Of a DNA stretch of 64,000 bases, positions 1-64,000 are shown in pieces (within the stretch, counting starts at the first letter, position 1; each line of letters opens with the position of its first letter). Source of the DNA: Bacteriovoracaceae bacterium. Its GTDB lineage: Bacteria > Bdellovibrionota > Bacteriovoracia > Bacteriovoracales > Bacteriovoracaceae. A model generated the notes under the pieces. That model saw nothing but the letters and a program-made list of their open reading frames with translations, did no database searches and was not told the origin of the DNA. The position numbers were made by a program, and so were the translations under genes. The DNA lies in assembly GCA_016784965.1 (NCBI GenBank), contig JADHTQ010000003.1, positions 86,598-150,597 of the forward strand, in the 5' to 3' direction.

Positions 1-1
1 G

Positions 2-1000
2 TGGCCGATGTATGCATGGAGACGTAAAAAAAACTTAATTCAAGCTGTTATCCAGGGGGTTGATGTTAAAAAAGCAGATAAAAGGGCCAAAGAATTAGAA
101 ATTATATATAAAATTAAAGAGGCATATTATGGGGCATTGTATGCGTTGACGATGTTAGATTTTGTTGAGGGTGTTGAAGAAGACTTGCAAATGGTTGTTG
201 ACGAGCTCAAAAAAAATAAATCCCCCAAAGAAGATATTTATAGAATGGAAATCATGAGGGCCATGCTTGAAGGTGAGAAGGTTAAAATAAATAAAGGTTA
301 CGATTTGGCCATTACTGGGCTTACTACTTACGTCGGTTTAAGTGATGTTACCAATGTGGTTCCCAGCCAGAAGTGGCTGACATATGTTCACAAGAAGTTA
401 GAGCCAGTTGATCATTACTGGAAATTGACCCAAAGAGTACATGTTGATTTAAAAAGAGTTAATGCCGGTATTAGAGCTAAACAGTATTTGGCACAAGCTG
501 AAAAAAAGGGGCAATACCCAGTAATTGGTATATTTGGAAGCTATGATTTTACTAGTTCCAGAATGAGCCAAAAACAAACCAGCAAGTTTGCTTACGACCC
601 CTATAATAACAATGAATTTGCTATTGGGGTAGGCATTAAATGGGACTTTGATTGGGGAATATCTAAAGCTAAAGCGGAAAAACTGCATGCCAAAAGGCTA
701 GAACTAGAAACCATGAGAAATTATGCCCTAAAATCTGGGCCCGCACTTGTTAAGAAGTTCTGGCTCGATGTGGATGAAGCTTCCAAGAAAGTTAAGCATA
801 CCAAGAAGGCCTTTAAATATGGAAAAAAATGGTTTAGAAGAATTGCATCTAATGTGGGGCTTGGACTGCTAAATGCCAGAGACCTCGTTGATGCCTATGA
901 GGCCCGTGCCTTAACTTTAAAAAATTATTATGAATCGATATATAATTACCATATGGCCTGGGCCAGATTTTCAAAAAATTTGGGAGTAGAGGTTGACTGA
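2..1000 (+). CDS. TolC-family outer membrane efflux protein (C-terminal part, cut by window edge)
   Basis: The frame is open to the left edge, so the true start lies outside the window. The visible protein is rich in long amphipathic helices, and its last 60 residues (NARDLVDAYEARALTLKNYY, then a G-x-E-V-D end) look like the second helical repeat of TolC-type outer membrane factors. These form the trimeric exit duct of RND, ABC or MFS efflux systems. A Gly/aromatic stretch in the middle (GVGIKWDFDWG) fits a beta-barrel segment between the helical repeats. The stop overlaps the proB start by a few bases, so the two are probably co-transcribed. Family call is by pattern only; the partner pump is not in the window. 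Confidence 0.65.
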   Translation, partial: WPMYAWRRKKNLIQAVIQGVDVKKADKRAKELEIIYKIKEAYYGALYALTMLDFVEGVEEDLQMVVDELKKNKSPKEDIYRMEIMRAMLEGEKVKINKGYDLAITGLTTYVGLSDVTNVVPSQKWLTYVHKKLEPVDHYWKLTQRVHVDLKRVNAGIRAKQYLAQAEKKGQYPVIGIFGSYDFTSSRMSQKQTSKFAYDPYNNNEFAIGVGIKWDFDWGISKAKAEKLHAKRLELETMRNYALKSGPALVKKFWLDVDEASKKVKHTKKAFKYGKKWFRRIASNVGLGLLNARDLVDAYEARALTLKNYYESIYNYHMAWARFSKNLGVEVD

Positions 1001-2132
1001 AAAAACTTCTAGAGCGAAGGTTCAATCAAATATAAAAAGGGTGGTCATAAAATTAGGTTCTAGCGCCATTGCCTCAACACAAGAGGGTATCGACTCCAAG
1101 AAGTTAAAACACCTAGTAAGTGAAGTAGTAGCTCTGCATAAACAAGGTATTCAGGTTATAGTGGTAAGTTCTGGTGCAATAGCTGTGGGGAAAAAATACC
1201 TCAAGTACGATGAAATACAACTTAGAGAAAATAGAAATATTGCCGTAATGCAGGCCCTCAGTGCTGTGGGGCAACCCTATCTTATGAGTGCATACAATAA
1301 TTTTTTTGCACAAGAGGGAGTTTGTGCTGCTCAAATTCTTTTGACTCATGAAGATTTCAAAGATCGCACCAGATACTTAAATATGAAAAATACAATAAAT
1401 GAACTACTAGAGCAAAATGTGATTCCCGTTTTAAATGAAAATGATAGTGTTAGCTTTAGTGAGATATCTTTGGGCGATAATGATCAGCTTGCGGCGATGA
1501 CTGCCCAATTGCTACAGGTAGATCTTTTGGTAATGCTCACTGAATATGATGGACTCTATGACAAAAATCCCAATGAACAAGATGCAACACATATTCCAAT
1601 AGTGCCTTATCGCCACGACTTTAAAGGCGTTGCTTTTAAAAAGAAATCGAGTGTCGGAACAGGTGGTATGAAAACCAAACTAGAAGCTGTGACAAAACTT
1701 ACCTCTCTTGGCATTCCGGTAGTGATTGCATCCCATAACAAATTGCATCCCATTGACAGAGCAGTATATAAAGAAGCAGGTACTTATTTTGCAGCAGATA
1801 GTAACATCTCAAATTCAAAAAAGAAGGGGTGGATTGTTACAACTGTCAAGCAGGGGTGCCATATCGTCGTGGACGAAGGTGCTTATCGGGCCTTAAAAAG
1901 AGGCGCTTCCTTGTTACCTTCTGGTATTACCAAGGTAAATAGTAAGTTTAAACGTGGAGATTCTATCTTTGTAAAATATGGAAGAAAAACCGTAGCAATT
2001 GGATTTTGTGAGTATGACTCTAAAGAAATTGAAAAAATTAAAGGACAGCAGGCAACTAAAATAATCGAAGTTTTGGGTTTCTGCCATTCAAGTGTCGTGC
2101 TTCATAGAAATAATATGGTATTGAAGGAATAA
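993..2132 (+). CDS. proB: glutamate 5-kinase with C-terminal PUA domain
   Basis: Catalyses ATP-dependent phosphorylation of L-glutamate, the first step of proline synthesis, in the cytoplasm. The amino-acid kinase domain (about residues 14-260) shows KLGSSAI, VSSGAIAVG, LNENDSVS and GTGGMKTKLEA, all typical of ProB. Residues about 285-370 form the PUA domain found in long ProB proteins. Length 379 aa is normal for the two-domain form. The start is TTG, preceded by GGAGTAGAGG, and overlaps the end of the upstream gene. proA follows after 2 nt, so the pathway's first two enzymes are in one operon. Confidence 0.95.
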   Translation: MTEKTSRAKVQSNIKRVVIKLGSSAIASTQEGIDSKKLKHLVSEVVALHKQGIQVIVVSSGAIAVGKKYLKYDEIQLRENRNIAVMQALSAVGQPYLMSAYNNFFAQEGVCAAQILLTHEDFKDRTRYLNMKNTINELLEQNVIPVLNENDSVSFSEISLGDNDQLAAMTAQLLQVDLLVMLTEYDGLYDKNPNEQDATHIPIVPYRHDFKGVAFKKKSSVGTGGMKTKLEAVTKLTSLGIPVVIASHNKLHPIDRAVYKEAGTYFAADSNISNSKKKGWIVTTVKQGCHIVVDEGAYRALKRGASLLPSGITKVNSKFKRGDSIFVKYGRKTVAIGFCEYDSKEIEKIKGQQATKIIEVLGFCHSSVVLHRNNMVLKE

Positions 2133-2134
2133 AC

Positions 2135-3376
2135 ATGAGCGTAGAAGACATCGGAAAAAAGGCCAAGGACGCATCAATTGCATTAAGGCAATTGACAGAG
2201 GAAGATCGATTTAGAGCATTAACTGCTATTGTGCAGCTTTTAAGAGACAACAAGCAAAAAATTATAGCTGCAAATGAAATCGATTTAAAAAGTGCCAAAG
2301 AGCAAAACTTGTCAGATGCTTTAGTCGATAGATTGACATTAACAGCAGATAGAATCGATGCAATGGCCCAGTCAGTATCTGATATTGCTTTTCAAAATGC
2401 AGTAGTTGGTGAAGTGGTATCTGCCAGCAAACTTGACAATGGACTGTTGGTTAGAAGAGAGAGAATTCCAATTGGTGTTTTAGCGATGATTTTTGAAAGC
2501 CGTCCAAATGTTGTGGTAGATTGTTCTGCCTTGGCCATAAAATCAGCAAATGCGATAATTTTAAAAGGTGGCAAAGAAGCTTATCAGTCTAATAAATTAT
2601 TGGGGGAGTTAGTTAGGCAGGCCATCGAAAAAAATATTCCCAAAGATACAATCCAAGTTATTGATTCTTTCGATAGAGAAATAGTTAGTGGCTTATTAAC
2701 TTTGAACAAATACGTGGACCTAATTATACCCCGTGGGGGAGAAGGGCTTGTTAACTTTGTCTATGCAAATGCCACGGTGCCAGTTATTGCTCACTTTAAA
2801 GGGCTCTGTCACATTTATATCCATGATGATGCTGATTTACAGAGTGCTTTGGATATCTGTTTAAATGCCAAAGTTCAACGACCAGGTGTTTGTAACGCAA
2901 TGGAGACGTTAATTATTCATGAAAAAGTTGACGATAAATTTTTACAGGAGTTGATTAATAAATATATTGAAAATGGGGTAGAGCTTAGAATGTGTGAAAA
3001 ACTAGCACCTAGATTCCCCAACCTCCCTAGGGCCTGCAATGTCGATTGGGATAGTGAGTATCTCGATAAAATTTTATCGATTAAGCTTGTCACAAATGAA
3101 GATGAGGCCATTGATCATGTTTTAAAACATGGCACAAACCACACTGAGGGGATTGTCGCTAAAGATCAAGAGGTGATCAAAAAATTTATCAATGGTGTTG
3201 ATGCATCTTGCGTAATGGTAAATGCTTCCACTCGCTTTAACGATGGTGGTCAGCTAGGTCTTGGGGCCGAGCTTGGTATTTCAACTACGAAAATTCATGC
3301 CTATGGCCCAATGGGTGCCTCTGAATTAACGACTTTAAGATTTATCGTAGAGGGTAGTGGCCATATTCGAACCTAA
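2135..3376 (+). CDS. proA: gamma-glutamyl phosphate reductase
   Basis: NADPH-dependent reduction of gamma-glutamyl phosphate to glutamate-5-semialdehyde, the second step of proline synthesis. The 413-aa protein has the aldehyde-dehydrogenase-like fold with the catalytic cysteine in RPGVCNAMETLI and the ProA signature near FNDGGQLGLGAELGIST. Length is normal. It starts 2 nt after the proB stop, consistent with translational coupling and substrate channelling of the labile phosphate intermediate between ProB and ProA. Confidence 0.96.
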   Translation: MSVEDIGKKAKDASIALRQLTEEDRFRALTAIVQLLRDNKQKIIAANEIDLKSAKEQNLSDALVDRLTLTADRIDAMAQSVSDIAFQNAVVGEVVSASKLDNGLLVRRERIPIGVLAMIFESRPNVVVDCSALAIKSANAIILKGGKEAYQSNKLLGELVRQAIEKNIPKDTIQVIDSFDREIVSGLLTLNKYVDLIIPRGGEGLVNFVYANATVPVIAHFKGLCHIYIHDDADLQSALDICLNAKVQRPGVCNAMETLIIHEKVDDKFLQELINKYIENGVELRMCEKLAPRFPNLPRACNVDWDSEYLDKILSIKLVTNEDEAIDHVLKHGTNHTEGIVAKDQEVIKKFINGVDASCVMVNASTRFNDGGQLGLGAELGISTTKIHAYGPMGASELTTLRFIVEGSGHIRT

Positions 3377-3446
3377 TATAAAATAGATCATAAGCCTCTG
3401 TAATTTTAAGAAGTTCATAGAGCAAGTCTTACTTTTTGAAAGAAAG

Positions 3447-3475
3447 TTGTACAACAATAATGGTTTTGTTAAACT
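3447..3475 (+). promoter_or_regulatory. candidate sigma-70 promoter for yebC
   Basis: TTGTAC at 3447-3452 and TAAACT at 3470-3475 are separated by 17 bp, about 40 nt upstream of the yebC start. It lies in the only sizeable gap between proA and yebC. Prediction by motif only. Confidence 0.35.
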
Positions 3476-3514
3476 TGTCGTCTTAAAAAAACAAGAGGTG
3501 GAATCGGAGGTATT

Positions 3515-4258
3515 ATGGCCGGACATAGTAAATGGAAAAATATTCAACACAGAAAAGGTGCTCAAGACGCTAAAAGAGGAAAGATTTTTACCAAGTTAAT
3601 TAAAGAAATTACTGTTGCTGTCAAAACTGGTGGTGGACCAGATATCGATTCCAACCCCAGGTTGCGCTTGGCCATATCAAATGCCAAAGGTGCAAACATG
3701 CCCAAGGATATAATTGAGCGTGCCATTAAAAAGGCTTCAGGAGCTGGTGGGGAAAATTATGTTGAGGGTACATTTGAAGGCTATGGACCAGCTGGGGTTG
3801 CAGTATTTGTAGAGGTAGCCACTGATAATAATACTAGAACCATTGCCAATATTCGCTCTTACTTTAATAAGTATAGTGGCAGCTTGGGAAAAGATGGCTG
3901 CTTGCAATTTGTATTTGAACGAAAGGGGATTTTTAATCTATCTAGTGATGGGATTGATGAGGAAGAATTCACATTGGAGCTAATAGATGGCGGTGCCGAG
4001 GATGTTGAATTTGATAATGGAGTAGTCACAGTCACAACTCAGATGGAGGACTTTGGTCCGGTGCAGAAAAAGTTTGCGGAGTTAAAAATTGAACCCCAAG
4101 AGTCTGGCCTGCAAAGAGTTCCGGTAACTTACAAAGAAGTTGATCAGAAGTCCTTTGCTACACTTATGAAGTTGATAAATGTTTTAGAAGATGACGACGA
4201 TGTTTTAAACGTTTATCACAATATTGAGTTTAGCGAAGAGCTGGCACAACAAATATAG
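3515..4258 (+). CDS. yebC: YebC/PmpR-family protein
   Basis: The N-terminus MAGHSKWKNIQHRKGAQDAK is the family signature, and the 247-aa length is standard. Family members have been described as DNA-binding transcription regulators and more recently as factors that help ribosomes through proline-rich stretches; which role applies here cannot be told from sequence. A strong GGAGG lies just upstream of the ATG. The conserved acidic C-terminal half (GAEDVEFDNGVVTV onwards) is complete. The next gene starts 9 nt downstream. Confidence 0.93.
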   Translation: MAGHSKWKNIQHRKGAQDAKRGKIFTKLIKEITVAVKTGGGPDIDSNPRLRLAISNAKGANMPKDIIERAIKKASGAGGENYVEGTFEGYGPAGVAVFVEVATDNNTRTIANIRSYFNKYSGSLGKDGCLQFVFERKGIFNLSSDGIDEEEFTLELIDGGAEDVEFDNGVVTVTTQMEDFGPVQKKFAELKIEPQESGLQRVPVTYKEVDQKSFATLMKLINVLEDDDDVLNVYHNIEFSEELAQQI

Positions 4259-4267
4259 GAAAGTCTT

Positions 4268-7180
4268 ATGACTCACCCCCTTGGCATATGGGCGGCCATT
4301 GACATTGAAACGACTGGTATCGATCCAGTCAAAGACTCTATTATTGATTTGGGATACCTTCAATTTGAAGGTACCAAGTTAATAAAAAAATACAGCTCGT
4401 TGGTGCAGTTTGATGGGAATCTGTCATATTTTATCCAAAAGCTCACAGGCATATCTGCAAATATGCTTCACAATGCTCCATCCTGGGATGAAGTGGAGCT
4501 TCACTTACAAGAACTTTTTGGCCACAGCTTATTGGCGCACAATGCAAGCTTTGAACAAAAGTTTCTTGAGCAGTATTTCGACGATATAGATGATGGAAAT
4601 GAGCGAGAAAGTTTCGAAGATACTCTCTACTACTTGGCCTTACTTTTTCCCGATATTGGCTCATTAAAACTAGAAAATTTTATTACCGGTTTTGGGCTTA
4701 GAGATGGTGAGGTACATCGTGGACTTGAAGATTCAGTAGATTTATTGAGGGTTATTCTAGTTGCCACTAAGCTTATTAGAAGAGATAAAACTAGATATCA
4801 GTTTATCTTAGAATCCTTTAAGCAAAACGGTATGGGTGACTTATGGTTTTGCAAGTTTTTTAAGTTACCTGAGTCAGAGCTAACAGAGATTGCTCAGCAG
4901 ATTGATTTCAATTTAGAAGAAGTCGTAGAGAAAATTCCTCAAGGTAAGATTAGTGTTATCTCCGATGAGGGTAATCAAAAAGACCAAGATAGCTTGAATG
5001 ATTTGAAACCTAGATGGTCGTTTGAGTTTAATGGCGAAAATATCAAAAACATTTTAACAGATGAGCAAAAGGTACAGGAAGTATTTCCGCAGTATAAATT
5101 TAGAAAGTCTCAACTTGATCTTTCTTTAAAGGTGGGACAGTCTTTTAAAAATAATGTTCACAGCTTAGTGCAAGCACCTACTGGTACGGGGAAAACGTTG
5201 GGCTATTTATTACCAGTTGCTCTTTTTGCTCTCAATGAAGATAGACAGATATTAGTGGCAACTGGAACCAAAACCCTCCAACATCAAGCTATGACCAAAG
5301 ATGTTCCTCAAATTAAAAAATTGTTGGGACTTAAAAATGATGACCTAAGAATCAGACGACTGATCGGTTCGAGCAATCATTTTTGCGAGCTGCTTTTTAA
5401 TCAAAATAAGCAGGAGACAAACCTTTTGGCAGCCGTAAAGAGCTTTGAAGAAAAATTTACAGAGATGTTTTTTGAATTGGTTTTTTTTCATAATAGCTTA
5501 GTGGGTCCAAATGAAGTCATAACCAGAGGGGACATACCTTATGTGTTAAAAAAACAGTTTAAATACTTTCACACTTTGCAAGAGGAAATAGCAGTTGATT
5601 TTAGAGCGTGCTCGGGAAAAAATTGTCCCTTTGTTAGAGGATGTGGATATATTGCAGGATTGCAGGCCGCTAAGGATGCAGAAATTATAGTTGGCAATCA
5701 TGCCTTGATGTTTTCTTGGCCTAAAGGGTTTCCAAGACCCATGCATGTAGTAATTGATGAGGCCCACAAGATTGAAGGTGAAGTTACAAACGCATTTTCT
5801 TTGGAAGTATCACAAATTGCTTTAACCAAACTGTCTGACCACCTGGTACATTTACAAGGAATTGGTTCACTGTTTTATCTGTTGTCTTGTGCACCAGAGG
5901 GAAGTGAAAATGCGACAGAGCTCATTAATGAGATTAGAGATGAAGCGCAAAAAGTGAACGAAATTTTACAAGATCACCTGGAGCCACTAGAAGATTTAGT
6001 AGAACAGCACTTTAAAAAGCTACCTCGATTTACTAGTTTATATTGGAATGAAGTACCAATGTTTACAAAAGATAGTAACAAAGGGGTGGCGGAGGCAGCG
6101 ATCTTAAACCATTTAACTAGTGTACAATTTGTTATTACTGAATTCTATAATTATTTATTTCCATACCAAGAGCGTTGGAGCCAAGGAAGTCTAGTTGACA
6201 AAAAAATGATAATGGCATTTTCTAGGTTTGAAAGTTTTATGGGGCAGCTTGAAGATTTGATAACGGCCTTTGATCTATCGCTGGGAAGTAAGGAAGGATA
6301 CGCACATTCTTTGAAATACCATGAAGAATATGGCTACACGCTGTTTTCAGCACCAATAGATGTTGGACGAGTTCTACACGACGGCGTTTTACAGCCTTCT
6401 TCGTCAGTGGTTTGTACTTCAGCAACACTCGGAAATGCAAATGGTGATCACGGTACTAAGGGAATAGAGTGGGCAAGTGGTCACCTGTATTTAGATGGTG
6501 AAAGAAGGTTTCGCACGGGCTTTTATTTACCGGCCGTTTTTGACTACAAGAATAAGGCAAAAGTATTTCTTTGTGATGATACTTTGCCTCTCTACGATAC
6601 TTTCTTTGTAGAAAAAACATTAGTTCCAATCATGAAATTGATCCGTAAGCTAGATGGAAAATCCCTATTGCTCTTTTCCGCCAAAACAAGATTTGAGGTA
6701 GCTAGAGAAATTTTAATCAAAGAATTTGAAGCAGAAAACCCAGTCTTTATTCAGGGGATGGGTAATAAAGTTGTAGATGATTTTAAAAATACTAGTAACG
6801 GCATTTTGTTGGGCATGGAATCTTTTGGCGAAGGCATAGATATTCCTGGTGAATCTCTGCAGTTTCTATTTATTGATAAAATTCCAGATATTCGCATGGA
6901 TCTCGTTATCAATAAAAGACGTGATTTTTACGAAAGAACTATTGGTAATGAATTTACCGATTACTTTATGGCCCATCGAGCAAGATCTCTTCATCAAAAA
7001 CTAGGCCGACTTCTTCGCACTGAACAAGATTTTGGTGCTGCAATAATTGTTGATTCTAGAATCAGGAAGTGGAAAGGAAATACAATCCAGAAACTTTATA
7101 AACTGATGGAGCCATATCAAATCAATCGCAGTGGACTTGATGCCGCTTGTAAAAGTATTCCCGGCTTTTTACAGTCTTAG
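4268..7180 (+). CDS. dinG: DinG/XPD-type helicase with N-terminal DEDD exonuclease domain
   Basis: A 970-aa fusion. Residues about 8-175 are a DnaQ-like 3'-5' exonuclease domain: IDIETTG supplies the first acidic pair, HNASFEQ the second motif, HRGLEDSVD the last. Then comes a superfamily-2 helicase with Walker A APTGTGKT, DEAH box VIDEAHK, and motif VI QKLGRLLRT. Cysteines in NHFCELL and CSGKNCPFVRGCGY lie where XPD/DinG enzymes bind a 4Fe-4S cluster. Such proteins unwind DNA with 5'-3' polarity in repair or replication-conflict resolution. The exonuclease fusion is usual in Firmicutes DinG and absent from the E. coli protein. It is probably co-transcribed with yebC. Confidence 0.88.
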   Translation: MTHPLGIWAAIDIETTGIDPVKDSIIDLGYLQFEGTKLIKKYSSLVQFDGNLSYFIQKLTGISANMLHNAPSWDEVELHLQELFGHSLLAHNASFEQKFLEQYFDDIDDGNERESFEDTLYYLALLFPDIGSLKLENFITGFGLRDGEVHRGLEDSVDLLRVILVATKLIRRDKTRYQFILESFKQNGMGDLWFCKFFKLPESELTEIAQQIDFNLEEVVEKIPQGKISVISDEGNQKDQDSLNDLKPRWSFEFNGENIKNILTDEQKVQEVFPQYKFRKSQLDLSLKVGQSFKNNVHSLVQAPTGTGKTLGYLLPVALFALNEDRQILVATGTKTLQHQAMTKDVPQIKKLLGLKNDDLRIRRLIGSSNHFCELLFNQNKQETNLLAAVKSFEEKFTEMFFELVFFHNSLVGPNEVITRGDIPYVLKKQFKYFHTLQEEIAVDFRACSGKNCPFVRGCGYIAGLQAAKDAEIIVGNHALMFSWPKGFPRPMHVVIDEAHKIEGEVTNAFSLEVSQIALTKLSDHLVHLQGIGSLFYLLSCAPEGSENATELINEIRDEAQKVNEILQDHLEPLEDLVEQHFKKLPRFTSLYWNEVPMFTKDSNKGVAEAAILNHLTSVQFVITEFYNYLFPYQERWSQGSLVDKKMIMAFSRFESFMGQLEDLITAFDLSLGSKEGYAHSLKYHEEYGYTLFSAPIDVGRVLHDGVLQPSSSVVCTSATLGNANGDHGTKGIEWASGHLYLDGERRFRTGFYLPAVFDYKNKAKVFLCDDTLPLYDTFFVEKTLVPIMKLIRKLDGKSLLLFSAKTRFEVAREILIKEFEAENPVFIQGMGNKVVDDFKNTSNGILLGMESFGEGIDIPGESLQFLFIDKIPDIRMDLVINKRRDFYERTIGNEFTDYFMAHRARSLHQKLGRLLRTEQDFGAAIIVDSRIRKWKGNTIQKLYKLMEPYQINRSGLDAACKSIPGFLQS

Positions 7181-7181
7181 A

Positions 7182-7937
7182 TTAAACCTCTTCGAGATCG
7201 TTTAAGTATTTAATTTGAATTTTTAGATTCTCGTGATCAGATTTAATAAGATAGGGGATAGCTAAATATTTACTTATGTACATATCTACGTAAGGTAGTT
7301 GTTCACCCTGTGTCAAACTTTGTGCTGTCTCTTTATCGATGTCTTCATAGAGTCTAAAATGTTCTGCAAAAATAGTGTTGTCTTCAATGTTAACAGCAAC
7401 TTGAGTTCTCATTTTTTCTAGTGCGATTATTTTCGTTTCTGGTTGGTGTGCATATTCCCAATCATTATTACTTCTTATAACAGAGTATATATTTTTCATC
7501 GTAGAGCGAAAATGTTTTGAGAGAAAAAATTGAAAAGCAGTGCACGCAAAAGGTGTATTAATGTAAAAACGTGGAGGTGTGGGAACTTGGCAGCTGCTTT
7601 GTCTATCATCTTTTGCGAAAGTGTAGATGACATGATTGGTTTTTCCGTCGTGGAGATAGTGCTCAACAATATTATTTCTCCCCAGTCTCTTTGAGATGGT
7701 AACTTCTTGTGGTATCCAATCTTTGGCAAAGCGATAATTTAACTCTAGTGCCAAAATTTCCCCTGATGATACTCTGCCAAATAGTTTTGCTTTAAACAGG
7801 TGGCCAAGACCACGATTATCCTGGAACACTTCGAAGCTTTCTTCTGCGTAAGCTCGATCGCCAGTATAATAAATAAAGCCACCGCGGTAGAGTTTATGGG
7901 TGTCTAGTTTTGGCAGCACAATATCAAATTCATCCAC
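7182..7937 (-). CDS. hypothetical protein, about 251 aa
   Basis: I do not recognise this protein. It has no signal peptide, no transmembrane segment and no obvious catalytic motif; it reads as a soluble mixed alpha/beta protein with many aromatic residues. The longest frame begins at a TTG at 7970, but a GTG at 7937 has a well-placed GGAG and is the more likely start. It is convergent with the helicase gene, with the two stops 1 nt apart. No functional link to its neighbours is visible. Confidence 0.6.
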   Translation of the reverse strand: MDEFDIVLPKLDTHKLYRGGFIYYTGDRAYAEESFEVFQDNRGLGHLFKAKLFGRVSSGEILALELNYRFAKDWIPQEVTISKRLGRNNIVEHYLHDGKTNHVIYTFAKDDRQSSCQVPTPPRFYINTPFACTAFQFFLSKHFRSTMKNIYSVIRSNNDWEYAHQPETKIIALEKMRTQVAVNIEDNTIFAEHFRLYEDIDKETAQSLTQGEQLPYVDMYISKYLAIPYLIKSDHENLKIQIKYLNDLEEV

Positions 7938-7975
7938 GATGCTTCTCCAATTATTGGACAAAAAAGGCAAAGTAA

Positions 7976-8002
7976 TTGTTGTCCATATAAACGAAGTATA
8001 AT
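7976..8002 (+). promoter_or_regulatory. candidate promoter of the nqr operon
   Basis: TTGTTG at 7976-7981 and a perfect TATAAT at 7997-8002, spaced by 15 bp, lie about 65 nt before nqrA. The spacer is shorter than ideal, so the -35 assignment is tentative, but the -10 is strong. Confidence 0.4.
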
Positions 8003-8065
8003 ATATTGTATACGAAATTGCATCGTGATTTTGTAAACTCTGACTTTTAAAAGGTTAAATACTCT

Positions 8066-9418
8066 ATGGTACACATCAAAAAAGGCTTAGACCTACCAAT
8101 TCTTGGCGCCCCCAAGCAAGAAATTGATAGTGAGGTTAAAAAGTTAAAAGTAGTGGCCCTACTTGGCGGTGATTACGTCGGTATGAAGCCAAGTATGTTG
8201 GTCAAGGTGGGGGATAAAGTAAAAATTGGAACTCCAGTTTTTGCCTGTAAAAAGACTCACGGGGTTGTTTATACTTCTCCTGCAGCTGGTAAAGTTATTG
8301 AGGTTAATAGGGGGGCAAAAAGAGTCTTTCAATCTCTAGTTATTGAGCTTGCAGATACAGAGGAGCAACTGACTTATAAGTCATATAAAAACAAGCAGAT
8401 TCAGTCATTAAAATTTGAAGAAGTGAAAGAATTGCTAATTGAATCAGGCATGTGGACGGCATTACGTGCTAGGCCATACTCCAAAGTACCAGCTACCGAT
8501 ACAAGACCACATGCCGTCTATATTACCGGCACCGATACCAATCCTCTAAGTCCAGACCCAAAACTTATTATTGATAAAGAAATGGATGCTTTTAAGGACG
8601 GGATAGAGACTCTTTCTAAATTAACCGAAGGCAAAACTTATGTTTGTGTGAAAGAGGGGATTGAACTAACACTGCCAAAGCATTGCACCCATGTTGAAAA
8701 GTGGCGCTTTAGTGGTGTCCACCCTGCAGGCAATGTAGGAACTCATATCCATTTTATAGATCCTGTTCATGCTGAAAAAGTTGTTTGGCACATGGGATAT
8801 CAAGATGTAATTGCTGTGGGAAAATTATTTAAAACGGGCAAAATTTCATTGGATAGAGTAATTTCTATAGCTGGACCAAATGCAAAAAAACCCCGTTTGG
8901 TAAAAACTAGAATTGGTGCAAATGTTACGACTTTAGTTTGTGATGAAAAAGTGGGCGATAATGTACGGGTAGTTTCGGGCTCAGTTTTTAAAGGAACAAA
9001 GGCGTTTGGTAATTTTGACTACCTTGGTCGTTACCATCAACAGGTTTCTTTGCTGGAAGAGGGAGACAAAAGAGAATTTTTTGGGTGGATAGTTCCAGGT
9101 AGCAAGAAGTTTTCTTTGACACGTGCTTTTTTATCTAAGTTTTTTCCAGGCCAGAAGTATAAAATGACGACTACAACTTCAGGAAGCCCAAGAGCCATAG
9201 TTCCAGTTGGACTTTATGAATCTGTCATGCCTTTAGATATCTTACCGACACAACTTTTTTACTCCTTGATGGCAGGTGATACTGATCAGGCCCAAAAATT
9301 GGGGTGTATGGAATTGGATGAAGAAGATGTGGCACTTTGTACCTATGTATGTCCGGGAAAAAATGATTTTGGAGCGGCCTTAAGAAAGAATTTAACCACG
9401 ATTGAAAAAGAAGGATAA
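8066..9418 (+). CDS. nqrA: Na+-translocating NADH:quinone reductase subunit A
   Basis: Cytoplasmic quinone-binding subunit of Na+-NQR. The 450-aa length and conserved blocks ([12 protein letters not shown] at the N-terminus, [32 protein letters not shown] at the C-terminus) are diagnostic. First gene of a complete nqrABCDEF operon that also carries both maturation genes, so this cell probably oxidises NADH at the inner membrane while pumping sodium, as marine bacteria commonly do. Confidence 0.96.
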
Positions 9419-9423
9419 CAAGA

Positions 9424-10632
9424 ATGAAGTTTATTCGTAACCTCTTTGATAAACAAGAAGCACATTTTGTAAAGGGTGGTAAGCTTGCAAGGCTTTATCC
9501 TCTTTATGAAGCAATAGATACTTTCTTGTTTACTTCAGGTGAAGTAAACAGGGGAACTACCCATGTAAGAGACAGCATTGATCTAAAACGTTTGATGTCT
9601 ATGGTAATTATTGCACTTACTCCTTGTATTATCATGGGGATGTATAATACAGGCTTTTTGGCCAACAGTGCCATATCTGCAATGAACTTGAGTGAGGTGC
9701 CTGGGTGGCGTGCAGAATGTTTGCTCTATATGGGACTTGGATTTGACCCTACCTCTATCATAGGCAACATAATACATGGTCTGTTGTACTTTTTACCAAT
9801 TTTTATTGTAACAAACATTGCGGGGCTATCCATTGAGCTGCTATTTAGTGTGGTTCGCAAACATGAAATTAATGAAGGGTTTTTAGTTACAGGTATGCTC
9901 ATGCCCATGATTGTTCCGGCTTCCATTCCTTTGTGGCAAGTTGCAGTGGCAGTTATCTTTGCCGTAACGTTTGCCAAAGAGGTTTTTGGTGGAACCGGCA
10001 AAAACTTTTTAAACCCGGCCCTTGCAGCGAGAGCATTTTTATTTTTTGCCTACCCCGGTGAGATTTCGGGAGATGCTGTTTGGGTTGCAGTTGACGGACA
10101 TACAGGAGCTACGGCCCTATCCCAACTGGCTGCTGGTGGTACAGCTGCTTTGACCGATACTTGGTGGGATGCATTTTTGGGATTTATTCCTGGAAGCTTT
10201 GGTGAAACCTCGACACTTGCTTGCCTTTTGGGAGCAATGTTTTTGATATATACCGGTATTGGTTCCTGGAGAATTATGCTGAGTGTACTTGTTGGCATGA
10301 TCACACTTTCATTTTTATTCAATATAATTGGTAGTGATACAAACCCCATGTTTGCAGTTGGTCCTTCTTGGCATCTGGTGACTGGTGGTTTTGCCTTTGG
10401 AACTGTATTTATGGCCACTGATCCAGTTACTGCCGCAACGACAAATATGGGTAAATATTATTATGGGTTACTAATAGGTTTTATGGTAGTTTTGGTTAGA
10501 GTTATCAACCCTGCTTTCCCCGAGGGGATGATGCTAGCGATTCTCTTTGGAAACCTCTTTGCCCCCATCATTGATTATTTTGTTGTGGAGTCAAATATTA
10601 AAAGAAGGGAGTTAAAAAATGGCATCAGATGA
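9424..10632 (+). CDS. nqrB: Na+-NQR subunit B
   Basis: Membrane subunit, 402 aa with about ten hydrophobic helices. It carries the covalent FMN attachment motif T-G-A-T with acceptor Thr near residue 230 ([10 protein letters not shown]), the target of ApbE encoded downstream in the same operon. NqrB also binds riboflavin and forms part of the sodium path. It starts 6 nt after nqrA, and its end overlaps the nqrC start by 14 nt. Confidence 0.96.
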
Positions 10633-11404
10633 TAGTGTACAAAAGACACTGATAGTCGCAACACTTCTTTGTATAGTATGTTCTATCTTGGTTTCTTCTG
10701 CTGCTGTCTTTTTACGGCCTTTGCAGGAAGAAAACAAAAAAATGGATATTAAAAAGAGTCTGTTGTTATCTGCAGGTTTATTAAAAGATCCCCAGGCACC
10801 AAAAGAAGAAATTTTGGATACCTTCAAACAGATAGAAGCAAAAATTATTGATCTAGAAACCGGGGATGTAGTGTTAAACGTTCCCGTAGAAAGCTTCAAT
10901 CAAAGAGCTGCTGCAAAAGACTCTGCCCACAACAAAATGATAAAAAAGCAAGATGATTTAGCAGGGATTTCCATGCGCTCCAAAAGAGCAAAAGTGTATT
11001 TTGCCAAAGAAGACGGTGAGGTTAACTTAATTATTCTTCCAATTCATGGAAAGGGACTATGGTCCACCCTCTACGGATTTTTGGCCTTAGCTCCAGATAC
11101 TAAAACAATTAAAGGATTTGGTTTTTACGAGCATGGAGAAACTCCAGGACTTGGAGGCGAAGTAGATAATGCTAAGTGGAAAGCATCATGGAAAGATAAA
11201 ACAGTTTACAACGAAAGTTTTGAGCCGATTTTAGACGTAGTCAAAGGCAGAATACGACCAGGAAGTAGTGATGCCTACCATCAAATTGATGGATTATCTG
11301 GGGCAACTCTTACCAGCAATGGTGTTGAAAACTTGGTTCAATATTGGCTCGGTAAGGATGGCTTTGGTCCATTTTTGGCCAAATTTAGAGGAGGAGCAAG
11401 ATAA
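10619..11404 (+). CDS. nqrC: Na+-NQR subunit C
   Basis: Periplasm-facing FMN protein with one N-terminal helix (about residues 10-34). The flavinylation motif S-G-A-T lies in [12 protein letters not shown], acceptor Thr about residue 230. The [11 protein letters not shown] block is conserved in NqrC and RnfG; neighbours decide for NqrC. The start ATG overlaps the nqrB end and is preceded by AGAAGGGAG. Length 261 aa is normal. Confidence 0.95.
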
Positions 11405-12021
11405 TGAGTATCAAAAAGACTTTGTTTGATCCACTCTTTAATAACAATCCCATCGCATTGCAGATTTTAGGCATTTGCTCGGCACTAGCTGTGACTACAA
11501 AGCTAGAGACAGTTATTGCTATGTCTGTGGCGGTTACGATCGTCACTGGTTTTTCAAACCTTGCAGTTAGTTTAATTAGAAGCCATATGCCAAACAGTAT
11601 TAGAATAATTATCCAGATGACCATTATAGCTTCACTGGTTATTATTGCTGATCAGGTTTTAAAGGCATACTTCTACTCAATATCCAAGAGTCTATCGGTG
11701 TATGTAGGGTTAATTATCACCAACTGTATAGTTATGGGGCGGGCCGAAGGCTACGCTATGAAAAATCCTCCTCTGATGAGTTTTTTAGATGGGATAGGCA
11801 ACGGAATTGGGTACAGCCTGATATTACTGTTTGTTGGGGTTTTTAGAGAACTTTTCGGTAGTGGATCACTGCTGGGCTTTACCATCTTACCACTAACTAA
11901 TGATGGTGGTTGGTATAATCCAAACGGTTTGATGTTACTAGCACCCAGTGCTTTTTTCCTCATTGGGGTATTTATTTGGTTAGTAAGAACTTGGAAAACA
12001 GATCAAGTGGAAAAGGAATAG
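11404..12021 (+). CDS. nqrD: Na+-NQR subunit D
   Basis: Integral membrane subunit of 205 aa with about six helices; the conserved [20 protein letters not shown] start and the [11 protein letters not shown] half-helix motif are seen. NqrD and NqrE are related by inverted topology and hold an intramembrane iron-sulfur centre. The start overlaps the nqrC stop by 1 nt (TAATG arrangement), indicating coupling. Confidence 0.96.
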
Positions 12022-12024
12022 GCC

Positions 12025-12636
12025 ATGTTAGAAAACTATCTCAGTATAATAATTAAGTCGATTTTTACAGAAAACTTGGCGTTAGGGTTTTTTCTTGGGA
12101 TGTGCACCTTTCTTGCCGTTTCCCAAAAGGTAAAGACGGCCATGGGACTCGGAGTTGCTGTCATTGTTGTACAATCGATTACAATTCCTGCCAATAATCT
12201 CATCTATAATTTGCTACTAAAAGATGGCGCTCTGGCTTGGGCAGGACACCCAGAAATGGACCTTTCATTTTTAGGCTTGATCAGTTATATCGGCGTTATT
12301 GCCGCAATGGTACAGATTTTAGAGATGACCTTAGATAAATTTTTTCCTCCATTATATAATGCGCTAGGGATTTTTCTGCCTCTCATTACGGTGAACTGTG
12401 CGATTTTAGGTGGATCACTTTTAATGGTTGAGCGAGACTACACTTTTGGTGAAAGTATTGCCTATGGTGTCGGTTCAGGTGTCGGTTGGGCCATGGCGAT
12501 TGTAGTGCTTGCAGGAATTAGAGAAAAAATGAAATATAGTGATGTGCCGGATGGGCTAAGAGGGCTGGGAATAACTTTTATTACCGTAGGGCTGATGGCC
12601 TTTGGCTTTTTGGCATTTTCGGGAATACAACTTTAA
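12025..12636 (+). CDS. nqrE: Na+-NQR subunit E
   Basis: Integral membrane subunit, 203 aa, six helices, paralogous to Nqr[16 protein letters not shown] and [18 protein letters not shown] are the family blocks, the latter containing the cysteine expected at the intramembrane Fe-S site. It starts 3 nt after the nqrD stop. Confidence 0.96.
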
Positions 12637-12668
12637 TTAATGTTAATGAAAAAAAATAGGAATTGCAG

Positions 12669-13886
12669 ATGAATGTAATTTTGCTCGGTGTTTTGATGTT
12701 TACTGTAGTAGTTTTGGCCCTGGTAGCTCTTATTCTGCTTGCCAAGTCGAAATTAGTAAACAGTGGTGATGTTAGTCTCAATATAAATGGTGAAATGGAT
12801 TTGAAGGTCTCTGCTGGTCAAAAGTTACTTGGAGCACTAGCTTCCCAAAAGATTTTTGTATCATCTGCCTGCGGAGGTGGAGGGACTTGCGGCCAATGCA
12901 AGGTTGATGTAGAAGAAGGTGGTGGTGGAATTTTACCCACTGAAACTTCTCATTTTACAAAAAGAGAAATGAGGGCCGGTGGCAGACTCGCCTGTCAAGT
13001 TCCTGTAAAACAAGATATGAAACTAGCTGTACCAGAAGAGGTATTTGGTGTTAAAAAGTGGATTTGCAAAGTAAGGTCAAATCATAATGTTGCTACCTTC
13101 ATTAAAGAATTAGTATTAGAAATTCCAGCGGGAGAGTCGGTTCCCTTTCGGGCCGGGGGATATATTCAGATTGAGTGTCCTCCCCATGAACTTTCATATA
13201 AAGAATTTGATATTGAGCCAGAGTACCGAGGCGACTGGGATCACTTTAATATGTGGCAATATAAGTCTGTAGTTAAAGAAGAGACAATCAGAGCATATTC
13301 TATGGCCAGCTATCCCGAAGAGAAAGGGCTAATCATGCTCAATGTTAGGATTGCATCTCCACCGCCAAGAACTAAAGGCATTCCACCTGGTATCATGTCT
13401 TCTTATATTTTTAATCTAAAGCCTGGGGATGATGTTACAATCTCTGGACCATTCGGAGAGTTTTATGCTCGCGAGACAAATAAGGAGATGGTCTTTGTTG
13501 GTGGTGGCGCAGGCATGGCACCCATGCGTTCACATATTTTTGATCAATTAAAGAGACTTTCAACCAAAAGAAAAGTTACTTTCTGGTATGGAGCTAGAAG
13601 TAAAAAAGAGATGTTCTATGTAGAGGACTTTGATACTCTTCAAAAAGAAAATCCTAATTTTTCTTGGCATGTGGCCTTAAGTGATCCTCAACCAGAAGAT
13701 AACTGGACTGGGTTTACAGGCTTTATACATAATGTAATTCATGATAAGTATTTAAAAGACCATGAAGCACCTGAAGATTGCGAATACTACATGTGTGGGC
13801 CACCAATTATGAATAAGTGTGTTATTGATATGCTCTTAGACCTTGGCGTTGAAAGAGAAGATATAATGCTCGATGATTTTGGATGA
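12669..13886 (+). CDS. nqrF: Na+-NQR subunit F (NADH-oxidising flavoprotein)
   Basis: Entry point for NADH electrons. An N-terminal helix anchors it (about residues 3-25), followed by a 2Fe-2S ferredoxin domain with Cys at about 69, 75, 78 and 110 ([12 protein letters not shown] and RLACQV), a FAD domain (RAYSMASYP) and an NAD domain ([21 protein letters not shown]). A TTG two codons upstream extends the frame, but the ATG at 12669 has AGGA seven bases ahead and is preferred. About 405 aa, normal for the family. Confidence 0.95.
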
Positions 13887-13896
13887 TTTTTAAACT

Positions 13897-14919
13897 ATGA
13901 AAACTTATAAATTTGTGGCCCTAAGTTTAATCTTAGGGCCTTTTATTATTAGTTGTATAGGCCAGCGAGATTCAGTGTTGACTATCAAGGGTAGAACCAT
14001 GGGGACTACCTATATAGTTAAGTATGTAGCACAAGTTGACATTCCCACAAATTTAGTTTTAAAAGAGAAGGTTGATGAAGTGCTTGTCAACATTAATCAA
14101 AGTATGTCGACCTATATAAATGATTCTGAAATTTCATTATTTAATCAAAACTATAGTACTACTTGGTTCAATGTCTCAAAACAATTTATAAAAGTATTGG
14201 CCCACGCCCAGAAAATCTCAAAAATTACCAAAGGGGCCTTTGATGTTACCGTGGGGCCACTTGTAAACTTATGGGGTTTTGGTCCATTGGGTAGTAGAAA
14301 AATTCCCAACAAACAGCAGATAAAAAATAAATTAAAAACGATTGGATTCCAAAAGTTGATTATAAACCATAAAAAGTCACAGGTGAGAAAAAGGGATGCT
14401 AGAATTTATATCGATTTTTCCGCCATTGCCAAAGGATTTGGTGTAGACCAAGTATCCCAGCTTCTTGAAGATGAAGGCATTGATAATTATCTGGTAGAAA
14501 TTGGCGGTGAGATAAAAGCTAAAGGGAGTAAACCGCGAGGTGTAAACTGGAAAATCGCAGTGGAGTCCCCCAGACCAGATGACAAGACATATAGTAAAAT
14601 CTTAAATATTGGTGGATTGGCCCTTGCAACATCTGGAAATTATCGAAATTATTTTGATGAATATGGAAAGCGCTACTCCCATACAATAGATCCCAAAACC
14701 GGAAGCCCCGTAGAGCATACATTGGCAAGTGTTACAGTTATTGATAGTAACTCTTGCATGAATGCTGATGCTTGGGCCACTGCATTTATGGTACTTGGTC
14801 ATAAAAAGGGGATGGAAGTTGCAAAAAAGGTTGCAATTGCAGCATATTTTATTTATGAAGAAAACGGAGCATTTGTAAAAGTTGCAACACCTAAATTTTT
14901 AGAGCAATTTAAATTATGA
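13897..14919 (+). CDS. apbE: FAD:protein FMN transferase (ApbE)
   Basis: Transfers FMN from FAD to Thr of the S/T-G-A-T motifs of NqrB and NqrC. The N-terminus is a lipoprotein-type signal ending in FIISC, so it is probably anchored on the periplasmic side. Family blocks present: GRTMGTTYIVKY, GAFDVTVGPLVNLWGFG, DFSAIAKGFGVDQ, NADAWATAFMVLG. It follows nqrF by 10 nt and precedes nqrM, giving a self-contained NQR assembly operon. Confidence 0.93.
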   Translation: MKTYKFVALSLILGPFIISCIGQRDSVLTIKGRTMGTTYIVKYVAQVDIPTNLVLKEKVDEVLVNINQSMSTYINDSEISLFNQNYSTTWFNVSKQFIKVLAHAQKISKITKGAFDVTVGPLVNLWGFGPLGSRKIPNKQQIKNKLKTIGFQKLIINHKKSQVRKRDARIYIDFSAIAKGFGVDQVSQLLEDEGIDNYLVEIGGEIKAKGSKPRGVNWKIAVESPRPDDKTYSKILNIGGLALATSGNYRNYFDEYGKRYSHTIDPKTGSPVEHTLASVTVIDSNSCMNADAWATAFMVLGHKKGMEVAKKVAIAAYFIYEENGAFVKVATPKFLEQFKL

Positions 14920-14938
14920 TAGGAACTAAAAAACGGCC

Positions 14939-15124
14939 ATGTTTGATTACTTTTTTTTAACTCTTGTATTTTTTGGAATTTTTCTAATTTTTATGTCAAT
15001 TGGTGTGATCTTAAGTGACCTGCAAATTAAAGGATCTTGTGGTGGCGCCAGTAAACTGACTGGACAAAAGTGCCCTCATTGTTCTGGAACCGGTAGTGCG
15101 AGTACCTGTAGCAGCTCAGTTTGA
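14939..15124 (+). CDS. nqrM: Na+-NQR maturation factor NqrM (DUF539 family)
   Basis: A 61-aa protein with one N-terminal helix and a Cys-rich tail (GSCGGASK, CPHCSG, then a final Cys). This matches the small NqrM family, required in Vibrio for NQR assembly and thought to deliver iron to the NqrD/E site. Its position directly after apbE is where it is usually found. The Shine-Dalgarno is not strong. Confidence 0.85.
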   Translation: MFDYFFLTLVFFGIFLIFMSIGVILSDLQIKGSCGGASKLTGQKCPHCSGTGSASTCSSSV

Positions 15125-15171
15125 ATTTTTAAGTCTACCAAAACCCACTGGTCTGGCGCCTAAGGATATAA

Positions 15172-16266
15172 ATGAAAAGCTTTATAAATACGTTCTTCGT
15201 TAGTACTTTTTTGGTTCTAGCAGCAATTGCTAGCATTACCTCAACGAATCTTGTAGATGCAAAATGTTTAAAATGGGGAGACACGTATAAGGTAGGGCAA
15301 CTTGATGAAAAAATATTAAATGAAGCCAGCTCCATTGCTATCTCCAAAAATTATAATCGCCTTTATCACATGAATGATTCCATAAAAGACACAACAAATC
15401 CTACTGGTTACTCAACTGCTCCTTATTTTTACTATACAGATGATTTGGGTAGTAAAACAACGAAAGTTAAAATTAATAATGTAAGTTTAACAGATGTGGA
15501 AGATATGACCTATGGGAGTTGTCACAGCAAAGTAGCAGAGGATAGGTGTATATTTATTGCAGATATTGGGATCGCAAGAGGAGACAGAAAAAATGTTAGT
15601 AAGCAAATAATAATAATCAAGGAAATGAAAAACTTCCCCGCATCCGTAGATCCTATTGTGGTCATACCAATTCAACTTCAAATAGAAAATGAGCAAAAAA
15701 TGGATGCTGAAAGTATAGGAATTCACCCTGATGGTGATCTTTATATTCTTAGTAAAAATTATCATTACAAAGGATTTAAAAATTCTAAGGCCTTCGCTTC
15801 AAATTTGTTTAGACTAAAAAAACAAAAATGGGTTGATTACAAAAAAAGTGACAAGACTTTAACTATGAAAAACTATGGGACCATCGATTTATCAGATTTT
15901 TTCTCTAATAGTAAAAATATTAAAGTTCGTTATCCAGATTTTCCTGGTTGGCTCTATCAGGTGCCTACCAGTATGGATATTTCAAAAGATGGTTCAAAAT
16001 TTATCATTCTAACCTACTTAGGTGCCATTGAAATACACTATGATCTCTCACAAGGTGAGCTTTCGCCAGGTTTTGCAAAATCATTATTACAAAAAAGCGC
16101 ATCTATTCTACAGTTTAACAAAGAATTTGAAATTCAAACAAATCAAGAGGCAATTGCTTATTCAAAAGATACTGTAAGTTTTATATATACTAGCGAATAT
16201 AATGCAAAAAAGTTTCCTGGAAAAAAACCTCTTATCCTTAAGCGCAAATGTCTATCACATAAATAG
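15172..16266 (+). CDS. secreted hypothetical protein, possible beta-propeller
   Basis: 364 aa with a clear Sec signal peptide (KSFINTFFVSTFLVLAAIAS). The mature part has repeating short strands, with phrases such as SIAISKNYNRLYHMNDS and SIGIHPDGDLYILSKNY, typical of propeller-like repeats in extracellular proteins. Four cysteines could form disulfides. No catalytic motif recognised. It is likely exported to periplasm or medium; function unknown. Confidence 0.6.
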   Translation: MKSFINTFFVSTFLVLAAIASITSTNLVDAKCLKWGDTYKVGQLDEKILNEASSIAISKNYNRLYHMNDSIKDTTNPTGYSTAPYFYYTDDLGSKTTKVKINNVSLTDVEDMTYGSCHSKVAEDRCIFIADIGIARGDRKNVSKQIIIIKEMKNFPASVDPIVVIPIQLQIENEQKMDAESIGIHPDGDLYILSKNYHYKGFKNSKAFASNLFRLKKQKWVDYKKSDKTLTMKNYGTIDLSDFFSNSKNIKVRYPDFPGWLYQVPTSMDISKDGSKFIILTYLGAIEIHYDLSQGELSPGFAKSLLQKSASILQFNKEFEIQTNQEAIAYSKDTVSFIYTSEYNAKKFPGKKPLILKRKCLSHK

Positions 16267-16460
16267 CGTTTTAAGGGCACAGTTCTGCCAGCTGTCTGAT
16301 TTTTCAACAGTTGTAACAAAGATCTCCAACTTGTATGTAAAAACCTAAATTATCAGCGCTTAACCGCCTGAAATTACAGACGTTAATGTGGTATCTTTTT
16401 TGCATTTATTACCTTAAAAGATCACTTATTTAATAAACTTCAAGTTTAAAAGAGGTTCAA

Positions 16461-17588
16461 ATGAAAAAGTTACTTAATTTGCGATGCACTTTGTTGATCA
16501 GTTATACACTGATGTTTATGTTCATTTCATTTTCTACACATGCTTGGAGAGAGACGGGACATTTTGCTGTTTGTGATATTGCATATAAAAACTTAACCAA
16601 AACAGCTAAAGCTAAAGTTGATGAAATTATGCAGGGAGAAAACTTTGTCTATAACTGTATTTGGCCAGATTTGGTTAGGTACTCAAAACAATGGAGACAC
16701 ACTAAAACTTGGCATTTTCTAAACCTTGAAGATCAACATGCAAAACTAGATTTAAACAAACCTGGAATTGGTTATTTAAATAGTAACTTACTATCAGAAA
16801 AAGGAGACATCTTAAGAGGTATTCTTCTGGCACAAAAAGTTTTGCAGACCAAATTTGATTGCAAGAAGGCCAAAGGGTGTAAGTCTCAACTTGATAATTT
16901 GAGATTTTTAGCGCACTTGGTTGCAGATATTCATCAACCAATTCACTTAGGAAGAAAAAGTGATCGTGGAGGCAATAAGGCCGAAGTTTCATGGTTTGGT
17001 GATCGCGATCATGCCTATAGTAACACATTTAAGGCGAAGCTTGCAAAAGGCCAGGTGTGTGGCGATCAAATTACAGTAAGAAGAAAATATAAGTATAAAA
17101 CTTATTTTCATCCATTACTTAAACAACTTTGTGTCGCTACAGCGACTTACAGCTCAAAGATATCCCTTCACAAGGTTTGGGATTTACATTTTATTGATAA
17201 ACTACTCGCGGATAAAGGGTTAGGGCAGGAAGAAAATGCTTCCCCTTACTCCTATAAAGAATATGCACAATATATTACAAAAGGACTTTTGGTAGATACA
17301 ATATCTAAGTGGCAAAACTCAAGCATTGTAGATTGGGCACAGGAATCATTGGGGCTACGCGCACAGATGTACGACTTCACTAGAGCAGATTTAAGTGGAG
17401 AATACTATCGCAAAAATATTGAAGTAATAAATAGCAGGCTAGCGCAAGCTGGGTATAGATTGGCGGCAACCCTCAACAGACTGTTTGATAAAACAGTAAG
17501 AGACCACAAGCAAAATCAATATTTAGCAGAGCAAGAACAAAAGCTTAGTAGAGCAATTCGACAAATGCTTGACAACCCTTCTAAGTAA
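16461..17588 (+). CDS. secreted S1/P1-family nuclease
   Basis: A signal peptide ends at about THA, so the mature protein begins with Trp, which in S1/P1 nucleases supplies an N-terminal zinc ligand. WRETGHFAVCDIAY, KTWHFLN and LVADIHQPIHLG give the His/Asp residues of the trinuclear zinc site. These enzymes cut single-stranded nucleic acids and also act as 3'-nucleotidases, so it may serve nucleic-acid scavenging together with NupC encoded at 22.8 kb. Length 375 aa is slightly longer than typical. The 194-nt gap upstream holds no gene I can support. Confidence 0.85.
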   Translation: MKKLLNLRCTLLISYTLMFMFISFSTHAWRETGHFAVCDIAYKNLTKTAKAKVDEIMQGENFVYNCIWPDLVRYSKQWRHTKTWHFLNLEDQHAKLDLNKPGIGYLNSNLLSEKGDILRGILLAQKVLQTKFDCKKAKGCKSQLDNLRFLAHLVADIHQPIHLGRKSDRGGNKAEVSWFGDRDHAYSNTFKAKLAKGQVCGDQITVRRKYKYKTYFHPLLKQLCVATATYSSKISLHKVWDLHFIDKLLADKGLGQEENASPYSYKEYAQYITKGLLVDTISKWQNSSIVDWAQESLGLRAQMYDFTRADLSGEYYRKNIEVINSRLAQAGYRLAATLNRLFDKTVRDHKQNQYLAEQEQKLSRAIRQMLDNPSK

Positions 17589-17662
17589 ATACTTTGAAAG
17601 AGATCACCTGAAAAATTATTGGTAGACACATAGTTTCTAATTAATTCATAATATATAGTGTT

Positions 17663-18706
17663 ATGGATAACAATCAATTACATGATGAACTGCTAAGAAT
17701 CTCTAAAAATAATAACATCAATTTTGATGACCCTACAAAAATAGATAAAGACAACTTTGAGTGTTTTTTTCAAGACGTCAGTGACTCTTTTGTGTCAATG
17801 CAACTTAAAAAATCTCAAGCTGAACTGGAACATGAAAAGCTTAAAGTTGTTGTGGATAATACTCCATGCACTATCTCTTGGATTAACAGTAAGCTTGAGT
17901 ACCAATGGGTTAACAAGTCATTAAGTGAGTTGTGGGAACTCCCGGCAAAAGAGTATGTGGGAAAAAAGGTTGGCTTTTTAACCAAGGAGAGCTATTTCTA
18001 CGAGTTTTCAAAAGAGTTGTTTGCTCAACCTAAACCGACTCTATACAGAGAGTTAGTTTCTGCTCACGAAGGGACGACTAGACATTTCTGGGTAGTAGGC
18101 AGCAAGTATGCAGGAGATACCGAAGCTGTAATTATCGGCATTGAAACCACAGAACTAAAGCAGGCCAAAAAAAAGTTAGAGATAAGCGAAAAACTGGTAG
18201 AAATGGACGACCTGACAGGCCTGTTCAACATGAGGTCGATGTTTTGTAAAATTGAAAATGAAATTGAAAGGGTGAGAAGATTTCTTAAGCCCTTTGGTGT
18301 CGTTATGATGGATATGGATAATTTTAAATCGGTAAACGATAACCATAACCATCTTTTTGGCAGCTACGTTTTAAAAGAAGTGGGCAAGATTATTAGGCGC
18401 CACTTAAGAAAGGTCGATATTGCTGCAAGGTATGGAGGAGATGAATTTTTACTGCTTACAATTCAAACTGGTGCTGCTGGAATGGAGACTATTTGTGAGC
18501 GTATTAGGCAGACCATAGAAGAGCGAGTTTTTGAAAAAGACGGTGATAGGATATCTTTGACTGTTAGTATTGGGTACTCGATCTTTTTTCCAGATATGGA
18601 TATCTCTGCCAAAGACCTTGTAAAGCTTGCAGATGTTGCGCTTTACAAGGCAAAACATGATGGCCGAAACAATGTAAAGGGCCATTTATACGGTGATCAA
18701 ACTTAA
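17663..18706 (+). CDS. PAS-GGDEF diguanylate cyclase
   Basis: 347 aa, cytoplasmic. Residues about 55-165 form a PAS-like sensor (DNTPCTISWINSKLEYQWVN), and the C-terminal half is a GGDEF domain with an intact active site YGGDEFLLL. An RxxD inhibitory site (RKVD) lies five residues before GGDEF, so product inhibition by c-di-GMP is expected. No transmembrane helix is seen, so the signal is probably intracellular. Stands alone. Confidence 0.9.
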   Translation: MDNNQLHDELLRISKNNNINFDDPTKIDKDNFECFFQDVSDSFVSMQLKKSQAELEHEKLKVVVDNTPCTISWINSKLEYQWVNKSLSELWELPAKEYVGKKVGFLTKESYFYEFSKELFAQPKPTLYRELVSAHEGTTRHFWVVGSKYAGDTEAVIIGIETTELKQAKKKLEISEKLVEMDDLTGLFNMRSMFCKIENEIERVRRFLKPFGVVMMDMDNFKSVNDNHNHLFGSYVLKEVGKIIRRHLRKVDIAARYGGDEFLLLTIQTGAAGMETICERIRQTIEERVFEKDGDRISLTVSIGYSIFFPDMDISAKDLVKLADVALYKAKHDGRNNVKGHLYGDQT

Positions 18707-18707
18707 A

Positions 18708-19097
18708 TTATTTTACAATAACATCAAATTCGGGGGCGGCCTCAATTGCTTTTTTGACAGCACATTGCTCTGCAGCTAACTTTACAGATTGCCGATATTT
18801 GTCTGGAAAGTTAGAAGGAAGTTCAATGTTAATTTCTATACGTCTTTTGTATTTGTTGGTTTCATCTTTGGTATCAACCTGACTTATTTTTATACCATCA
18901 GTTGCAATATCTCTTTTGCCACAGAATGCTCTGACATAAAAGCCAGCACAAAGTGCCATGGAGGAGAGAAAATAATCAAAAGGCTCTGGAGCGTTTTCTT
19001 GCCCTCCTACTACTTTGCTTTGGTCACTCACAACTTTAAATTCTTTAAAGCTTGCTTCGAGGTTTTGTCCCTCTAAAAATTTAACATCAATTTTCAT
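18708..19097 (-). CDS. OsmC-family protein
   Basis: 129 aa. The OsmC/Ohr fold is indicated by FDYFLSSMALCAGFYVRAFC and AEQCAVKKAI, which contain the cysteine positions used by thiol peroxidases of this family. Such proteins reduce organic hydroperoxides, though some relatives have other roles. A TTG 12 nt upstream extends the frame, but the ATG at 19097 has GGAG at the right distance. Convergent with the GGDEF gene, with 1 nt between stops. Confidence 0.8.
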   Translation of the reverse strand: MKIDVKFLEGQNLEASFKEFKVVSDQSKVVGGQENAPEPFDYFLSSMALCAGFYVRAFCGKRDIATDGIKISQVDTKDETNKYKRRIEINIELPSNFPDKYRQSVKLAAEQCAVKKAIEAAPEFDVIVK

Positions 19098-19204
19098 TTT
19101 GTTCTCCAACTAAGCTTGGGGTAATAAATTCGTGAATCATTGTATTCAATTATTCGACAGATTGCCACATTATTGCTACTTTTTTTAAAAATTGGGGAGG
19201 GGAC

Positions 19205-20632
19205 ATGAACTCAAAAATAAAAGTATATGATGTGATGAGCAGTTTAGATTGGACAGTATTTTGTGTAATCTTACTATTAACCTTTTTATCGGTCATCTAT
19301 GGTCACAGCTTAAAAAAGAAAACGTTAAAAACAGATGATGAAAAGGAATCATTTCTCGATCTCATTCTTATGGGAAGACAACTTACTCTTCCTATGTTTG
19401 TCGCAACATTAGTGGCCACTTGGTATGGAGGCATCTTTGGTGTTACAGCAATAGCATTTGAAAAAGGTGTTTACAACTTTGTTACCCAAGGTGCTTTTTG
19501 GTACATAGCATATCTAATTTTTGCCTTCTTTTTAGTGGATAAAATTGCACGGTACAAAGCAATTACTTTGCCCGATCTTATTGAGCAGATGTTTGGGCCC
19601 AAATCGGCAAAAGTATGTGGTGTTTTTAATTTTTTTAATGTGCTACCTATTGTTTATACAATTAGCTTGGGTCTATTTTTACAGTTAATTTTTGGTGGAC
19701 ACTTATGGCAGATGATGATTCTTGGTATTTTAATAGTTGTCGCCTATTCGATGTATGGCGGATTTCGGGCCGTTGTTTTTTCTGACATCATCCAATTTTT
19801 TGTTATGTGTCTGGCAGTTTTAACAGTACTGTTGCTGTCGCTTTATATGTATGGGGGACCAACTTTTTTAGTTAATAATCTTCCCAAGCAGCACTTTACT
19901 TTAACTGGAGGGGAGTCTTGGGCAACCACTTTTGTTTGGGGGTTTATTGCCCTTTCAACCTTAGTGGATCCCAACTTTTATCAACGAGTTTTTGCAGCAA
20001 AATCATCAAAGGTGGCCAAGGTTGGAATAATTATTTCAACATTGATTTGGTTCATATTTGATATTTGTACAACCTTTGGTGCGATGTATGCAAAAGCTGT
20101 AATTCCTCAAGCTGATTCCAGCTACGCCTATATGATCTATGCAATTCAAATTTTACCAAATGGCCTGCGCGGCTTTTTTATGGCCGGAATCTTGGCCACA
20201 ATTTTGTCTACTTTAGATTCCTACCTATTTTTGGCCGGCACCACTATAACTTACGATCTAGTTCCCAGGAAGTGGAAAGGGAAGCCTCTTTTGCATCACA
20301 TAGGGATTGTTTTTGTAGGGGGTTTGGCCATTGTTTTAGCAATAGTATTTAAAGGCAATATAAAAGTCGTATGGAAAACTCTAGGCAGCTACTCTGCATC
20401 TTGTTTATTATTACCAGTTTTATATGGCCATATTTTCCCCCGAAAAATTTCTGATGCACAGTTTGTTTTTGCCTGTATATGTGGGGTTGTTGCGACTACA
20501 TATTGGAGGCTGGTGGCTCACCAGGGCTTTTTAAAACACGTTGATGAGTTGTATATTGGTATTTTAGCAACGAGCCTTGGTCTGTCAGTGTTTGCCGCTA
20601 TGCGACACGCTTCGCGGAAGAAGATTTTGTAA
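19205..20632 (+). CDS. sodium:solute symporter (SSS family)
   Basis: 475 aa with about 13 hydrophobic helices. LVATWYGGIFGVTAIAFEKG, SMYGGFRAVVFSD and AGILATILSTLDSYLFLAGT are typical of SSS transporters, the last spanning the sodium-site helix. The substrate cannot be assigned. It would be driven by the sodium gradient made by Na+-NQR. GGGGAGGGG is an excellent ribosome-binding site. Confidence 0.88.
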   Translation: MNSKIKVYDVMSSLDWTVFCVILLLTFLSVIYGHSLKKKTLKTDDEKESFLDLILMGRQLTLPMFVATLVATWYGGIFGVTAIAFEKGVYNFVTQGAFWYIAYLIFAFFLVDKIARYKAITLPDLIEQMFGPKSAKVCGVFNFFNVLPIVYTISLGLFLQLIFGGHLWQMMILGILIVVAYSMYGGFRAVVFSDIIQFFVMCLAVLTVLLLSLYMYGGPTFLVNNLPKQHFTLTGGESWATTFVWGFIALSTLVDPNFYQRVFAAKSSKVAKVGIIISTLIWFIFDICTTFGAMYAKAVIPQADSSYAYMIYAIQILPNGLRGFFMAGILATILSTLDSYLFLAGTTITYDLVPRKWKGKPLLHHIGIVFVGGLAIVLAIVFKGNIKVVWKTLGSYSASCLLLPVLYGHIFPRKISDAQFVFACICGVVATTYWRLVAHQGFLKHVDELYIGILATSLGLSVFAAMRHASRKKIL

Positions 20633-20699
20633 TAGCTTGCAATCCATAAATGGTGTAAATTAGCAATATATAAAGAAATTGATTACGCCGGAGGAACAG

Positions 20700-21980
20700 A
20701 TGGGTAAAAAAGAAGACAAAGAGGCCTTAAATTATCATAGTGAGGGCAAACCAGGTAAAGTTGAAGTCGTTGCCACAAAACCTTGTGAAACTGCTCAAGA
20801 TCTATCTCTTGCCTATACACCAGGAGTAGCTGTTCCGTGCTTAGAAATCGAAAAAAATATTGCCGAAGCATATAAATATACATCAAAAGGCAACCTCGTT
20901 GCAGTTGTCTCTAATGGTACCGCAGTTTTAGGGCTTGGTAACATTGGAGCATCGGCATCAAAGCCAGTTATGGAAGGCAAGGGGGTGCTTTTTAAGAGAT
21001 TTGCCGATGTTGATGTTTTTGATATTGAAGTAAATGAACCAACCGTAGATGGTATGGTTGATTTAGTAAAAAAGTTAGAACCAACGTTTGGTGGAATTAA
21101 CTTGGAAGACATAAAAGCTCCAGAGTGCTTTGAAATTGAAGAGCAGTTAATTGAAGCTATGAACATACCAGTTTTCCATGACGACCAGCACGGCACAGCA
21201 ATTATTGCCGCAGCCGGTTTTATTAATGCACTAGAGATATCTGGGCGCAAAATTGAGGATGTCAAAGTAGTGTACAGTGGAGCAGGTGCAGCTGCTGTGG
21301 CTTGTGCAAAGATCTTTTTCGACCTTGGTGTCTTAAAGCAAAACCTCATTATGTGTGACTCCAAAGGGGTTATTTATAAGGGCCGTACAAATGGAATGAA
21401 TAAATATAAAGAACAATTTGCGATAGAGACTGATAAAAGAAGTCTTAAAGATGCGATGGAGGGAGCGGACGCATTTATTGGCGTTTCGGTAAAGGGCTTA
21501 CTAACCAAAGATATGGTAAAAAGTATGGCAAAAGATCCAATTATCTTTGCCATGGCCAATCCAGATCCAGAAATACTACCCCAAGATGCACTAGATGCCA
21601 GAGCTGATGTTATTATGGCAACTGGGCGATCTGATTTTCCCAATCAAGTAAATAATGTTTTAGGATTTCCGTTTATTTTTAGAGGGGCCTTAGATGTAAG
21701 GGCCAAAAAAATTAATAAGGAGATGAAACTTGCCGCTGTCTATGCTCTTGCTAATCTGGCCAAGGAAAAAGTTTCACAAGAGGTGAAGAAAGCATATGAT
21801 AACTGTGATTTTAGCTTTGGTAAGGACTATTTAATTCCTAAACCATTTGATAAGCGAGTTTTAACTTGGGTTGCTCCCGCTGTTGCACGGGCTGCGATAG
21901 AGACCGGTGCAGCGCAAACCATCATAGAGGATTTTGATGAATATACCAAGAATTTAGAAAAAAGGATTGGAACTAAATAA
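20700..21980 (+). CDS. malic enzyme (oxaloacetate-decarboxylating malate dehydrogenase)
   Basis: Converts malate to pyruvate and CO2 with reduction of NAD(P)+. 426 aa, the short form without a phosphotransacetylase domain. Motifs: [42 protein letters not shown] (catalytic and metal residues) and [14 protein letters not shown] (dinucleotide fold). The ATG at 20700, with GGAGGA in front, is chosen over an upstream TTG. Cofactor preference is not decidable by eye. Confidence 0.93.
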
Positions 21981-22027
21981 TTTATAAGATATGGAGGTCT
22001 TCTAACAAGTAGTTTAATTGGAGAACA

Positions 22028-22699
22028 ATGTTTCAACGTAAGTATATTTTTGAAACAAAGAAAACAAAGTATTTTAGATACTTGAAAAATACAATTTTTT
22101 TACTTTTTCTGCTGGTTGCAGTGTACTCAGTTTTATCGACTTTTTTTATAATGTTTTCAGTAAGAGAAAATGAAGAGGCCAGTGACTTTTTTTATAGAAG
22201 ACCCCCCGATGCGATTGTAGTGTTTACAGGTGATGGTGGAAGGATTCCCTATGCAATTAAAAAGGCACTTGAGTATAAGCAAGAAAATTTAAATATTTTT
22301 ATAACTGGAGTTTATTCAAAAAATACCGTTGAGACTCTGCTACGCCCATTTAAAATAAATAAAGACATAGATTTAGGTCACCTAGAGATAGATTATACTG
22401 CCAGAAATACTGTGGAAAATGTGATTTCCACTCTACGTTACTTAAGGGGTAAAAAGGGCCTAGATAAAGTCTTAATTATTTCTCACGATTACCATATAAT
22501 GCGAATTAAGTTAATCATGAATAAACTCAAAACGGCAGAAGACAATTATCAATTTTATTATTCAGGAATCAAAACCGATTATAAAAACCTAAGAAACCTA
22601 AAACTCCTTTACAAAGAGGTTTTCAAATTGATCCGGACCTATGGATTTTTACTCTTTTGGACACCCGAGACTCCTTCAGAATCCGTGTTAAAAAATTAA
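22028..22699 (+). CDS. YdcF/SanA-type DUF218 protein
   Basis: 223 aa with one N-terminal transmembrane helix, then the DUF218 core: DAIVVFTGDGGRI, the NTVENVISTLRYL region and LIISHDYHIMRI. Family members (ElyC, SanA, YdcF) affect envelope integrity, and none has a settled activity. It follows malic enzyme by 47 nt with a GGAG before the ATG. Confidence 0.75.
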   Translation: MFQRKYIFETKKTKYFRYLKNTIFLLFLLVAVYSVLSTFFIMFSVRENEEASDFFYRRPPDAIVVFTGDGGRIPYAIKKALEYKQENLNIFITGVYSKNTVETLLRPFKINKDIDLGHLEIDYTARNTVENVISTLRYLRGKKGLDKVLIISHDYHIMRIKLIMNKLKTAEDNYQFYYSGIKTDYKNLRNLKLLYKEVFKLIRTYGFLLFWTPETPSESVLKN

Positions 22700-22788
22700 G
22701 TTGGCAATTAGATTAAATTCGTTATAAGTTCCAAGATAACTATTAACGTGTAAGTTGACTTCGTGCGGCAAGGTGTCTTGGGGGTTAT

Positions 22789-24030
22789 ATGTCAGATATT
22801 GGCAGTAGATTTATTTCAATATTGGGTTTATTTGTTATGATTGGTGTGGCCTATCTATTTAGTGTTGATAGGAAAAAAATAAACTGGAAAACAGTAATAA
22901 GTGGTGTGTTGCTACAGGTTGTTTTTGGTATTTTGATCCTCAAAACTCAGACGGGTCAAAGTGTTTTTGAAGGTGCCAGAAATTTTTTCTCTTCCATTCT
23001 TGCTTACACTAACGAAGGCTCTAAATTTGTATTTGGGGGATTGGTCGAAATTCCCAAAGTGGGATTTGTTTTTGCCACAATGGTACTACCGACAATAATT
23101 TTTATGAGTTCGTTGATGGCGGTGTTGTACCACATTGGGATTATGGGTTATGTAATTAAAGTAGTTGCTTGGATCATGATGAAAGTCATGGGGACATCTG
23201 GTGCGGAATCTTTAGCTGCAGCAGCAAATATTTTTGCAGGTCAAACTGAAGCCCCACTCGTTGTGAAACCATTAATTAGTAAAATGACTGAGTCAGAAAT
23301 AATGTCCCTGATGACCGGTGGTATGGCCACGGTTGCAGGTGGAGTTTTGGCCGCATACGTTGGTATGGGTATTGATGCCGGGCACCTGTTGTCGGCGTCG
23401 GTTATGTCGGCTCCTGCGGCACTTGTATGTGCAAAACTTCTAGTACCGGAGAGGGGAGTACCAGTTTCTTCAGGGGATATTGATCTTAAAATTCCAAAGT
23501 CTTCAACAAATATTATAGATGCCGCAGCAGCAGGAGCTTCTGAAGGGCTAACCTTGGCCCTAAATGTTGCAGCTATGCTTCTTGCCTTTATCGCCCTTAT
23601 AGCCCTGATTAACGGGTTTTTAGGGATGGTGGGCGGATGGTTTGGTTATCCAAAATTTGGACTTGAATTGGTGACGGGATATATATTTTCACCCGTTGCG
23701 TGGATCATTGGTGTTCCTTGGGCCGATTCTTATCAAGTGGGAACACTTTTGGGTAAGAAGTTAATTCTAAATGAATTTGTTGCCTACTTAGATCTGCAGC
23801 AAATGATGAAAGTTACAGGAGAAGGGGCCCTGTCACCCAGGGCCGTGACAATTTCTACATATGCACTATGTGGTTTTGCAAACTTTGCTTCAATTGCTAT
23901 TCAGGTTGGAGGCATTGGAGGGCTTGTGCCTGAACGTAGAAAAGATTTTGCAAAATACGGAATTAAATGCCTTATTGGCGGCACTCTTGCCTGCTTGATG
24001 ACGGCCTGTATAGCGGGTATATTCATATAA
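22789..24030 (+). CDS. nupC: NupC-type concentrative nucleoside transporter
   Basis: 413 aa CNT-family symporter. Diagnostic segments are AANIFAGQTEAPLVVKP and the ALCGFANFASIAIQVGGIGG helix, which shape the nucleoside- and cation-binding sites. Imports nucleosides with H+ or Na+. A secreted nuclease and this importer in one region suggest a nucleic-acid salvage lifestyle (inference). Confidence 0.92.
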   Translation: MSDIGSRFISILGLFVMIGVAYLFSVDRKKINWKTVISGVLLQVVFGILILKTQTGQSVFEGARNFFSSILAYTNEGSKFVFGGLVEIPKVGFVFATMVLPTIIFMSSLMAVLYHIGIMGYVIKVVAWIMMKVMGTSGAESLAAAANIFAGQTEAPLVVKPLISKMTESEIMSLMTGGMATVAGGVLAAYVGMGIDAGHLLSASVMSAPAALVCAKLLVPERGVPVSSGDIDLKIPKSSTNIIDAAAAGASEGLTLALNVAAMLLAFIALIALINGFLGMVGGWFGYPKFGLELVTGYIFSPVAWIIGVPWADSYQVGTLLGKKLILNEFVAYLDLQQMMKVTGEGALSPRAVTISTYALCGFANFASIAIQVGGIGGLVPERRKDFAKYGIKCLIGGTLACLMTACIAGIFI

Positions 24031-24071
24031 AAGACTTTTAACAAAAAATTCATTAATCTAAGGAACACAAG

Positions 24072-25664
24072 ATGGCCAAGGAGCTAATAATTAACCAGAC
24101 GCTCAATGAGTGTCGAGCCGCATTGATTGAAAATGGTGAGATCATTGACTACGTAATGGATCGTGGGAGTGATGGTGTAGACAATAACCCCGTTGTGGGA
24201 AATATATACAAAGGAATTGTACTTAGAGTTTTACCCGGAATGCAGTCGGCCTTTGTCGATATAGGACACGAAAAAGCAGCTTTTTTATATGTAGATGATG
24301 CGTATATTCCCACATTGGAAGAGCAAAGAGATATGGCCGAAAAATTACAAAAACTTCAGGAAGAAAAGATTGAGTCCAAAGAGTCCGGGGAAATTATTCC
24401 TGATGAGCTAAGCAGCTTATCGGAATCTGTGAATTTGCGGTTTTGTTCAGATAAATCGATTGAAACCTTTTTAAAAGAGGGGCAAGAGATTTTAGTCCAG
24501 GTGTCCAAAGAGCCAATTTCAACCAAGGGCCCTCGCGTTACTAGACATATTACTTTAGCAGGGCGCCATGTGGTCTTTATGCCTTCCATTGAGCACACCG
24601 GTGTTTCAAGAAGAATTCAAGATGAAGCAGAGAGAAATCGCTTAAAAGATGTTCTCGACTCAATTCGTCCAGAGGGTAAGGGAGTTATTGCAAGGACTAT
24701 CGCGGATGGCCAATCGTACAAGGTTTTAAAGTTTGATTTCAATATGTTGGTAAAAATTTGGAAAGAAATTTCTAAAAAAGCTCAAAAAAGTAAAGCGCCA
24801 GTGCTAATCCATAAGGACTTGACCTTTGTTCAAAGAATTCTAAGGGATATTACCGATGAAGAGGTTGTCGGAATTGTAGTAGATACAAAAGAAAACCTTA
24901 AGGAAGTAGAAAAATTTACCAGTAAGTATTTAACAACCCTTAAGGGTAAGGCATCTTGCTACACTGGTGACATGCCCATCTTTGAACACTATGGAATAGA
25001 CCTAGAGGTTGAAAGGGGCATTAGTAACAAGGTATACCTAAGGTCTGGTGGGTCTATAAATATAGATCAAACTGAAGCCCTCGTTTCTATCGATGTAAAT
25101 ACCGGTAAGTTCGTTGGAAGAAAGAACTTAGAGGATACAATTGTTAGAACAAACTTAGAAGCAGTAAAAGAAATTGCCTATCAACTAAGGCTTCGCAATT
25201 GTGGTGGATTAATAATTGTAGATTTTATTGATATGGAAAAAGCTGAACATCGAGACAGTATCTATCAGGCATTGATAGAGGCGTTGAAAAAAGATAGGGC
25301 AAAAACAAATGTTCTTCCCATATCGGGGCTTGGTTTGATTGAGATGACTAGAAAAAGAACCCGGGATACATTAATTAGGATTATGTGTGACCATTGTTCT
25401 TACTGTGAAGGGACTGGTCGTGTTAAATCTACACTGACCGTTTGTTACGAGCTAGTAAGAGAATTAATCAAGACATTGAAAAAGACTAAGGGTAATAAGG
25501 TCTTTATTTATGCTCACCCGGAAGTAACTGCACGGTTATGCGGTGAAGACCTTGATATTATTGAAAATCTCGAAAACGTATATGCTAAAAACTTGATTGT
25601 ACGATCCGAAAATAATTATCACATAGAGCAGTATGAAATATTTGCTCAGGAATTTGGTAGTTAA
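24072..25664 (+). CDS. rng: ribonuclease E/G family protein (RNase G type)
   Basis: 530 aa. An S1 RNA-binding domain is N-terminal (YKGIVLRVLPGMQSAFVDIG), followed by the catalytic core with SIDVNTGKFVGRKN and GLIIVDFIDM, which hold the Mg-binding Asp residues, then the Zn-link CDHCSYC. It lacks the long disordered scaffold of RNase E, so RNase G is the better name. It processes 16S rRNA 5' ends and degrades mRNA. It is the last ordinary gene before the magnetosome island. Confidence 0.92.
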   Translation: MAKELIINQTLNECRAALIENGEIIDYVMDRGSDGVDNNPVVGNIYKGIVLRVLPGMQSAFVDIGHEKAAFLYVDDAYIPTLEEQRDMAEKLQKLQEEKIESKESGEIIPDELSSLSESVNLRFCSDKSIETFLKEGQEILVQVSKEPISTKGPRVTRHITLAGRHVVFMPSIEHTGVSRRIQDEAERNRLKDVLDSIRPEGKGVIARTIADGQSYKVLKFDFNMLVKIWKEISKKAQKSKAPVLIHKDLTFVQRILRDITDEEVVGIVVDTKENLKEVEKFTSKYLTTLKGKASCYTGDMPIFEHYGIDLEVERGISNKVYLRSGGSINIDQTEALVSIDVNTGKFVGRKNLEDTIVRTNLEAVKEIAYQLRLRNCGGLIIVDFIDMEKAEHRDSIYQALIEALKKDRAKTNVLPISGLGLIEMTRKRTRDTLIRIMCDHCSYCEGTGRVKSTLTVCYELVRELIKTLKKTKGNKVFIYAHPEVTARLCGEDLDIIENLENVYAKNLIVRSENNYHIEQYEIFAQEFGS

Positions 25665-25675
25665 CTTCGGAATAT

Positions 25676-25697
25676 TTGGCTCCCCTAAGGGAGCCAA
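25676..25697. terminator. hairpin between convergent rng and the Gly/Ala-rich gene
   Basis: A perfect 9-bp stem (TTGGCTCCC and GGGAGCCAA) with a CTAA loop. It lies between two convergent genes and could stop transcription from both sides. Flanking T/A runs are short. Confidence 0.6.
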
Positions 25698-25705
25698 TAA
25701 GCTGA

Positions 25706-26086
25706 CTACTTCTTATTATTCCATGAGTGAGCTCGTATAGAAGACTTTTCTTTGTGGCTTTTAAAATATGAGTGTATAGCGACAGCTCCAACCGCAAGGC
25801 CAACTGTTGCTAGTGCACCTATTAACATAGCGCTCCATACGCCAGTAATGGATAGACCACTACCTGCAGCTACTTTTGCAACCGCCATTTTAGTTGTGCC
25901 TACTGCACCCTTTGCACCTGCTCCAGCTGCTTTTGCTGCACCAGCGCCAGCTCCTTTGGCAACTCCGGCTCCCTTAACTCCTCCTGCTGTAAGGCCACCT
26001 TCAGCTTCTACCGCTACTACTTTTCCACCTATCCCTCGTATTACCTCGGTTTCTACGAGTGGGTTATTCAATTGTGCTACTGGCAT
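25706..26086 (-). CDS. Gly/Ala-rich single-helix protein, candidate Mms6/MamD-like magnetosome protein
   Basis: 126 aa. A Gly/Ala/Lys repeat region (about residues 38-65, e.g. KGAGAGAAKAAGAGAKGAV) is followed by one transmembrane helix (about 80-104) and a basic tail (HSYFKSHKEK). This layout resembles Mms6/MamD proteins of magnetite-forming bacteria, where a Gly-rich repeat, one helix and a charged tail bind the crystal surface. Here repeats are G-A rather than L-G, and the tail is basic, not acidic as in Mms6. GAGGG precedes the ATG, and a TATAAT promoter lies upstream. The opposite-strand frame is Ala/Pro-rich and looks like a shadow. Homology is unproven. Confidence 0.6.
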   Translation of the reverse strand: MPVAQLNNPLVETEVIRGIGGKVVAVEAEGGLTAGGVKGAGVAKGAGAGAAKAAGAGAKGAVGTTKMAVAKVAAGSGLSITGVWSAMLIGALATVGLAVGAVAIHSYFKSHKEKSSIRAHSWNNKK

Positions 26087-26141
26087 ATGTCCCTCTTTTA
26101 TCTTATAGGTTAAACTAAATTTATTAAGTCAGATTGATTGG

Positions 26142-26156
26142 GCGTATATTATACGC
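26142..26156. promoter_or_regulatory. perfect inverted repeat in the divergent control region
   Basis: GCGTATA-T-TATACGC, a 7-bp perfect inverted repeat with 1-nt centre. It overlaps the -10 element of the leftward promoter and lies about 125 nt before the first gene of the rightward cluster. It may be an operator controlling one or both directions; the protein is unknown. Confidence 0.4.
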
Positions 26157-26174
26157 TGATGAAACGGAAAGCAA
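26148..26174 (-). promoter_or_regulatory. promoter of the leftward Gly/Ala-rich gene
   Basis: On the minus strand TATAAT (26153-26148) is preceded by TTGCTT (26174-26169) with a 15-bp spacer, or CTTGCT with 16 bp. It lies about 65 nt upstream of the start codon. Motif prediction. Confidence 0.45.
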
Positions 26175-26215
26175 GAAAACTCTGGGAAAAAACGTAATAT
26201 ATTTATTGGAAGTTG

Positions 26216-26244
26216 TTGACAATTAATGTTTCATACAATAAAAA
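26216..26244 (+). promoter_or_regulatory. candidate promoter of the magnetosome operon
   Basis: A consensus TTGACA at 26216-26221 with TAAAAA at 26239-26244, 17 bp apart, lies about 40 nt before the first gene. A better-looking TACAAT at 26234 is only 12 bp away and so is not used. The -10 is weak, so activation by a regulator is possible. Confidence 0.4.
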
Positions 26245-26281
26245 ACACTAAATTAAATTGAGCGGTAGTGTAATAGTAAAA

Positions 26282-26776
26282 ATGAAAGATAAACAAGCCA
26301 AATTGCTTAGCAAACAAGAGAGTAGGAGAGCTTTTCGAGAAGTGCTTACTTCTAAATACAGTATAATGGCTCTTATTTTTGGTGCATTTATCTTTTCTTT
26401 AACCGTCATTAACACTAATAAGGCGAAAAAAATTAAAGCTTTTTTATCAGAGAGAGATATAGTAGACCATTCATTTGTACATGGTCGCTTTCGGTTGAGC
26501 CGGTTTCAAGCACAACCAGGAAACACTACTCCTAAGGTGAATATTATAAACCCTTATAAAACTGTTAAGAGCAAGGCTGGTGGCAAGCGTTCATGCATAT
26601 GCCCTATAGACCGTGTTGTATATGTTGATATGCAGACTTGCAAAAGTGCTTGTCCTGTCTGTCGCAAGCACCTTTTTGGCGCTGTATACGGGGGGGATGG
26701 TGCTATGAAACCAAAGATTACAACGAAGATTGCGGGTGTCAAGAAGCCAAATAAGCTACCTCAGGTAAAATTATAA
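26282..26776 (+). CDS. membrane-anchored CxC/CxxC protein, first gene of the magnetosome cluster
   Basis: 164 aa from the ATG at 26282; a TTG at 26258 would add 8 residues, and neither has a strong Shine-Dalgarno. One transmembrane helix at about residues 25-43 (YSIMALIFGAFIFSLTVI) is followed by a soluble domain with CICPIDR, then QTCKSACPVC. Six cysteines in CxC/CxxC spacing suggest a metal site (Zn, Fe or Fe-S). I do not recognise the family. Position at the head of the mam operon and shared anchor-plus-CxxC design with four later genes suggest a magnetosome redox or iron-binding role (inference). Confidence 0.6.
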   Translation: MKDKQAKLLSKQESRRAFREVLTSKYSIMALIFGAFIFSLTVINTNKAKKIKAFLSERDIVDHSFVHGRFRLSRFQAQPGNTTPKVNIINPYKTVKSKAGGKRSCICPIDRVVYVDMQTCKSACPVCRKHLFGAVYGGDGAMKPKITTKIAGVKKPNKLPQVKL

Positions 26777-26790
26777 AACAGGAAACGATA

Positions 26791-27138
26791 ATGATGAACA
26801 AGAGAACATTCCATCTTCTTTTTGGCCTAACGATGCTTGGCTTAGGAATATTTGGAATAATCGATGAATGGTACAATGTGATAGACTTTGTACTCGGCTT
26901 GTCTGCAATTGTATTAACATTGTGGGGTACTGTTCTCATTGCAGTTGGTGGAAAAAGAAGTGGATTTTCCAGAACAATTTATGTATCGATAGGATTGTTT
27001 TTATTTTGTTTTGGTGTGTTTGGCATTTATGATGAGTGGGGAACCGTTCGCGACCTAGGGATTGGCATTATACCTGTTCTCAGTTTGATGTTTGGGACTT
27101 TAGCATTAGTTGCAGGTGTAAATCGTTTAAAAAACTAA
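26791..27138 (+). CDS. tandem-duplicated MamI-like membrane protein
   Basis: 115 aa, four transmembrane helices made of two copies of one unit: GLGIFGIIDEW at about 17-27 and CFGVFGIYDEW at about 74-84, each followed by a second helix ending in a Gly-rich G-x-x-x-x turn. The same unit is the whole of the next gene. It matches the MamI pattern (short hydrophobic helix, Gly-aromatic loop with Trp, second helix). MamI is needed for invagination of the magnetosome membrane in Magnetospirillum. It starts 14 nt after the previous stop. Confidence 0.65.
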   Translation: MMNKRTFHLLFGLTMLGLGIFGIIDEWYNVIDFVLGLSAIVLTLWGTVLIAVGGKRSGFSRTIYVSIGLFLFCFGVFGIYDEWGTVRDLGIGIIPVLSLMFGTLALVAGVNRLKN

Positions 27139-27161
27139 TTTAAACAAACGAAGGTACTAAT

Positions 27162-27347
27162 ATGGCACAGATAGTAACAGGTCTTTTTTTAATTGCATTT
27201 GGTTTGTGGGGAGTATTCGATGCTTGGCACTACATGGTTGATGCTTTAAAAGGTGGGTCTGGCATAGTTATGGCCATTGTAGGTGTGTTGTCACTAGCAT
27301 TGGCGACAAAAAGTTCAGAGAAATTTGTTATTGGAAGAGATGAGTAA
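27162..27347 (+). CDS. mamI: MamI-like two-helix magnetosome protein
   Basis: 61 aa with two transmembrane helices joined by FGLWGVFDAWHYMVDALKGG, then an ALATK end. Size, topology and the Trp-containing loop fit MamI, a small integral protein required for magnetosome vesicle formation. It is clearly the single-unit relative of the preceding duplicated protein. AAGG lies just ahead of the ATG. Confidence rests on pattern and context, as MamI is too short for secure identification by eye. Confidence 0.65.
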   Translation: MAQIVTGLFLIAFGLWGVFDAWHYMVDALKGGSGIVMAIVGVLSLALATKSSEKFVIGRDE

Positions 27348-27366
27348 TATTTAAGGAGCAACTTTA

Positions 27367-28050
27367 ATGAATAATAAAACAGCAGCAAGTCAAGAAAAGA
27401 TGATTCCAGATTTCGAATATGTTTTGCATTCAGCATTATTAATGATTGGAAAATGGTTTCACAGCCTTCTGACTTGGTATGAAAATCTATTTACTCTGAG
27501 TTCTACGGATCAGTTTAAAGTGTATGCCAACTTGGTAAATCATTATAGAAAAAAAGGAAAGCTTGATGAGGCTGTGGCAATGGCGAAAAAAGCTCTAAAA
27601 ACTGCCGGAGCTCAGGACAAGGCTGCTGCCCAAAGAAACTTAGCAGACCTCTTTTTTGCTATTAGTGATTTTACGAACGCAAAAACTAATTATGAGATTT
27701 GTTTAAAGAAAAACAGTGCTGACTCCAAAATTAAAGTTAGATTGGCAATAATTTGCAGGAAAAATGGCGACATAGAAGGCGCGATTAAGTTTTTTGAAGA
27801 AGCATTAGAGCTCAATGCAAAAGACCACGAAACTATGTATAACGTTGCCCAACTGTACGATAAGGCAAATAAAAGAGAAGAAGCTGTTGCTATGATTCAA
27901 AAGGCACTTGCTTTAAGCCCAAATTGTATTAGTTATCACCAGTTCTTGGGATTCCTATATGAGTCTTTAGACAAGCATCAAGACGCTCTTCCCCACTTTA
28001 AAAAGGTAATGGAATTAGAACATGCTGCTGTAGCTAACGTGGTTCAATAG
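27367..28050 (+). CDS. mamA: MamA, TPR magnetosome scaffold protein
   Basis: 227 aa. About five tetratricopeptide repeats fill residues 50-220 (YANLVNHYRKKGKLDEAVAM, GDIEGAIKFFEEALELNAKD, LGFLYESLDKHQDALPHFKK). MamA self-assembles on the cytosolic face of magnetosomes and is among the most conserved mam genes. TPR alone is not diagnostic; the identification rests on length and on mamQ and mamB following it. GGAGC precedes the start. Confidence 0.82.
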   Translation: MNNKTAASQEKMIPDFEYVLHSALLMIGKWFHSLLTWYENLFTLSSTDQFKVYANLVNHYRKKGKLDEAVAMAKKALKTAGAQDKAAAQRNLADLFFAISDFTNAKTNYEICLKKNSADSKIKVRLAIICRKNGDIEGAIKFFEEALELNAKDHETMYNVAQLYDKANKREEAVAMIQKALALSPNCISYHQFLGFLYESLDKHQDALPHFKKVMELEHAAVANVVQ

Positions 28051-28061
28051 GGGAGACTCAG

Positions 28062-28790
28062 GTGACCGGAAAAACAAGCCACATTATTGAACAAATATAT
28101 CGTGAGGACATGTTCACTGACGATTTCAACATTGCTCAAAGAGCTTGGATTTCTCTTACCAAAAAGATTAAGAATATATTTCCTCCAGATGCCGATAGAT
28201 ACTTAAGTCATGCTCGCAAACTCATTCTCCTAGGTATCGTAGGTTGCTCATTTTTTATTTTTGGAGGCATTTTTTATTACAACCAGTTTTATGTTAAATA
28301 TCAAGACATGCTAGCAGCAGAGAGTAAGATTCACACCTTTTTACAGAAAAGGCGCAATGTTCAATTAAATATTTCCAAGATTGTTTTTAATTACTCACAA
28401 CATGAAAGTAGTGTGTTTAAAGGGGTCGTTGCTTCTCGCCAGGCTTTTGCAACAGATGGAATGGCTAGTTTGGTTGACAAATTAAAGGACGCAAAGCAAA
28501 TACCAGATGGTGCTTCATTAGAAGGATTTATGTCGAAGATTTTTGCACTTTCTGAGCAATACCCTGATTTGAAATTAAATACGAACCTTTTAAAGTTTAT
28601 TGATGTGATTTTAGCTGTAGAAAAGAATGTAGCCGATGCAAGGGTCGAATTTAACCTTTGTCTGAATTCTTATTCAACGGTGCTTAAGACTTTTCCAGGA
28701 AATGTTTACAATCTTTTCTTTGGATTTAAATCTAAGCCATATTATAGGGCAGCTGAAAATGCTAGAGATTTTAAAATCATCACTTACTGA
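28062..28790 (+). CDS. mamQ: MamQ, LemA-like magnetosome protein
   Basis: 242 aa, GTG start with GGGGAG ahead. A cytosolic N-terminus (about 45 residues) is followed by one transmembrane helix (about 54-74) and a helical LemA-like domain containing RRNVQLNISKIVFNYSQHE, which corresponds to the conserved MamQ/LemA core. MamQ is required for magnetosome membrane formation. It sits directly after mamA, as in the classical mamAB operon. Its last 32 nt overlap the next gene. Confidence 0.85.
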   Translation: MTGKTSHIIEQIYREDMFTDDFNIAQRAWISLTKKIKNIFPPDADRYLSHARKLILLGIVGCSFFIFGGIFYYNQFYVKYQDMLAAESKIHTFLQKRRNVQLNISKIVFNYSQHESSVFKGVVASRQAFATDGMASLVDKLKDAKQIPDGASLEGFMSKIFALSEQYPDLKLNTNLLKFIDVILAVEKNVADARVEFNLCLNSYSTVLKTFPGNVYNLFFGFKSKPYYRAAENARDFKIITY

Positions 28791-29247
28791 GCTTAAATTA
28801 AAGGCCAAGGAACACTATGTCTTTCTAGGCATGTGCTTGATTTCGGCTTGGATTGTACTGTATTCCGACTATAACTTGGCAACAGGAACCGGTAACTTAA
28901 GTTTGATGTTGTTTTTTTTAGCAAATACGTATGTACCAGCTAAGTTTTTGAGAGAGGCATTTAATTTAAAAAATGTTTCAACTTTTTTTATAACATATCT
29001 GCGTTGGCACTGTAATTTAAACATTATTGCCTTTTTAGTGGCTTGCTTACATGCATGGCTCACTAACTGGGTGAATTTCTGGCTGCAGGTATCTCTAATA
29101 TTGATGGGATGGTTAACGTTTGGGGGCTTTTTATTAAAATTTAAATATAACGCAATGGTTAAGAAGTGGGTTTATTTTTTACATGGCCAGCTCTTTTTAT
29201 TTGTTATATTGGTCTATGCTCTGCTAAAAGGCCATTATGTTTTTTAA
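28759..29247 (+). CDS. four-helix membrane protein with paired histidines, YedZ/ferric-reductase-like
   Basis: 162 aa from the ATG at 28759. Four to five transmembrane helices. Histidines lie in two pairs: RWH and CLH, 14 residues apart, and YFLH and KGH, 17 residues apart. The second pair follows a KKW, as in the heme-b helices of YedZ/MsrQ and ferric-reductase domains. MamZ of Magnetospirillum carries such a domain fused to a transporter; here it would stand alone. It occupies the place of mamR between mamQ and mamB. Heme binding and an iron-redox role are inference; the longer frame from 28702 is rejected. Confidence 0.55.
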   Translation: MLEILKSSLTELKLKAKEHYVFLGMCLISAWIVLYSDYNLATGTGNLSLMLFFLANTYVPAKFLREAFNLKNVSTFFITYLRWHCNLNIIAFLVACLHAWLTNWVNFWLQVSLILMGWLTFGGFLLKFKYNAMVKKWVYFLHGQLFLFVILVYALLKGHYVF

Positions 29248-29273
29248 AAACGATTAATTTGGAGGTTAGTTGT

Positions 29274-29381
29274 ATGGTGGGAATAGTAATGCTTATTGTG
29301 GTAGTTGTCGGGGGCGGGTATTTGTACTCTCGTATTGCAAAACTTGAAAAAGAAATAGAAACAGAGAAAGAGACAAGATAA
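29274..29381 (+). CDS. 35-aa single-helix membrane microprotein
   Basis: ATG at 29274 has a perfect GGAGG upstream. The peptide is one hydrophobic helix (VGIVMLIVVVVGGGYLYS) and a charged Lys/Glu coil (KLEKEIETEKETR). It fills the gap between the YedZ-like gene and mamB with only 14 nt to the mamB GTG, so it is probably translated in the operon. No family recognised; a small assembly or adaptor protein is one possibility. Confidence 0.6.
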   Translation: MVGIVMLIVVVVGGGYLYSRIAKLEKEIETEKETR

Positions 29382-29395
29382 TTTAAGGAAATGAT

Positions 29396-30307
29396 GTGGC
29401 AACTGAAGTTGATATAAGCAATACCAAATTAAAGCATAGCGCTTGTGAAAAGTGTATTAAGTCACTAGGTGCTATTAATGTTGGCGGGAACAGTTTTGTC
29501 GCTTTAGTCAAGATGTATCTCGGAATCGTTGGCGGTAGTGCCGCCCTTTTTGCCGATGGGATACACTCTTTTGGTGATGTCGCTGGCTCTATGACCATGC
29601 TTGTGGGCCTGAAAATTGTCAATAGACCAAATGATGAAAAGTACCCGTACGGATATGGTAAATTCGAATATGTTTCAGCATGTGCAATCTACTCCCTTCT
29701 ATTTGGCGTAGGTGTCTATATTTTTATAATGGCAATACACCTAATTGTTTTAGGCCATGCCGTTAATCCTGATATGGTTACAGTTATAGGTGCTATGATT
29801 TCTCTAGTTGCCAATGAGCTTATGTATCGTCAAAGCTTTTGTGCTGGAAACCAGTTGCATAGTCCATCCATGATTGCCAATGCCCATGAAAAAAGAGCAG
29901 ATGTGTGGTCATCACTAGCGGTTCTTCTTGGAATTGTTGGTTCTAAGTTTGGGTTGTGGTTCTTTGACCCACTGGCTGCACTATTAGTTAGTGGCTTTAT
30001 TTTTAAACTAAGCCTAGAGTCGATATATCACGCTATTCATGGTCTCATGGATCACCAACTACCAGATGAGGACCACGAAATTGTGCTAAATGAATTAAGT
30101 GCAGCAGAAGGCTTTGAGGTTAGGGAAGTAAGAACGAGAGAGTTGGGTCAAAAAATAAGTGTTGAAGTGGAGCTTTTTGCACCAGCAAATAAGGCCCTTA
30201 AGGAGCTGGATGCTCTTCGAAAGGATCTTACAAGAGCAATTTTAGATAGGATAGAAAGACCAGGAGAAGTGCTATTCTATTTTTTTACAAAGAAAGTGAA
30301 ACAATAA
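29396..30307 (+). CDS. mamB: MamB, CDF-family magnetosome iron transporter
   Basis: 303 aa, GTG start after AAGGA. Six-helix cation diffusion facilitator with a cytosolic C-terminal domain. An N-terminal CEKC precedes helix 1 as in MamB and MamM. Helix 2 metal motif HxxxD is intact (H57, D61 in ADGIHSFGD); helix 5 gives E165 and D169 (HEKRAD). DEKYPYGYG and NELMYRQSFCAGN closely follow MamB rather than MamM. MamB moves Fe(II) into the vesicle and also nucleates membrane invagination. The order A-Q-x-B repeats that of Magnetospirillum. Confidence 0.9.
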   Translation: MATEVDISNTKLKHSACEKCIKSLGAINVGGNSFVALVKMYLGIVGGSAALFADGIHSFGDVAGSMTMLVGLKIVNRPNDEKYPYGYGKFEYVSACAIYSLLFGVGVYIFIMAIHLIVLGHAVNPDMVTVIGAMISLVANELMYRQSFCAGNQLHSPSMIANAHEKRADVWSSLAVLLGIVGSKFGLWFFDPLAALLVSGFIFKLSLESIYHAIHGLMDHQLPDEDHEIVLNELSAAEGFEVREVRTRELGQKISVEVELFAPANKALKELDALRKDLTRAILDRIERPGEVLFYFFTKKVKQ

Positions 30308-30328
30308 AAAGAAATTGGGGTTAAGCAA

Positions 30329-31972
30329 GTGAAAGATAATAGTTCTGGTACTGACTTTTGTATGAAACAATTTAAGCCCATTGTGGGTGTTGTTTTAGTC
30401 CTACTTTTGATCGTTGTCGGTTGGACTGTGTACATAGAGTTAGGTTATGGCCAAAGAGGAAGCACAACAACCCTGCACGCAAGAGGCGCAACTAGAGTAG
30501 CAGCATTTAAAATACCCATTAGGATAAACATGTTGATGCATCACGTGTTCAGGGGAAACAATTGTTACCAGTGCCATAAATTGGTTGGTGCACCAGAAAT
30601 GCCCCCTATGCCGGCAAGACCAATATTGCCTAAGGCGCCCATGACTCACCCATTTTGGGGTAAGTGTACAAACTGCCATAAGATACTCGGAGCACCTGCA
30701 GCTGGGGGCAAGCCAGTTGGTTTTGTACCAGTATTTGGAGCGGGCAAAATACCCATCCAAATAGGCCAACTTGTACTTCATCCAAATTACGGAAATGACT
30801 GTATGATGTGCCATATGATCCCCGGTGGAGATCAGAAGCCAGCAATACCAGCTGATCCTATTCAATGGACTATACCGCTACCACATCCATTTTGGGGAGC
30901 ATGCAAAAAGTGTCATGCAATAATAAAAACACCAGCTCCAGGAGCAGCACCAGTAGCGTTTATAAATTCTAAAATTGGTAAAAATTACTTCGGAGCCGAT
31001 TTGCTGACAGTTGATAGGTTACTTGCAGAACAGTTTAATCTTCCCTCCAATAACGGAGTCTTGGTTAACAGTCTCAAACCGCAATCCTATGCAGCGACTG
31101 TTGGGTTTTTGGAAGGAGACATTATTACTGATGTGAATAATATCCCCGTCACAACTCTGGCAGGCTTCGCGCGAGAAATTGATAAGTATATTCCCGGAGA
31201 TAGAATTAATGTAAAGGTAATTCGAAATAAGGGCCGGACAAAAAATTTAAAATTTAAAATGAAAGCGTGGGCTCCAACGGTTGGCGATCCTACAAATAAA
31301 ATTGGGATTTTAGCTACTGGTAAAACCTTGAATTCACCCGTAGCTTTTAGTCTGGTTAATGCGCCCTATATGATTGTCTATGAGTTAGATATTGATAACT
31401 TTTATGCTGTGGCGAACCCTTTTAAGGGTATAGCTAACAACAAAGTATCTAGCTGGATTGTTACAAAAAAAGTAGGCAGTATAGTTACAGGCAATATTAA
31501 TCAATCAGACTTTATAAATCTTCAAAGAAATAATGTTACGGTATATAACTCGGTTTTTGGTACTGCTGCAGATGCAGTTGCTTTGTATCGCCAAGGAGAT
31601 TTGATAGCGAAGAAGGGACCACAGGTAGTGGCCTTTAATCGGAACATAATCAACATTTTGGGTATACCTTCAAATTATGCAGATCCTGCTTCTAATATTG
31701 CACCATCACTAGAAACTGCTCAGTATTTAATTAAAGTGGAGCTGGATCAAAATATGTATGAGGTCATAATCAACCCATATTTTAACCAACCTAAAGTAAA
31801 TGGGTTAATGATGGCCCACTTTCTTGTTGATAATGAGTTTGATGCATTGATTACCAATAAAATAGGCAACAGTACTTTAGTTGAGCTAAAGAAGTTGAAT
31901 GTACAGGTAATAAATGGAGTTAATAGCACTGTTAGTGATGCCATTTTAAATTTTCAAAATGGTAAACTGTAG
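30329..31972 (+). CDS. tetra-magnetochrome / PDZ / double NifX-like membrane protein
   Basis: 547 aa, GTG start. One helix (about 18-36), then four heme-binding CXXCH motifs at C79, C113, C158 and C192. The second and fourth are preceded by HPFWG, and the block 62-120 is repeated at 141-200, so a two-heme magnetochrome module was duplicated. Residues about 222-310 are a PDZ domain. Two NifX/NafY-like domains follow (about 325-426 and 433-547; NAPYMIVYELDIDNFYAVANP and SIVTGNINQSDF in the first). MamP, MamE, MamT and MamX carry magnetochromes, but I know of no such arrangement. It should be a c-type cytochrome facing the magnetosome lumen or periplasm. Likely role: iron oxidation balance (inference). 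Confidence 0.8.
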   Translation: MKDNSSGTDFCMKQFKPIVGVVLVLLLIVVGWTVYIELGYGQRGSTTTLHARGATRVAAFKIPIRINMLMHHVFRGNNCYQCHKLVGAPEMPPMPARPILPKAPMTHPFWGKCTNCHKILGAPAAGGKPVGFVPVFGAGKIPIQIGQLVLHPNYGNDCMMCHMIPGGDQKPAIPADPIQWTIPLPHPFWGACKKCHAIIKTPAPGAAPVAFINSKIGKNYFGADLLTVDRLLAEQFNLPSNNGVLVNSLKPQSYAATVGFLEGDIITDVNNIPVTTLAGFAREIDKYIPGDRINVKVIRNKGRTKNLKFKMKAWAPTVGDPTNKIGILATGKTLNSPVAFSLVNAPYMIVYELDIDNFYAVANPFKGIANNKVSSWIVTKKVGSIVTGNINQSDFINLQRNNVTVYNSVFGTAADAVALYRQGDLIAKKGPQVVAFNRNIINILGIPSNYADPASNIAPSLETAQYLIKVELDQNMYEVIINPYFNQPKVNGLMMAHFLVDNEFDALITNKIGNSTLVELKKLNVQVINGVNSTVSDAILNFQNGKL

Positions 31973-31983
31973 GAGAGTTAAGC

Positions 31984-33681
31984 GTGGAACACTCTGGAAT
32001 TCGTAAGCACGGTCAAGCGATCAAAGGTTATTGTGAAGACATTAATCTGCTCTTCTACCTTTTAGTAATTTTAATTGTTTTGGCAATGTTTTATGTTATT
32101 TTTGGTTGGGGTGAAAGTTCGCGAATTAAAGTTAATTTTGCAGGACGTTCTCCAGAAGTTTTACTGCCTCCAGAAGTTGAACGTGTTGTTCCTCAAGCAG
32201 CCAGAGGTGCCGCTGCTGGTGCAGGTGGTGCAGCTGCCGGTGCACTAAAACCAGTGCCAGAAATTGAGGGAGTAATTTTACCTGCTGCTCCTCCAAAAGT
32301 TAAAAAAGTTGTGTTTGGCTTTGGTGAAAGCACTAAAGTTGGATTAAAGTTGATCCCAATCGATTTATGGCATCTGCAGACTTTAGGACTAAAAAATAAT
32401 GAGGGAGCACTTGTCTATTCTGTAAAAGCTGGATCGATGGCCAGTAAAGCAGGTATTATAGAAAATGACGTTATAATAAGAGTTAATGGAACTGCCATTG
32501 ACAACGCTAATGAGTTTAAAGCAGTTGAGCAGACTTTCATAGATGGAATTAGATACCGCATTAAAATAATTAGAAAAGGAAAGTTTAAAAAACTAAACCT
32601 TGTTTATCATAAAAGTGCATTGGCGGTGGCCCTACAAAATACTGGTCCTCCATGGATTGGTGTCAATGTGCAAAGAATTGATTCAGTGATTGTTAAGCAA
32701 TTTAAGTTGGCGAGTGCTGCCGGTGCAATCGTTGCATCAACCGCTCCCAAGGGGCCAGCGGCAAAAGCTAATATAGTACAAGGTGATATCATTTTAGAAG
32801 TAGATGGCAAAAAAATTATGGGCCCCACTGACCTTCGAGTAATTTTTAAAACCCTAAAGCCAGGCGCTATGATTCCGATCACTATTTTTAGAGATGGTAA
32901 GATGTTTACTACAGATCTGACAGTAGAAACAAAGCCTGCCGGTGGACCTTTGAAACCTAGTTTTTTACCTGCTCCAAGTATTGAGGTTGAGGCCTCTTGG
33001 GTGGGCTTAACTATTGCGACTTTGACTAAAAAAGATGCACAGAGAGTTCGTCTTGGACCCAATACACACGGTGTTTTGGTTGTTGCGGTTGCCAACGGCC
33101 CCGGTTTGGGAGCGGGCTTAATCGGTGATGATGTAATCATCGGGGTAAATGGTCACGCCGTTAATGATCTTAGAGAATTTAAAAAAGCAGTCCAAATGCA
33201 AGAAGGTGTTGTACTAGATGTATTGCGCGATGGCGGGATACATCGCTATATTACAATTGAGCAAGTACGGCCGCACCTTTTGTCAAATATTAAACCTAAT
33301 AAAGCTGGTAGTATTACCCGAGTAGCAGCACTTATGGGTGCTACTAAGCAGGTCGCGGTTGGATCCTATGGCAATGCTTTATTTGATCAGGTTTATCCTT
33401 ATTTTGACAATTCTCCATTTTTTATTATTTATAATCCAAATGATGGCACTTATAAGGCCATTAAAAACCCTGCAGCAGGAGACCTTACTAAAAAACAAAG
33501 ATTTAAGCTGCCAACCGTATTAATAAAGGAAGGGGTGGGAACGATTATTACTGGAAATATGCAACGTGATATACAGTCAGCATTTAAAGCAGAAAACTTT
33601 GAGGTTTTTACAGGCGCTTTTGGCAACACCAACAATATTATCACGATGTATTTAGGTCAGAAATTGATTCAGAGTAACTAG
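31984..33681 (+). CDS. triple-PDZ protein with C-terminal NifX-like domain
   Basis: 565 aa, GTG start with GGAG ahead. One transmembrane helix (about 21-41), an Ala/Gly/Pro-rich linker, then three PDZ domains (about 117-208, 223-316, 338-428) and a NifX-like domain (about 455-562; NSPFFIIYNPNDGTYKAIKNP and GTIITGNMQRD). It lacks CXXCH, so it is not a magnetochrome itself. PDZ plus anchor resembles the C-terminal half of MamE or MamP. The shared NifX-like domain with the preceding gene suggests both bind a common metal ligand or each other. Its stop directly abuts the next ATG. Confidence 0.78.
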   Translation: MEHSGIRKHGQAIKGYCEDINLLFYLLVILIVLAMFYVIFGWGESSRIKVNFAGRSPEVLLPPEVERVVPQAARGAAAGAGGAAAGALKPVPEIEGVILPAAPPKVKKVVFGFGESTKVGLKLIPIDLWHLQTLGLKNNEGALVYSVKAGSMASKAGIIENDVIIRVNGTAIDNANEFKAVEQTFIDGIRYRIKIIRKGKFKKLNLVYHKSALAVALQNTGPPWIGVNVQRIDSVIVKQFKLASAAGAIVASTAPKGPAAKANIVQGDIILEVDGKKIMGPTDLRVIFKTLKPGAMIPITIFRDGKMFTTDLTVETKPAGGPLKPSFLPAPSIEVEASWVGLTIATLTKKDAQRVRLGPNTHGVLVVAVANGPGLGAGLIGDDVIIGVNGHAVNDLREFKKAVQMQEGVVLDVLRDGGIHRYITIEQVRPHLLSNIKPNKAGSITRVAALMGATKQVAVGSYGNALFDQVYPYFDNSPFFIIYNPNDGTYKAIKNPAAGDLTKKQRFKLPTVLIKEGVGTIITGNMQRDIQSAFKAENFEVFTGAFGNTNNIITMYLGQKLIQSN

Positions 33682-34629
33682 ATGATGTTTAGAGTTTTTA
33701 TTGGATTAATAATTATTTTTTCAGGAGTTACTAGGGCACAAATCGATCCGTTAGGGGCTTTACAAGAAAGACAAAATGATGCCATCGCGCGGGCCAAATA
33801 CAGTGTAGTGCATATTAAGGCGTATGATAAAAGAACTCCAGGTCTTGAAAATATAGGTTCGGGAGTGATCGTCCACCAACAAGGGTTCATTGTAACCAAT
33901 GACCATGTGGTAAATGGGTTTGATACAATTGAGGTAACAATTAATCGTGGGAGAAAACACGTAATATACACTGCCTCGATTCTTAAGTCTGATCCTAAGG
34001 CCGACTTGTCGCTAATTAAAGTCAATGGAAGTGTTTTGCTATACCCAATACAGCTTCCCAAGAACAAACTGTTAGATATAGGGGCGACTGTTTTTGTAAT
34101 TGGAAGTCCTTTTGGATTAGATCATACTGTGACAAAAGGAATTGTAAGTAAACGAAGAAGGTCAGTGGTGATAGGTGGCATTGTATACAGTGAGATGATT
34201 CAAACTGATGCAAATATTAATCAGGGGAACTCTGGTGGAGCTGTTATTAATATGAATGGTGAAATAATTGGGATCGCTAGTGCGATATACTCAGAAACCA
34301 CTAATTCATCGGGCATTGGGTTTGCCATACCTATTGCAAGAGTAAAAGATTTTTATCAAGCCGAAGTACAGCAACATAAGAAAAAATTCTTGAAGAAGCT
34401 GCGAACTAAAGATCTAACGCTGCCATTTAAGCGTATTTTAGATAATCAAATATATTTACCAATGGTTGATAGAAGCTCTAAGCAGTTTCAAATGGAAAAA
34501 CAAAGACGATCATACCATCTGTCATCAGCACTTCTAGTTAAGTATACAACTATTTTAGTTTTAATTACTTTTGCAATCATGGTAGCAATTATCTTGTTTC
34601 TAAGAAGAAAAACGGTGGTGCTGGCATGA
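33682..34629 (+). CDS. mamE: MamE-type HtrA serine protease with intact triad, no PDZ
   Basis: 315 aa. A signal or anchor helix comes first, then a trypsin-like domain with His75 (VTNDHVVNG), Asp108 (PKADLS) and Ser184 (QGNSGG), so catalysis is expected. QTDANINQGNSGGAVI is the family signature. A second helix sits at the C-terminus (about 286-308) instead of PDZ or magnetochrome domains. In Magnetospirillum, MamE fuses protease, magnetochromes and PDZ; here those modules are on separate adjacent genes. It would process magnetosome proteins to trigger crystal maturation. Start ATGATG lies immediately after the previous stop. Confidence 0.8.
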   Translation: MMFRVFIGLIIIFSGVTRAQIDPLGALQERQNDAIARAKYSVVHIKAYDKRTPGLENIGSGVIVHQQGFIVTNDHVVNGFDTIEVTINRGRKHVIYTASILKSDPKADLSLIKVNGSVLLYPIQLPKNKLLDIGATVFVIGSPFGLDHTVTKGIVSKRRRSVVIGGIVYSEMIQTDANINQGNSGGAVINMNGEIIGIASAIYSETTNSSGIGFAIPIARVKDFYQAEVQQHKKKFLKKLRTKDLTLPFKRILDNQIYLPMVDRSSKQFQMEKQRRSYHLSSALLVKYTTILVLITFAIMVAIILFLRRKTVVLA

Positions 34630-35468
34630 GTAAGCGGATAATTATTGTAGTAGTAGCGATCTTTTTTATAGGTGTTTTTTACTTTGGTTATAATTCACAT
34701 AAGAGTGTAATGATACCTCTGCCAAATACCAATTGGAAGACAAAAAGCAGAACACTTCGTAGGTTTCAAAATCTTCCACCTGCTAACCTGACAAAAGACC
34801 AGGTTATGATCAACGAAACTATCCAACATAGTACTAATAAACTTTTGGTAAAAGTTAGACCTTGTGTCGTGAGTGTAATCAGTTATAGTGCCGCACCCTT
34901 GAGACATAATGGTGAATTTTTTGGTAAGATTTTAGACCCTCACAAAGTGGGCAACAAGTTAATAAGTTCTGGCATTATTGTTGGAAAAAGTGGGCATATC
35001 ATAACTGCCTATGACGCAGTTCCGGCCAATCAAATTGAAGTTAAGCTATTTAGACATGTACCTAACGTGTTTAAAGCTCAAATCCAAAAGGTAGATAAAA
35101 ACCTTCATCTAGCATTGCTAAAAATTGTAGACCCTGGCAACTTCCCAGTTTGTAATCTGGGTAACTCCAGTGTACTAAATGTAGGCGACCTAGTATATGC
35201 AGTTGGCAGCCCTTACGGTTTTTCTCAAACGGTCACCTCTGGAATAATCAGTAGCAATCGTAAGAAAATGAATGTTCACGGTGATATCTTTCAAAAATTG
35301 ATCCAGACTGATGCGGCCATAAACAAGGGAAACAATGGAGGTCCTCTAGTCAATATAAGGGGAGAAGTTATTGGGATTAATGCGATTGTTTATTCGACAA
35401 ATGCCGGAAATGCAGGTATTAACTTTGCTATACCTGTAAACGATGTGAAGACTTTACTTCAAAAGTAG
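34626..35468 (+). CDS. mamO: MamO-type degenerate HtrA pseudoprotease
   Basis: 280 aa, overlapping the previous gene in an ATGA. One N-terminal helix, then a trypsin fold aligned to its neighbour, but all three catalytic positions are changed: His to Asp130 (ITAYDAV), Asp to His161 (NLHLAL), Ser to Asn237 (NKGNNGG). Loss of the triad with retention of the fold is the hallmark of MamO, where the domain acts by binding metal and activating MamE. The TauE-like permease normally fused to MamO is missing here and is encoded at 40976. Name assigned by this logic, not by alignment. Confidence 0.75.
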   Translation: MSKRIIIVVVAIFFIGVFYFGYNSHKSVMIPLPNTNWKTKSRTLRRFQNLPPANLTKDQVMINETIQHSTNKLLVKVRPCVVSVISYSAAPLRHNGEFFGKILDPHKVGNKLISSGIIVGKSGHIITAYDAVPANQIEVKLFRHVPNVFKAQIQKVDKNLHLALLKIVDPGNFPVCNLGNSSVLNVGDLVYAVGSPYGFSQTVTSGIISSNRKKMNVHGDIFQKLIQTDAAINKGNNGGPLVNIRGEVIGINAIVYSTNAGNAGINFAIPVNDVKTLLQK

Positions 35469-35481
35469 GAGAGGAGGGGCA

Positions 35482-35856
35482 ATGGAGCGGAAGCATTTTT
35501 ATTTTGCTGGTATATTGCTAATCATAATGTTTCTAGTGTTGATTTTTGACTATATGAAACATCATGCACCAGTTAACCAAGGGAGACACCACGCTGTGGT
35601 GCCAGCGCAAAACCCTAATGCTAGACGAGTGAAACTTACCACTCCAGCTACGACAAAATATATTGCCGGAGGGCAGTACATGTGTATGCGATGCTCTCAC
35701 ACTGGAATTCCAAAGTTTAATGGGACTAAAAGTCCCCGATGTTCCATGTGTGGTGGATTTATGCAAACAATTCGGCTGAGTTCAGTAGACGCTGCAAAAA
35801 TTTGCGGCAACTTTCATTGTCCTCATGCAAAAACGGGTGGAAGATTAATTAAATAA
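35482..35856 (+). CDS. membrane-anchored zinc-ribbon-like CxxC protein
   Basis: 124 aa with an N-terminal helix (about 7-23), a His-rich linker (HHAPVNQGRHHAVV) and a ribbon YMCMRCSHTGIPKF followed by PRCSMCGGFM, then another CGNFHCPHAK. The Y-x-C-x2-C-x-H-x-G ... PRC-x2-C pattern recurs in the next protein, so they are paralogs. It may bind Zn or Fe. Part of the magnetosome operon (13 nt spacing). Function unknown. Confidence 0.65.
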   Translation: MERKHFYFAGILLIIMFLVLIFDYMKHHAPVNQGRHHAVVPAQNPNARRVKLTTPATTKYIAGGQYMCMRCSHTGIPKFNGTKSPRCSMCGGFMQTIRLSSVDAAKICGNFHCPHAKTGGRLIK

Positions 35857-35871
35857 TGAAGATAATTTGTG

Positions 35872-36426
35872 ATGAATAAAAACAGCAATTATGTTAATGG
35901 TAGCGATGAAAAGTCTTCACTTATAGTGATTGCTTCTTTTTTTGTGATTACGCTACTAGTAGGCGCTATTTTTCATCACGATAAAAAGAAGATTAATGTA
36001 GATAAAATGAAGATGCCGGCCCAACAGGCAAAAAAAATGCGGAGAATGGCCATTACATTAAAAAAACATATTGCTCGCAATACACCTCCTCAAGCCAAGC
36101 TTAAAGTTAAGCCTCTTATAAAGTCGTTAGCTCTGCTACATTGTGCTATGGATAAAAAAAATTATGTTCCCATGTGTTCTAGATGCAATGTGCCCTTTAC
36201 TAAGGTGGGAGTGTCCCTTCATTGTCCGGTCTGCAAGCAGGAAGCATTATTTATGTGTCCCAATAATATACAAAATAAAATGGTTCTTTGGAATGTGCAC
36301 TCTCATAGGAAAAGGCATGCAAATGCAACATATGTATGTCCTGTATGTGCACATAGTGGACCTCCGCGTTGGGATAGTAGAGGGGCACCAAGATGTCCAT
36401 ATTGTAGAAACATAATGAAGCTTTAA
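35872..36426 (+). CDS. membrane-anchored double-ribbon CxxC protein
   Basis: 184 aa. A GTG at 35869 is an equally possible start. Helix at about 16-36, basic linker, then CSRC and CPVC, a lone Cys (MCPNN) and a final YVCPVCAHSGPPRW with PRCPYC. The last ribbon matches that of the preceding protein. The spacing is rubredoxin/zinc-ribbon-like. Iron or zinc binding is likely, and a role in periplasmic or lumenal iron handling is inference. Confidence 0.65.
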   Translation: MNKNSNYVNGSDEKSSLIVIASFFVITLLVGAIFHHDKKKINVDKMKMPAQQAKKMRRMAITLKKHIARNTPPQAKLKVKPLIKSLALLHCAMDKKNYVPMCSRCNVPFTKVGVSLHCPVCKQEALFMCPNNIQNKMVLWNVHSHRKRHANATYVCPVCAHSGPPRWDSRGAPRCPYCRNIMKL

Positions 36427-36444
36427 GTTAAGTGGGGTAAAGTT

Positions 36445-36672
36445 ATGGCCAAAATATTGTCTTTTTTAATACTTGCTGCGCTAGGGATAGTTTTTGTTAT
36501 CCAAAATAGCGAACATGTAGTCATTCAACTGGTAATTGGAAACCCCATACGAATACGTTTAATCTTTTTACTGTTGGTGTTTTTTGCCATTGGTTACTTG
36601 TTGGCGAAATTTGAAGGACTACATAGAGAAAGAAGATTTAAAAAGAAGCTTGCTAAGATACACAATAAGTGA
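36445..36672 (+). CDS. mamL: MamL/LapA-like two-helix membrane protein
   Basis: 75 aa. Helix, then a short strand-rich segment (NSEHVVIQLVIGNPIRI), helix, and a strongly basic amphipathic tail (HRERRFKKKLAKIHNK). This is the LapA/DUF1049 layout, and MamL of Magnetospirillum shares it, including the basic tail thought to bend membranes. It lies immediately before mamM and mamN, as mamL does in the classical operon, which supports the name. Ordinary LapA is the alternative. Confidence 0.7.
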   Translation: MAKILSFLILAALGIVFVIQNSEHVVIQLVIGNPIRIRLIFLLLVFFAIGYLLAKFEGLHRERRFKKKLAKIHNK

Positions 36673-36683
36673 GGACCTAACTG

Positions 36684-37565
36684 ATGCATTGTGAAAATAA
36701 AAATCGTGATAAATGTGTTCGGTGTCGTGAGCATGCTGGAACGGCACAGCTCGGTGGTACAATATTTTTAACTGTTTTAAAAATTGTAGTGGGTATTTTG
36801 GGTAACTCAAAAGGGTTACTAGCAGATGCAATTCACTCAGCAGCAAACATTGTAACCTCCGCTGCCATTTTTATTAGTAAAAAATGGGGAGACAAACCCG
36901 CAGATAAAGAACACCCATTTGGGCATGGTAAACTTGAATTTGTTACCTCTTCTATGGTTAGTGGTTTGCTCGTTGTGAGTACACTTTATATAATTTGGCA
37001 CTCTCTAGATGAAATACTTCATGGTCACCCCGGTGAGATGCCTCACTGGACTGTTGTAGTTGTGGCCATAATTTCGATTATTGTTAACGAAGCTCTGTTT
37101 CAATACTTACAATGCGTTGGTAATGAATTTAAAAGTAGTAGTATTTTAACCAACTCTTGGGCGATACGTTCAGATAGTTTCTCTTCTATTGCGGTTATAG
37201 CAGGGGTTATAGCCACAAGGTTGGGCTTTACTCACTCTGATGGGTATGTGGCATTAGCGGTTGCTAGTATTATCGTTTATGTATGTTTTAAACTATTCTT
37301 AGACTCCATTATGCATTTGATGGATAAGTCAATTCCACTAGATCAATTAAATGATATTCGTGCCACAATTAACGATGTTGTGGGAGATAGATTGCAAAGT
37401 TTGTCTGCCCGTCTAAATGGTAGAAAAATATGGGTGAACGCAACTCTTAGTTTGGGTACAAATAGCAAAATTAATGTACTAACTGATTATGATGAAAAAA
37501 TCCAAGAGGGTGTCAGGAAGAATCATAAGCAGGTAGACAAGGTACTTGTGGATTTTAAATTATGA
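36684..37565 (+). CDS. mamM: MamM-type CDF transporter with altered metal site
   Basis: 293 aa, six helices and a cytosolic domain. N-terminal CVRC and the KEHPFGHGKLEF block resemble MamM. The transport site looks weakened: helix 2 has H51 but Asn55 where Asp is usual (IHSAAN), and helix 5 has Ala160 with D164 (AIRSD), so two of four ligand positions are non-coordinating. In Magnetospirillum MamM is needed for MamB stability and iron transport, so a partly structural role is possible. Its stop overlaps mamN in an ATGA. Confidence 0.8.
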   Translation: MHCENKNRDKCVRCREHAGTAQLGGTIFLTVLKIVVGILGNSKGLLADAIHSAANIVTSAAIFISKKWGDKPADKEHPFGHGKLEFVTSSMVSGLLVVSTLYIIWHSLDEILHGHPGEMPHWTVVVVAIISIIVNEALFQYLQCVGNEFKSSSILTNSWAIRSDSFSSIAVIAGVIATRLGFTHSDGYVALAVASIIVYVCFKLFLDSIMHLMDKSIPLDQLNDIRATINDVVGDRLQSLSARLNGRKIWVNATLSLGTNSKINVLTDYDEKIQEGVRKNHKQVDKVLVDFKL

Positions 37566-39004
37566 TGAATGTTGCGACAAAAAAACAAAGTGTTTCATTC
37601 TACTTTGTCTTTAGTGTGCTATGTGTTTGGTGTATTTACACCGTAACCACACCAACATTTTTGCTCAAAACCAATCCATTAAATGGCACTTTAAAGAATA
37701 TTGTTGCCCAAGTAATTTGCCTTAAAATCTTAATCGTTACTTTTGCAACCCTTTACTATCGTCCGACAAAGCGTCTGTTTGTTTTAAGTTTGGGAAGTTT
37801 AGCAATTTTGGCGGTAGGGACATATGTAGGATTTTATAACCTATCTTATGCACTACAAAGCATAGACATTAGCACTCTTTCTTTGCTGTTTGGTATGGGT
37901 TTGATCTCAACTATACTGGCCGCCACAAACTGTTTTAAAGTTGTGACCAACCGTTTAATTGAGATGTTTGGCAAGTATCATTTTGCTTTGTTTGTGATCT
38001 TGGTATTGCTTACATATTTTTTCTCTTTATTCATTAACAATCTGACTACGATGCTTCTGATTTTACCTGTTACCCTTACGCTGGCAGATACACTTAAGTT
38101 GAAGGCGACACCTTTTATTATCGGCCAAATAATTGCCTCAAACCTTGGTGGAGCATCAAGCATGTTAGGTGATTTTCCAAATATGTTAATTGCTTCCAAG
38201 ATGCATATACCTTTTCACCTATTTATTAAACACATGATGCCAATTTGTTTAATAAATTTAGGAGTGATGTTGTTGTATTTTTACAGGAAAGTAGATTTTG
38301 GCGACAGTGCAACGACAGAAGATAAATTGGTGCAACTAACTCTACCAAATGCTTCCATAACAAACTCTAAAGCATTAAATCTTTCCATCCTAGTCCTTAT
38401 TACGATGATTGGTTTTTTTATGTTTTCTCGAATTAGTCCGGGGATAGTCGCTCTTGTTGGTGCCGGTATTCTTTTAGCATTTTCTAGTATTGATAAAGAA
38501 GAAATTATTGCGAGAGTGAATTATACGGACTTGGGTTTTTTTCTTCTGCTTTTTGTATTGATTGGTGGCGTTGAGTCATCAGGTTTACTGGAGACAGTCT
38601 CTGATGGCGTCTTATATGTATCTGGTGGCAACGAGTTTGTACGACTATTGATTTTAATGTGGGGCGCCAGCTTTGTGACTATGTTTTTTAATGCAGGGCC
38701 CACGACAATTTTGTTTTTACCGATGTTTTTGGGGGTTAGTGGACTACAACCACATAATTTAATATTTTGGGCATTATCTCTGGGAATATGTGCGGGCTCA
38801 AGTGGTAGCTTAAATGGTGCAACTGCAGGCCCTGTATCTCTAACATTAATGGAAAAATTTTACCGCAACGATAGCAAAACAGATAAGCGGGAACATTTAA
38901 CGTATGCGTCTTATTCGATTATAGGATTTCCTATAATGTACCTGCATTTGTTGATCTCAACTTTATATGTTTTAATACTGTACTGGATGAGTTTTAAATA
39001 TTAG
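37562..39004 (+). CDS. mamN: MamN, ion-transporter-superfamily membrane protein
   Basis: 480 aa with about 12 helices. Resembles ArsB/NhaD-type permeases: NNLTTMLLILPVTLTLAD and FFNAGPTTILFLPM are the paired half-helix motifs, and NLGGASSMLGDFPNMLIAS is the NhaD-like loop. MamN is proposed to export protons released by magnetite formation. Its position directly after mamL-mamM matches the mamAB operon. Substrate here is not shown by sequence. Confidence 0.85.
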   Translation: MMNVATKKQSVSFYFVFSVLCVWCIYTVTTPTFLLKTNPLNGTLKNIVAQVICLKILIVTFATLYYRPTKRLFVLSLGSLAILAVGTYVGFYNLSYALQSIDISTLSLLFGMGLISTILAATNCFKVVTNRLIEMFGKYHFALFVILVLLTYFFSLFINNLTTMLLILPVTLTLADTLKLKATPFIIGQIIASNLGGASSMLGDFPNMLIASKMHIPFHLFIKHMMPICLINLGVMLLYFYRKVDFGDSATTEDKLVQLTLPNASITNSKALNLSILVLITMIGFFMFSRISPGIVALVGAGILLAFSSIDKEEIIARVNYTDLGFFLLLFVLIGGVESSGLLETVSDGVLYVSGGNEFVRLLILMWGASFVTMFFNAGPTTILFLPMFLGVSGLQPHNLIFWALSLGICAGSSGSLNGATAGPVSLTLMEKFYRNDSKTDKREHLTYASYSIIGFPIMYLHLLISTLYVLILYWMSFKY

Positions 39005-39033
39005 AATACCAAAGATCTAGGATTGAGAGGTTT

Positions 39034-39393
39034 ATGAAACAAAACATGTGTAAGAATTGTTCTGTAAAGGGATATAGCTTTGAGCTATGTACAGCTCATC
39101 GTATTCATATGGGTGGTAAGGGAAAATGTAGTAATTTTCAACGCAAAAAAAGTTACAAAGATCACTTAAAGCTCAATACCGTCGTTTATGCAGGAGCATC
39201 TGTTTTGGGCGTGACTGCCGGTATCGTTGCTGCACCCGTTTTGGGATTGCCAGTAATAGCTCACGCTGCATTTTTTAAAGTTGGAGCAGGGTTGTTGGGC
39301 GGTAGTATGTCAATAATGGAAAATAAGAAAAAAGACACGGAAAAAGTAATAGAAGGAGAAGGAGATGAACATGGAAACGAAAGCGAAGAATAA
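39034..39393 (+). CDS. Cys-rich N-terminus plus Gly-rich membrane hairpin protein
   Basis: 119 aa. The N-terminus has CKNC, a further CTAH and KCSNF, then two Gly/Ala-rich helices (about 48-70 and 74-90; GASVLGVTAGIVAAP, KVGAGLLGGS) and an acidic tail (GEGDEHGNESEE). The helix pair resembles that of the next protein and, loosely, MamC/Mms13, which shape crystals with a loop between two Gly-rich helices. Acidic tails are common in crystal-associated proteins. Function is inference. Confidence 0.55.
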   Translation: MKQNMCKNCSVKGYSFELCTAHRIHMGGKGKCSNFQRKKSYKDHLKLNTVVYAGASVLGVTAGIVAAPVLGLPVIAHAAFFKVGAGLLGGSMSIMENKKKDTEKVIEGEGDEHGNESEE

Positions 39394-39676
39394 GAGTTAT
39401 CTGGATGAAATTAAAAAATTGGGCGACAAAAGTGCTAAAATTGGTTCAAAACAAATTAGAATGAGAACCGTGTTCAAACTTGGAGCATTAGGTACTCTAG
39501 GTGCAGGCGTTGGTGTATTGGCCGGTATTAGTGGTTCAATTGCTGCTGCTGCAGTTTTAGAATCTGTGATTCCATCTATCTTAATCACTAAGACAGCAGG
39601 TATTGTAGGCGGTGCTGCGGGTGTCTTGGCAGGTATTGGTGATATCCCTAAACACGATGTAAAAGAAATGGCATGA
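39371..39676 (+). CDS. Gly-rich two-helix membrane protein, MamC-like in style
   Basis: 101 aa from the ATG at 39371 (GGAG six bases ahead); another ATG 6 nt upstream is possible. Overlaps the previous gene's end. A basic N-terminus is followed by two helices (LGALGTLGAGVGVLAG and GIVGGAAGVLAGIG), with a spacer of about 25 residues. Compare MamC, a 12-kDa two-helix magnetosome protein. Similarity is in composition and topology only. Confidence 0.55.
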   Translation: METKAKNKSYLDEIKKLGDKSAKIGSKQIRMRTVFKLGALGTLGAGVGVLAGISGSIAAAAVLESVIPSILITKTAGIVGGAAGVLAGIGDIPKHDVKEMA

Positions 39677-39684
39677 GGGGCATA

Positions 39685-39915
39685 ATGCAACATTTATCAT
39701 GTGGTTTTTGTAATGGCGCAATGGAAACTCGTGAAATACCAGTTTATAATAAGCACATAGGAATTTCCCTAGTTATCCTTGGATTATTATTCTCTATCAC
39801 ACTCGTTGGAATTTTTATGGGAGTGATTTTATTAGGGTGTGGTGTTTACATTCTTGTATCCAAAAAAAATGTCTGGATTTGCAATGAATGTCATACGTTG
39901 CTAAATAAAGCTTAA
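39685..39915 (+). CDS. split zinc-ribbon membrane protein
   Basis: 76 aa from ATG 39685, with GAGGGG just ahead; an ATG at 39673 overlapping the previous stop is the alternative. CGFC near the N-terminus, two helices (about 25-60) and CNEC near the C-terminus, so the two CxxC knuckles meet on the same side of the membrane to form one metal site. No family assigned. Operon member. Confidence 0.55.
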   Translation: MQHLSCGFCNGAMETREIPVYNKHIGISLVILGLLFSITLVGIFMGVILLGCGVYILVSKKNVWICNECHTLLNKA

Positions 39916-39947
39916 ATAAAAAAAGCGCAGACCAAAAAGGAATTGGC

Positions 39948-40475
39948 ATGGGTATCGGAAAAGCGGTTGAGGCAATTGCCAAGTTTGCAGGCAAAAGAAC
40001 GTATGATATACATCGAATGGCCATCAAGACAGTTAGCATTCTCCAGGTAGCAAAACCCAGGATACGAAGTACAGCTGGGTTGAACCGCAAATATCAAAGT
40101 TTGGGAAGAGCTGTCTTACCTTTTTTGCGCAAAAATCATGCATTTAATGATAAAGAACTTCAAGATATTGTAGTTTCTATTGTTGAAATGGATGATAGTT
40201 TGCATGTTGCTGAACAGGCACAAATTAGCTCCAAACAGAAGGAGACAAAGCCAACTTCATTTAGTAGTAAAGACCAAAGCAAGGCAAAGCCTGCAGATAA
40301 AGTTGTGTCGTCTAAACCTAGCAAAAATTCAACACAACAAGTATCTGAACAAGTCAAACCATCTGAGGAACCAATAGAAGTTGGCCCCGTTGCTCCCATA
40401 CAATGGGAAAAATCAGATAAAGGTAGCAAGCCCAAGATCCAAGATGATAAAGAGCATGATAATAAAACATTATAG
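39948..40475 (+). CDS. hypothetical protein with disordered tail
   Basis: 175 aa, no helix predicted to span membranes. Residues 1-85 are a basic, probably helical domain ([20 protein letters not shown]); residues 85-175 are low-complexity Ser/Lys/Pro/Gln, disordered. AAGGA precedes the ATG. It sits inside the magnetosome operon, so a cytosolic adaptor role is conceivable. Not recognised. Confidence 0.55.
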
Positions 40476-40489
40476 GGCGGCTGCATAAA

Positions 40490-40963
40490 ATGACGACTAC
40501 AGACAACGTTACGGAGATCCCCCAAACAAAAATTACTCCATCTCCAAAAGAGGAAGTGGTTCAATCTCTTAGGGAAAAAGCGTCTCCAGTGTTAAAGGAG
40601 AAGGTTGCTCCTCCTCCAAGTGAAAAAGCAGCACCTGAATTAAAGGAAAAAGTTGTTCCTCCTCCAAGCGAGAAAGCAACTCCAGCTCTCAGGGAGAAAA
40701 TTGCTCCACCCGCAAAGGAGAAAAAAGCGCCTCCACCACCAAAGAAAAAAAGAAAAAAGAAAAAGGCCATAATTGATAGAAAAGAGTGTTTGGGTTGCAA
40801 AAACTGCTTTTTAAATTGTCGTAAAAAAGTTATTAGTTATCACAAAACATTGTTTGGTGGTTACTGTGAAGTAGATACCTCAAAATGTGTCGGATGTGGT
40901 CAATGTGTAATTATGTGCATGAACTTGTGCATAACTGTGTCTGAAGAAAATAATCAAGATTGA
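40490..40963 (+). CDS. 2x[4Fe-4S] ferredoxin with Lys/Pro repeat arm
   Basis: 157 aa. Residues 31-78 are three 16-residue repeats (consensus A-x-P-x-L-K-E-K-V-x-P-P-P-S-E-K), followed by a Pro/Lys stretch (KKKRKKKK) and a C-terminal ferredoxin with [11 protein letters not shown] and [11 protein letters not shown], both CxxCxxCxxxC. Each should bind a 4Fe-4S cluster. No signal peptide, so cytosolic; the basic arm may contact membranes or an acidic partner. Ferredoxin-like genes occur in some deltaproteobacterial magnetosome clusters. Electron partner unknown. Confidence 0.75.
40580..40723 (+). repeat. three 48-bp tandem repeats inside the ferredoxin gene
   Basis: Units at 40580-40627, 40628-40675 and 40676-40723 each encode a 16-aa Lys/Glu/Pro repeat. 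They have diverged at the nucleotide level, so the expansion is not recent. Confidence 0.75.
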
Positions 40964-40975
40964 TATAGGTATTAA

Positions 40976-41776
40976 ATGTTATTTTTACAATATTTTTTTG
41001 TTTCTTTGTTTGGTCTATTAGTAGGTACATTCGGAACAATGTTAGGAGTTGGCGGAGGATTTATCCACGTTCCATTTCTAATGATCCTGTTTAACTTTAT
41101 ACCTCAAGACGCAATCGGGACATCTATTGGTGTAATCTTTTTTAATACTTTGGCCGGAAGTACAATTTATTTTTTTCAGAAGCGTTTAAATATGTATGTG
41201 GCCACCAGGCTGGCACTTTATGCTATTCCTGGAGCTACAATTGGTCCTTTTGTTGTTCAACATTATACAAAATCATTTTTTTGTACCATGTTGAGTGTGC
41301 TGCTTGTACTAGTTTCATATTATCTTTTTTTCAAACAAGGAAAGGTCACGGCCGATACCAAGAAGGAATCAGAAGTACACCTAACTGGTGATGACAAAGA
41401 GGATGCCAAGCGCTACAACCTCAGGCTAGGTCAAATAGGTACTTTGTTTATCGGCTTTTTATCTAATCTATTTGGTATTGGTGGCGGTATTATCCACGTG
41501 CCGTTTATGGTTATGGTAATGAAAATGCCGCTACACTTAGTACTAGGTACATCTCACCTTGTTTTATGTGTTTCTTCGTTCATTGGAATGTGTGTATTTT
41601 TCTATTTGGGCAATATTCAGGTAGACTTCATGATGCCTATTGCCTTGGGCTCAATTATTGGGGCGAGAATAGGTGCAGAACTGTCTGGACGCATCCCCGC
41701 CGATGTAATCAGAAAAATATTGGCCCTAACTTTAGCATTTGTTGCATTAAGGCTTATGTTAACGAGTATGCTTTAA
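40976..41776 (+). CDS. TauE/SafE-family permease, candidate detached C-terminal half of MamO
   Basis: 266 aa, about eight helices in two inverted halves. Each half carries the family glycine motif with a following H-V-P-F: MLGVGGGFIHVPF and LFGIGGGIIHVPF. In Magnetospirillum MamO, a pseudoprotease is fused to a TauE-like domain. Here the pseudoprotease (34626) and this permease are separate genes of the same operon. Substrate unknown; anion or organosulfur export is known for other TauE proteins. Last gene of the cluster. Confidence 0.8.
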   Translation: MLFLQYFFVSLFGLLVGTFGTMLGVGGGFIHVPFLMILFNFIPQDAIGTSIGVIFFNTLAGSTIYFFQKRLNMYVATRLALYAIPGATIGPFVVQHYTKSFFCTMLSVLLVLVSYYLFFKQGKVTADTKKESEVHLTGDDKEDAKRYNLRLGQIGTLFIGFLSNLFGIGGGIIHVPFMVMVMKMPLHLVLGTSHLVLCVSSFIGMCVFFYLGNIQVDFMMPIALGSIIGARIGAELSGRIPADVIRKILALTLAFVALRLMLTSML

Positions 41777-41797
41777 GCTCAAACTAACTAATCACCT

Positions 41798-41908
41798 CTA
41801 ATTATTTTCGGCACTCCTTCCAGGGCAATCACTAAGTTTTTTGGTAAAGAGATAGGTTGCTAAATAGTATGATGTCATTGAGCTTAGTAGTAAAAGTTCT
41901 ATTCCCAT
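41798..41908 (-). CDS. 36-aa membrane microprotein, divergent from feoA
   Basis: The minus-strand ATG at 41908 is preceded by a textbook AGGAGG at ideal spacing. The peptide is a hydrophobic helix (MGIELLLLSSMTSYYLATYL) with a short basic tail containing one Cys. An operator-like palindrome and a promoter-like pair lie just upstream. A small Feo accessory protein is possible (inference). Too short for homology judgement. Confidence 0.5.
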   Translation of the reverse strand: MGIELLLLSSMTSYYLATYLFTKKLSDCPGRSAENN

Positions 41909-41944
41909 GTTCTTTCCTCCTGTGTTTGTTCTCACGGTCTATAT

Positions 41945-41959
41945 TGAGACAATATCTCA
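41945..41959. promoter_or_regulatory. operator-like site 1, TGAGAC-AAT-ATCTCA
   Basis: Fifteen-base interrupted palindrome with one mismatch to perfect symmetry, overlapping the leftward -10. Shared with the three other feo-promoter sites. Candidate target of the DtxR-family regulator at 45147. Confidence 0.5.
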
Positions 41960-42045
41960 AAAATACCGAGAAAGCAAGAAATTTTTAAACAATTAGGTAT
42001 AAATTTATCTTTCAAAAAAAGTGTTGACAAAAGAGCAGGAATAAT

Positions 42046-42084
42046 TGAGACTTTGCCTTATAACACAAATGAGACAAAGTCTCA
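42046..42084. promoter_or_regulatory. operator-like sites 2 and 3 upstream of feoA
   Basis: TGAGAC-TTT-GCCTTA at 42046-42060 (degenerate right half) and the perfect TGAGAC-AAA-GTCTCA at 42070-42084, 24 bp centre to centre. Tandem placement about 180-200 nt before feoA suggests cooperative binding of a dimeric regulator. Confidence 0.55.
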
Positions 42085-42121
42085 AAATGATGGTTCTAGT
42101 GTCAACACAGGAGATTTAGAG

Positions 42122-42265
42122 TTGAAGCCTTTAATACTAACAATTATGGTATTTAGCACCCAACTTCTATGCTGCTCAAGGCAAGCAAGCGCCAATGCTG
42201 TTGCGGCAAATAAAATAAAAGGACTAACTTACTTAGTAAAGGGAGAAGGAAAAAATGGAAATTAA
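42122..42265 (+). CDS. 47-aa exported microprotein overlapping feoA
   Basis: TTG start with GGAG eight bases ahead. The N-terminus KPLILTIMVFSTQLLCCSRQ followed by ASANA looks like a cleavable Sec signal, or a lipoprotein signal given the Cys pair. The stop overlaps the feoA start by 11 nt, so it may be coupled to feoAB. The non-ATG start keeps confidence low; it may simply be leader sequence. Confidence 0.35.
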   Translation: MKPLILTIMVFSTQLLCCSRQASANAVAANKIKGLTYLVKGEGKNGN

Positions 42266-42491
42266 ACTGAGAAAAACCATTAAGGACAGGAAGTACAAAA
42301 TTAGTAGAGTCGTCGCCAAAGGAGAGCTTGGTAGAAGAATTAGAGATATGGGAATAGTACCTGGAGCTGAAATTAAAATTGTAGGCGAAGCTCCACTTTT
42401 GGACCCGGTCATGGTGAAGTATAAAGATACGGTATTAACACTTAGAAACAATGAAGCAGACAGCATCTTAGTCAATGCCAGGGGAGTATAG
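42255..42491 (+). CDS. feoA: FeoA, ferrous iron transport accessory protein
   Basis: 78-aa SH3-like protein; GELGRRIRDMGIVPGAEIKI is the family core. FeoA binds the cytosolic side of FeoB and supports Fe(II) uptake. AGGGAGAAGG precedes the ATG. feoB follows immediately. Operator-like palindromes upstream suggest metal-dependent control. Confidence 0.92.
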   Translation: MEIKLRKTIKDRKYKISRVVAKGELGRRIRDMGIVPGAEIKIVGEAPLLDPVMVKYKDTVLTLRNNEADSILVNARGV

Positions 42492-42495
42492 AGCT

Positions 42496-44739
42496 ATGAA
42501 AACATTAAAAGTAGCAATTGCAGGAAACCCCAACAGCGGCAAAACTACTCTTTTTAATGCATTGGCCGGAACAAATCATCAAGTTGCTAATTATGCAGGT
42601 GTAACAGTTGAGAAAAAAAGTGGAAGCATAAGTTATAAAGGTACATCTATACATATTACTGATTTGCCTGGAACCTACTCTCTTTCACCATTTTCCGTAG
42701 AGGAAAAAGTGGCCAGAGATTTTATTGTTGAAGATAAGCCGGATTTAATAATTCAAGTGATAGATGCTTCTAATTTGGAGAGAAACCTTTATCTTACGGT
42801 TCAGTTGTTGGAGCTTAATGTACCTATGGTGCTTGCACTTAATATGGTGGATGTTGCAAAATCTCGTGATACTGTCATCGATGCACAGTCCTTGAGCAAA
42901 AAACTAAGACTTCCAGTTATAACCACTGTGGCAAGAAAAGAAGAAGGGAAAGAAAAACTATTAGATGCCGTCATCAATTATGATTTTTCCAAGAAGCAAA
43001 TTAGTATTGAAGAATTTTCTTATGGTGAAGATATGGATCGGACTTTGTTCGAGATGACTAACAAAATTGACCCCAACAACTTGCTAGTTAAAAAATTGGG
43101 TGCAAAATTTATTGCTCTTCGCTACATTGAAGAGGATGAATTAGTTTTGTCACTAGGCAAAAAACTAATTGCTGTTCATGATCAACTGATTGAAAGTGCC
43201 TCGAATGTCAAAGCTCACATCTTAGAAACTACAAATACCGAATTAGAATGCATTATTGCCGATTATCGCTACGGCATAGTTAGCTCTTTAATAAAGGGTA
43301 TTGTAAAGTCCAAGGTATTAAGTATTGACCGGGTTTTTGTTTCTGATAGAATCGACAAAGTTCTAACTCAGAAATTCATCGGTCCTGTTGTATTGCTCAG
43401 TATTTTATACATATCATATCAATTTACATTTTGGGCCAGCGAGTACCCCATAGCATGGCTGGAATCACTTTTTGGCCTTGTCTCATCTCTCGCTCAAACT
43501 TATCTGCCTGATGGACATTTGAAGTCACTAGTTGTCTCAGGGATTATCGATGGTGTTGGTGGGGTTTTAGGGTTTACCCCTTTAATTCTATTTATGTTTT
43601 TTATGATCGCAATTTTAGAAGATACAGGTTACATGGCCCGAGTGGCCTATATGCTTGATCGTGTTTTTCGCTTTTTTGGATTGCAGGGTAACTCAGTTAT
43701 TCCCTACGTGGTGTCCGGGGGAATTGCTGGTGGTTGTGCTGTACCAGGAGTTATGGCGACGAGGACGATTAAAGGCCATAAGGAGCGGTTGATTACAATG
43801 TTGACTGCTCCTTTTATGGTCTGTGGGGCAAAACTTCCGGTATTATCTTTGCTGATTGCTGCCTTTTTTCCCGGTAAGAAAGCAATGTTACTACTTGTAT
43901 TTACAATTGTGGGATGGCTTTCTGCCTTAATTTTGGCCAAGGTTTTTGGTGATACTATTATAAAGGGAAAGGCTTCTAGCTTTTTAATGGAGCTTCCCCC
44001 CTATCGCTTTCCAACCTTGAAAGGGCTTACTCTACATGCTTGGCAAAAAACCTGGATGTACGTTAAAAAGGCAGGAACTATAATATTGGCCATATCCATT
44101 ATTTTGTGGGCGTTAATGACATTTCCTGGTTTGCCAGAATCCGAAAAAGCAAAGTATGGGACTTCTGAACTACAAGCTCAAGCGGCACTTAAATACTCAA
44201 TTGCAGGAAGAGTTGGCACTTCCTTGGAGTCTGTTACAAAATATGCAGGCTTTGACTGGAGAACTAATATTGCTCTTTTAAGTGGTATAGCTGCCAAAGA
44301 GTTAGTGGTCTCTGCCCTTGGCACTGCTTATTCGCTGGGAGAAGTTGATGCAGAGGACGCCGCACCCCTATCACAAAAGTTGGCCAGTGATCCAAGTTGG
44401 AACATTGGGGTGGCCCTTGCTTTAATTTTATTCACCCTATTTTACTCCCCATGTTTTGTTACTCTGGTTATGATTGCCAAAGAGTCCGGTAGTTGGAAAT
44501 ATGGTGCCTTTACCTTGATTGCCTATACAGTTTTAGCTTTTGTAATATCAGCTATTACATATAGCAGTTATAATGCCTTGGTCATTCAAAAAATATCTCT
44601 TGATATTCTTGCCTTAAGGTTTTCTTTGGGAGTTGCCGGTCTATATCTATTGAAGCGGTTTTACTCCAATGTCATGATGGCGACAAAAGGCACTGCTGGC
44701 TGCAGCTGCTCCCAAAGTAGCTGCGAAGAAAGTTGCTAA
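42496..44739 (+). CDS. feoB: FeoB, ferrous iron transporter with intact GTPase domain
   Basis: 747 aa from ATG 42496; the frame opens earlier, within feoA. The G-protein domain is complete: G1 GNPNSGKTT, G3 DLPGTYS, G4 LNMVD. Membrane gate motifs contain the conserved cysteines (GGCAVPGVMATRT, MVCGAKLPVLSL), and GIAAKELVVSALG is present. A Cys-rich tail (CSCSQSSCEESC) may bind iron. It imports Fe(II), which in magnetotactic bacteria feeds magnetosomes. Confidence 0.95.
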   Translation: MKTLKVAIAGNPNSGKTTLFNALAGTNHQVANYAGVTVEKKSGSISYKGTSIHITDLPGTYSLSPFSVEEKVARDFIVEDKPDLIIQVIDASNLERNLYLTVQLLELNVPMVLALNMVDVAKSRDTVIDAQSLSKKLRLPVITTVARKEEGKEKLLDAVINYDFSKKQISIEEFSYGEDMDRTLFEMTNKIDPNNLLVKKLGAKFIALRYIEEDELVLSLGKKLIAVHDQLIESASNVKAHILETTNTELECIIADYRYGIVSSLIKGIVKSKVLSIDRVFVSDRIDKVLTQKFIGPVVLLSILYISYQFTFWASEYPIAWLESLFGLVSSLAQTYLPDGHLKSLVVSGIIDGVGGVLGFTPLILFMFFMIAILEDTGYMARVAYMLDRVFRFFGLQGNSVIPYVVSGGIAGGCAVPGVMATRTIKGHKERLITMLTAPFMVCGAKLPVLSLLIAAFFPGKKAMLLLVFTIVGWLSALILAKVFGDTIIKGKASSFLMELPPYRFPTLKGLTLHAWQKTWMYVKKAGTIILAISIILWALMTFPGLPESEKAKYGTSELQAQAALKYSIAGRVGTSLESVTKYAGFDWRTNIALLSGIAAKELVVSALGTAYSLGEVDAEDAAPLSQKLASDPSWNIGVALALILFTLFYSPCFVTLVMIAKESGSWKYGAFTLIAYTVLAFVISAITYSSYNALVIQKISLDILALRFSLGVAGLYLLKRFYSNVMMATKGTAGCSCSQSSCEESC

Positions 44740-44764
44740 ATTAGTGTTCGTCCAACACACTAAT
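44740..44764 (+). other. small hairpin after feoB
   Basis: ATTAGTGT (44740-44747) pairs with ACACTAAT (44757-44764), right at the feoB stop. It shares the CCAACACACT motif with the two terminators nearby. Confidence 0.4.
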
Positions 44765-44765
44765 G

Positions 44766-44820
44766 GTTCCAGCACACTTTAAAAATAACTAGTTTTTAGT
44801 AAGTGTGTTGGAACTTTTAT
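44766..44820 (+). terminator. terminator hairpin downstream of feoB
   Basis: GTTCCAGCACACTT (44766-44779) pairs with AAGTGTGTTGGAAC (44801-44814) with one wobble, and the A/T loop can extend the stem; CTTTTAT follows. Confidence 0.65.
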
Positions 44821-45089
44821 ATGATCTGCAAGTTGCCTCAACTTGGAATCATCCTCTACCAAGTTCAATACTCGCCCGGTCCATTTGATCCCTCAAATGC
44901 CGAGGCAACCGCAACTTTTGCACACCCTTATAAAACCTAATTACCAACAAAGGAGGGCGGTATTTCAACCAATAAAAAATCCCATTTTCGACCTTTGCCC
45001 AAACTGAAACCTAAATGTGCAACCCGAGACATGGGTTACATTTTATTCCGGAGACACCAGTTAAATAATAATTTAGTAGAGGAAAATAG
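44821..45089. mobile_element. probable insertion-sequence remnant, non-coding
   Basis: No intact ORF. On the minus strand 45060-45019 carries GTGTCTCCGG, TGTAACCCATGTCTCGGG and related repeats, similar in look to the terminal and subterminal repeats of IS481/IS3-type elements. Surrounding frames are broken by stops. Classification by pattern memory only. The piece is flanked on each side by related CCAACACACT hairpins. Confidence 0.35.
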
Positions 45090-45132
45090 ACTCCAACACA
45101 CTACTTAAGAAGAAGTGCGTTGGAGTTTTTTG
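45090..45132. terminator. terminator hairpin between the IS-like remnant and the dtxR-like gene
   Basis: ACTCCAACACACT (45090-45102) pairs with AGTGCGTTGGAGT (45114-45126) with one mismatch, followed by TTTTTT on the plus strand. Also usable by the leftward dtxR transcript. Arm sequence is related to the hairpin at 44766. Confidence 0.65.
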
Positions 45133-45146
45133 TTGGAGCCAGTTTT

Positions 45147-45791
45147 TTATTGGGGTATGAGATAAATATTCTTGCCGACTTCCTTGTCCATGGCAATTTT
45201 GCGGTTATTGAATGCAACTACTACGGCAGGAGAAAGTGGTCCCACCTCTAAGAGTGTTCCTTTTTTAAGGCCCATATCTTCATAAATGCCCTTAGAAACA
45301 TCATCTTTGGCCTTAAAGTAAGCAATTCTGCCTGTTGTTCCTTCTTTCATGCCGGTAAGAGGAACAAGTTTTTGGTGGATCTCAGTGCTCTTTCTAGTAC
45401 AACAATCACCTGCTGGAATTGGTTTTTCATGAGGGCAGCTTTTTGGATGCCCGAGTAGGATACAAATGCTTTCTTCAATTTCAGGGTAAATCTCATGCTC
45501 AAACTCACATGATACTTCCTCTAATTGTTCATTACCCGCTTGCAGAGAGTTAAAAAGTAGTGTTTCTGCTAACCTTTTACGTCTAACGATTTTGCTGGCA
45601 TGATCATGGCCTGCTTGGGTTAGAAAAACATCTTGTCTGTTTTTAACAATCAGTTGTAGCTTTTGCATTTGCTCTAACATATCCTCTGTTATTTCCACGT
45701 GGCAACGATGCTTAACAGAGTTTAAGGAGTTGTTTTTTTCCTCATTTGCCACATAGATGGCCTCTAGTACTTCTTCAAATTTTCTTTCCAT
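45147..45791 (-). CDS. DtxR-family metalloregulator with FeoA-like C-terminal domain
   Basis: 214 aa. Winged-helix DNA-binding region, then RRKRLAETLL and a metal site in CEFEHEIYPEIEE, followed by LLGHPKSCPHEKPIP, the signature of DtxR/MntR/IdeR proteins. Residues about 140-214 are an SH3/FeoA-like domain. It senses Fe(II) or Mn(II). Encoded downstream of feoB2 in the same operon (42-nt gap), with GGAG before the ATG. The natural candidate to bind TGAGAC-N3-GTCTCA sites at both feo promoters; metal preference not decidable by eye. Confidence 0.88.
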   Translation of the reverse strand: MERKFEEVLEAIYVANEEKNNSLNSVKHRCHVEITEDMLEQMQKLQLIVKNRQDVFLTQAGHDHASKIVRRKRLAETLLFNSLQAGNEQLEEVSCEFEHEIYPEIEESICILLGHPKSCPHEKPIPAGDCCTRKSTEIHQKLVPLTGMKEGTTGRIAYFKAKDDVSKGIYEDMGLKKGTLLEVGPLSPAVVVAFNNRKIAMDKEVGKNIYLIPQ

Positions 45792-45833
45792 TTTTATCTC
45801 CAGTTCTTAGCTTAATAGCTTTTATAAAGTTTA

Positions 45834-47813
45834 TTAAAAAGTAATGCCAAAGTAGCTAAAGCCAACATTTAAAATACCTCCCATTAAAATGGCGTAAGTA
45901 ATTGTAAACGTGGCCATTGAAAGTGCAATGCGAATTCCTCGCTCTTTAACGACAACTAACAATGCGTTAATACAAGGCATGAGGAATGTTACTAAAAGCA
46001 AGTTAATAATAATTTGAACATTGTTAAACACATTAGCATCAGCAAATTGTTTAAGTAGAGCAACACCAGCTTCTCGACGGATAATAGATAGAATAAATAC
46101 GCTAGTACTTTCAATCGGAAGGCCCATGAAACCTGACAGTAGTGGCTTGCAAACGTTCTCCAACATCTTAATCATTCCAAATTGATCAAGGATAAAAACA
46201 ATGAAAGTGGCATATATAAATACTGGTAGAGCTTCTTTCAAGAAGAAGTAACTTTGCCTAAAAGCACCAAAAAAAGCGGCTTTTAGACTAGGTGTTTGTA
46301 GGGGAGGAACGTTGAAGATGAAATTAGATTGCTGATTTTTAAAAATCTTATTCATCAAATACCCAATGAGCAGGATTTGGGAAGTAATGATTCCAAACAA
46401 AAATAGGTAAGCTGAAGCTGGCATATCGGCAAGTAGAACCATCATCATTCCAAACAATGGTGCACAGGGAATTCCCAGTAGGAGCAAGAAAGTAGCAATG
46501 TTTCTCTCTTTTTTAGTATCGAGTACCCTTGTAGTAATGATTGCCATGGTAATACAAGAAAAGCCCATCATAAGAGGGATGACACCCTTACCACTCATTC
46601 CCATTTTTTTAAATATACGATCAAATAAGATTGCAAGGCGTGGCAAATATCCAGAGGATTCTAGTAAATTAAAGCAAAAATAAAAAGTAAGTAAAACCGG
46701 TGCAACAAGACCTAGAGGTAAAGTAATACCAACGCTGAGGAGACCAAATTCTCCTACAATCATATCTGACAAAAATGGAGAATTAAATTGAGTTAAAAAG
46801 TTCTCGACATAAGGATTGATGATTTCGCCAAACAGCGTACCCTCAGTTAGGCCCACAAAATATTCAGCACCAAACTTGCCTACAATCATAAACATAATGC
46901 TGACTATCACAATAGCAATTGGGATACCGGTGCTAAGGTTTCTTGACCAGATACCAAACTTGTTTTCTAAAGATAGTTTGTGAGCAGGAGATGTGGTAGT
47001 AACTTCATTAAATACTTCTTCTGCACGATTTAGGTATATGTCATATAAGTATGTAGAGATTCGTTTTTTAAAACGTTTCTTAGTACTGTTTACTAAATTA
47101 TTGATTGGTGTAATACATGCCTCATCAAGTGTAGCATTTATGTAATCTTTTGAGACTTTGTCGCCAACTAAAAGAGACAATGCTAATTGTCTTGCATGAG
47201 GAATTTTTTCGGGTAAGAGTTTATCAAACAGAGTGAAATACTCTTCTAAAATTTTTGGGTATTCTACCTGCTTTGGTTTAGAGATATCTGAGTCTAGTAG
47301 GTTTCTAAGATTATTTACGCCCATTCTTTCAATAGCAATGGATGTATTAACCTGTGTCCCCAATATTTTTTCGAGCTTTTTTACATCGATATCAATACCT
47401 TGAAGTTGCGCTTGATCAATCATATTTATGTTAAAGATCATTGGCAGGCCCAACTCACTAAAGTGGAAAAATAGTGCCAGGGAATTTTTCAAATCCTTAG
47501 CATCAGCTACGAAAATAATCTTATTGGCACGTTTTTCTAAAAACACACGTTTTGCCACGGCTTCATCTTCATTCTCTGCAGTTAGAACGAATTCCCCGGG
47601 AACATTTAATGCTAAATGCTCGGTACCTGCAACCTTGCCATACTTGAGCTTTACGTTGGCATCGGGGTAAGACTGCTCTTGGGCCGCATTTTTAATTAGG
47701 CCTTCAAGTAGCGTTTCTTTGCCAACGTTGATATTTCCCAAGATTGCAAAGATGTCAGGTCCATCAATATCTTGATCCCAAATCGTGTTTTTTTGTGCTT
47801 TTGTCCAAAACAT
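45834..47813 (-). CDS. FeoB-like protein 2 with degenerate GTPase motifs
   Basis: 659 aa from ATG 47813 (GAAGGAG ahead); an upstream TTG is rejected. The FeoB membrane domain is recognisable (PLMMGFSCITMAIITTR, LGIPCAPLFGMM keep the cysteines). The G domain is altered: G1 is GNINVGKET, with Glu where Ser/Thr binds Mg-GTP, and G3 DxPG is NVPG; G4 NMID is retained. GTP hydrolysis may be weak or lost. The VP pair after the first gate Cys is replaced. It may have a different role or partner. Operon with the DtxR-like regulator. Confidence 0.8.
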   Translation of the reverse strand: MFWTKAQKNTIWDQDIDGPDIFAILGNINVGKETLLEGLIKNAAQEQSYPDANVKLKYGKVAGTEHLALNVPGEFVLTAENEDEAVAKRVFLEKRANKIIFVADAKDLKNSLALFFHFSELGLPMIFNINMIDQAQLQGIDIDVKKLEKILGTQVNTSIAIERMGVNNLRNLLDSDISKPKQVEYPKILEEYFTLFDKLLPEKIPHARQLALSLLVGDKVSKDYINATLDEACITPINNLVNSTKKRFKKRISTYLYDIYLNRAEEVFNEVTTTSPAHKLSLENKFGIWSRNLSTGIPIAIVIVSIMFMIVGKFGAEYFVGLTEGTLFGEIINPYVENFLTQFNSPFLSDMIVGEFGLLSVGITLPLGLVAPVLLTFYFCFNLLESSGYLPRLAILFDRIFKKMGMSGKGVIPLMMGFSCITMAIITTRVLDTKKERNIATFLLLLGIPCAPLFGMMMVLLADMPASAYLFLFGIITSQILLIGYLMNKIFKNQQSNFIFNVPPLQTPSLKAAFFGAFRQSYFFLKEALPVFIYATFIVFILDQFGMIKMLENVCKPLLSGFMGLPIESTSVFILSIIRREAGVALLKQFADANVFNNVQIIINLLLVTFLMPCINALLVVVKERGIRIALSMATFTITYAILMGGILNVGFSYFGITF

Positions 47814-47833
47814 AAGGTCTCCTTCGCTGAGAA

Positions 47834-47874
47834 TGATAGTTTGTCTCAATTAAAAGTTTTGATAATTTGTCTCA
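47834..47874. promoter_or_regulatory. two operator-like sites upstream of feoB2
   Basis: TGATAG-TTT-GTCTCA (47834-47848) and TGATAA-TTT-GTCTCA (47860-47874), 26 bp apart, just upstream of the feoB2 start on the minus strand. They match the right half of the feoA-side sites exactly and the left half partly. Confidence 0.55.
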
Positions 47875-48068
47875 ATTAATTCGATGGTAACTAAAACCTG
47901 TTTGGAGGTCAATCAAATAATTGCGACAAAATCGCACAAAAATCAACGGTTCTTATTATTTCCATAGCTTCTGCTGCAATTAAATGCAGTTTGATAAAAA
48001 AATTGAGACCTATGGTGCTAGGCAAAAAGTTCTGTTGTGCAATGAGTATTCTGGAAGGAGAAAATGAG

Positions 48069-48503
48069 TTATCTTTCTGATAAACATTTTCGACACATAC
48101 CAATTATTTCCAGTGTGTGAGAAAAATAAGACAGGCCTTGCTCTTCAGCAAGTTCTTTAATTAATTTATCGATTGTTTGGTTGTGAAAAGACACTACTTG
48201 TTTACATTTTGTGCATATAGTATGTCCGTGCAAGTTTCGATGACAAATATATTCGTAGTGAGCATGGCGATCGGTAAATTGAACCTTTCTTATGATGCCA
48301 ATAGTTTCAAATATACTTAAGGTTCGATACATACTGGCACGTGATATTGGTAGATCATCTGCTACTATCAACTGAAATAGCTCGTCAGCATCAAAATGGT
48401 GCTGTATGTGCTCATCAATTACGTGAAAGAGTAGTTTTCTTGTTTCTGTACAAGAGAAGTTGTTCTCTTTTAAATGTTTAATTAAATTACAACTTGCATT
48501 CAT
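48069..48503 (-). CDS. fur: Fur-family metalloregulator
   Basis: 144 aa. Winged helix with ISRASMYRTLSIFE; dimerisation domain with HAHYEYICHRNLHGHTICTK and structural zinc cysteines CTKC and CRKC near the end. HHFDADELF matches the Fur N-terminal sensing helix. Likely an iron (or peroxide, PerR-type) sensor; subgroup uncertain. It is 5 nt downstream of the secreted protein gene and probably co-transcribed with it. Confidence 0.87.
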   Translation of the reverse strand: MNASCNLIKHLKENNFSCTETRKLLFHVIDEHIQHHFDADELFQLIVADDLPISRASMYRTLSIFETIGIIRKVQFTDRHAHYEYICHRNLHGHTICTKCKQVVSFHNQTIDKLIKELAEEQGLSYFSHTLEIIGMCRKCLSER

Positions 48504-48508
48504 CGGTT

Positions 48509-49291
48509 TTAGAATTCCTCAATTGTTTCATTTTGTGGAACTTTTGGAACATTTTCAGCATTTTTAGAAGAATCTATTAGCTGTGATAACTTCGGTTGCA
48601 TAGTCCCTTGTTCCACTTGTTGTGGATTTGATTCAAATTGTTGAGCTTCTGCAGGCGCTTGAAATTGCTGTGCCTCAGTTTGCGCTTGAAATTGTTGTGC
48701 TCTAGCTGGTGCCAACCTTTGCAGAGGTCTTCTTACAGCTTGTTGGTGAGCAAGTTCGATGTTTTTAATTTCTGAAGAAAAAGTATCATCCTTACTTCTA
48801 CTTAATACTGATCCGGTGCTGAGGTATTTTTGCATGAGCAAAAAAGAGCAGTACATTTTCCCATGGTTTGATTCAAGGTCCTCCTTGTCACCTTTGGCAA
48901 AGATTAAGCCGTCATCTTGAATGTACTTTGAAATAGTAGAAAAAGTATTGCAGTAGTCTGAGCTGGAACTGTATTTTTGTGAACAATCATCGGCCCTCTT
49001 GATTACATTGACAGCATCGCTGCCCTCTTTTATATGGACGGGAGCGCGGCAAACATCGATTACCCATTTATTTTTTAGATACTTGTACCTTTGGTGCTTT
49101 ACAACTATCACACATTTGTCTTTTTCAACGTTAATGATATTTTTAGTTAGGCCAAAAGGGCTAACTTTATGGGAAACTTCTGTTTTAAAATTATCATTTA
49201 GGCATTCAGAGTAGTTGAACATAGAGTATGCGCTAAGATTGATAACTAAATAGATTGCAAGTGATAGTGAAATTTTCATCAAGATGTCCAT
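48509..49291 (-). CDS. secreted hypothetical protein with Gln-rich C-terminus
   Basis: 260 aa with an N-terminal signal helix (KISLSLAIYLVINLSAYS). The central domain holds six or more cysteines, likely disulfide-bonded. A Gln-rich repeat near residues 200-235 has units like AQQFQAPAE and EAQQFES. GGGAG precedes the ATG. Not recognised. It is upstream of fur in one transcription unit. Confidence 0.55.
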   Translation of the reverse strand: MDILMKISLSLAIYLVINLSAYSMFNYSECLNDNFKTEVSHKVSPFGLTKNIINVEKDKCVIVVKHQRYKYLKNKWVIDVCRAPVHIKEGSDAVNVIKRADDCSQKYSSSSDYCNTFSTISKYIQDDGLIFAKGDKEDLESNHGKMYCSFLLMQKYLSTGSVLSRSKDDTFSSEIKNIELAHQQAVRRPLQRLAPARAQQFQAQTEAQQFQAPAEAQQFESNPQQVEQGTMQPKLSQLIDSSKNAENVPKVPQNETIEEF

Positions 49292-49440
49292 TTTATCTAC
49301 TCCCTCTTAGTAAGCTGTAAAACTAAAAGAATTCCTACCAAAGTTAGTGTAGATTGTCAGTGATATTCATATTATATGTAAAAAATTCATATTACTGACT
49401 CTCTATAGCAATTTGTTGAGAGAGTAACAAGCATGCGATT

Positions 49441-50247
49441 TTAATGAGAGTTCAACTTTTGTCCACAGTTGTAACAGAATGTGGCATTGTCTCTATAGAT
49501 TTCACAAAAGCAATGAGTGCACTCGAGGATATTATTTTTTTTGCCTGCTTGAGCTGACATTTCAAAACTGACAATGCCCGTTGGTACAGCGATTATTCCA
49601 TAACCTAATATCATAACAAAAGAGGATATTAACTTCCCCAGGTGAGTTTGAGGGGTGATGTCTCCATAACCTACGGTTGTGAGAGTTACAATTGCCCAAT
49701 AGATACTTTTTGGAATACTAGTAAAGCCGTTGTTTTCTCCCTCAATTAAGTACATAACCGAGCCAATAATTAGGACCAAGATAACAACGGTAAATAAAAA
49801 CACTGAAATTTTTTGCTTAGAGGCCTTCATCGCTTCTAGAAGTATATGGCCTTCTTTAGTATATCTTGTAAATTTCAAAACTCTAAAAACTCTTAAGAGC
49901 CTAAGGACTCTTATTATTAACAAACCATGATCTATACCAAAAATGAGACCAAGATACTGGGGGAGTAGGGCCAAAAGATCCACCAATCCAAAAAAACTTC
50001 TAACATAAGCAAGTGGTTTTAAAGTTATAAAAAGTCTTAAAATATATTCTGCGGTAAAGATTGTAGTGATTATTAATTCACTCATCCTGAGGATAGGACC
50101 ATATTGCTGGTTAATTTCAGCAACACTCTCAAGCATCACAATCATTACACTGATTGCAATAACAATTAACAGGCCAATATCAAAAAGCTTTCCCGCTGGA
50201 GTGTCTGTTCCAAATACAATTTCATCAAGTTTACTTTTTAAATCCAT
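49441..50247 (-). CDS. voltage-gated K+ channel with zinc-ribbon tail
   Basis: 268 aa. Six-helix Kv layout: S4 with regularly spaced arginines (RVLRLLRVFRVLKFTR), pore with the selectivity filter TLTTVGYGD. The C-terminus has CTHC and CYNC, a zinc-ribbon I do not usually see on short bacterial Kv proteins. AAGGA fits the ATG at 50247 rather than the upstream TTG. Single gene. Confidence 0.88.
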   Translation of the reverse strand: MDLKSKLDEIVFGTDTPAGKLFDIGLLIVIAISVMIVMLESVAEINQQYGPILRMSELIITTIFTAEYILRLFITLKPLAYVRSFFGLVDLLALLPQYLGLIFGIDHGLLIIRVLRLLRVFRVLKFTRYTKEGHILLEAMKASKQKISVFLFTVVILVLIIGSVMYLIEGENNGFTSIPKSIYWAIVTLTTVGYGDITPQTHLGKLISSFVMILGYGIIAVPTGIVSFEMSAQAGKKNNILECTHCFCEIYRDNATFCYNCGQKLNSH

Positions 50248-50362
50248 CAAGTCATCCTTGAGCTAGGTTTTGACCCATTTTAACAAACCTAATAAATACT
50301 TGTCGATACTTTAAATACTGATAGAATGTTTAGTGAAATAAACATGTGAAAATGGAGTATTT

Positions 50363-50587
50363 ATGGAGTTTCAAATAGTTTTTTTAAATTTTTTATATGC
50401 CATTGTGGGAGGGATTTTAACGATAGTCTTTATGACCATTTCCTACAAGGTATTTGATTGGATAACTCCATTTAATACCGCAAAGGAGCTTAGTGAGGGC
50501 AATCGGGCAGTAGGTGCTGTAATCCAGGGAATGTTAATAGGTATAGGGGTAGCTGTTGGCTTGGTTATTGGACTTGGCCTTAATTAG
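50363..50587 (+). CDS. DUF350-family small membrane protein
   Basis: 74 aa, two helices, ending in MLIGIGVAVGLVIGLGLN, with FNTAKELSEGNRAVGAVIQG in the middle, the DUF350 signature. Function unknown. The lytic transglycosylase gene follows directly. Confidence 0.75.
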   Translation: MEFQIVFLNFLYAIVGGILTIVFMTISYKVFDWITPFNTAKELSEGNRAVGAVIQGMLIGIGVAVGLVIGLGLN

Positions 50588-50593
50588 GTGTGT

Positions 50594-51169
50594 ATGAAAT
50601 ATATACTTGTGATGTCTTTTTTAATTTTTTCTTCTGGCAACTTGTATGCACTTCGATTTAATTCAAAAAAATATACAACTAAATATGATCATCATTTTAA
50701 AAAATACACCAAGAGGTATTTTGCCAACATCTTAGAATGGACATGGTTTAAAGCACAAGGAATTGCAGAAAGTAACCTAAAAAGTAATGCAAAAAGTTGG
50801 GTGAATGCCAAAGGAGTTATGCAAGTAATGCCCAGAACCTACCAATCTATCAAGAAGGAACTAGGTATACTGGGAGATATTTTAAACCCTAAGTGGAATA
50901 TAGCTGCAGGACTTTATTATGATCGTAAAATGTGGAATTACTGGAAAACGAAAAGACCTCTAAAAGATCGCATCTTTTTCATGTTTGCCAGTTATAATGC
51001 TGGTGCAGCTACCATTTTGCGAGCTCAAAGAACTTGTAAGAGGGCCGGCATGAATGAAAACCTTTGGCATAATATTGCAAAAATTGCTCCTAAGGTAAGA
51101 AAGTGGAGGCAAAAAGAAACCTTAGGATACATTAAAAAAATTAACAGATTACATCGTGACCCCCTGTAA
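50594..51169 (+). CDS. lytic transglycosylase (SLT family)
   Basis: 191 aa with a signal peptide ending near YA. Catalytic Glu lies in AQGIAESNLKSNA, followed by NAKGVMQVMPRTY and FASYNAGAATI, the SLT motifs. It cleaves peptidoglycan to 1,6-anhydro products. An in-frame GTG two codons earlier is a weaker start. Small size suggests a lone catalytic domain. Confidence 0.88.
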   Translation: MKYILVMSFLIFSSGNLYALRFNSKKYTTKYDHHFKKYTKRYFANILEWTWFKAQGIAESNLKSNAKSWVNAKGVMQVMPRTYQSIKKELGILGDILNPKWNIAAGLYYDRKMWNYWKTKRPLKDRIFFMFASYNAGAATILRAQRTCKRAGMNENLWHNIAKIAPKVRKWRQKETLGYIKKINRLHRDPL

Positions 51170-51253
51170 CCTAGCGTTGTAATTGAAAGAGTGTTATAAT
51201 TTTTTTAGAATCAGCCAGTTAAAGATGTGTGAGAGAATGAGTTTTTAAGTTAC

Positions 51254-51342
51254 TGGTGGTCCGGGCGAGACTTGAACTCGCACGGCCTGTAAGGGCCACA
51301 GGATTTTAAATCCTGAGTGTCTACCAATTCCACCACCAGACC
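51254..51342 (-). tRNA. tRNA-Leu (UAA anticodon)
   Basis: Minus strand, read 51342 to 51254. Acceptor GGTCTGG pairs with CCGGACC (one T-G), then encoded ACCA. Anticodon stem CAGGA/TCCTG surrounds TTTAAAA, anticodon TAA. A variable arm (GTGGCCCTTACAGGCC) and T-loop GTTCAAG are present, as in class II leucine tRNAs. 89 nt with CCA. Confidence 0.95.
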
Positions 51343-51371
51343 AATAACTTAAAGATAATTAAAGAGGTACT

Positions 51372-52892
51372 ATGGGATTTTTAAAATTAATGTTGGACTA
51401 TATACTGGGTATTTGTCAATACAAAATCTTAAGTTGTGTCGTTGTAACTTCTATCTTGCTCGCGCCTGCCTGCACATTGCGCTATAAAAGAAAATTTGAG
51501 GATGTCGAGCCCATACCTGTATGGCAGAAAACAGAAGAGAAATTCTCACATCGCAATGAAGACAATGACTTTGAACGACATGTTTTTTTTGATTTACTGC
51601 CCTATACAGACCTTAATGAGAATCAAATAAACTTTGTTCCATTGACCCCAGTGCAGGGCCAATATGGTTATAATTTAGATATTCTATCTGGCAAAAAATT
51701 TAAACGGTTTCAATATTGCGAACAAAACGATATTTGGGATAATTATGGCAGCACCATTTCTTATCCCCCATATACCGCCGGTATTGTGCCTAGGTTGTTA
51801 GATCAATTGGGTAGACCACAAAAAATAGTTGTTTTTGGCAATGATTCTTATTATAAGGCACTTCCTCTAAATTATAATAACTCCAGGCGCGTTAAGGTTA
51901 TTGGTGGAATGGTTGAACAATACTGCCAAAATTTTCCTTGTTCCAAAAATGATGATTGGGCATCTAGGCTGGTTTTGTTTGCAGTGGATTTGGATGAGAA
52001 AAAATTCGAAAAAGTCGACAGCTTGAGAAAGCTTTGGCGCAAAGTAGACAAGGATTATGTTAAGGCTTTTATGCAAAATGGGGAAGGTCGTACGGTCAGA
52101 TATAGATTAACCAGTAGCAAAGATAAGTTTTATGAGGTCCAAAAAGAACTACCTGTTATTCGCATGGTTGGAGAGATTGATGGAAGTGCCGCTTTGCGAT
52201 TTGCACTCACCAAGGGGCATTTTTTTAAATTTGATGAATTAAAATATTTGCGTGCTTCTTGCCATAAGTTTTACGACTATGTCTGGGATGCTGCACAAAA
52301 AACACGACTACCTGAGGATGAAGAACTTATACGACAATATGCTTCTTTTACAACCCTGTGGAACACAATTAGGTTTAAATACGCAAAACAACTGAAGATG
52401 TGCATAAAGTTTGTTAGGCCTTCAAATATCAATAAGAACGTTGATAGACACTGGTTTTTTGCCTACATTGCGTCGGTGCTATACCTTGAAGAGTTAGGTT
52501 ATGTATATTCCTGTAGTCATAAACATTGGTTTAAAAATCCTAGGTTGGTGGGTAAAAAATATCGTTTTGATCCAATTAAGATTATGAGAGGTTGTACCAC
52601 TGCAGACCTTGATAATGCGATGGTAGGCGCAATTGAAAAAATGAAATCGTTAAAAAGGATGAACCATAGACACTATCGCTACATAGCTTATGACGAGGGG
52701 ATAGGTGGATCCCATAAAAAGATTTACTCATGGGTTCACTTCAGTGGCAAGAGAATGTCTTGTGAAAGTCACCAAAGGCGCATCAGTGTTATGCAAAAAG
52801 ATCATAGCGACCATTTAGTGTTTCCCTTGGATGTTAAATGGAAAGCTTTCTATAGCTCAAAATTTGCTGATGAACTTGGCATCATAGAGTAG
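51372..52892 (+). CDS. putative lipoprotein of unknown function
   Basis: 506 aa with an N-terminal signal and a lipobox-like SILLAPAC about residue 34. Mature part is rich in aromatic and basic residues, with several Cys (KMCIKFV, RGCTTADLDN). No known domain spotted. It lies just upstream of the orphan nuo genes but seems a separate unit. A secreted cell-surface role is guessed only from the signal. Confidence 0.6.
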   Translation: MGFLKLMLDYILGICQYKILSCVVVTSILLAPACTLRYKRKFEDVEPIPVWQKTEEKFSHRNEDNDFERHVFFDLLPYTDLNENQINFVPLTPVQGQYGYNLDILSGKKFKRFQYCEQNDIWDNYGSTISYPPYTAGIVPRLLDQLGRPQKIVVFGNDSYYKALPLNYNNSRRVKVIGGMVEQYCQNFPCSKNDDWASRLVLFAVDLDEKKFEKVDSLRKLWRKVDKDYVKAFMQNGEGRTVRYRLTSSKDKFYEVQKELPVIRMVGEIDGSAALRFALTKGHFFKFDELKYLRASCHKFYDYVWDAAQKTRLPEDEELIRQYASFTTLWNTIRFKYAKQLKMCIKFVRPSNINKNVDRHWFFAYIASVLYLEELGYVYSCSHKHWFKNPRLVGKKYRFDPIKIMRGCTTADLDNAMVGAIEKMKSLKRMNHRHYRYIAYDEGIGGSHKKIYSWVHFSGKRMSCESHQRRISVMQKDHSDHLVFPLDVKWKAFYSSKFADELGIIE

Positions 52893-52937
52893 ATACAATA
52901 AAATGTAAGTAACTTTTAATTTTAGGATGCACGGATT

Positions 52938-53393
52938 ATGATTGCCACGACTTCACACTCGTTTTTAGACTCTATCAAAAATACAGTTAAATCAAAATCT
53001 GTATGGCCCTTTCCATTTATGAGAGGATGTTGCTCTGTGGAATATATGGCATTGCAAAGTGGAAAATACCAAACTCAGTGTCCTTTGCTGCATGTTTACA
53101 ATCAATCAATTGATCAAGCCGACCTTTTGATTTTTTCAGGTGCCCTTACTTATAAATTGGTTCCGGTATTGCTGCAAATGTACAATAAAATGGCCAGTCC
53201 CAAGTGGGTACTGTCAGTCGGTTCTTGTGCTGGCAGTGGTGGGCTCTTTAATAGCTATAGCGTAGTTTCTGGAATTAACCAAAAAATACCGGTAGATCTT
53301 CATATACCTGGCTGTCCCCCCACTCCCTTAGATATCTTGCAGGGAATTGAAGCACTCCAAGAAAAAATAGCACAAGGAGATATAGGCAAATAA
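52938..53393 (+). CDS. nuoB: NuoB-like [4Fe-4S] subunit
   Basis: 151 aa. All four N2-cluster cysteine positions are present: RGCCSVE, LSVGSCAGSGG and IPGCPPTP. Belongs to the complex I/hydrogenase small-subunit family. In complex I NuoB passes electrons to quinone. It is followed after 1 nt by a fused NuoC-NuoD gene. Confidence 0.87.
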   Translation: MIATTSHSFLDSIKNTVKSKSVWPFPFMRGCCSVEYMALQSGKYQTQCPLLHVYNQSIDQADLLIFSGALTYKLVPVLLQMYNKMASPKWVLSVGSCAGSGGLFNSYSVVSGINQKIPVDLHIPGCPPTPLDILQGIEALQEKIAQGDIGK

Positions 53394-53394
53394 T

Positions 53395-55014
53395 ATGGAA
53401 ACGATAAAAGAGTACTCTGATTATTGGGCCGGCATTTTTGGTAATTGCTATGAATTTGCTTACAATAATCATTGTCTGCAACTATCAAATGAACTCATGC
53501 CTGTATTTGTACAAATAATTGGTTCAAATATCAGCAACTTTATGTTGCTGGATATTTGTGGAGTGGATAATTTACATAAAAAAAATAGGAGTGACTCAGA
53601 AGCCTCGCGTTTTGAAAAAGTATATCACTTATTAGACCTAGATTACCATCAACGCATTAGAGTAAAACTGCCCGTAGATGAAAATGATCAAGCATCAACT
53701 ATTATTGATAATCGTTGGAAGGCCTCTAAGTGGTATCTACAAGAGAGTTGGGACTTGTTTGGGATAGAAAGCAAAGGTGTAGATAAAAAAAGACTTTTGA
53801 CACATAACCAGTTTACCGGACACCCTTTGCGCAAAGATTATGAGCTACTAAAGCACTGTGAGTTAACTGAAATTTTTTATCATCCCTCTGAAGAAGCATC
53901 AGTGTTAGTGAGCAAAGCAGAGATTAAAGGAGAAAAACTAGATATTTTACCCCACCATCAAGCCCTAAAAGGGAGCATGCGCTTACTTGCTGAGGTAGAA
54001 GGGGAGTTAATACAAAAATCGGATTTGGAAATAGGTTACAATCACCGTGGAGTTGAGAAGATTTGTGAAAATAAAAGTTATAAACAACTTGTTCACATTG
54101 TGGGTAGGCTAAATCCGCAATCTCCTGCGATGTATACCACAGGCATTTGTAAGGCCATGGAAGATCTGTTAGAAATAGAAATACCTGATCGGGCCAAGGC
54201 AATTAGAATGATTCTCATGGAGTTATCTAGAGTTATCGACCATTTCTTATGTATTGGTCAGGCCTGTAATGATCTAACACTTACCAACGTTTTCTCATTA
54301 TGCTTAAATGCCAGAGAGAGCGTTTTGGAGTTTTTTCAAGACATTTGTGGGTATCGTCTGAACTTACCCCTAAACTGCATTGGGGGATTGGCCAAAGATA
54401 TGAGTAGTGAGCAAATTCTTGCATGCTCTAAAGTAATACAGTTTTTAGACAAGACTACAAAGCAAGTAGAGTACTCCCTAACACGCTCACCCACTTGGAT
54501 TAAGCGTTTAAAAGTTGGTCACATTAAGCCTAGTGATGCAGTTTCTTGGGGATATACCGGTCCATGTTTAAGAGCAAGTGGCGTTAATTATGATATTAGA
54601 AAAAGATCACCTTATTATTTTTATGATCAGGTAGACTTTGATGTCCCTCTGGGAGTACATGGTGATTGTTATGACAGATATTTAGTTAGACTTGAAGAGA
54701 TTAAACAGTCGATCAAAATCATCAAACAGATTCTCAACTATGTGCCGGTAGGAGATATTTTAAATACGTCGGTTGCCCATGAGGCAATAGATATCAAACC
54801 TGCAGAAATATACTCTGGGATTGAAGTAGCAGGGGGAGAGTTGGGGTTTTATATAGTGTCTGACGGGGATGATAAGCCTTATCGTTTAAAAATTAGGACA
54901 CCAGGATTTCCAATTTTACAATCAATAAATGAGATCATTAGTGGGGAGCTATTATCTGATGCTTTAAGTATTATTGGATCAATGAATATTATTCCCAGTG
55001 AGGTCGATCGGTGA
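53395..55014 (+). CDS. nuoCD: NuoC-NuoD fusion subunit
   Basis: 539 aa. Residues about 1-160 are the NuoC part (WYLQESWDLFGI, DYEL near the joint); the rest is NuoD: GYNHRGVEKICENKSY, RAIRM-type helix, and a C-terminal GELGFYIVSDGDDKPYRLKI with GSMNIIPSEVDR. No CxxC pairs for a Ni-Fe site exist, so it is complex I-like, not a hydrogenase large subunit. The fused form occurs in E. coli too. Confidence 0.88.
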   Translation: METIKEYSDYWAGIFGNCYEFAYNNHCLQLSNELMPVFVQIIGSNISNFMLLDICGVDNLHKKNRSDSEASRFEKVYHLLDLDYHQRIRVKLPVDENDQASTIIDNRWKASKWYLQESWDLFGIESKGVDKKRLLTHNQFTGHPLRKDYELLKHCELTEIFYHPSEEASVLVSKAEIKGEKLDILPHHQALKGSMRLLAEVEGELIQKSDLEIGYNHRGVEKICENKSYKQLVHIVGRLNPQSPAMYTTGICKAMEDLLEIEIPDRAKAIRMILMELSRVIDHFLCIGQACNDLTLTNVFSLCLNARESVLEFFQDICGYRLNLPLNCIGGLAKDMSSEQILACSKVIQFLDKTTKQVEYSLTRSPTWIKRLKVGHIKPSDAVSWGYTGPCLRASGVNYDIRKRSPYYFYDQVDFDVPLGVHGDCYDRYLVRLEEIKQSIKIIKQILNYVPVGDILNTSVAHEAIDIKPAEIYSGIEVAGGELGFYIVSDGDDKPYRLKIRTPGFPILQSINEIISGELLSDALSIIGSMNIIPSEVDR

Positions 55015-55021
55015 TGTTTTT

Positions 55022-55438
55022 ATGATTATACAAAAGAGGTTATATAGACCTAAAAATGGACTCTTAGAGCTGATTAATGTTTTTGGCCAAAGTTTGTGTA
55101 GCCTATTTATTTCTTTAGTGCCCAAAAAGAAAAAACAACTTGGGTTCAATGCTATGGTTGGCGACTCAAAGAGAGGGCATAATTTACTTTTTGATGAAAA
55201 CGATAAGGTGATTTGTGATGCATGTTTAATATGTGCAAAGTCTTGTCCCACAAGCGGCATACATATAACTGCAAAAGGCTCCGATCTTGAAAAGTTTGAA
55301 GTAGATATACTTCGTTGTATCTATTGTAGGAACTGTCAGGATGTTTGTCCTTTAGATGCATTAAAAGTCGGAAATAAGCTACCAGAAGCTGTGGAAGAAC
55401 GAGACTGGAGAGTTGAAATTTTTTCCAAAAAATCATGA
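55022..55438 (+). CDS. nuoI: NuoI-like 2x[4Fe-4S] ferredoxin subunit
   Basis: 138 aa from ATG 55022; a GTG at 54998 overlapping nuoCD is possible. Cluster motifs CDACLICAKSCP and CIYCRNCQDVCP each bind a 4Fe-4S cluster. In complex I NuoI passes electrons to NuoB. No membrane arm (NuoA,H,J-N) or NADH module follows here. Its end overlaps the convergent aat gene by about 100 nt. Confidence 0.82.
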   Translation: MIIQKRLYRPKNGLLELINVFGQSLCSLFISLVPKKKKQLGFNAMVGDSKRGHNLLFDENDKVICDACLICAKSCPTSGIHITAKGSDLEKFEVDILRCIYCRNCQDVCPLDALKVGNKLPEAVEERDWRVEIFSKKS

Positions 55439-56037
55439 CGAGCAATTTCTACACCACCTAAATCATGGACAATTGGTGTGATCATTTGAGTATCAATCCA
55501 CAAGATATTTTTAAGCGCTAAGTATTGCATTAAGGATATCAGTGCAAACTTTGAAGCATTACTTTTTAGGTAAAACATTGATTCACCCGAGACAATTTGC
55601 CCAATACATACTCCATACAGACCACCAACTAACTGGTCTTCATGATAAGTTTCAGCACTATAGGCGTAACCTGCTCTATGTAAATCAGTGTAGGCCTTAA
55701 TCATTTTTTCACTAATCCAGGATTCGGGTTCATTTTTTCTATTTTGAGCACTTGCACATTGTTTGATAACTGCTTCAAAGTTTAGATTTAACTTAAATTG
55801 GTATTTCTTTTGGCGCATTAGCTTACTCATACTTTTTGAAATATGAAGTTTTTCAAACTCTAAGATGCCTCTTGGATCTGGACAGAACCAAGTCATATAA
55901 GGGACTTGTGACATTGGCCAAGGAAAAATTCCTTTGGAATAGGCCAGCAGTAGTGAAGAAATTTCCAGGTCCCCACCAATGGCTATTAGACCATCTTCGG
56001 TGATGTCTTCATAAGGGGGAAAAGCGGCAATGGCCAT
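55336..56037 (-). CDS. aat: leucyl/phenylalanyl-tRNA-protein transferase
   Basis: 233 aa. Adds Leu or Phe to N-terminal Arg/Lys of proteins, an N-degron step. Signature GIFPWPMS, MTWFCPDPRGIL, and LVGGLYGVCIGQIVSGESMF are clear. The last residues lie in the overlap with nuoI, so one tail may be shorter than drawn. The gap to the next minus gene upstream is 15 nt. Confidence 0.92.
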   Translation of the reverse strand: MAIAAFPPYEDITEDGLIAIGGDLEISSLLLAYSKGIFPWPMSQVPYMTWFCPDPRGILEFEKLHISKSMSKLMRQKKYQFKLNLNFEAVIKQCASAQNRKNEPESWISEKMIKAYTDLHRAGYAYSAETYHEDQLVGGLYGVCIGQIVSGESMFYLKSNASKFALISLMQYLALKNILWIDTQMITPIVHDLGGVEIARHDFLEKISTLQSRSSTASGSLFPTFNASKGQTS

Positions 56038-56052
56038 TTCAGCTTACTCCTT

Positions 56053-57030
56053 TTAAATTAAGTAATTGTCCACAAGACGGTTTTGTAATAAAAGGTGGGC
56101 GTAAAACTCCTTGAACTGTTCAAGGTTGCGCTCAAAGCGAATAAACTTTTCTATTACCTGTTTTTCAAAGTTAATGATGCTATCGTTTATACCATTGAAT
56201 ACCCCAGCGATATGGGAAGTCATGCAAATGTTTGTTAGGTGTTTTAGTTTTTGAAAATCATAGGGTTCATTTTTGAAAACATCGCAATAAGCATAGGAGA
56301 GAGGGTTTGCTTCTAGAAAACGAACAAGGGCCTGCTCGTCAATTAAAGGACCTCGGGCGGAATTGATGATTAATGCTTGTGGATTTAATAAATGTGATAA
56401 ACTTTGCTCATTAATTATATGGTGACTAGAAGGATTTAAACTAGCACATAGAATTAATGCATCAAATTTGTTACAAGGCCAGTGGGAGTAGTCCTTAAAG
56501 GGATCGTAAATATAAATATTACTATTTAAGGGACGAAGTGAATTAAATACAATTTGCCCTATATGGCCAAAACCAATAAGTAGTATTTTTTTGCTATCAA
56601 TTAGATCACGATCCCACTTTCTTGATTTATCCCATGTCGATCTTTTGGTAATTGGACAAAAATGATGAATTAATGCTTCAAGTATATAGGTGGCAACAGC
56701 TTGAGCTCTAATAGGGTTGCCGACGATAACTGGAAAGGTTGCATTCTCCACCAGTGACTTAGGAATATTATCATGGCCGGAATTTGGTTGGATGAGAAGC
56801 TTAAGGTTAGATAGATCAACAGTTTTTTTCAATTTTAAAAAATCTGTATTAGTAGTTGTTATGACAATATCACAAGCATCACTTAGCTTAGAATTTGCCA
56901 CCAAGCCACCTTGATGAATTAGTCTATCAATAGTGTTTAAGGCCTCCATTTCCTTATTTAAAAAGTTTGGCCCTTGATATGTTGAGACTGCTGTCCGCAC
57001 CAGTTTGTATGTGGGATATAGGTTATTCAT
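56053..57030 (-). CDS. D-2-hydroxyacid dehydrogenase family protein
   Basis: 325 aa. NAD fold LLIGFGHIGQIVFNSL; catalytic Arg in NSARGPLIDEQAL, Glu in KNEPYDF, His in TSHIAGV. So a functional NAD(P)-dependent oxidoreductase is expected; substrate unknown. Divergent from map, with promoter elements in the gap. Confidence 0.85.
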   Translation of the reverse strand: MNNLYPTYKLVRTAVSTYQGPNFLNKEMEALNTIDRLIHQGGLVANSKLSDACDIVITTTNTDFLKLKKTVDLSNLKLLIQPNSGHDNIPKSLVENATFPVIVGNPIRAQAVATYILEALIHHFCPITKRSTWDKSRKWDRDLIDSKKILLIGFGHIGQIVFNSLRPLNSNIYIYDPFKDYSHWPCNKFDALILCASLNPSSHHIINEQSLSHLLNPQALIINSARGPLIDEQALVRFLEANPLSYAYCDVFKNEPYDFQKLKHLTNICMTSHIAGVFNGINDSIINFEKQVIEKFIRFERNLEQFKEFYAHLLLQNRLVDNYLI

Positions 57031-57040
57031 AAAAATGCCT

Positions 57041-57068
57041 TTGCATATAATCGATAATGCCCTATAAT
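57041..57068 (+). promoter_or_regulatory. sigma-70 promoter of map
   Basis: TTGCAT (57041-57046) and perfect TATAAT (57063-57068), 16 bp apart, about 47 nt before the map start. Confidence 0.55.
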
Positions 57069-57114
57069 CTCTACTCTTTGGGGAATCGGCAAGTTAAAAA
57101 ACGAGGGTCTTAAA

Positions 57115-57873
57115 GTGATATCAATTAAATCTGAACGAGAAATTGAATTAATGAAAGAGACCTGCCTGCTAGCAGCTAACACTTTGCAGTACATAGAAGG
57201 TTTTGTAAAAGAAGGGATTTCCACAGGTGAACTCAATGACTTATGTCACGAATATATAATTAAACAAGGGGCAACTCCTTCTCCTTTAAATTACCGGGGC
57301 TTTCCAAAATCAATTTGTACCTCAATAAATGAAGTAATTTGCCATGGTATTCCTAGTTATGATGAAATTTTAAAGGATGGCGATATTCTCAATATCGATA
57401 TTACTACCTATTATAAAAATTTTCATGGGGACACAAATAAGACTTTTCTAGTCGGTAACGTTGACCCAGAAACTAAAAAACTGGTTGATGTTGCACACCA
57501 GTGCATGATGACAGGAATTGAGGTTATTAAACCTGGGGCCTTTATTGGTGATATCGGAGCCGCTGTAGCTAAACTAGCTCACCACCACCACTACTCGGTA
57601 GTAAAAGAGTATTGTGGTCATGGTATTGGGAGAGAGTTTCATGAGGAACCACAGGTTGTTCATAATGCTAGAAAAGGTACTGGTGCGATGATGAAGCCAG
57701 GGATGACTTTTACAGTTGAGCCCATGATTAATCGAGGTAAACTCAATAGTAAAGTGCTTTCTGATGGGTGGCGAGTTGTCACCAGAGATGGTAGTTTATC
57801 AGCACAGTTTGAACATACTATTTTGGTTACTGAAACGGGTTATGAGATACTAACCTTGCTCAATAATAATTAG
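57115..57873 (+). CDS. map: type I methionine aminopeptidase
   Basis: 252 aa, GTG start with GAGGG before it. Removes N-terminal Met from new proteins. Metal ligands visible: DILNIDITT region, HGDTNKTF, GHGIGREFHEEP and TVEPMI, then FEHTILVTE. Normal length. Its stop overlaps the opposing gene by 4 nt. Confidence 0.95.
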   Translation: MISIKSEREIELMKETCLLAANTLQYIEGFVKEGISTGELNDLCHEYIIKQGATPSPLNYRGFPKSICTSINEVICHGIPSYDEILKDGDILNIDITTYYKNFHGDTNKTFLVGNVDPETKKLVDVAHQCMMTGIEVIKPGAFIGDIGAAVAKLAHHHHYSVVKEYCGHGIGREFHEEPQVVHNARKGTGAMMKPGMTFTVEPMINRGKLNSKVLSDGWRVVTRDGSLSAQFEHTILVTETGYEILTLLNNN

Positions 57874-58520
57874 GCCTTTGTTTTTAGGTACTTTTTGATC
57901 TTGGTTGATGCTGCCTTACGATCACTTTTACATTTTTCAATAATTGAATCAAATTTCTTTAGCGACTCGAAGATTTTATTGATTCTTTTTTTATCAGCGA
58001 TTAGCTCACTTGGGGGAATGTCCGTTTCTAAGTATTTAAAGCGTTCTAGAAAATATCTAAACTCTGGAATGTTTTTACTAAGGCAGCTAGCAGTAGGTGC
58101 TAGCAGCTGTAGTTTGGATAGGTAGTTAAAGAAAATAAAGGGGATTTGGTCACTAATGTCATCTACTGATGCCAATGAACGGTGGTTTAGCCCTCTTGAT
58201 TTTTTTGTAAAAATTTTGGTGCCATAGAGCAACAGGTACCTTAGCAGATTAACAGAGGGGGAAAAATCTGAATTTGTTTCACAGATCTTTTTAAGGAACT
58301 TTGAACTAATCTTGACGTTATCGGTTCGGGAAAACTCATTGATGAAAAAGCGATTTAAGTAGATAAGGGGACCGGTCATTTTTTTTTGATGAATAGTTAA
58401 CTCTTCACGACCTAAACATCTAAGAAGTGGGTCACCGCTTCCAAATGTGGGAATATTAATGAAGATAATAGTAGAAAATATAATTAAAACAGTTACATGG
58501 AATTTTGTTTTAGCTTGCAT
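57870..58520 (-). CDS. secreted hypothetical protein
   Basis: 216 aa. An N-terminal signal helix (KFHVTVLIIFSTIIFINIP) leads to an all-helical protein with a few Cys (RCLGREE, ASCLSKN). No motif known. Convergent with map. A 114-nt gap separates it from the divergent hldD-like gene. Confidence 0.5.
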   Translation of the reverse strand: MQAKTKFHVTVLIIFSTIIFINIPTFGSGDPLLRCLGREELTIHQKKMTGPLIYLNRFFINEFSRTDNVKISSKFLKKICETNSDFSPSVNLLRYLLLYGTKIFTKKSRGLNHRSLASVDDISDQIPFIFFNYLSKLQLLAPTASCLSKNIPEFRYFLERFKYLETDIPPSELIADKKRINKIFESLKKFDSIIEKCKSDRKAASTKIKKYLKTKA

Positions 58521-58634
58521 ATTTTTTATACCCCTTACTACTAACTAACTGTCTGTCTCGGCATTTGCCATAGATTTCTTTAGGTTTGGGTGTTATTATT
58601 AATTACCCTTTTTGCTAATATTGTGGAGGTACTC

Positions 58635-59618
58635 GTGATTTTGGTAACCGGAGGAGCTGGCTTTATAGGATCTGTGCTGGTTCAACAGCTAAATAATGCC
58701 GGCCGTGATGATATCATTGTTGTAGATAGGTTAAAAGATACAACGAAATGGCTAAATTTAAGAAGCAAAAAGTATGAACAATATATTCATAGTGAAGATT
58801 TTTTTCATAACACAAGTTTAATTTCAAGAATTTCTTTAATCTTGCATATGGGAGCATGTTCTTCTACCTCAGAAGCAGATATGGATTATTTAATGAAAAA
58901 TAACGTTGAATATTCTAAGAGGTTATTTGAAATTGCAACAGTTCAAAAAATTCCTATAATTTATGCAAGCTCTGCAGCAACCTACGGGGACGGTAGCTTA
59001 GGCTTTAGTGATGATCATCAAATGGTGACTAAGTTTTTACCAATAAACAGGTATGGCTACTCAAAGCAGTTGTTTGATGAATGGGTTTTAAAGCAAAAAA
59101 GATATCCGCCGTTTTGGTGTGGGCTGAAATTTTTTAATGTTTATGGCCCATGTGAATATCACAAAGGTGATATGCGCTCAGTAGTTTTTAAGGCATTTGA
59201 ACAGATTGAGGAAAATGGCTCTGTAAAACTATTTAAATCTTACAGGGATGAATACGAAGATGGGAAGCAGCTTAGGGACTTTATATACGTGCTTGATATT
59301 GCTAAGGCCATTATGATGATTATTGATCAAAAAATGATCTCTCCACATAGTGGAATCTATAACATGGGAACAGGTGAAGCTAGATCTTTTAACGATTTGG
59401 TGAGTGCAACCTTTAAAGCACAAGATATTCCTCCAAAAATTGAATATATTGACATGCCTTGTGAAATGCGTAGTCGTTACCAATATTTTACTCAAGCAAA
59501 GATGGACAAGTTTTTAAACCTCTTTCCCGATTTTGAGTTCACCAACTTAGAAGTGGGAATAACGGATTATGTACAAAATTATCTAATGAATGAGAATAGA
59601 TATTTTAAAAGGATTTAA
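58635..59618 (+). CDS. hldD: ADP-L-glycero-D-manno-heptose-6-epimerase-like
   Basis: 327 aa from GTG 58635 (GGAGG ahead; the upstream frame is rejected). Extended SDR: VTGGAGFIGS, catalytic YGYSK, and HldD-typical GACSSTSEADMDY and KFFNVYGPCEYHKGDMRSVV. It makes the LPS heptose precursor for the inner core. Other SDR epimerases are possible but less likely. Confidence 0.88.
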   Translation: MILVTGGAGFIGSVLVQQLNNAGRDDIIVVDRLKDTTKWLNLRSKKYEQYIHSEDFFHNTSLISRISLILHMGACSSTSEADMDYLMKNNVEYSKRLFEIATVQKIPIIYASSAATYGDGSLGFSDDHQMVTKFLPINRYGYSKQLFDEWVLKQKRYPPFWCGLKFFNVYGPCEYHKGDMRSVVFKAFEQIEENGSVKLFKSYRDEYEDGKQLRDFIYVLDIAKAIMMIIDQKMISPHSGIYNMGTGEARSFNDLVSATFKAQDIPPKIEYIDMPCEMRSRYQYFTQAKMDKFLNLFPDFEFTNLEVGITDYVQNYLMNENRYFKRI

Positions 59619-59620
59619 TC

Positions 59621-60049
59621 ATGGTATTTAAAGGCGGACTTATTGAAGCGGCTAAACTGCTTGCAGGGCTTGAGACAAAAAATAGAGAGCGAGTGATAGA
59701 GTTAATAGCCAAGCAAGACCCCGAAATTGCCAAGAAGCTACAGCAAAGTATGGTAACCATTGAAGATTTACAGTATTTAACAGTTAGTATGCTACAGGAG
59801 CTACTAAAGAAAGTTCAGCTCAATGATCTAGGAGCTGCTCTTAGAATTGGTAGTCCAGAGCTTGTGGATTCAATTATCTCTAGAGTTTCTAGATCAATTA
59901 AAGAAGAAATCCTAGAAACGTTAAAAGGTCCCCCAATATCAGTAGATAAAGTTCTAGAATCCGTTGACAAAATTATGGCCATTGTTCAGCAAGGTGTTGA
60001 GCGAGGAGAATTTGTCATTGATAAGGATGCTGCCCAAAAGCTTGTGTAA
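59621..60049 (+). CDS. small FliG-like protein
   Basis: 142 aa, all helical. DLQYLTVSMLQELLKKVQLN and GSPELVDSIISRVSRSIKEE resemble the middle-to-C-terminal part of FliG, with a KGPPISVDKV-like spacer as in FliG. A full FliG is about 330 aa, so this is a partial or dedicated paralog, lacking the standard N-terminal domain. No flagellar genes are nearby. It starts 2 nt after hldD. Confidence 0.6.
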   Translation: MVFKGGLIEAAKLLAGLETKNRERVIELIAKQDPEIAKKLQQSMVTIEDLQYLTVSMLQELLKKVQLNDLGAALRIGSPELVDSIISRVSRSIKEEILETLKGPPISVDKVLESVDKIMAIVQQGVERGEFVIDKDAAQKLV

Positions 60050-60145
60050 TAAAAATTTGGTGACAAATTGCCGTGCCAAATAGTCCCAGGTGTCAAAAAT
60101 ATACCTATGTCAATTCATATCTAACTGAAATCAGGTGGCTTTTGT

Positions 60146-60162
60146 TTGGCATGCTTCTAGCA
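60146..60162 (+). promoter_or_regulatory. candidate sigma-54 promoter
   Basis: TTGGCATGCTTCTAGCA carries GG-N10-GC at the -24/-12 spacing. It lies about 110 nt upstream of the DksA-like gene. Only three bases differ from consensus, but isolated matches occur by chance. Confidence 0.35.
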
Positions 60163-60212
60163 TTAGATGTACTGCGAGGATGGAAGCTTCCAGGAAGGGA
60201 GTGAGTGTCATT

Positions 60213-60246
60213 TTAAGGAGTATTCCAAGGATGGAATACCCCTTAA
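60213..60246 (+). other. long hairpin in the dksA-like leader
   Basis: TTAAGGAGTATTCCA (60213-60227) pairs with TGGAATACCCCTTAA (60232-60246) with one mismatch and a 4-nt loop. No T-run follows, so it is more likely a leader structure than a terminator. Confidence 0.55.
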
Positions 60247-60270
60247 TCCGCATAAAAAATGGAGATTTTT

Positions 60271-60678
60271 ATGTCAATTAAGTTGAACTATTTTAAAGAA
60301 ATGTTTTTTGAAATGTTAAAAAACTACCAACAAGACAATGACGAAATTCGATTAACCAAGATCTCTAAAGGAGACGAGGTGGATCTTGTTAATGATAATC
60401 GAGAGAAAATGCTCTTTTTAAAATTACAGGGCAGGCAAAAGTTTTTTGTTAAAAAAATCAAGCAAGCAATAGAGAGAATCGATGAAGGCTCATTTGGTAT
60501 CTGCTCAATTTGCGGTGAGGACATAGAGGAAAAAAGGCTTAGTGCAAGACCTATGACCTCTTTGTGTATTGGCTGTAAGGAAGAGCAAGAAAGAGAAGAA
60601 TGTCATGTCTTGTATCATCGCAAATCCCACACATTGGGAAAAACATTTGGGAATAATGTAGTTTCTCTTAAGTCTTAA
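60271..60678 (+). CDS. DksA/TraR-family zinc-finger protein
   Basis: 135 aa; ATG at 60271 has GGAG well placed, the ATG at 60259 does not. The zinc finger CSICGEDIEEKRLSARP and CIGCKEEQE is the DksA/TraR signature. An N-terminal coiled coil precedes it. Such proteins bind the RNA polymerase secondary channel, often with ppGpp. A candidate sigma-54 promoter and a stable hairpin precede it. Confidence 0.83.
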   Translation: MSIKLNYFKEMFFEMLKNYQQDNDEIRLTKISKGDEVDLVNDNREKMLFLKLQGRQKFFVKKIKQAIERIDEGSFGICSICGEDIEEKRLSARPMTSLCIGCKEEQEREECHVLYHRKSHTLGKTFGNNVVSLKS

Positions 60679-60756
60679 AAAAATAAAGCTTGTGTGTTAA
60701 ATATTAGGTACGATATAATGTAATATGGAAATTACATTAAGGGGTAGGTGCCTAAT

Positions 60757-61125
60757 ATGTTTAAGATAATTGCTTTACTAGCAGCTCTAATTACAGGTGG
60801 TATGTTTTATTTTAAACAACATAGTAATTATTCTCTAAATAACCTAACGACCACGATTAATACTTCAATGCAAGATACAATGAAAGAAAAAAAGTTCCCA
60901 AAAGGAACCTGCATACTACTAGATAAAACATCGATGGTATTTGTTTATGTGAAAAAGGTTGATTCGACAAACAATCAGTATCATTTCTATGATTGTCAAT
61001 TACCTGAGGGATGTCGGACGGATAAAGTCCTAAAGTATGATATTGATGATTTTGAGGAAACCTATAGTGTAAAAGACATCAGCTCAAAAGTGTGTCAATC
61101 AGTCAATCTTGGTGCTCAGAAGTAG
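60757..61125 (+). CDS. membrane-anchored hypothetical protein
   Basis: 122 aa from ATG 60757; a GTG at 60748 is possible. One N-terminal helix (FKIIALLAALITGGMFYF), then a small soluble domain with three Cys (GTCILLD, YDCQLPEGC) and a last Cys near the end. Not recognised. Convergent with htpG. Confidence 0.5.
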   Translation: MFKIIALLAALITGGMFYFKQHSNYSLNNLTTTINTSMQDTMKEKKFPKGTCILLDKTSMVFVYVKKVDSTNNQYHFYDCQLPEGCRTDKVLKYDIDDFEETYSVKDISSKVCQSVNLGAQK

Positions 61126-61138
61126 CAAGTCTGCCCCA

Positions 61139-63166
61139 CTACTGTAGGGCCAACTTTGCCAATTCCTCAATTAGATTTTGAGATCTGTTAACAAACTGTT
61201 CTTTGTTTTCGTTTTTTAACCCTTCTGAAGAGATAGTTGCCAGGTCTTCAACGTGGTGACAAAGCTTATCAACAAGTTCTTCCTGACCTCCTTTTTCAGA
61301 GAATAATAATGCTTTTTTGATTAGAATATTATTTGGGTTTATAACCAAAGTCTTTTTAATTGGAAACGCATCAGTTTGTCCCATGGACTTTGCCATGTTT
61401 CTAAAGCGCTTCATTTGTTCATCAACTTTAAAGTAAGCTGGTGCGTTAGTGTTTTTCAGTTTTTGCACTTCAACTTCCAAGGGGTTATCCAGTCCTGGAG
61501 GTGTGACAGGCGCAGCTTCAGCTTTGTCATCACCTTGTTTACTAGAATCCTCATCCTTGCCTTTTTCCTCATCCTTTTGACTGATCCCAACTAGTACTTT
61601 TTGGAATAGCTCTTTTATTTTTACATCGTCACTACTGGTAGCTTCACTTGCCAAGATAGTGCCAATCTCTGAGTCAATGGAGGCAAACTTATATTCTAAA
61701 TCATTTTGTTTTTTGGTTTCAACCTGTTGCATAAAGTGAGGGTCTATATGATCATCTGTCTCAATAGCGTGCAGCCCTTCTTGAAGCATTTGAGTTCTTA
61801 GGGACCAATCAGAGCTTCCCTTTTCAAAGTAAATAACTTTGTCCTTCATTTTTTCTTGATAGCTTTCAGGTACTGAGTCAGAATACTCTGAAAGAGTGAC
61901 ATAATCCCCATCTGAGTTTTTAAAAATGACCCTCTCTCTCATCAATTCATCAAATTTGGGATCAGAAATGGTGCCATATTTAATAAAAATACCGATGTCT
62001 TCCCATATGGATTCATACTTTGGTCGGTCATTATTAAACAGTTTTTTCAATGCCTCTGCCACTTTTTTAATTACATAATTAGAAATCCTCTTGATGTTGG
62101 GATCACCTTGTAGGGAAGATCTGGAGACATTTAAAGGGATATCTGGAGAATCGATGGCCCCTTTTAGCAGGGACAAAAAGTCAGGAATAATGTTTTTAAC
62201 ATTATCAGAAACAAAGACCTGTTTGCAATAGAGCCTGATGTTGGAATCATTAAAAGGTCTATGTGGGTTTAGCTTAGGAAAATATAAAATGCCATTAAGG
62301 GTAAAGGGATGATCCACTTTGAGGTGTAGCCAAAAAAGTGGTGGTGCTTCGGTAGGGTATAGCTTTCTAAAGAAAGCATGATACTCATCATCAGAAATAT
62401 CTTTTGGATTTTGGTTCCACAGAGGCTCGGTGTCATTAATGACATTCTGCTTTAAGTGATCCAAAGAACTCTGAATCTCCTCTTTCTTTTTATCATCTTT
62501 TTCCTCACTTAGCTTTTTTTCTTCACTCTCAATGCGGTTTTCATCGAGGACTTGGATTGTGTGAGGCATAAAATCGCAAAAATTTCTAAGTATTGTACTC
62601 ACTTTAAAGCTGTCTAAGAACTCTTCCCCGTCTTTGTTGGTGTGTAGAGTGATGGTCGTTCCAATTTCAGTTCTTGTTGAATCACTAAACGTATAGTCTG
62701 TATCTCCCTCACAAGTCCATTTTACGCTCTTGCTATCTTTTTCCATGGAGAGAGTGTCAATCTCAACCTTGCCGGCTACCATAAATGACGAGTAAAATCC
62801 TAGACCAAACTTCCCTATCATATCTTTAGTGGCATCATCTCCCATGTCTTTTATTTTTTGAACGAACTCTTCAGCGCCAGAAAATGCCAGTTGTGCGATA
62901 TATTTTTCGACCTCTTCTTCTGTCATTCCCACACCGTTGTCTACAATTTGAATTGTCTGCTTCTCCTTGTTGACAATGACATCAATCTTTCCGGTCGGAA
63001 TTTCTTGATTTTGGGTTCTCCCTAAAGTTTCTCTTTTAGAAATAGCATCTGTTGCATTTGCAACTAGCTCGCGGAGAAATATATCATGCTCTGAGTAGAG
63101 CCATTTTTTTATAATTGGAAATATATCAGAGGTTTGAACAGATATGGTGCCTTTGCGCTCAGTCAT
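61139..63166 (-). CDS. htpG: HtpG (Hsp90 chaperone)
   Basis: 675 aa from ATG 63166 with AAAGGAG ahead; a longer frame to 63253 is rejected. GHKL ATPase: FLRELVANATDAI, IVDNGVGMTEEEV, GKFGLGFYSSFMVA. The middle and C-terminal domains are complete. A charged linker (EEKGKDEDSSKQGDDK) before the C-terminal dimerisation domain makes it longer than the usual 620-640. Confidence 0.95.
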   Translation of the reverse strand: MTERKGTISVQTSDIFPIIKKWLYSEHDIFLRELVANATDAISKRETLGRTQNQEIPTGKIDVIVNKEKQTIQIVDNGVGMTEEEVEKYIAQLAFSGAEEFVQKIKDMGDDATKDMIGKFGLGFYSSFMVAGKVEIDTLSMEKDSKSVKWTCEGDTDYTFSDSTRTEIGTTITLHTNKDGEEFLDSFKVSTILRNFCDFMPHTIQVLDENRIESEEKKLSEEKDDKKKEEIQSSLDHLKQNVINDTEPLWNQNPKDISDDEYHAFFRKLYPTEAPPLFWLHLKVDHPFTLNGILYFPKLNPHRPFNDSNIRLYCKQVFVSDNVKNIIPDFLSLLKGAIDSPDIPLNVSRSSLQGDPNIKRISNYVIKKVAEALKKLFNNDRPKYESIWEDIGIFIKYGTISDPKFDELMRERVIFKNSDGDYVTLSEYSDSVPESYQEKMKDKVIYFEKGSSDWSLRTQMLQEGLHAIETDDHIDPHFMQQVETKKQNDLEYKFASIDSEIGTILASEATSSDDVKIKELFQKVLVGISQKDEEKGKDEDSSKQGDDKAEAAPVTPPGLDNPLEVEVQKLKNTNAPAYFKVDEQMKRFRNMAKSMGQTDAFPIKKTLVINPNNILIKKALLFSEKGGQEELVDKLCHHVEDLATISSEGLKNENKEQFVNRSQNLIEELAKLALQ

Positions 63167-63333
63167 GAAAATTTCTCCTTTAAAACGTGTTATAAAAACG
63201 TTGTTACTACTTAAGCTTCTAGAGAAATATGGCATTGTTTTTATAAACGTCAAGGGTTATAGTGTAGTTTTTTGATATAGAACTATGCCGCAACCATATA
63301 GAACGGCAATACGCATGCACCGGAAAGAGGACC

Positions 63334-63855
63334 ATGGACCAAAATAAGAAGTTGAAAGTAATAATTATTACAACTGGTGGCACAATTGATAAAACTTATG
63401 ATGAGGCAAGTGGAGGTCTGCACAATGTTGGTACAAACATAAAAGATGCCATTTTGAGTGGACTGAGACTTCCATACACAGAGATAGAAGTTTTTTCAAT
63501 TTTGGCCAAGGACTCACTTTTTATGTCAGACGAAGATCGGGACTATCTCGTTATGTCCTTGAAGCATCAATTGGAAAAGAATGCTCCGATAATTGTGCTG
63601 CATGGGACAGATACAATGGCGCAAAGTGCAGAATATTGCCTCAATAAATTTAAGAACCTAAAAGTACCAATTATTTTTTCCGGTGCTATGAAACCATTCG
63701 GATTTATTGACGCGGATGCCAGGCAGAATGTGGCTGAGGCCCTGATGGTGGCCAAGATAATAGATCCAGGAATTTACATTTCGTTTCACGGAAGACTATT
63801 TTGTGTACCTAATGTGCGAAAAAATAGTGACAAAGGGACTTTTGAGGCATGTTGA
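63334..63855 (+). CDS. short asparaginase-domain protein
   Basis: 173 aa. TTGGTIDKTY and VLHGTDTM carry the two catalytic Thr motifs of L-asparaginase. The length fits the short, about 165-aa, asparaginase-like family, which ends in a conserved GRLF and VRKNSDKGTFEA pattern, so it is complete, not truncated. Substrate unproven. Confidence 0.75.
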   Translation: MDQNKKLKVIIITTGGTIDKTYDEASGGLHNVGTNIKDAILSGLRLPYTEIEVFSILAKDSLFMSDEDRDYLVMSLKHQLEKNAPIIVLHGTDTMAQSAEYCLNKFKNLKVPIIFSGAMKPFGFIDADARQNVAEALMVAKIIDPGIYISFHGRLFCVPNVRKNSDKGTFEAC

Positions 63856-63967
63856 GCGTGATGTAGCTAATAAGTAAAAATGTCCCGAGTCACGAATTAA
63901 AGAATATTGACCGACCCCCTGCTTCATTAAGATAATGAAGTTCCCAATACAAAAAGGAGCCGGTCAA

Positions 63968-64000
63968 ATGCATCTTACACCAAAACAACAAATTCGTGTA
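63968..64000 (+). CDS. start of an unidentified gene, possibly transposase (cut by window edge)
   Basis: ATG with AAGGAG nine bases upstream; 11 codons visible (HLTPKQQIRV). Just before it are a CTTCATTA/TAATGAAG hairpin and GACCG/CGGTC inverted pieces, the sort of layout seen near IS element ends. Too little to classify. Confidence 0.35.
   Translation, partial: MHLTPKQQIRV

What the first reader, a model, noticed from the sequence alone, without database searches (positions are those of the whole stretch)
26282..41776. A previously unflagged magnetosome gene cluster with mixed classical and unknown parts
Seen: about 20 tightly packed genes including CDF pairs, TPR, LemA-like, HtrA-like and MamN-type proteins. 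Established: this set (A, B, E, I, L, M, N, O, Q) is the core of known magnetosome operons. The orders A-Q-x-B and L-M-N are those of mamAB. Inference: the host is, or recently was, magnetotactic. About half of the genes fit no named Mam protein I know.
Basis: partly seen in the sequence, partly recalled or inferred. Interest (0 to 1): 0.97.

Follow-up and report, generated by a model that had tools for sequence, protein, structure and literature searches.

The report
Bdellovibrionota magnetosome genes with extra actins
This stretch holds a tightly packed, intact set of the genes that other bacteria use to build magnetosomes (membrane-wrapped magnetic crystals that serve as a compass), in a bacterium that groups with the predatory phylum Bdellovibrionota; no gene for MamK, the usual actin that lines the crystals up, was found in its genome, which carries the likely alternative Mad28 plus two more genes predicted to make actin-like proteins, and these likely help line up the crystals.

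Summary
The finding is real. Window 26282-41776 is 23 intact, same-strand, tightly packed genes: double MamI, MamI, MamA, MamQ, MamB, FmpB, FmpA, MamE protease, MamO-like pseudoprotease, MamL, MamM, MamN, Mad-type genes and TauE. MamB and MamM group with those of known clusters. Most of the "unknown half" has homologues in Desulfobacterota clusters; two or three genes are lineage-only. The iron genes at 45147-47849 probably belong too. The host groups with Bdellovibrionota, where such clusters have been published since 2020, so the kind is known. New, and outside the window: the chain-building half sits on another contig (C102) with Mad23/25/26-like genes, an AAA protein, Mad28 and two further actin-like genes; no MamK was found. 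One of these ("actin-A", predicted ParM fold) is in 8 of 368 phylum genomes, the same 8 that carry cluster markers. The paper texts and passages I read do not name it. Likely reading: a magnetite-forming relative whose chain is organised by Mad28 plus a ParM-like pair instead of MamK. Magnetism, mineral and the actins' role are untested. The actin-A family also occurs in bacteria not known to be magnetotactic, so chance linkage remains possible.

The parts
26258..26776 (+). First gene, 172 aa (ATG at 26282 likelier start), CxxC motif; lineage-only
   Evidence: No Pfam hit, only weak NCBIfam hits; homologues found only in Bdellovibrionota-type clusters
26791..27138 (+). Fused double MamI (115 aa)
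   Evidence: NF040963 68 bits in two stretches; halves 34% identical
27162..27347 (+). MamI (61 aa)
   Evidence: NF040963 45 bits
27367..28050 (+). MamA (TPR)
   Evidence: NF040959 122 bits, best NCBIfam hit
28062..28790 (+). MamQ (LemA family)
   Evidence: NF040966 68 bits, only NCBIfam hit; Pfam LemA 89 bits
28702..29247 (+). Membrane protein at the Mad2 position
   Evidence: Homologues in Desulfobacteraceae clusters L055, L111 (6e-56); order mamQ-mad2-mamB as in RS-1/FSS-1 (PMC4287615, PMC7951924)
29166..29381 (+). Small protein, start uncertain
   Evidence: Homologues in L046 and, weakly, L048, L061, L055, L111
29396..30307 (+). MamB, CDF iron transporter
   Evidence: NF033616 211 bits against 182 for the CDF superfamily; beside SI034_bin15 MamB 100/99
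30329..31972 (+). FmpB-like: four CXXCH haem motifs, PDZ, NifX-type domains
   Evidence: 4 CXXCH here and in SI034_bin15, 2 in L047, L048, L061, L105 and L055
31984..33681 (+). FmpA/MamE-Cter: three PDZ plus NifX-type domain
33682..34629 (+). MamE-type serine protease, H-D-S triad intact
   Evidence: intact in all 6 rows, 5 genomes
34626..35468 (+). MamO/MamEO-like pseudoprotease, triad lost (D, H, N)
   Evidence: first His and Ser lost in all 6 rows, 6 genomes
35482..35856 (+). CxxC (zinc-ribbon-like) protein at the Mad4 position
   Evidence: Homologues in 9 Desulfobacterota-type loci outside the profile
35869..36426 (+). Second CxxC (zinc-ribbon-like) protein
   Evidence: Homologues in 9 Desulfobacterota-type loci outside the profile
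36445..36672 (+). MamL
   Evidence: Profile from relatives hits 57 of 78 named loci; LapA_dom 25 bits, under its cut-off
36684..37565 (+). MamM, CDF transporter
   Evidence: NF033615 206 bits against 178 for the CDF superfamily; in the MamM group
37562..39004 (+). MamN
   Evidence: NF040989 305 bits
39034..39393 (+). Membrane protein at the Mad7 position
   Evidence: Homologues in 11 loci outside the profile, all with Desulfobacterota-type titles
39365..39676 (+). Membrane protein at the Mad8 position
   Evidence: Homologues in 12 loci outside the profile
39673..39915 (+). Small CxxC membrane protein
   Evidence: Homologues in 11 loci outside the Bdellovibrionota-type group
39948..40475 (+). 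Lineage-only charged protein
   Evidence: Found only in L046, L048, L049, L105
40490..40963 (+). Ferredoxin-like protein at the Mad9 position
   Evidence: Weak 4Fe-4S model hits; homologues in 11 Desulfobacterota-type loci
40976..41776 (+). Stand-alone TauE/SafE transporter (equivalent of MamO C-terminus / RS-1 TauE)
   Evidence: MamO model 60 bits over its C-terminus; homologues in 47 of 78 loci
42255..44739 (+). FeoA and FeoB, ferrous iron uptake; membership in the cluster uncertain
   Evidence: not next to tauE in SI034_bin15
45147..45791 (-). DtxR/MntR-type regulator (Mad30 candidate)
   Evidence: NF047407 67 bits; paired with FeoB in G061, G157, G326, G327 and in L055, L111, L071, L060, L052
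45834..47849 (-). FeoB-like transporter (Mad17 candidate)
   Evidence: TIGR00437 265 bits; 39-40% identical to the FeoB beside DtxR in those four genomes

Best explanation
Window 26282-41776 is an intact magnetosome gene set of the RS-1/BW-1 (Desulfobacterota) type in a bacterium that groups with the Bdellovibrionota, and it likely builds magnetite crystals in membrane pockets that are probably lined up, with no MamK found, by Mad28 and two more predicted actin-like proteins encoded on another contig of the same genome. Shown by sequence: gene set, order, open frames, grouping of MamB/MamM, intact protease beside a pseudoprotease, tetrahaem FmpB, and co-occurrence of actin-A with the cluster. 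Inferred step by step: MamI, MamL, MamQ and MamB would shape the membrane; MamB and MamM would load iron, and MamN would remove protons; the MamE protease and its dead partner would switch on mineral growth; FmpB, FmpA and the ferredoxin would set the Fe(II)/Fe(III) ratio; TauE would move an anion; the FeoB/DtxR pair would supply and sense iron. Then Mad23/25/26-type proteins, Mad28 and the actin-A/actin-B pair would gather crystals into a chain.
For: Gene content and packing. MamB and MamM group with Bdellovibrionota rows of named clusters, 100/99. Matching gene order over the stretch held in SI034_bin15, nN3bin31, nN3bin16, nKLKbin12 and nXXbin1; nXX_bin1 is named in PMC7602337 and the other n... 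bins share its code style (partly recalled). FG-1, by name the MAG whose population's magnetosomes were imaged (PMC13200544), encodes actin-A (P0173). Chain module on C102. Mad28 in 8 of 368 phylum genomes at E<=1e-10. Actin-A over 600 bits in the same 8. FmpA over 300 bits in 7 of those 8; the eighth, G059, has MamN at 290 bits and a contig that ends inside the operon. Actin-A lies on a contig with mam genes in 5 of the 8 (G059, G060, G061, G157, G327). Actin-A is predicted to fold like ParM.
Against: No Mam protein reaches its NCBIfam equivalog cut-off, and the general Do/HtrA model beats MamE for three genes. The CDF tree had no panel of known ordinary CDFs. No phenotype: magnetism, mineral type and motility are untested. 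In three of the eight cluster genomes (G000, G056, G326) actin-A lies on a contig apart from FmpA. The actin-A family occurs in Syntrophales, Acidobacteriota, Elusimicrobiota, Wallbacteria and others, and rows I labelled magnetotactic are not one clade (at least 3 changes), so it is not magnetosome-specific. Actin-B rests on a profile match (94.5% probability, 146 columns); its own model failed (mean pLDDT 39). Magnetite rather than greigite is by analogy with PMC13200544. The MAG has 3.8% estimated contamination.
Confidence: 0.85

Rival explanations
1. The cluster is intact but silent or relictual: the host carries it without making magnetosomes.
For: Silent clusters exist in a phototroph (PMC9938234, title and start of abstract in the listing). 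The operon and the chain module lie on different contigs here.
Against: All 23 frames are open, the protease triad is intact, and order is largely kept across four genera of the family (in nN3bin31 the mamI-mad2 block is inverted).
Confidence: 0.1
2. Ordinary CDF, HtrA, LemA and TPR genes that only resemble a magnetosome operon.
For: All scores lie below NCBIfam equivalog cut-offs; Do/HtrA outscores MamE for three genes; Pfam LemA (89 bits) is not outscored by MamQ (68).
Against: Mam models outscore the other NCBIfam models for MamA, MamB, MamM and MamN; MamI, MamL, MCR and FmpA/B types co-occur in order; tree.
Confidence: 0.01
3. The mineral is greigite, not magnetite.
For: BW-1 chains are magnetite or greigite (PMC10653835 passage) and many genes are shared with it.
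Against: PMC13200544 found no greigite cluster in Bdellovibrionota and imaged magnetite in FG cells.
Confidence: 0.08
4. Actin-A, actin-B and their small neighbours do another job (plasmid or chromosome partition, cell shape) and merely travel with the cluster.
For: Actin-A relatives occur in many bacteria not known to be magnetotactic; the predicted fold is nearest to partition ParMs.
Against: 8 of 8 cluster genomes carry it and 0 of 360 others do in this phylum (one 27-bit match to the charged tail not counted); it shares a contig with mam genes in 5 of 8; nXXbin1 has it beside its Mad28.
Confidence: 0.4

Closest known systems
Solidesulfovibrio magneticus RS-1 / Fundidesulfovibrio FSS-1 magnetosome cluster (PMC4287615, PMC7951924, passages)
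   Same: Order mamQ-mad2-mamB-FmpB-FmpA-MamE proteins, then mad genes, mamL-mamM-mad7-mad8-mad9; stand-alone TauE; Mad17/Mad30; Mad23/25/26/28/29
   Different: mamN present (not in the FSS-1 list); no gene at the mad6 place; no MamK found; double MamI; two extra actin-like genes
Desulfamplus magnetovallimortis BW-1 cluster (L056, L228, L229)
   Same: FmpA, MamE pair, MamL, MamM, MamN and Mad-type genes in order; HEAT protein, AAA protein, Mad28, ParA-like gene nearby
   Different: BW-1 has MamK (507 bits) and a 734-aa MamE-type protein; no actin-A/actin-B lies between AAA and Mad28 in the stretch mapped (the whole BW-1 genome was not searched for actin-A)
Bdellovibrionota clusters of Bergot et al. 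2026 (PMC13200544) and Lin et al. 2020 (PMC7602337)
   Same: Phylum, no mamK, mad28 and mad23/25/30 present, mamAB operon like BW-1
   Different: Here the operon and chain module lie on separate contigs; tetrahaem FmpB; the extra actins are not named in the text I read (abstract, Results parts 1-2 of 3, Discussion, passages)

Membership tests
Magnetosome gene cluster (mamAB type) | mamA, B, E, I, M, O, P, Q conserved in most magnetotactic bacteria (PMC12713370 passage, which also lists mamK) | tested here: met
   A, B, I, M, Q by model; E and O functions split over several genes, where general Do/HtrA models score higher; P only as the PDZ/magnetochrome FmpB-FmpA pair
Magnetosome gene cluster (mamAB type) | MamB and MamM group with MamB and MamM of known clusters | tested here: met
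   116 rows; no panel of known ordinary CDFs was included
Magnetosome gene cluster (mamAB type) | NCBIfam equivalog cut-offs for Mam proteins | tested here: not met
   All below cut-off; MamN also stays below it in all 368 genomes of the phylum
Magnetosome gene cluster (mamAB type) | MamK | tested here: not met
   Best NF040964 hit in G000 is MreB, 76 bits; none over 78 bits in G056, G059, G060, G061 either; absence is reported as typical of this phylum (PMC13200544)
Magnetosome gene cluster (mamAB type) | Magnetosomes seen in cells | not testable with these tools
   No sample
Bdellovibrionota-type cluster | mad28 and mad23/25-type genes present | tested here: met
   On contig C102, not in the window; Mad25/26 by place and coiled-coil make-up
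Bdellovibrionota-type cluster | No greigite cluster | tested here: inconclusive
   Second MamN-like hit on C49 is a lone NhaD-like gene; no genome-wide MamB search was run
Mad28 (C102:44262-45482) | Phosphate-2 motif SxGxG instead of DxGxG; kinship with BW-1 Mad28 | tested here: met
   SMGAG here; 10 of 11 rows keep S; same Pfam family PF25216 as the BW-1 gene in its cluster. Motif from PMC10653835; the BW-1 gene identified by place, size and motif, not by accession
ParM-type actin (actin-A, C102:40653-42146) | Actin fold nearest ParM; conserved phosphate and adenosine motifs | tested here: met
   Predicted model, pLDDT 83; top PDB hits ParM and archaeal Ta0583; D208, G210, G212 and G323-G325 invariant in 30 rows; no sequence match in PDB
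ParM-type actin (actin-B, C102:42694-43815) | Actin fold | tested here: inconclusive
   hhalign to actin-A 94.5%; to Mad28 0.7% and to FmpA (control) 0.4%; model failed; no PDB relative

The most novel reading that the evidence does not exclude
Magnetotactic Bdellovibrionota line up their crystals with a three-actin cytoskeleton: Mad28 (a volactin-family actin) plus a ParM-like pair (actin-A, actin-B) driven by an AAA protein and ParA-type ATPases, recruited from a DNA-partition-like system in place of MamK.
Probability: 0.35. Interest if true: 0.82.

Novelty: new variant of a known kind. Interest (0 to 1): 0.6.

Why it matters
MamK has been treated as a marker of magnetotaxis, and PMC13200544 asks what replaces it in Bdellovibrionota, proposing Mad28. 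The census here names further concrete candidates: a ParM-like actin that tracks the magnetosome cluster in 368 genomes of the phylum (8 of 8 against 0 of 360), and its neighbours. It also adds a new genus-level member with a split cluster and a tetrahaem FmpB, and suggests that mamN is missing from some clusters of the phylum.

Tried and rejected
A second magnetosome cluster on contig C49 (second MamN hit) was rejected: it is an NhaD-like gene among unrelated genes. MamN-like hits in G335 and G354 were rejected: no mam neighbours in the 4-kb loci. Actin-A as a magnetosome-specific family was rejected. Structure prediction of actin-B failed; the protein database gave only itself and the SI034 relative. 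The chain genes were first sought on the rest of contig C81 and not found; only MreB matched. One actin-A hit in G186 (27 bits, C-terminal tail only) was not counted. Similarity of gene 25706-26086 to proteins near the actin module of SI034_bin15 was tested and not detected. The actin-like Bbp of giant bacteria (PMC10580974, passages) is described as MamK-like and was not compared further.

Rows left out: one search used 116 rows; of 128 CDF hits, those outside L046-L123, duplicates and lengths outside 240-420 aa were dropped. One search used 55 rows, a chosen part of the non-magnetotactic hits; its magnetotactic label rests partly on record names and accession prefixes (recalled), and unlabelled rows may include magnetotactic ones. 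In one search, L046-L049, L061 and L105 helped build the profiles, so their hits are by construction. In one search, two rows of the active protease are the same genome, and two FmpB rows cut by locus ends (L035, L051) were not used for the haem count. Searches scored only the candidates sharing most words and listed 120.
Full report
What is there. Between 26282 and 41776 lie 23 genes on one strand with gaps of -89 to +32 bases, 99.7% coding. NCBIfam and Pfam give a fused double MamI, MamI, MamA, MamQ, MamB, a magnetochrome/PDZ/NifX protein (FmpB type), a PDZ/NifX protein (FmpA or MamE-Cter type), two trypsin-like proteins, MamM, MamN and a TauE protein that matches the C-terminal part of MamO; MamL comes from a profile built from relatives. 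Nothing reaches an equivalog cut-off. The Mam model is the best NCBIfam hit for MamA, MamQ, MamB, MamM, MamN and MamI; for the PDZ protein and the two trypsin-like proteins the general Do/HtrA model scores higher than MamE, and Pfam LemA (89 bits) scores higher than MamQ (68).

A tree of 116 MamB/MamM-like proteins puts the window's MamB beside SI034_bin15 (100/99) among the Bdellovibrionota-type MamBs, and its MamM beside SI034_bin15 (100/99) within a group that includes Desulfamplus MamM (100/96). The two CDFs are therefore best read as MamB and MamM. No panel of known ordinary CDFs was in the tree, and no tree was made for MamQ or the proteases.

Host. The window lies on contig C81 (bases 86598-150597) of a 4.58-Mb, 97.5%-complete assembly, G000, with 3.8% estimated contamination. 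Base composition is 35-40% G+C throughout the window and the contig carries housekeeping genes, so the cluster belongs to the bin. PMC7602337 (passages) reported Bdellovibrionota among magnetotactic phyla. PMC13200544 (abstract, Results parts 1-2 of 3, Discussion, passages) imaged magnetite chains in Bdellovibrionota FG cells and counted 21 further MAGs with clusters, among them Bacteriovoracia from Saanich Inlet and the Black Sea. This genome may or may not be one of them.

The unnamed half. With profiles built from the family, homologues outside the Bdellovibrionota-type loci, nearly all in Desulfobacterota-type records, were found for 28702 (2 loci), 35482 (9), 35869 (9), 39034 (11), 39365 (12), 39673 (11) and the ferredoxin (11), and widely for TauE, among 78 named loci. 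Maps of L055 and L056 (BW-1) show matching order, as do RS-1 and FSS-1 (PMC4287615 and PMC7951924, passages): mamQ-mad2-mamB-fmpB-fmpA-mamE and mamM-mad7-mad8-mad9. Mad numbers are given by position. Genes 26258 and 39948 were found only in Bdellovibrionota-type clusters; 29166 is weak outside them.

Details that bear on mechanism. Gene 33682 keeps the protease triad H-D-S (all 6 rows, 5 genomes); 34626 has D, H and N instead, and its His and Ser are lost in all 6 rows from 6 genomes. This mirrors the MamE/MamO pair (MamO as pseudoprotease is recalled). The TauE part of MamO is a separate gene here; mutants of a stand-alone TauE in RS-1 are non-magnetic (PMC4287615). FmpB has four CXXCH motifs here and in SI034_bin15 and two in L047, L048, L061, L105 and L055. 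The FeoB/DtxR pair at 45147-47849 also sits near magnetosome genes in G061, G157, G326 and G327 and in five other loci, so the cluster probably extends to 47849.

The missing half. No MamK was found in G000 or the four relatives: the best hit in the four of these genomes with a full MreB is MreB itself, at most 77 bits against a cut-off of 400, while BW-1 gives 507 bits. Genes that follow tauE in SI034_bin15 (HEAT protein, three coiled-coil proteins; two other genes come between) are on contig C102 of G000 at about 57232-60665; PMC12748827 (passages) describes Mad23 as a HEAT protein and Mad25/26 as coiled-coil proteins of chain assembly. Six kilobases upstream on C102 (38859-51133) lie an AAA protein, actin-A (498 aa), a 177-aa protein, actin-B (373 aa), a 140-aa protein, Mad28 (407 aa), a PilZ/ParA protein and a 1471-aa receiver/coiled-coil protein. 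In G061 the same block, the HEAT/coiled-coil genes, FeoB/DtxR and the mam operon share one contig. Actin-A shares a contig with mam genes in 5 of 8 cluster genomes (G059, G060, G061, G157, G327) and not in G000, G056 and G326. G000 thus has a split cluster; in SI034_bin15 the actin block alone is on another contig.

Census. Among 368 genomes of the phylum: Mad28 at E<=1e-10 in 8; actin-A above 600 bits in the same 8, and one 27-bit tail match elsewhere; FmpA above 300 bits in 7 of the same 8, the next at 141 bits or less and covering PDZ parts only; the eighth (G059) has MamN at 290 bits. So actin-A: 8 of 8 cluster genomes, 0 of 360 others. The 8 span three families and seven genera; they are not independent samples.

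Nature of the actins. The Mad28 gene matches Pfam Volactin (250 bits), as does the BW-1 gene in its cluster (269 bits), and keeps the SxGxG motif that PMC10653835 gives for Mad28 (one of 11 rows differs). Actin-A is predicted at pLDDT 83 and matches ParM structures and archaeal Ta0583. Actin-B aligns to actin-A by profile (94.5%), not to Mad28 (0.7%) nor to the control FmpA (0.4%). AAA and Mad28 are also in BW-1, without the pair between them in the stretch mapped; nXXbin1 has AAA, actin-A, actin-B and two Mad28-like genes on one contig; LJ_bin-0460 has AAA and Mad28 without the pair between them on a 10.5-kb contig.

Limits. Actin-A relatives occur in Syntrophales, Acidobacteriota, Elusimicrobiota, Wallbacteria and others at roughly 50-70% identity, and the rows labelled magnetotactic are not one clade. 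The passages of PMC13200544 on actin-like proteins name MamK and Mad28 as the magnetosome actins. Searches for magnetosome with ParM, Mad28, volactin, Mad27/29 and Bacteriovoracia listed no paper whose title or abstract start names these extra actins; figures, supplements and subscription journals were not seen.

Verdict. A genuine magnetosome cluster of a published kind in a genus without another genome in the set searched, with a chain module that differs from the textbook one. The bold part, a ParM-like pair acting in place of MamK, is supported by distribution and neighbourhood and untested by experiment.

Noticed in passing
G000 contig C102, L184 6860-19134 and L167 11233-15959: Actin-like gene block and Mad23/25/26-like genes that belong with the magnetosome system but lie outside the window, about 6 kb apart from each other, with acyl-CoA dehydrogenase and carboxylase-type genes between.
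   Followed up: yes
L195 5500-6918 (G157): In G157 the cluster runs mamL-mamM-Mad7-like with no mamN between; one search lists no MamN match in G157, G326 or G327, so some Bdellovibrionota clusters seem to lack mamN.
   Followed up: partly
window 30329-31972 and L046 2494-4146: FmpB has four CXXCH motifs in this genome and SI034_bin15 but two in the five other complete rows checked: a doubling of the magnetochrome part.
   Followed up: partly
window 25706-26086, - strand; L185 2504-2899 and 16328-16870: Gly/Ala-rich protein divergent from the operon; in SI034_bin15 two proteins flanking the actin block carry GLGLGLG stretches like the LG repeats of Mms6/MamD (recalled). No similarity between the window gene and these was detected.
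   Followed up: partly
L211 and L229 9434-10645 (BW-1), L184 12263-13486: Mad28 matches the Pfam Volactin family (PF25216), named after the Haloferax cell-shape actin; none of the 15 papers listed holds both words.
   Followed up: partly
G000:C49:121312-122469: Second MamN-like hit (207 bits) is an NhaD-like transporter in an unrelated neighbourhood.
   Followed up: yes
L185 18883-19998 (G056): A second, distant actin-A paralogue (35% identical, 239 bits) lies about 9 kb beyond Mad28 in SI034_bin15.
   Followed up: no
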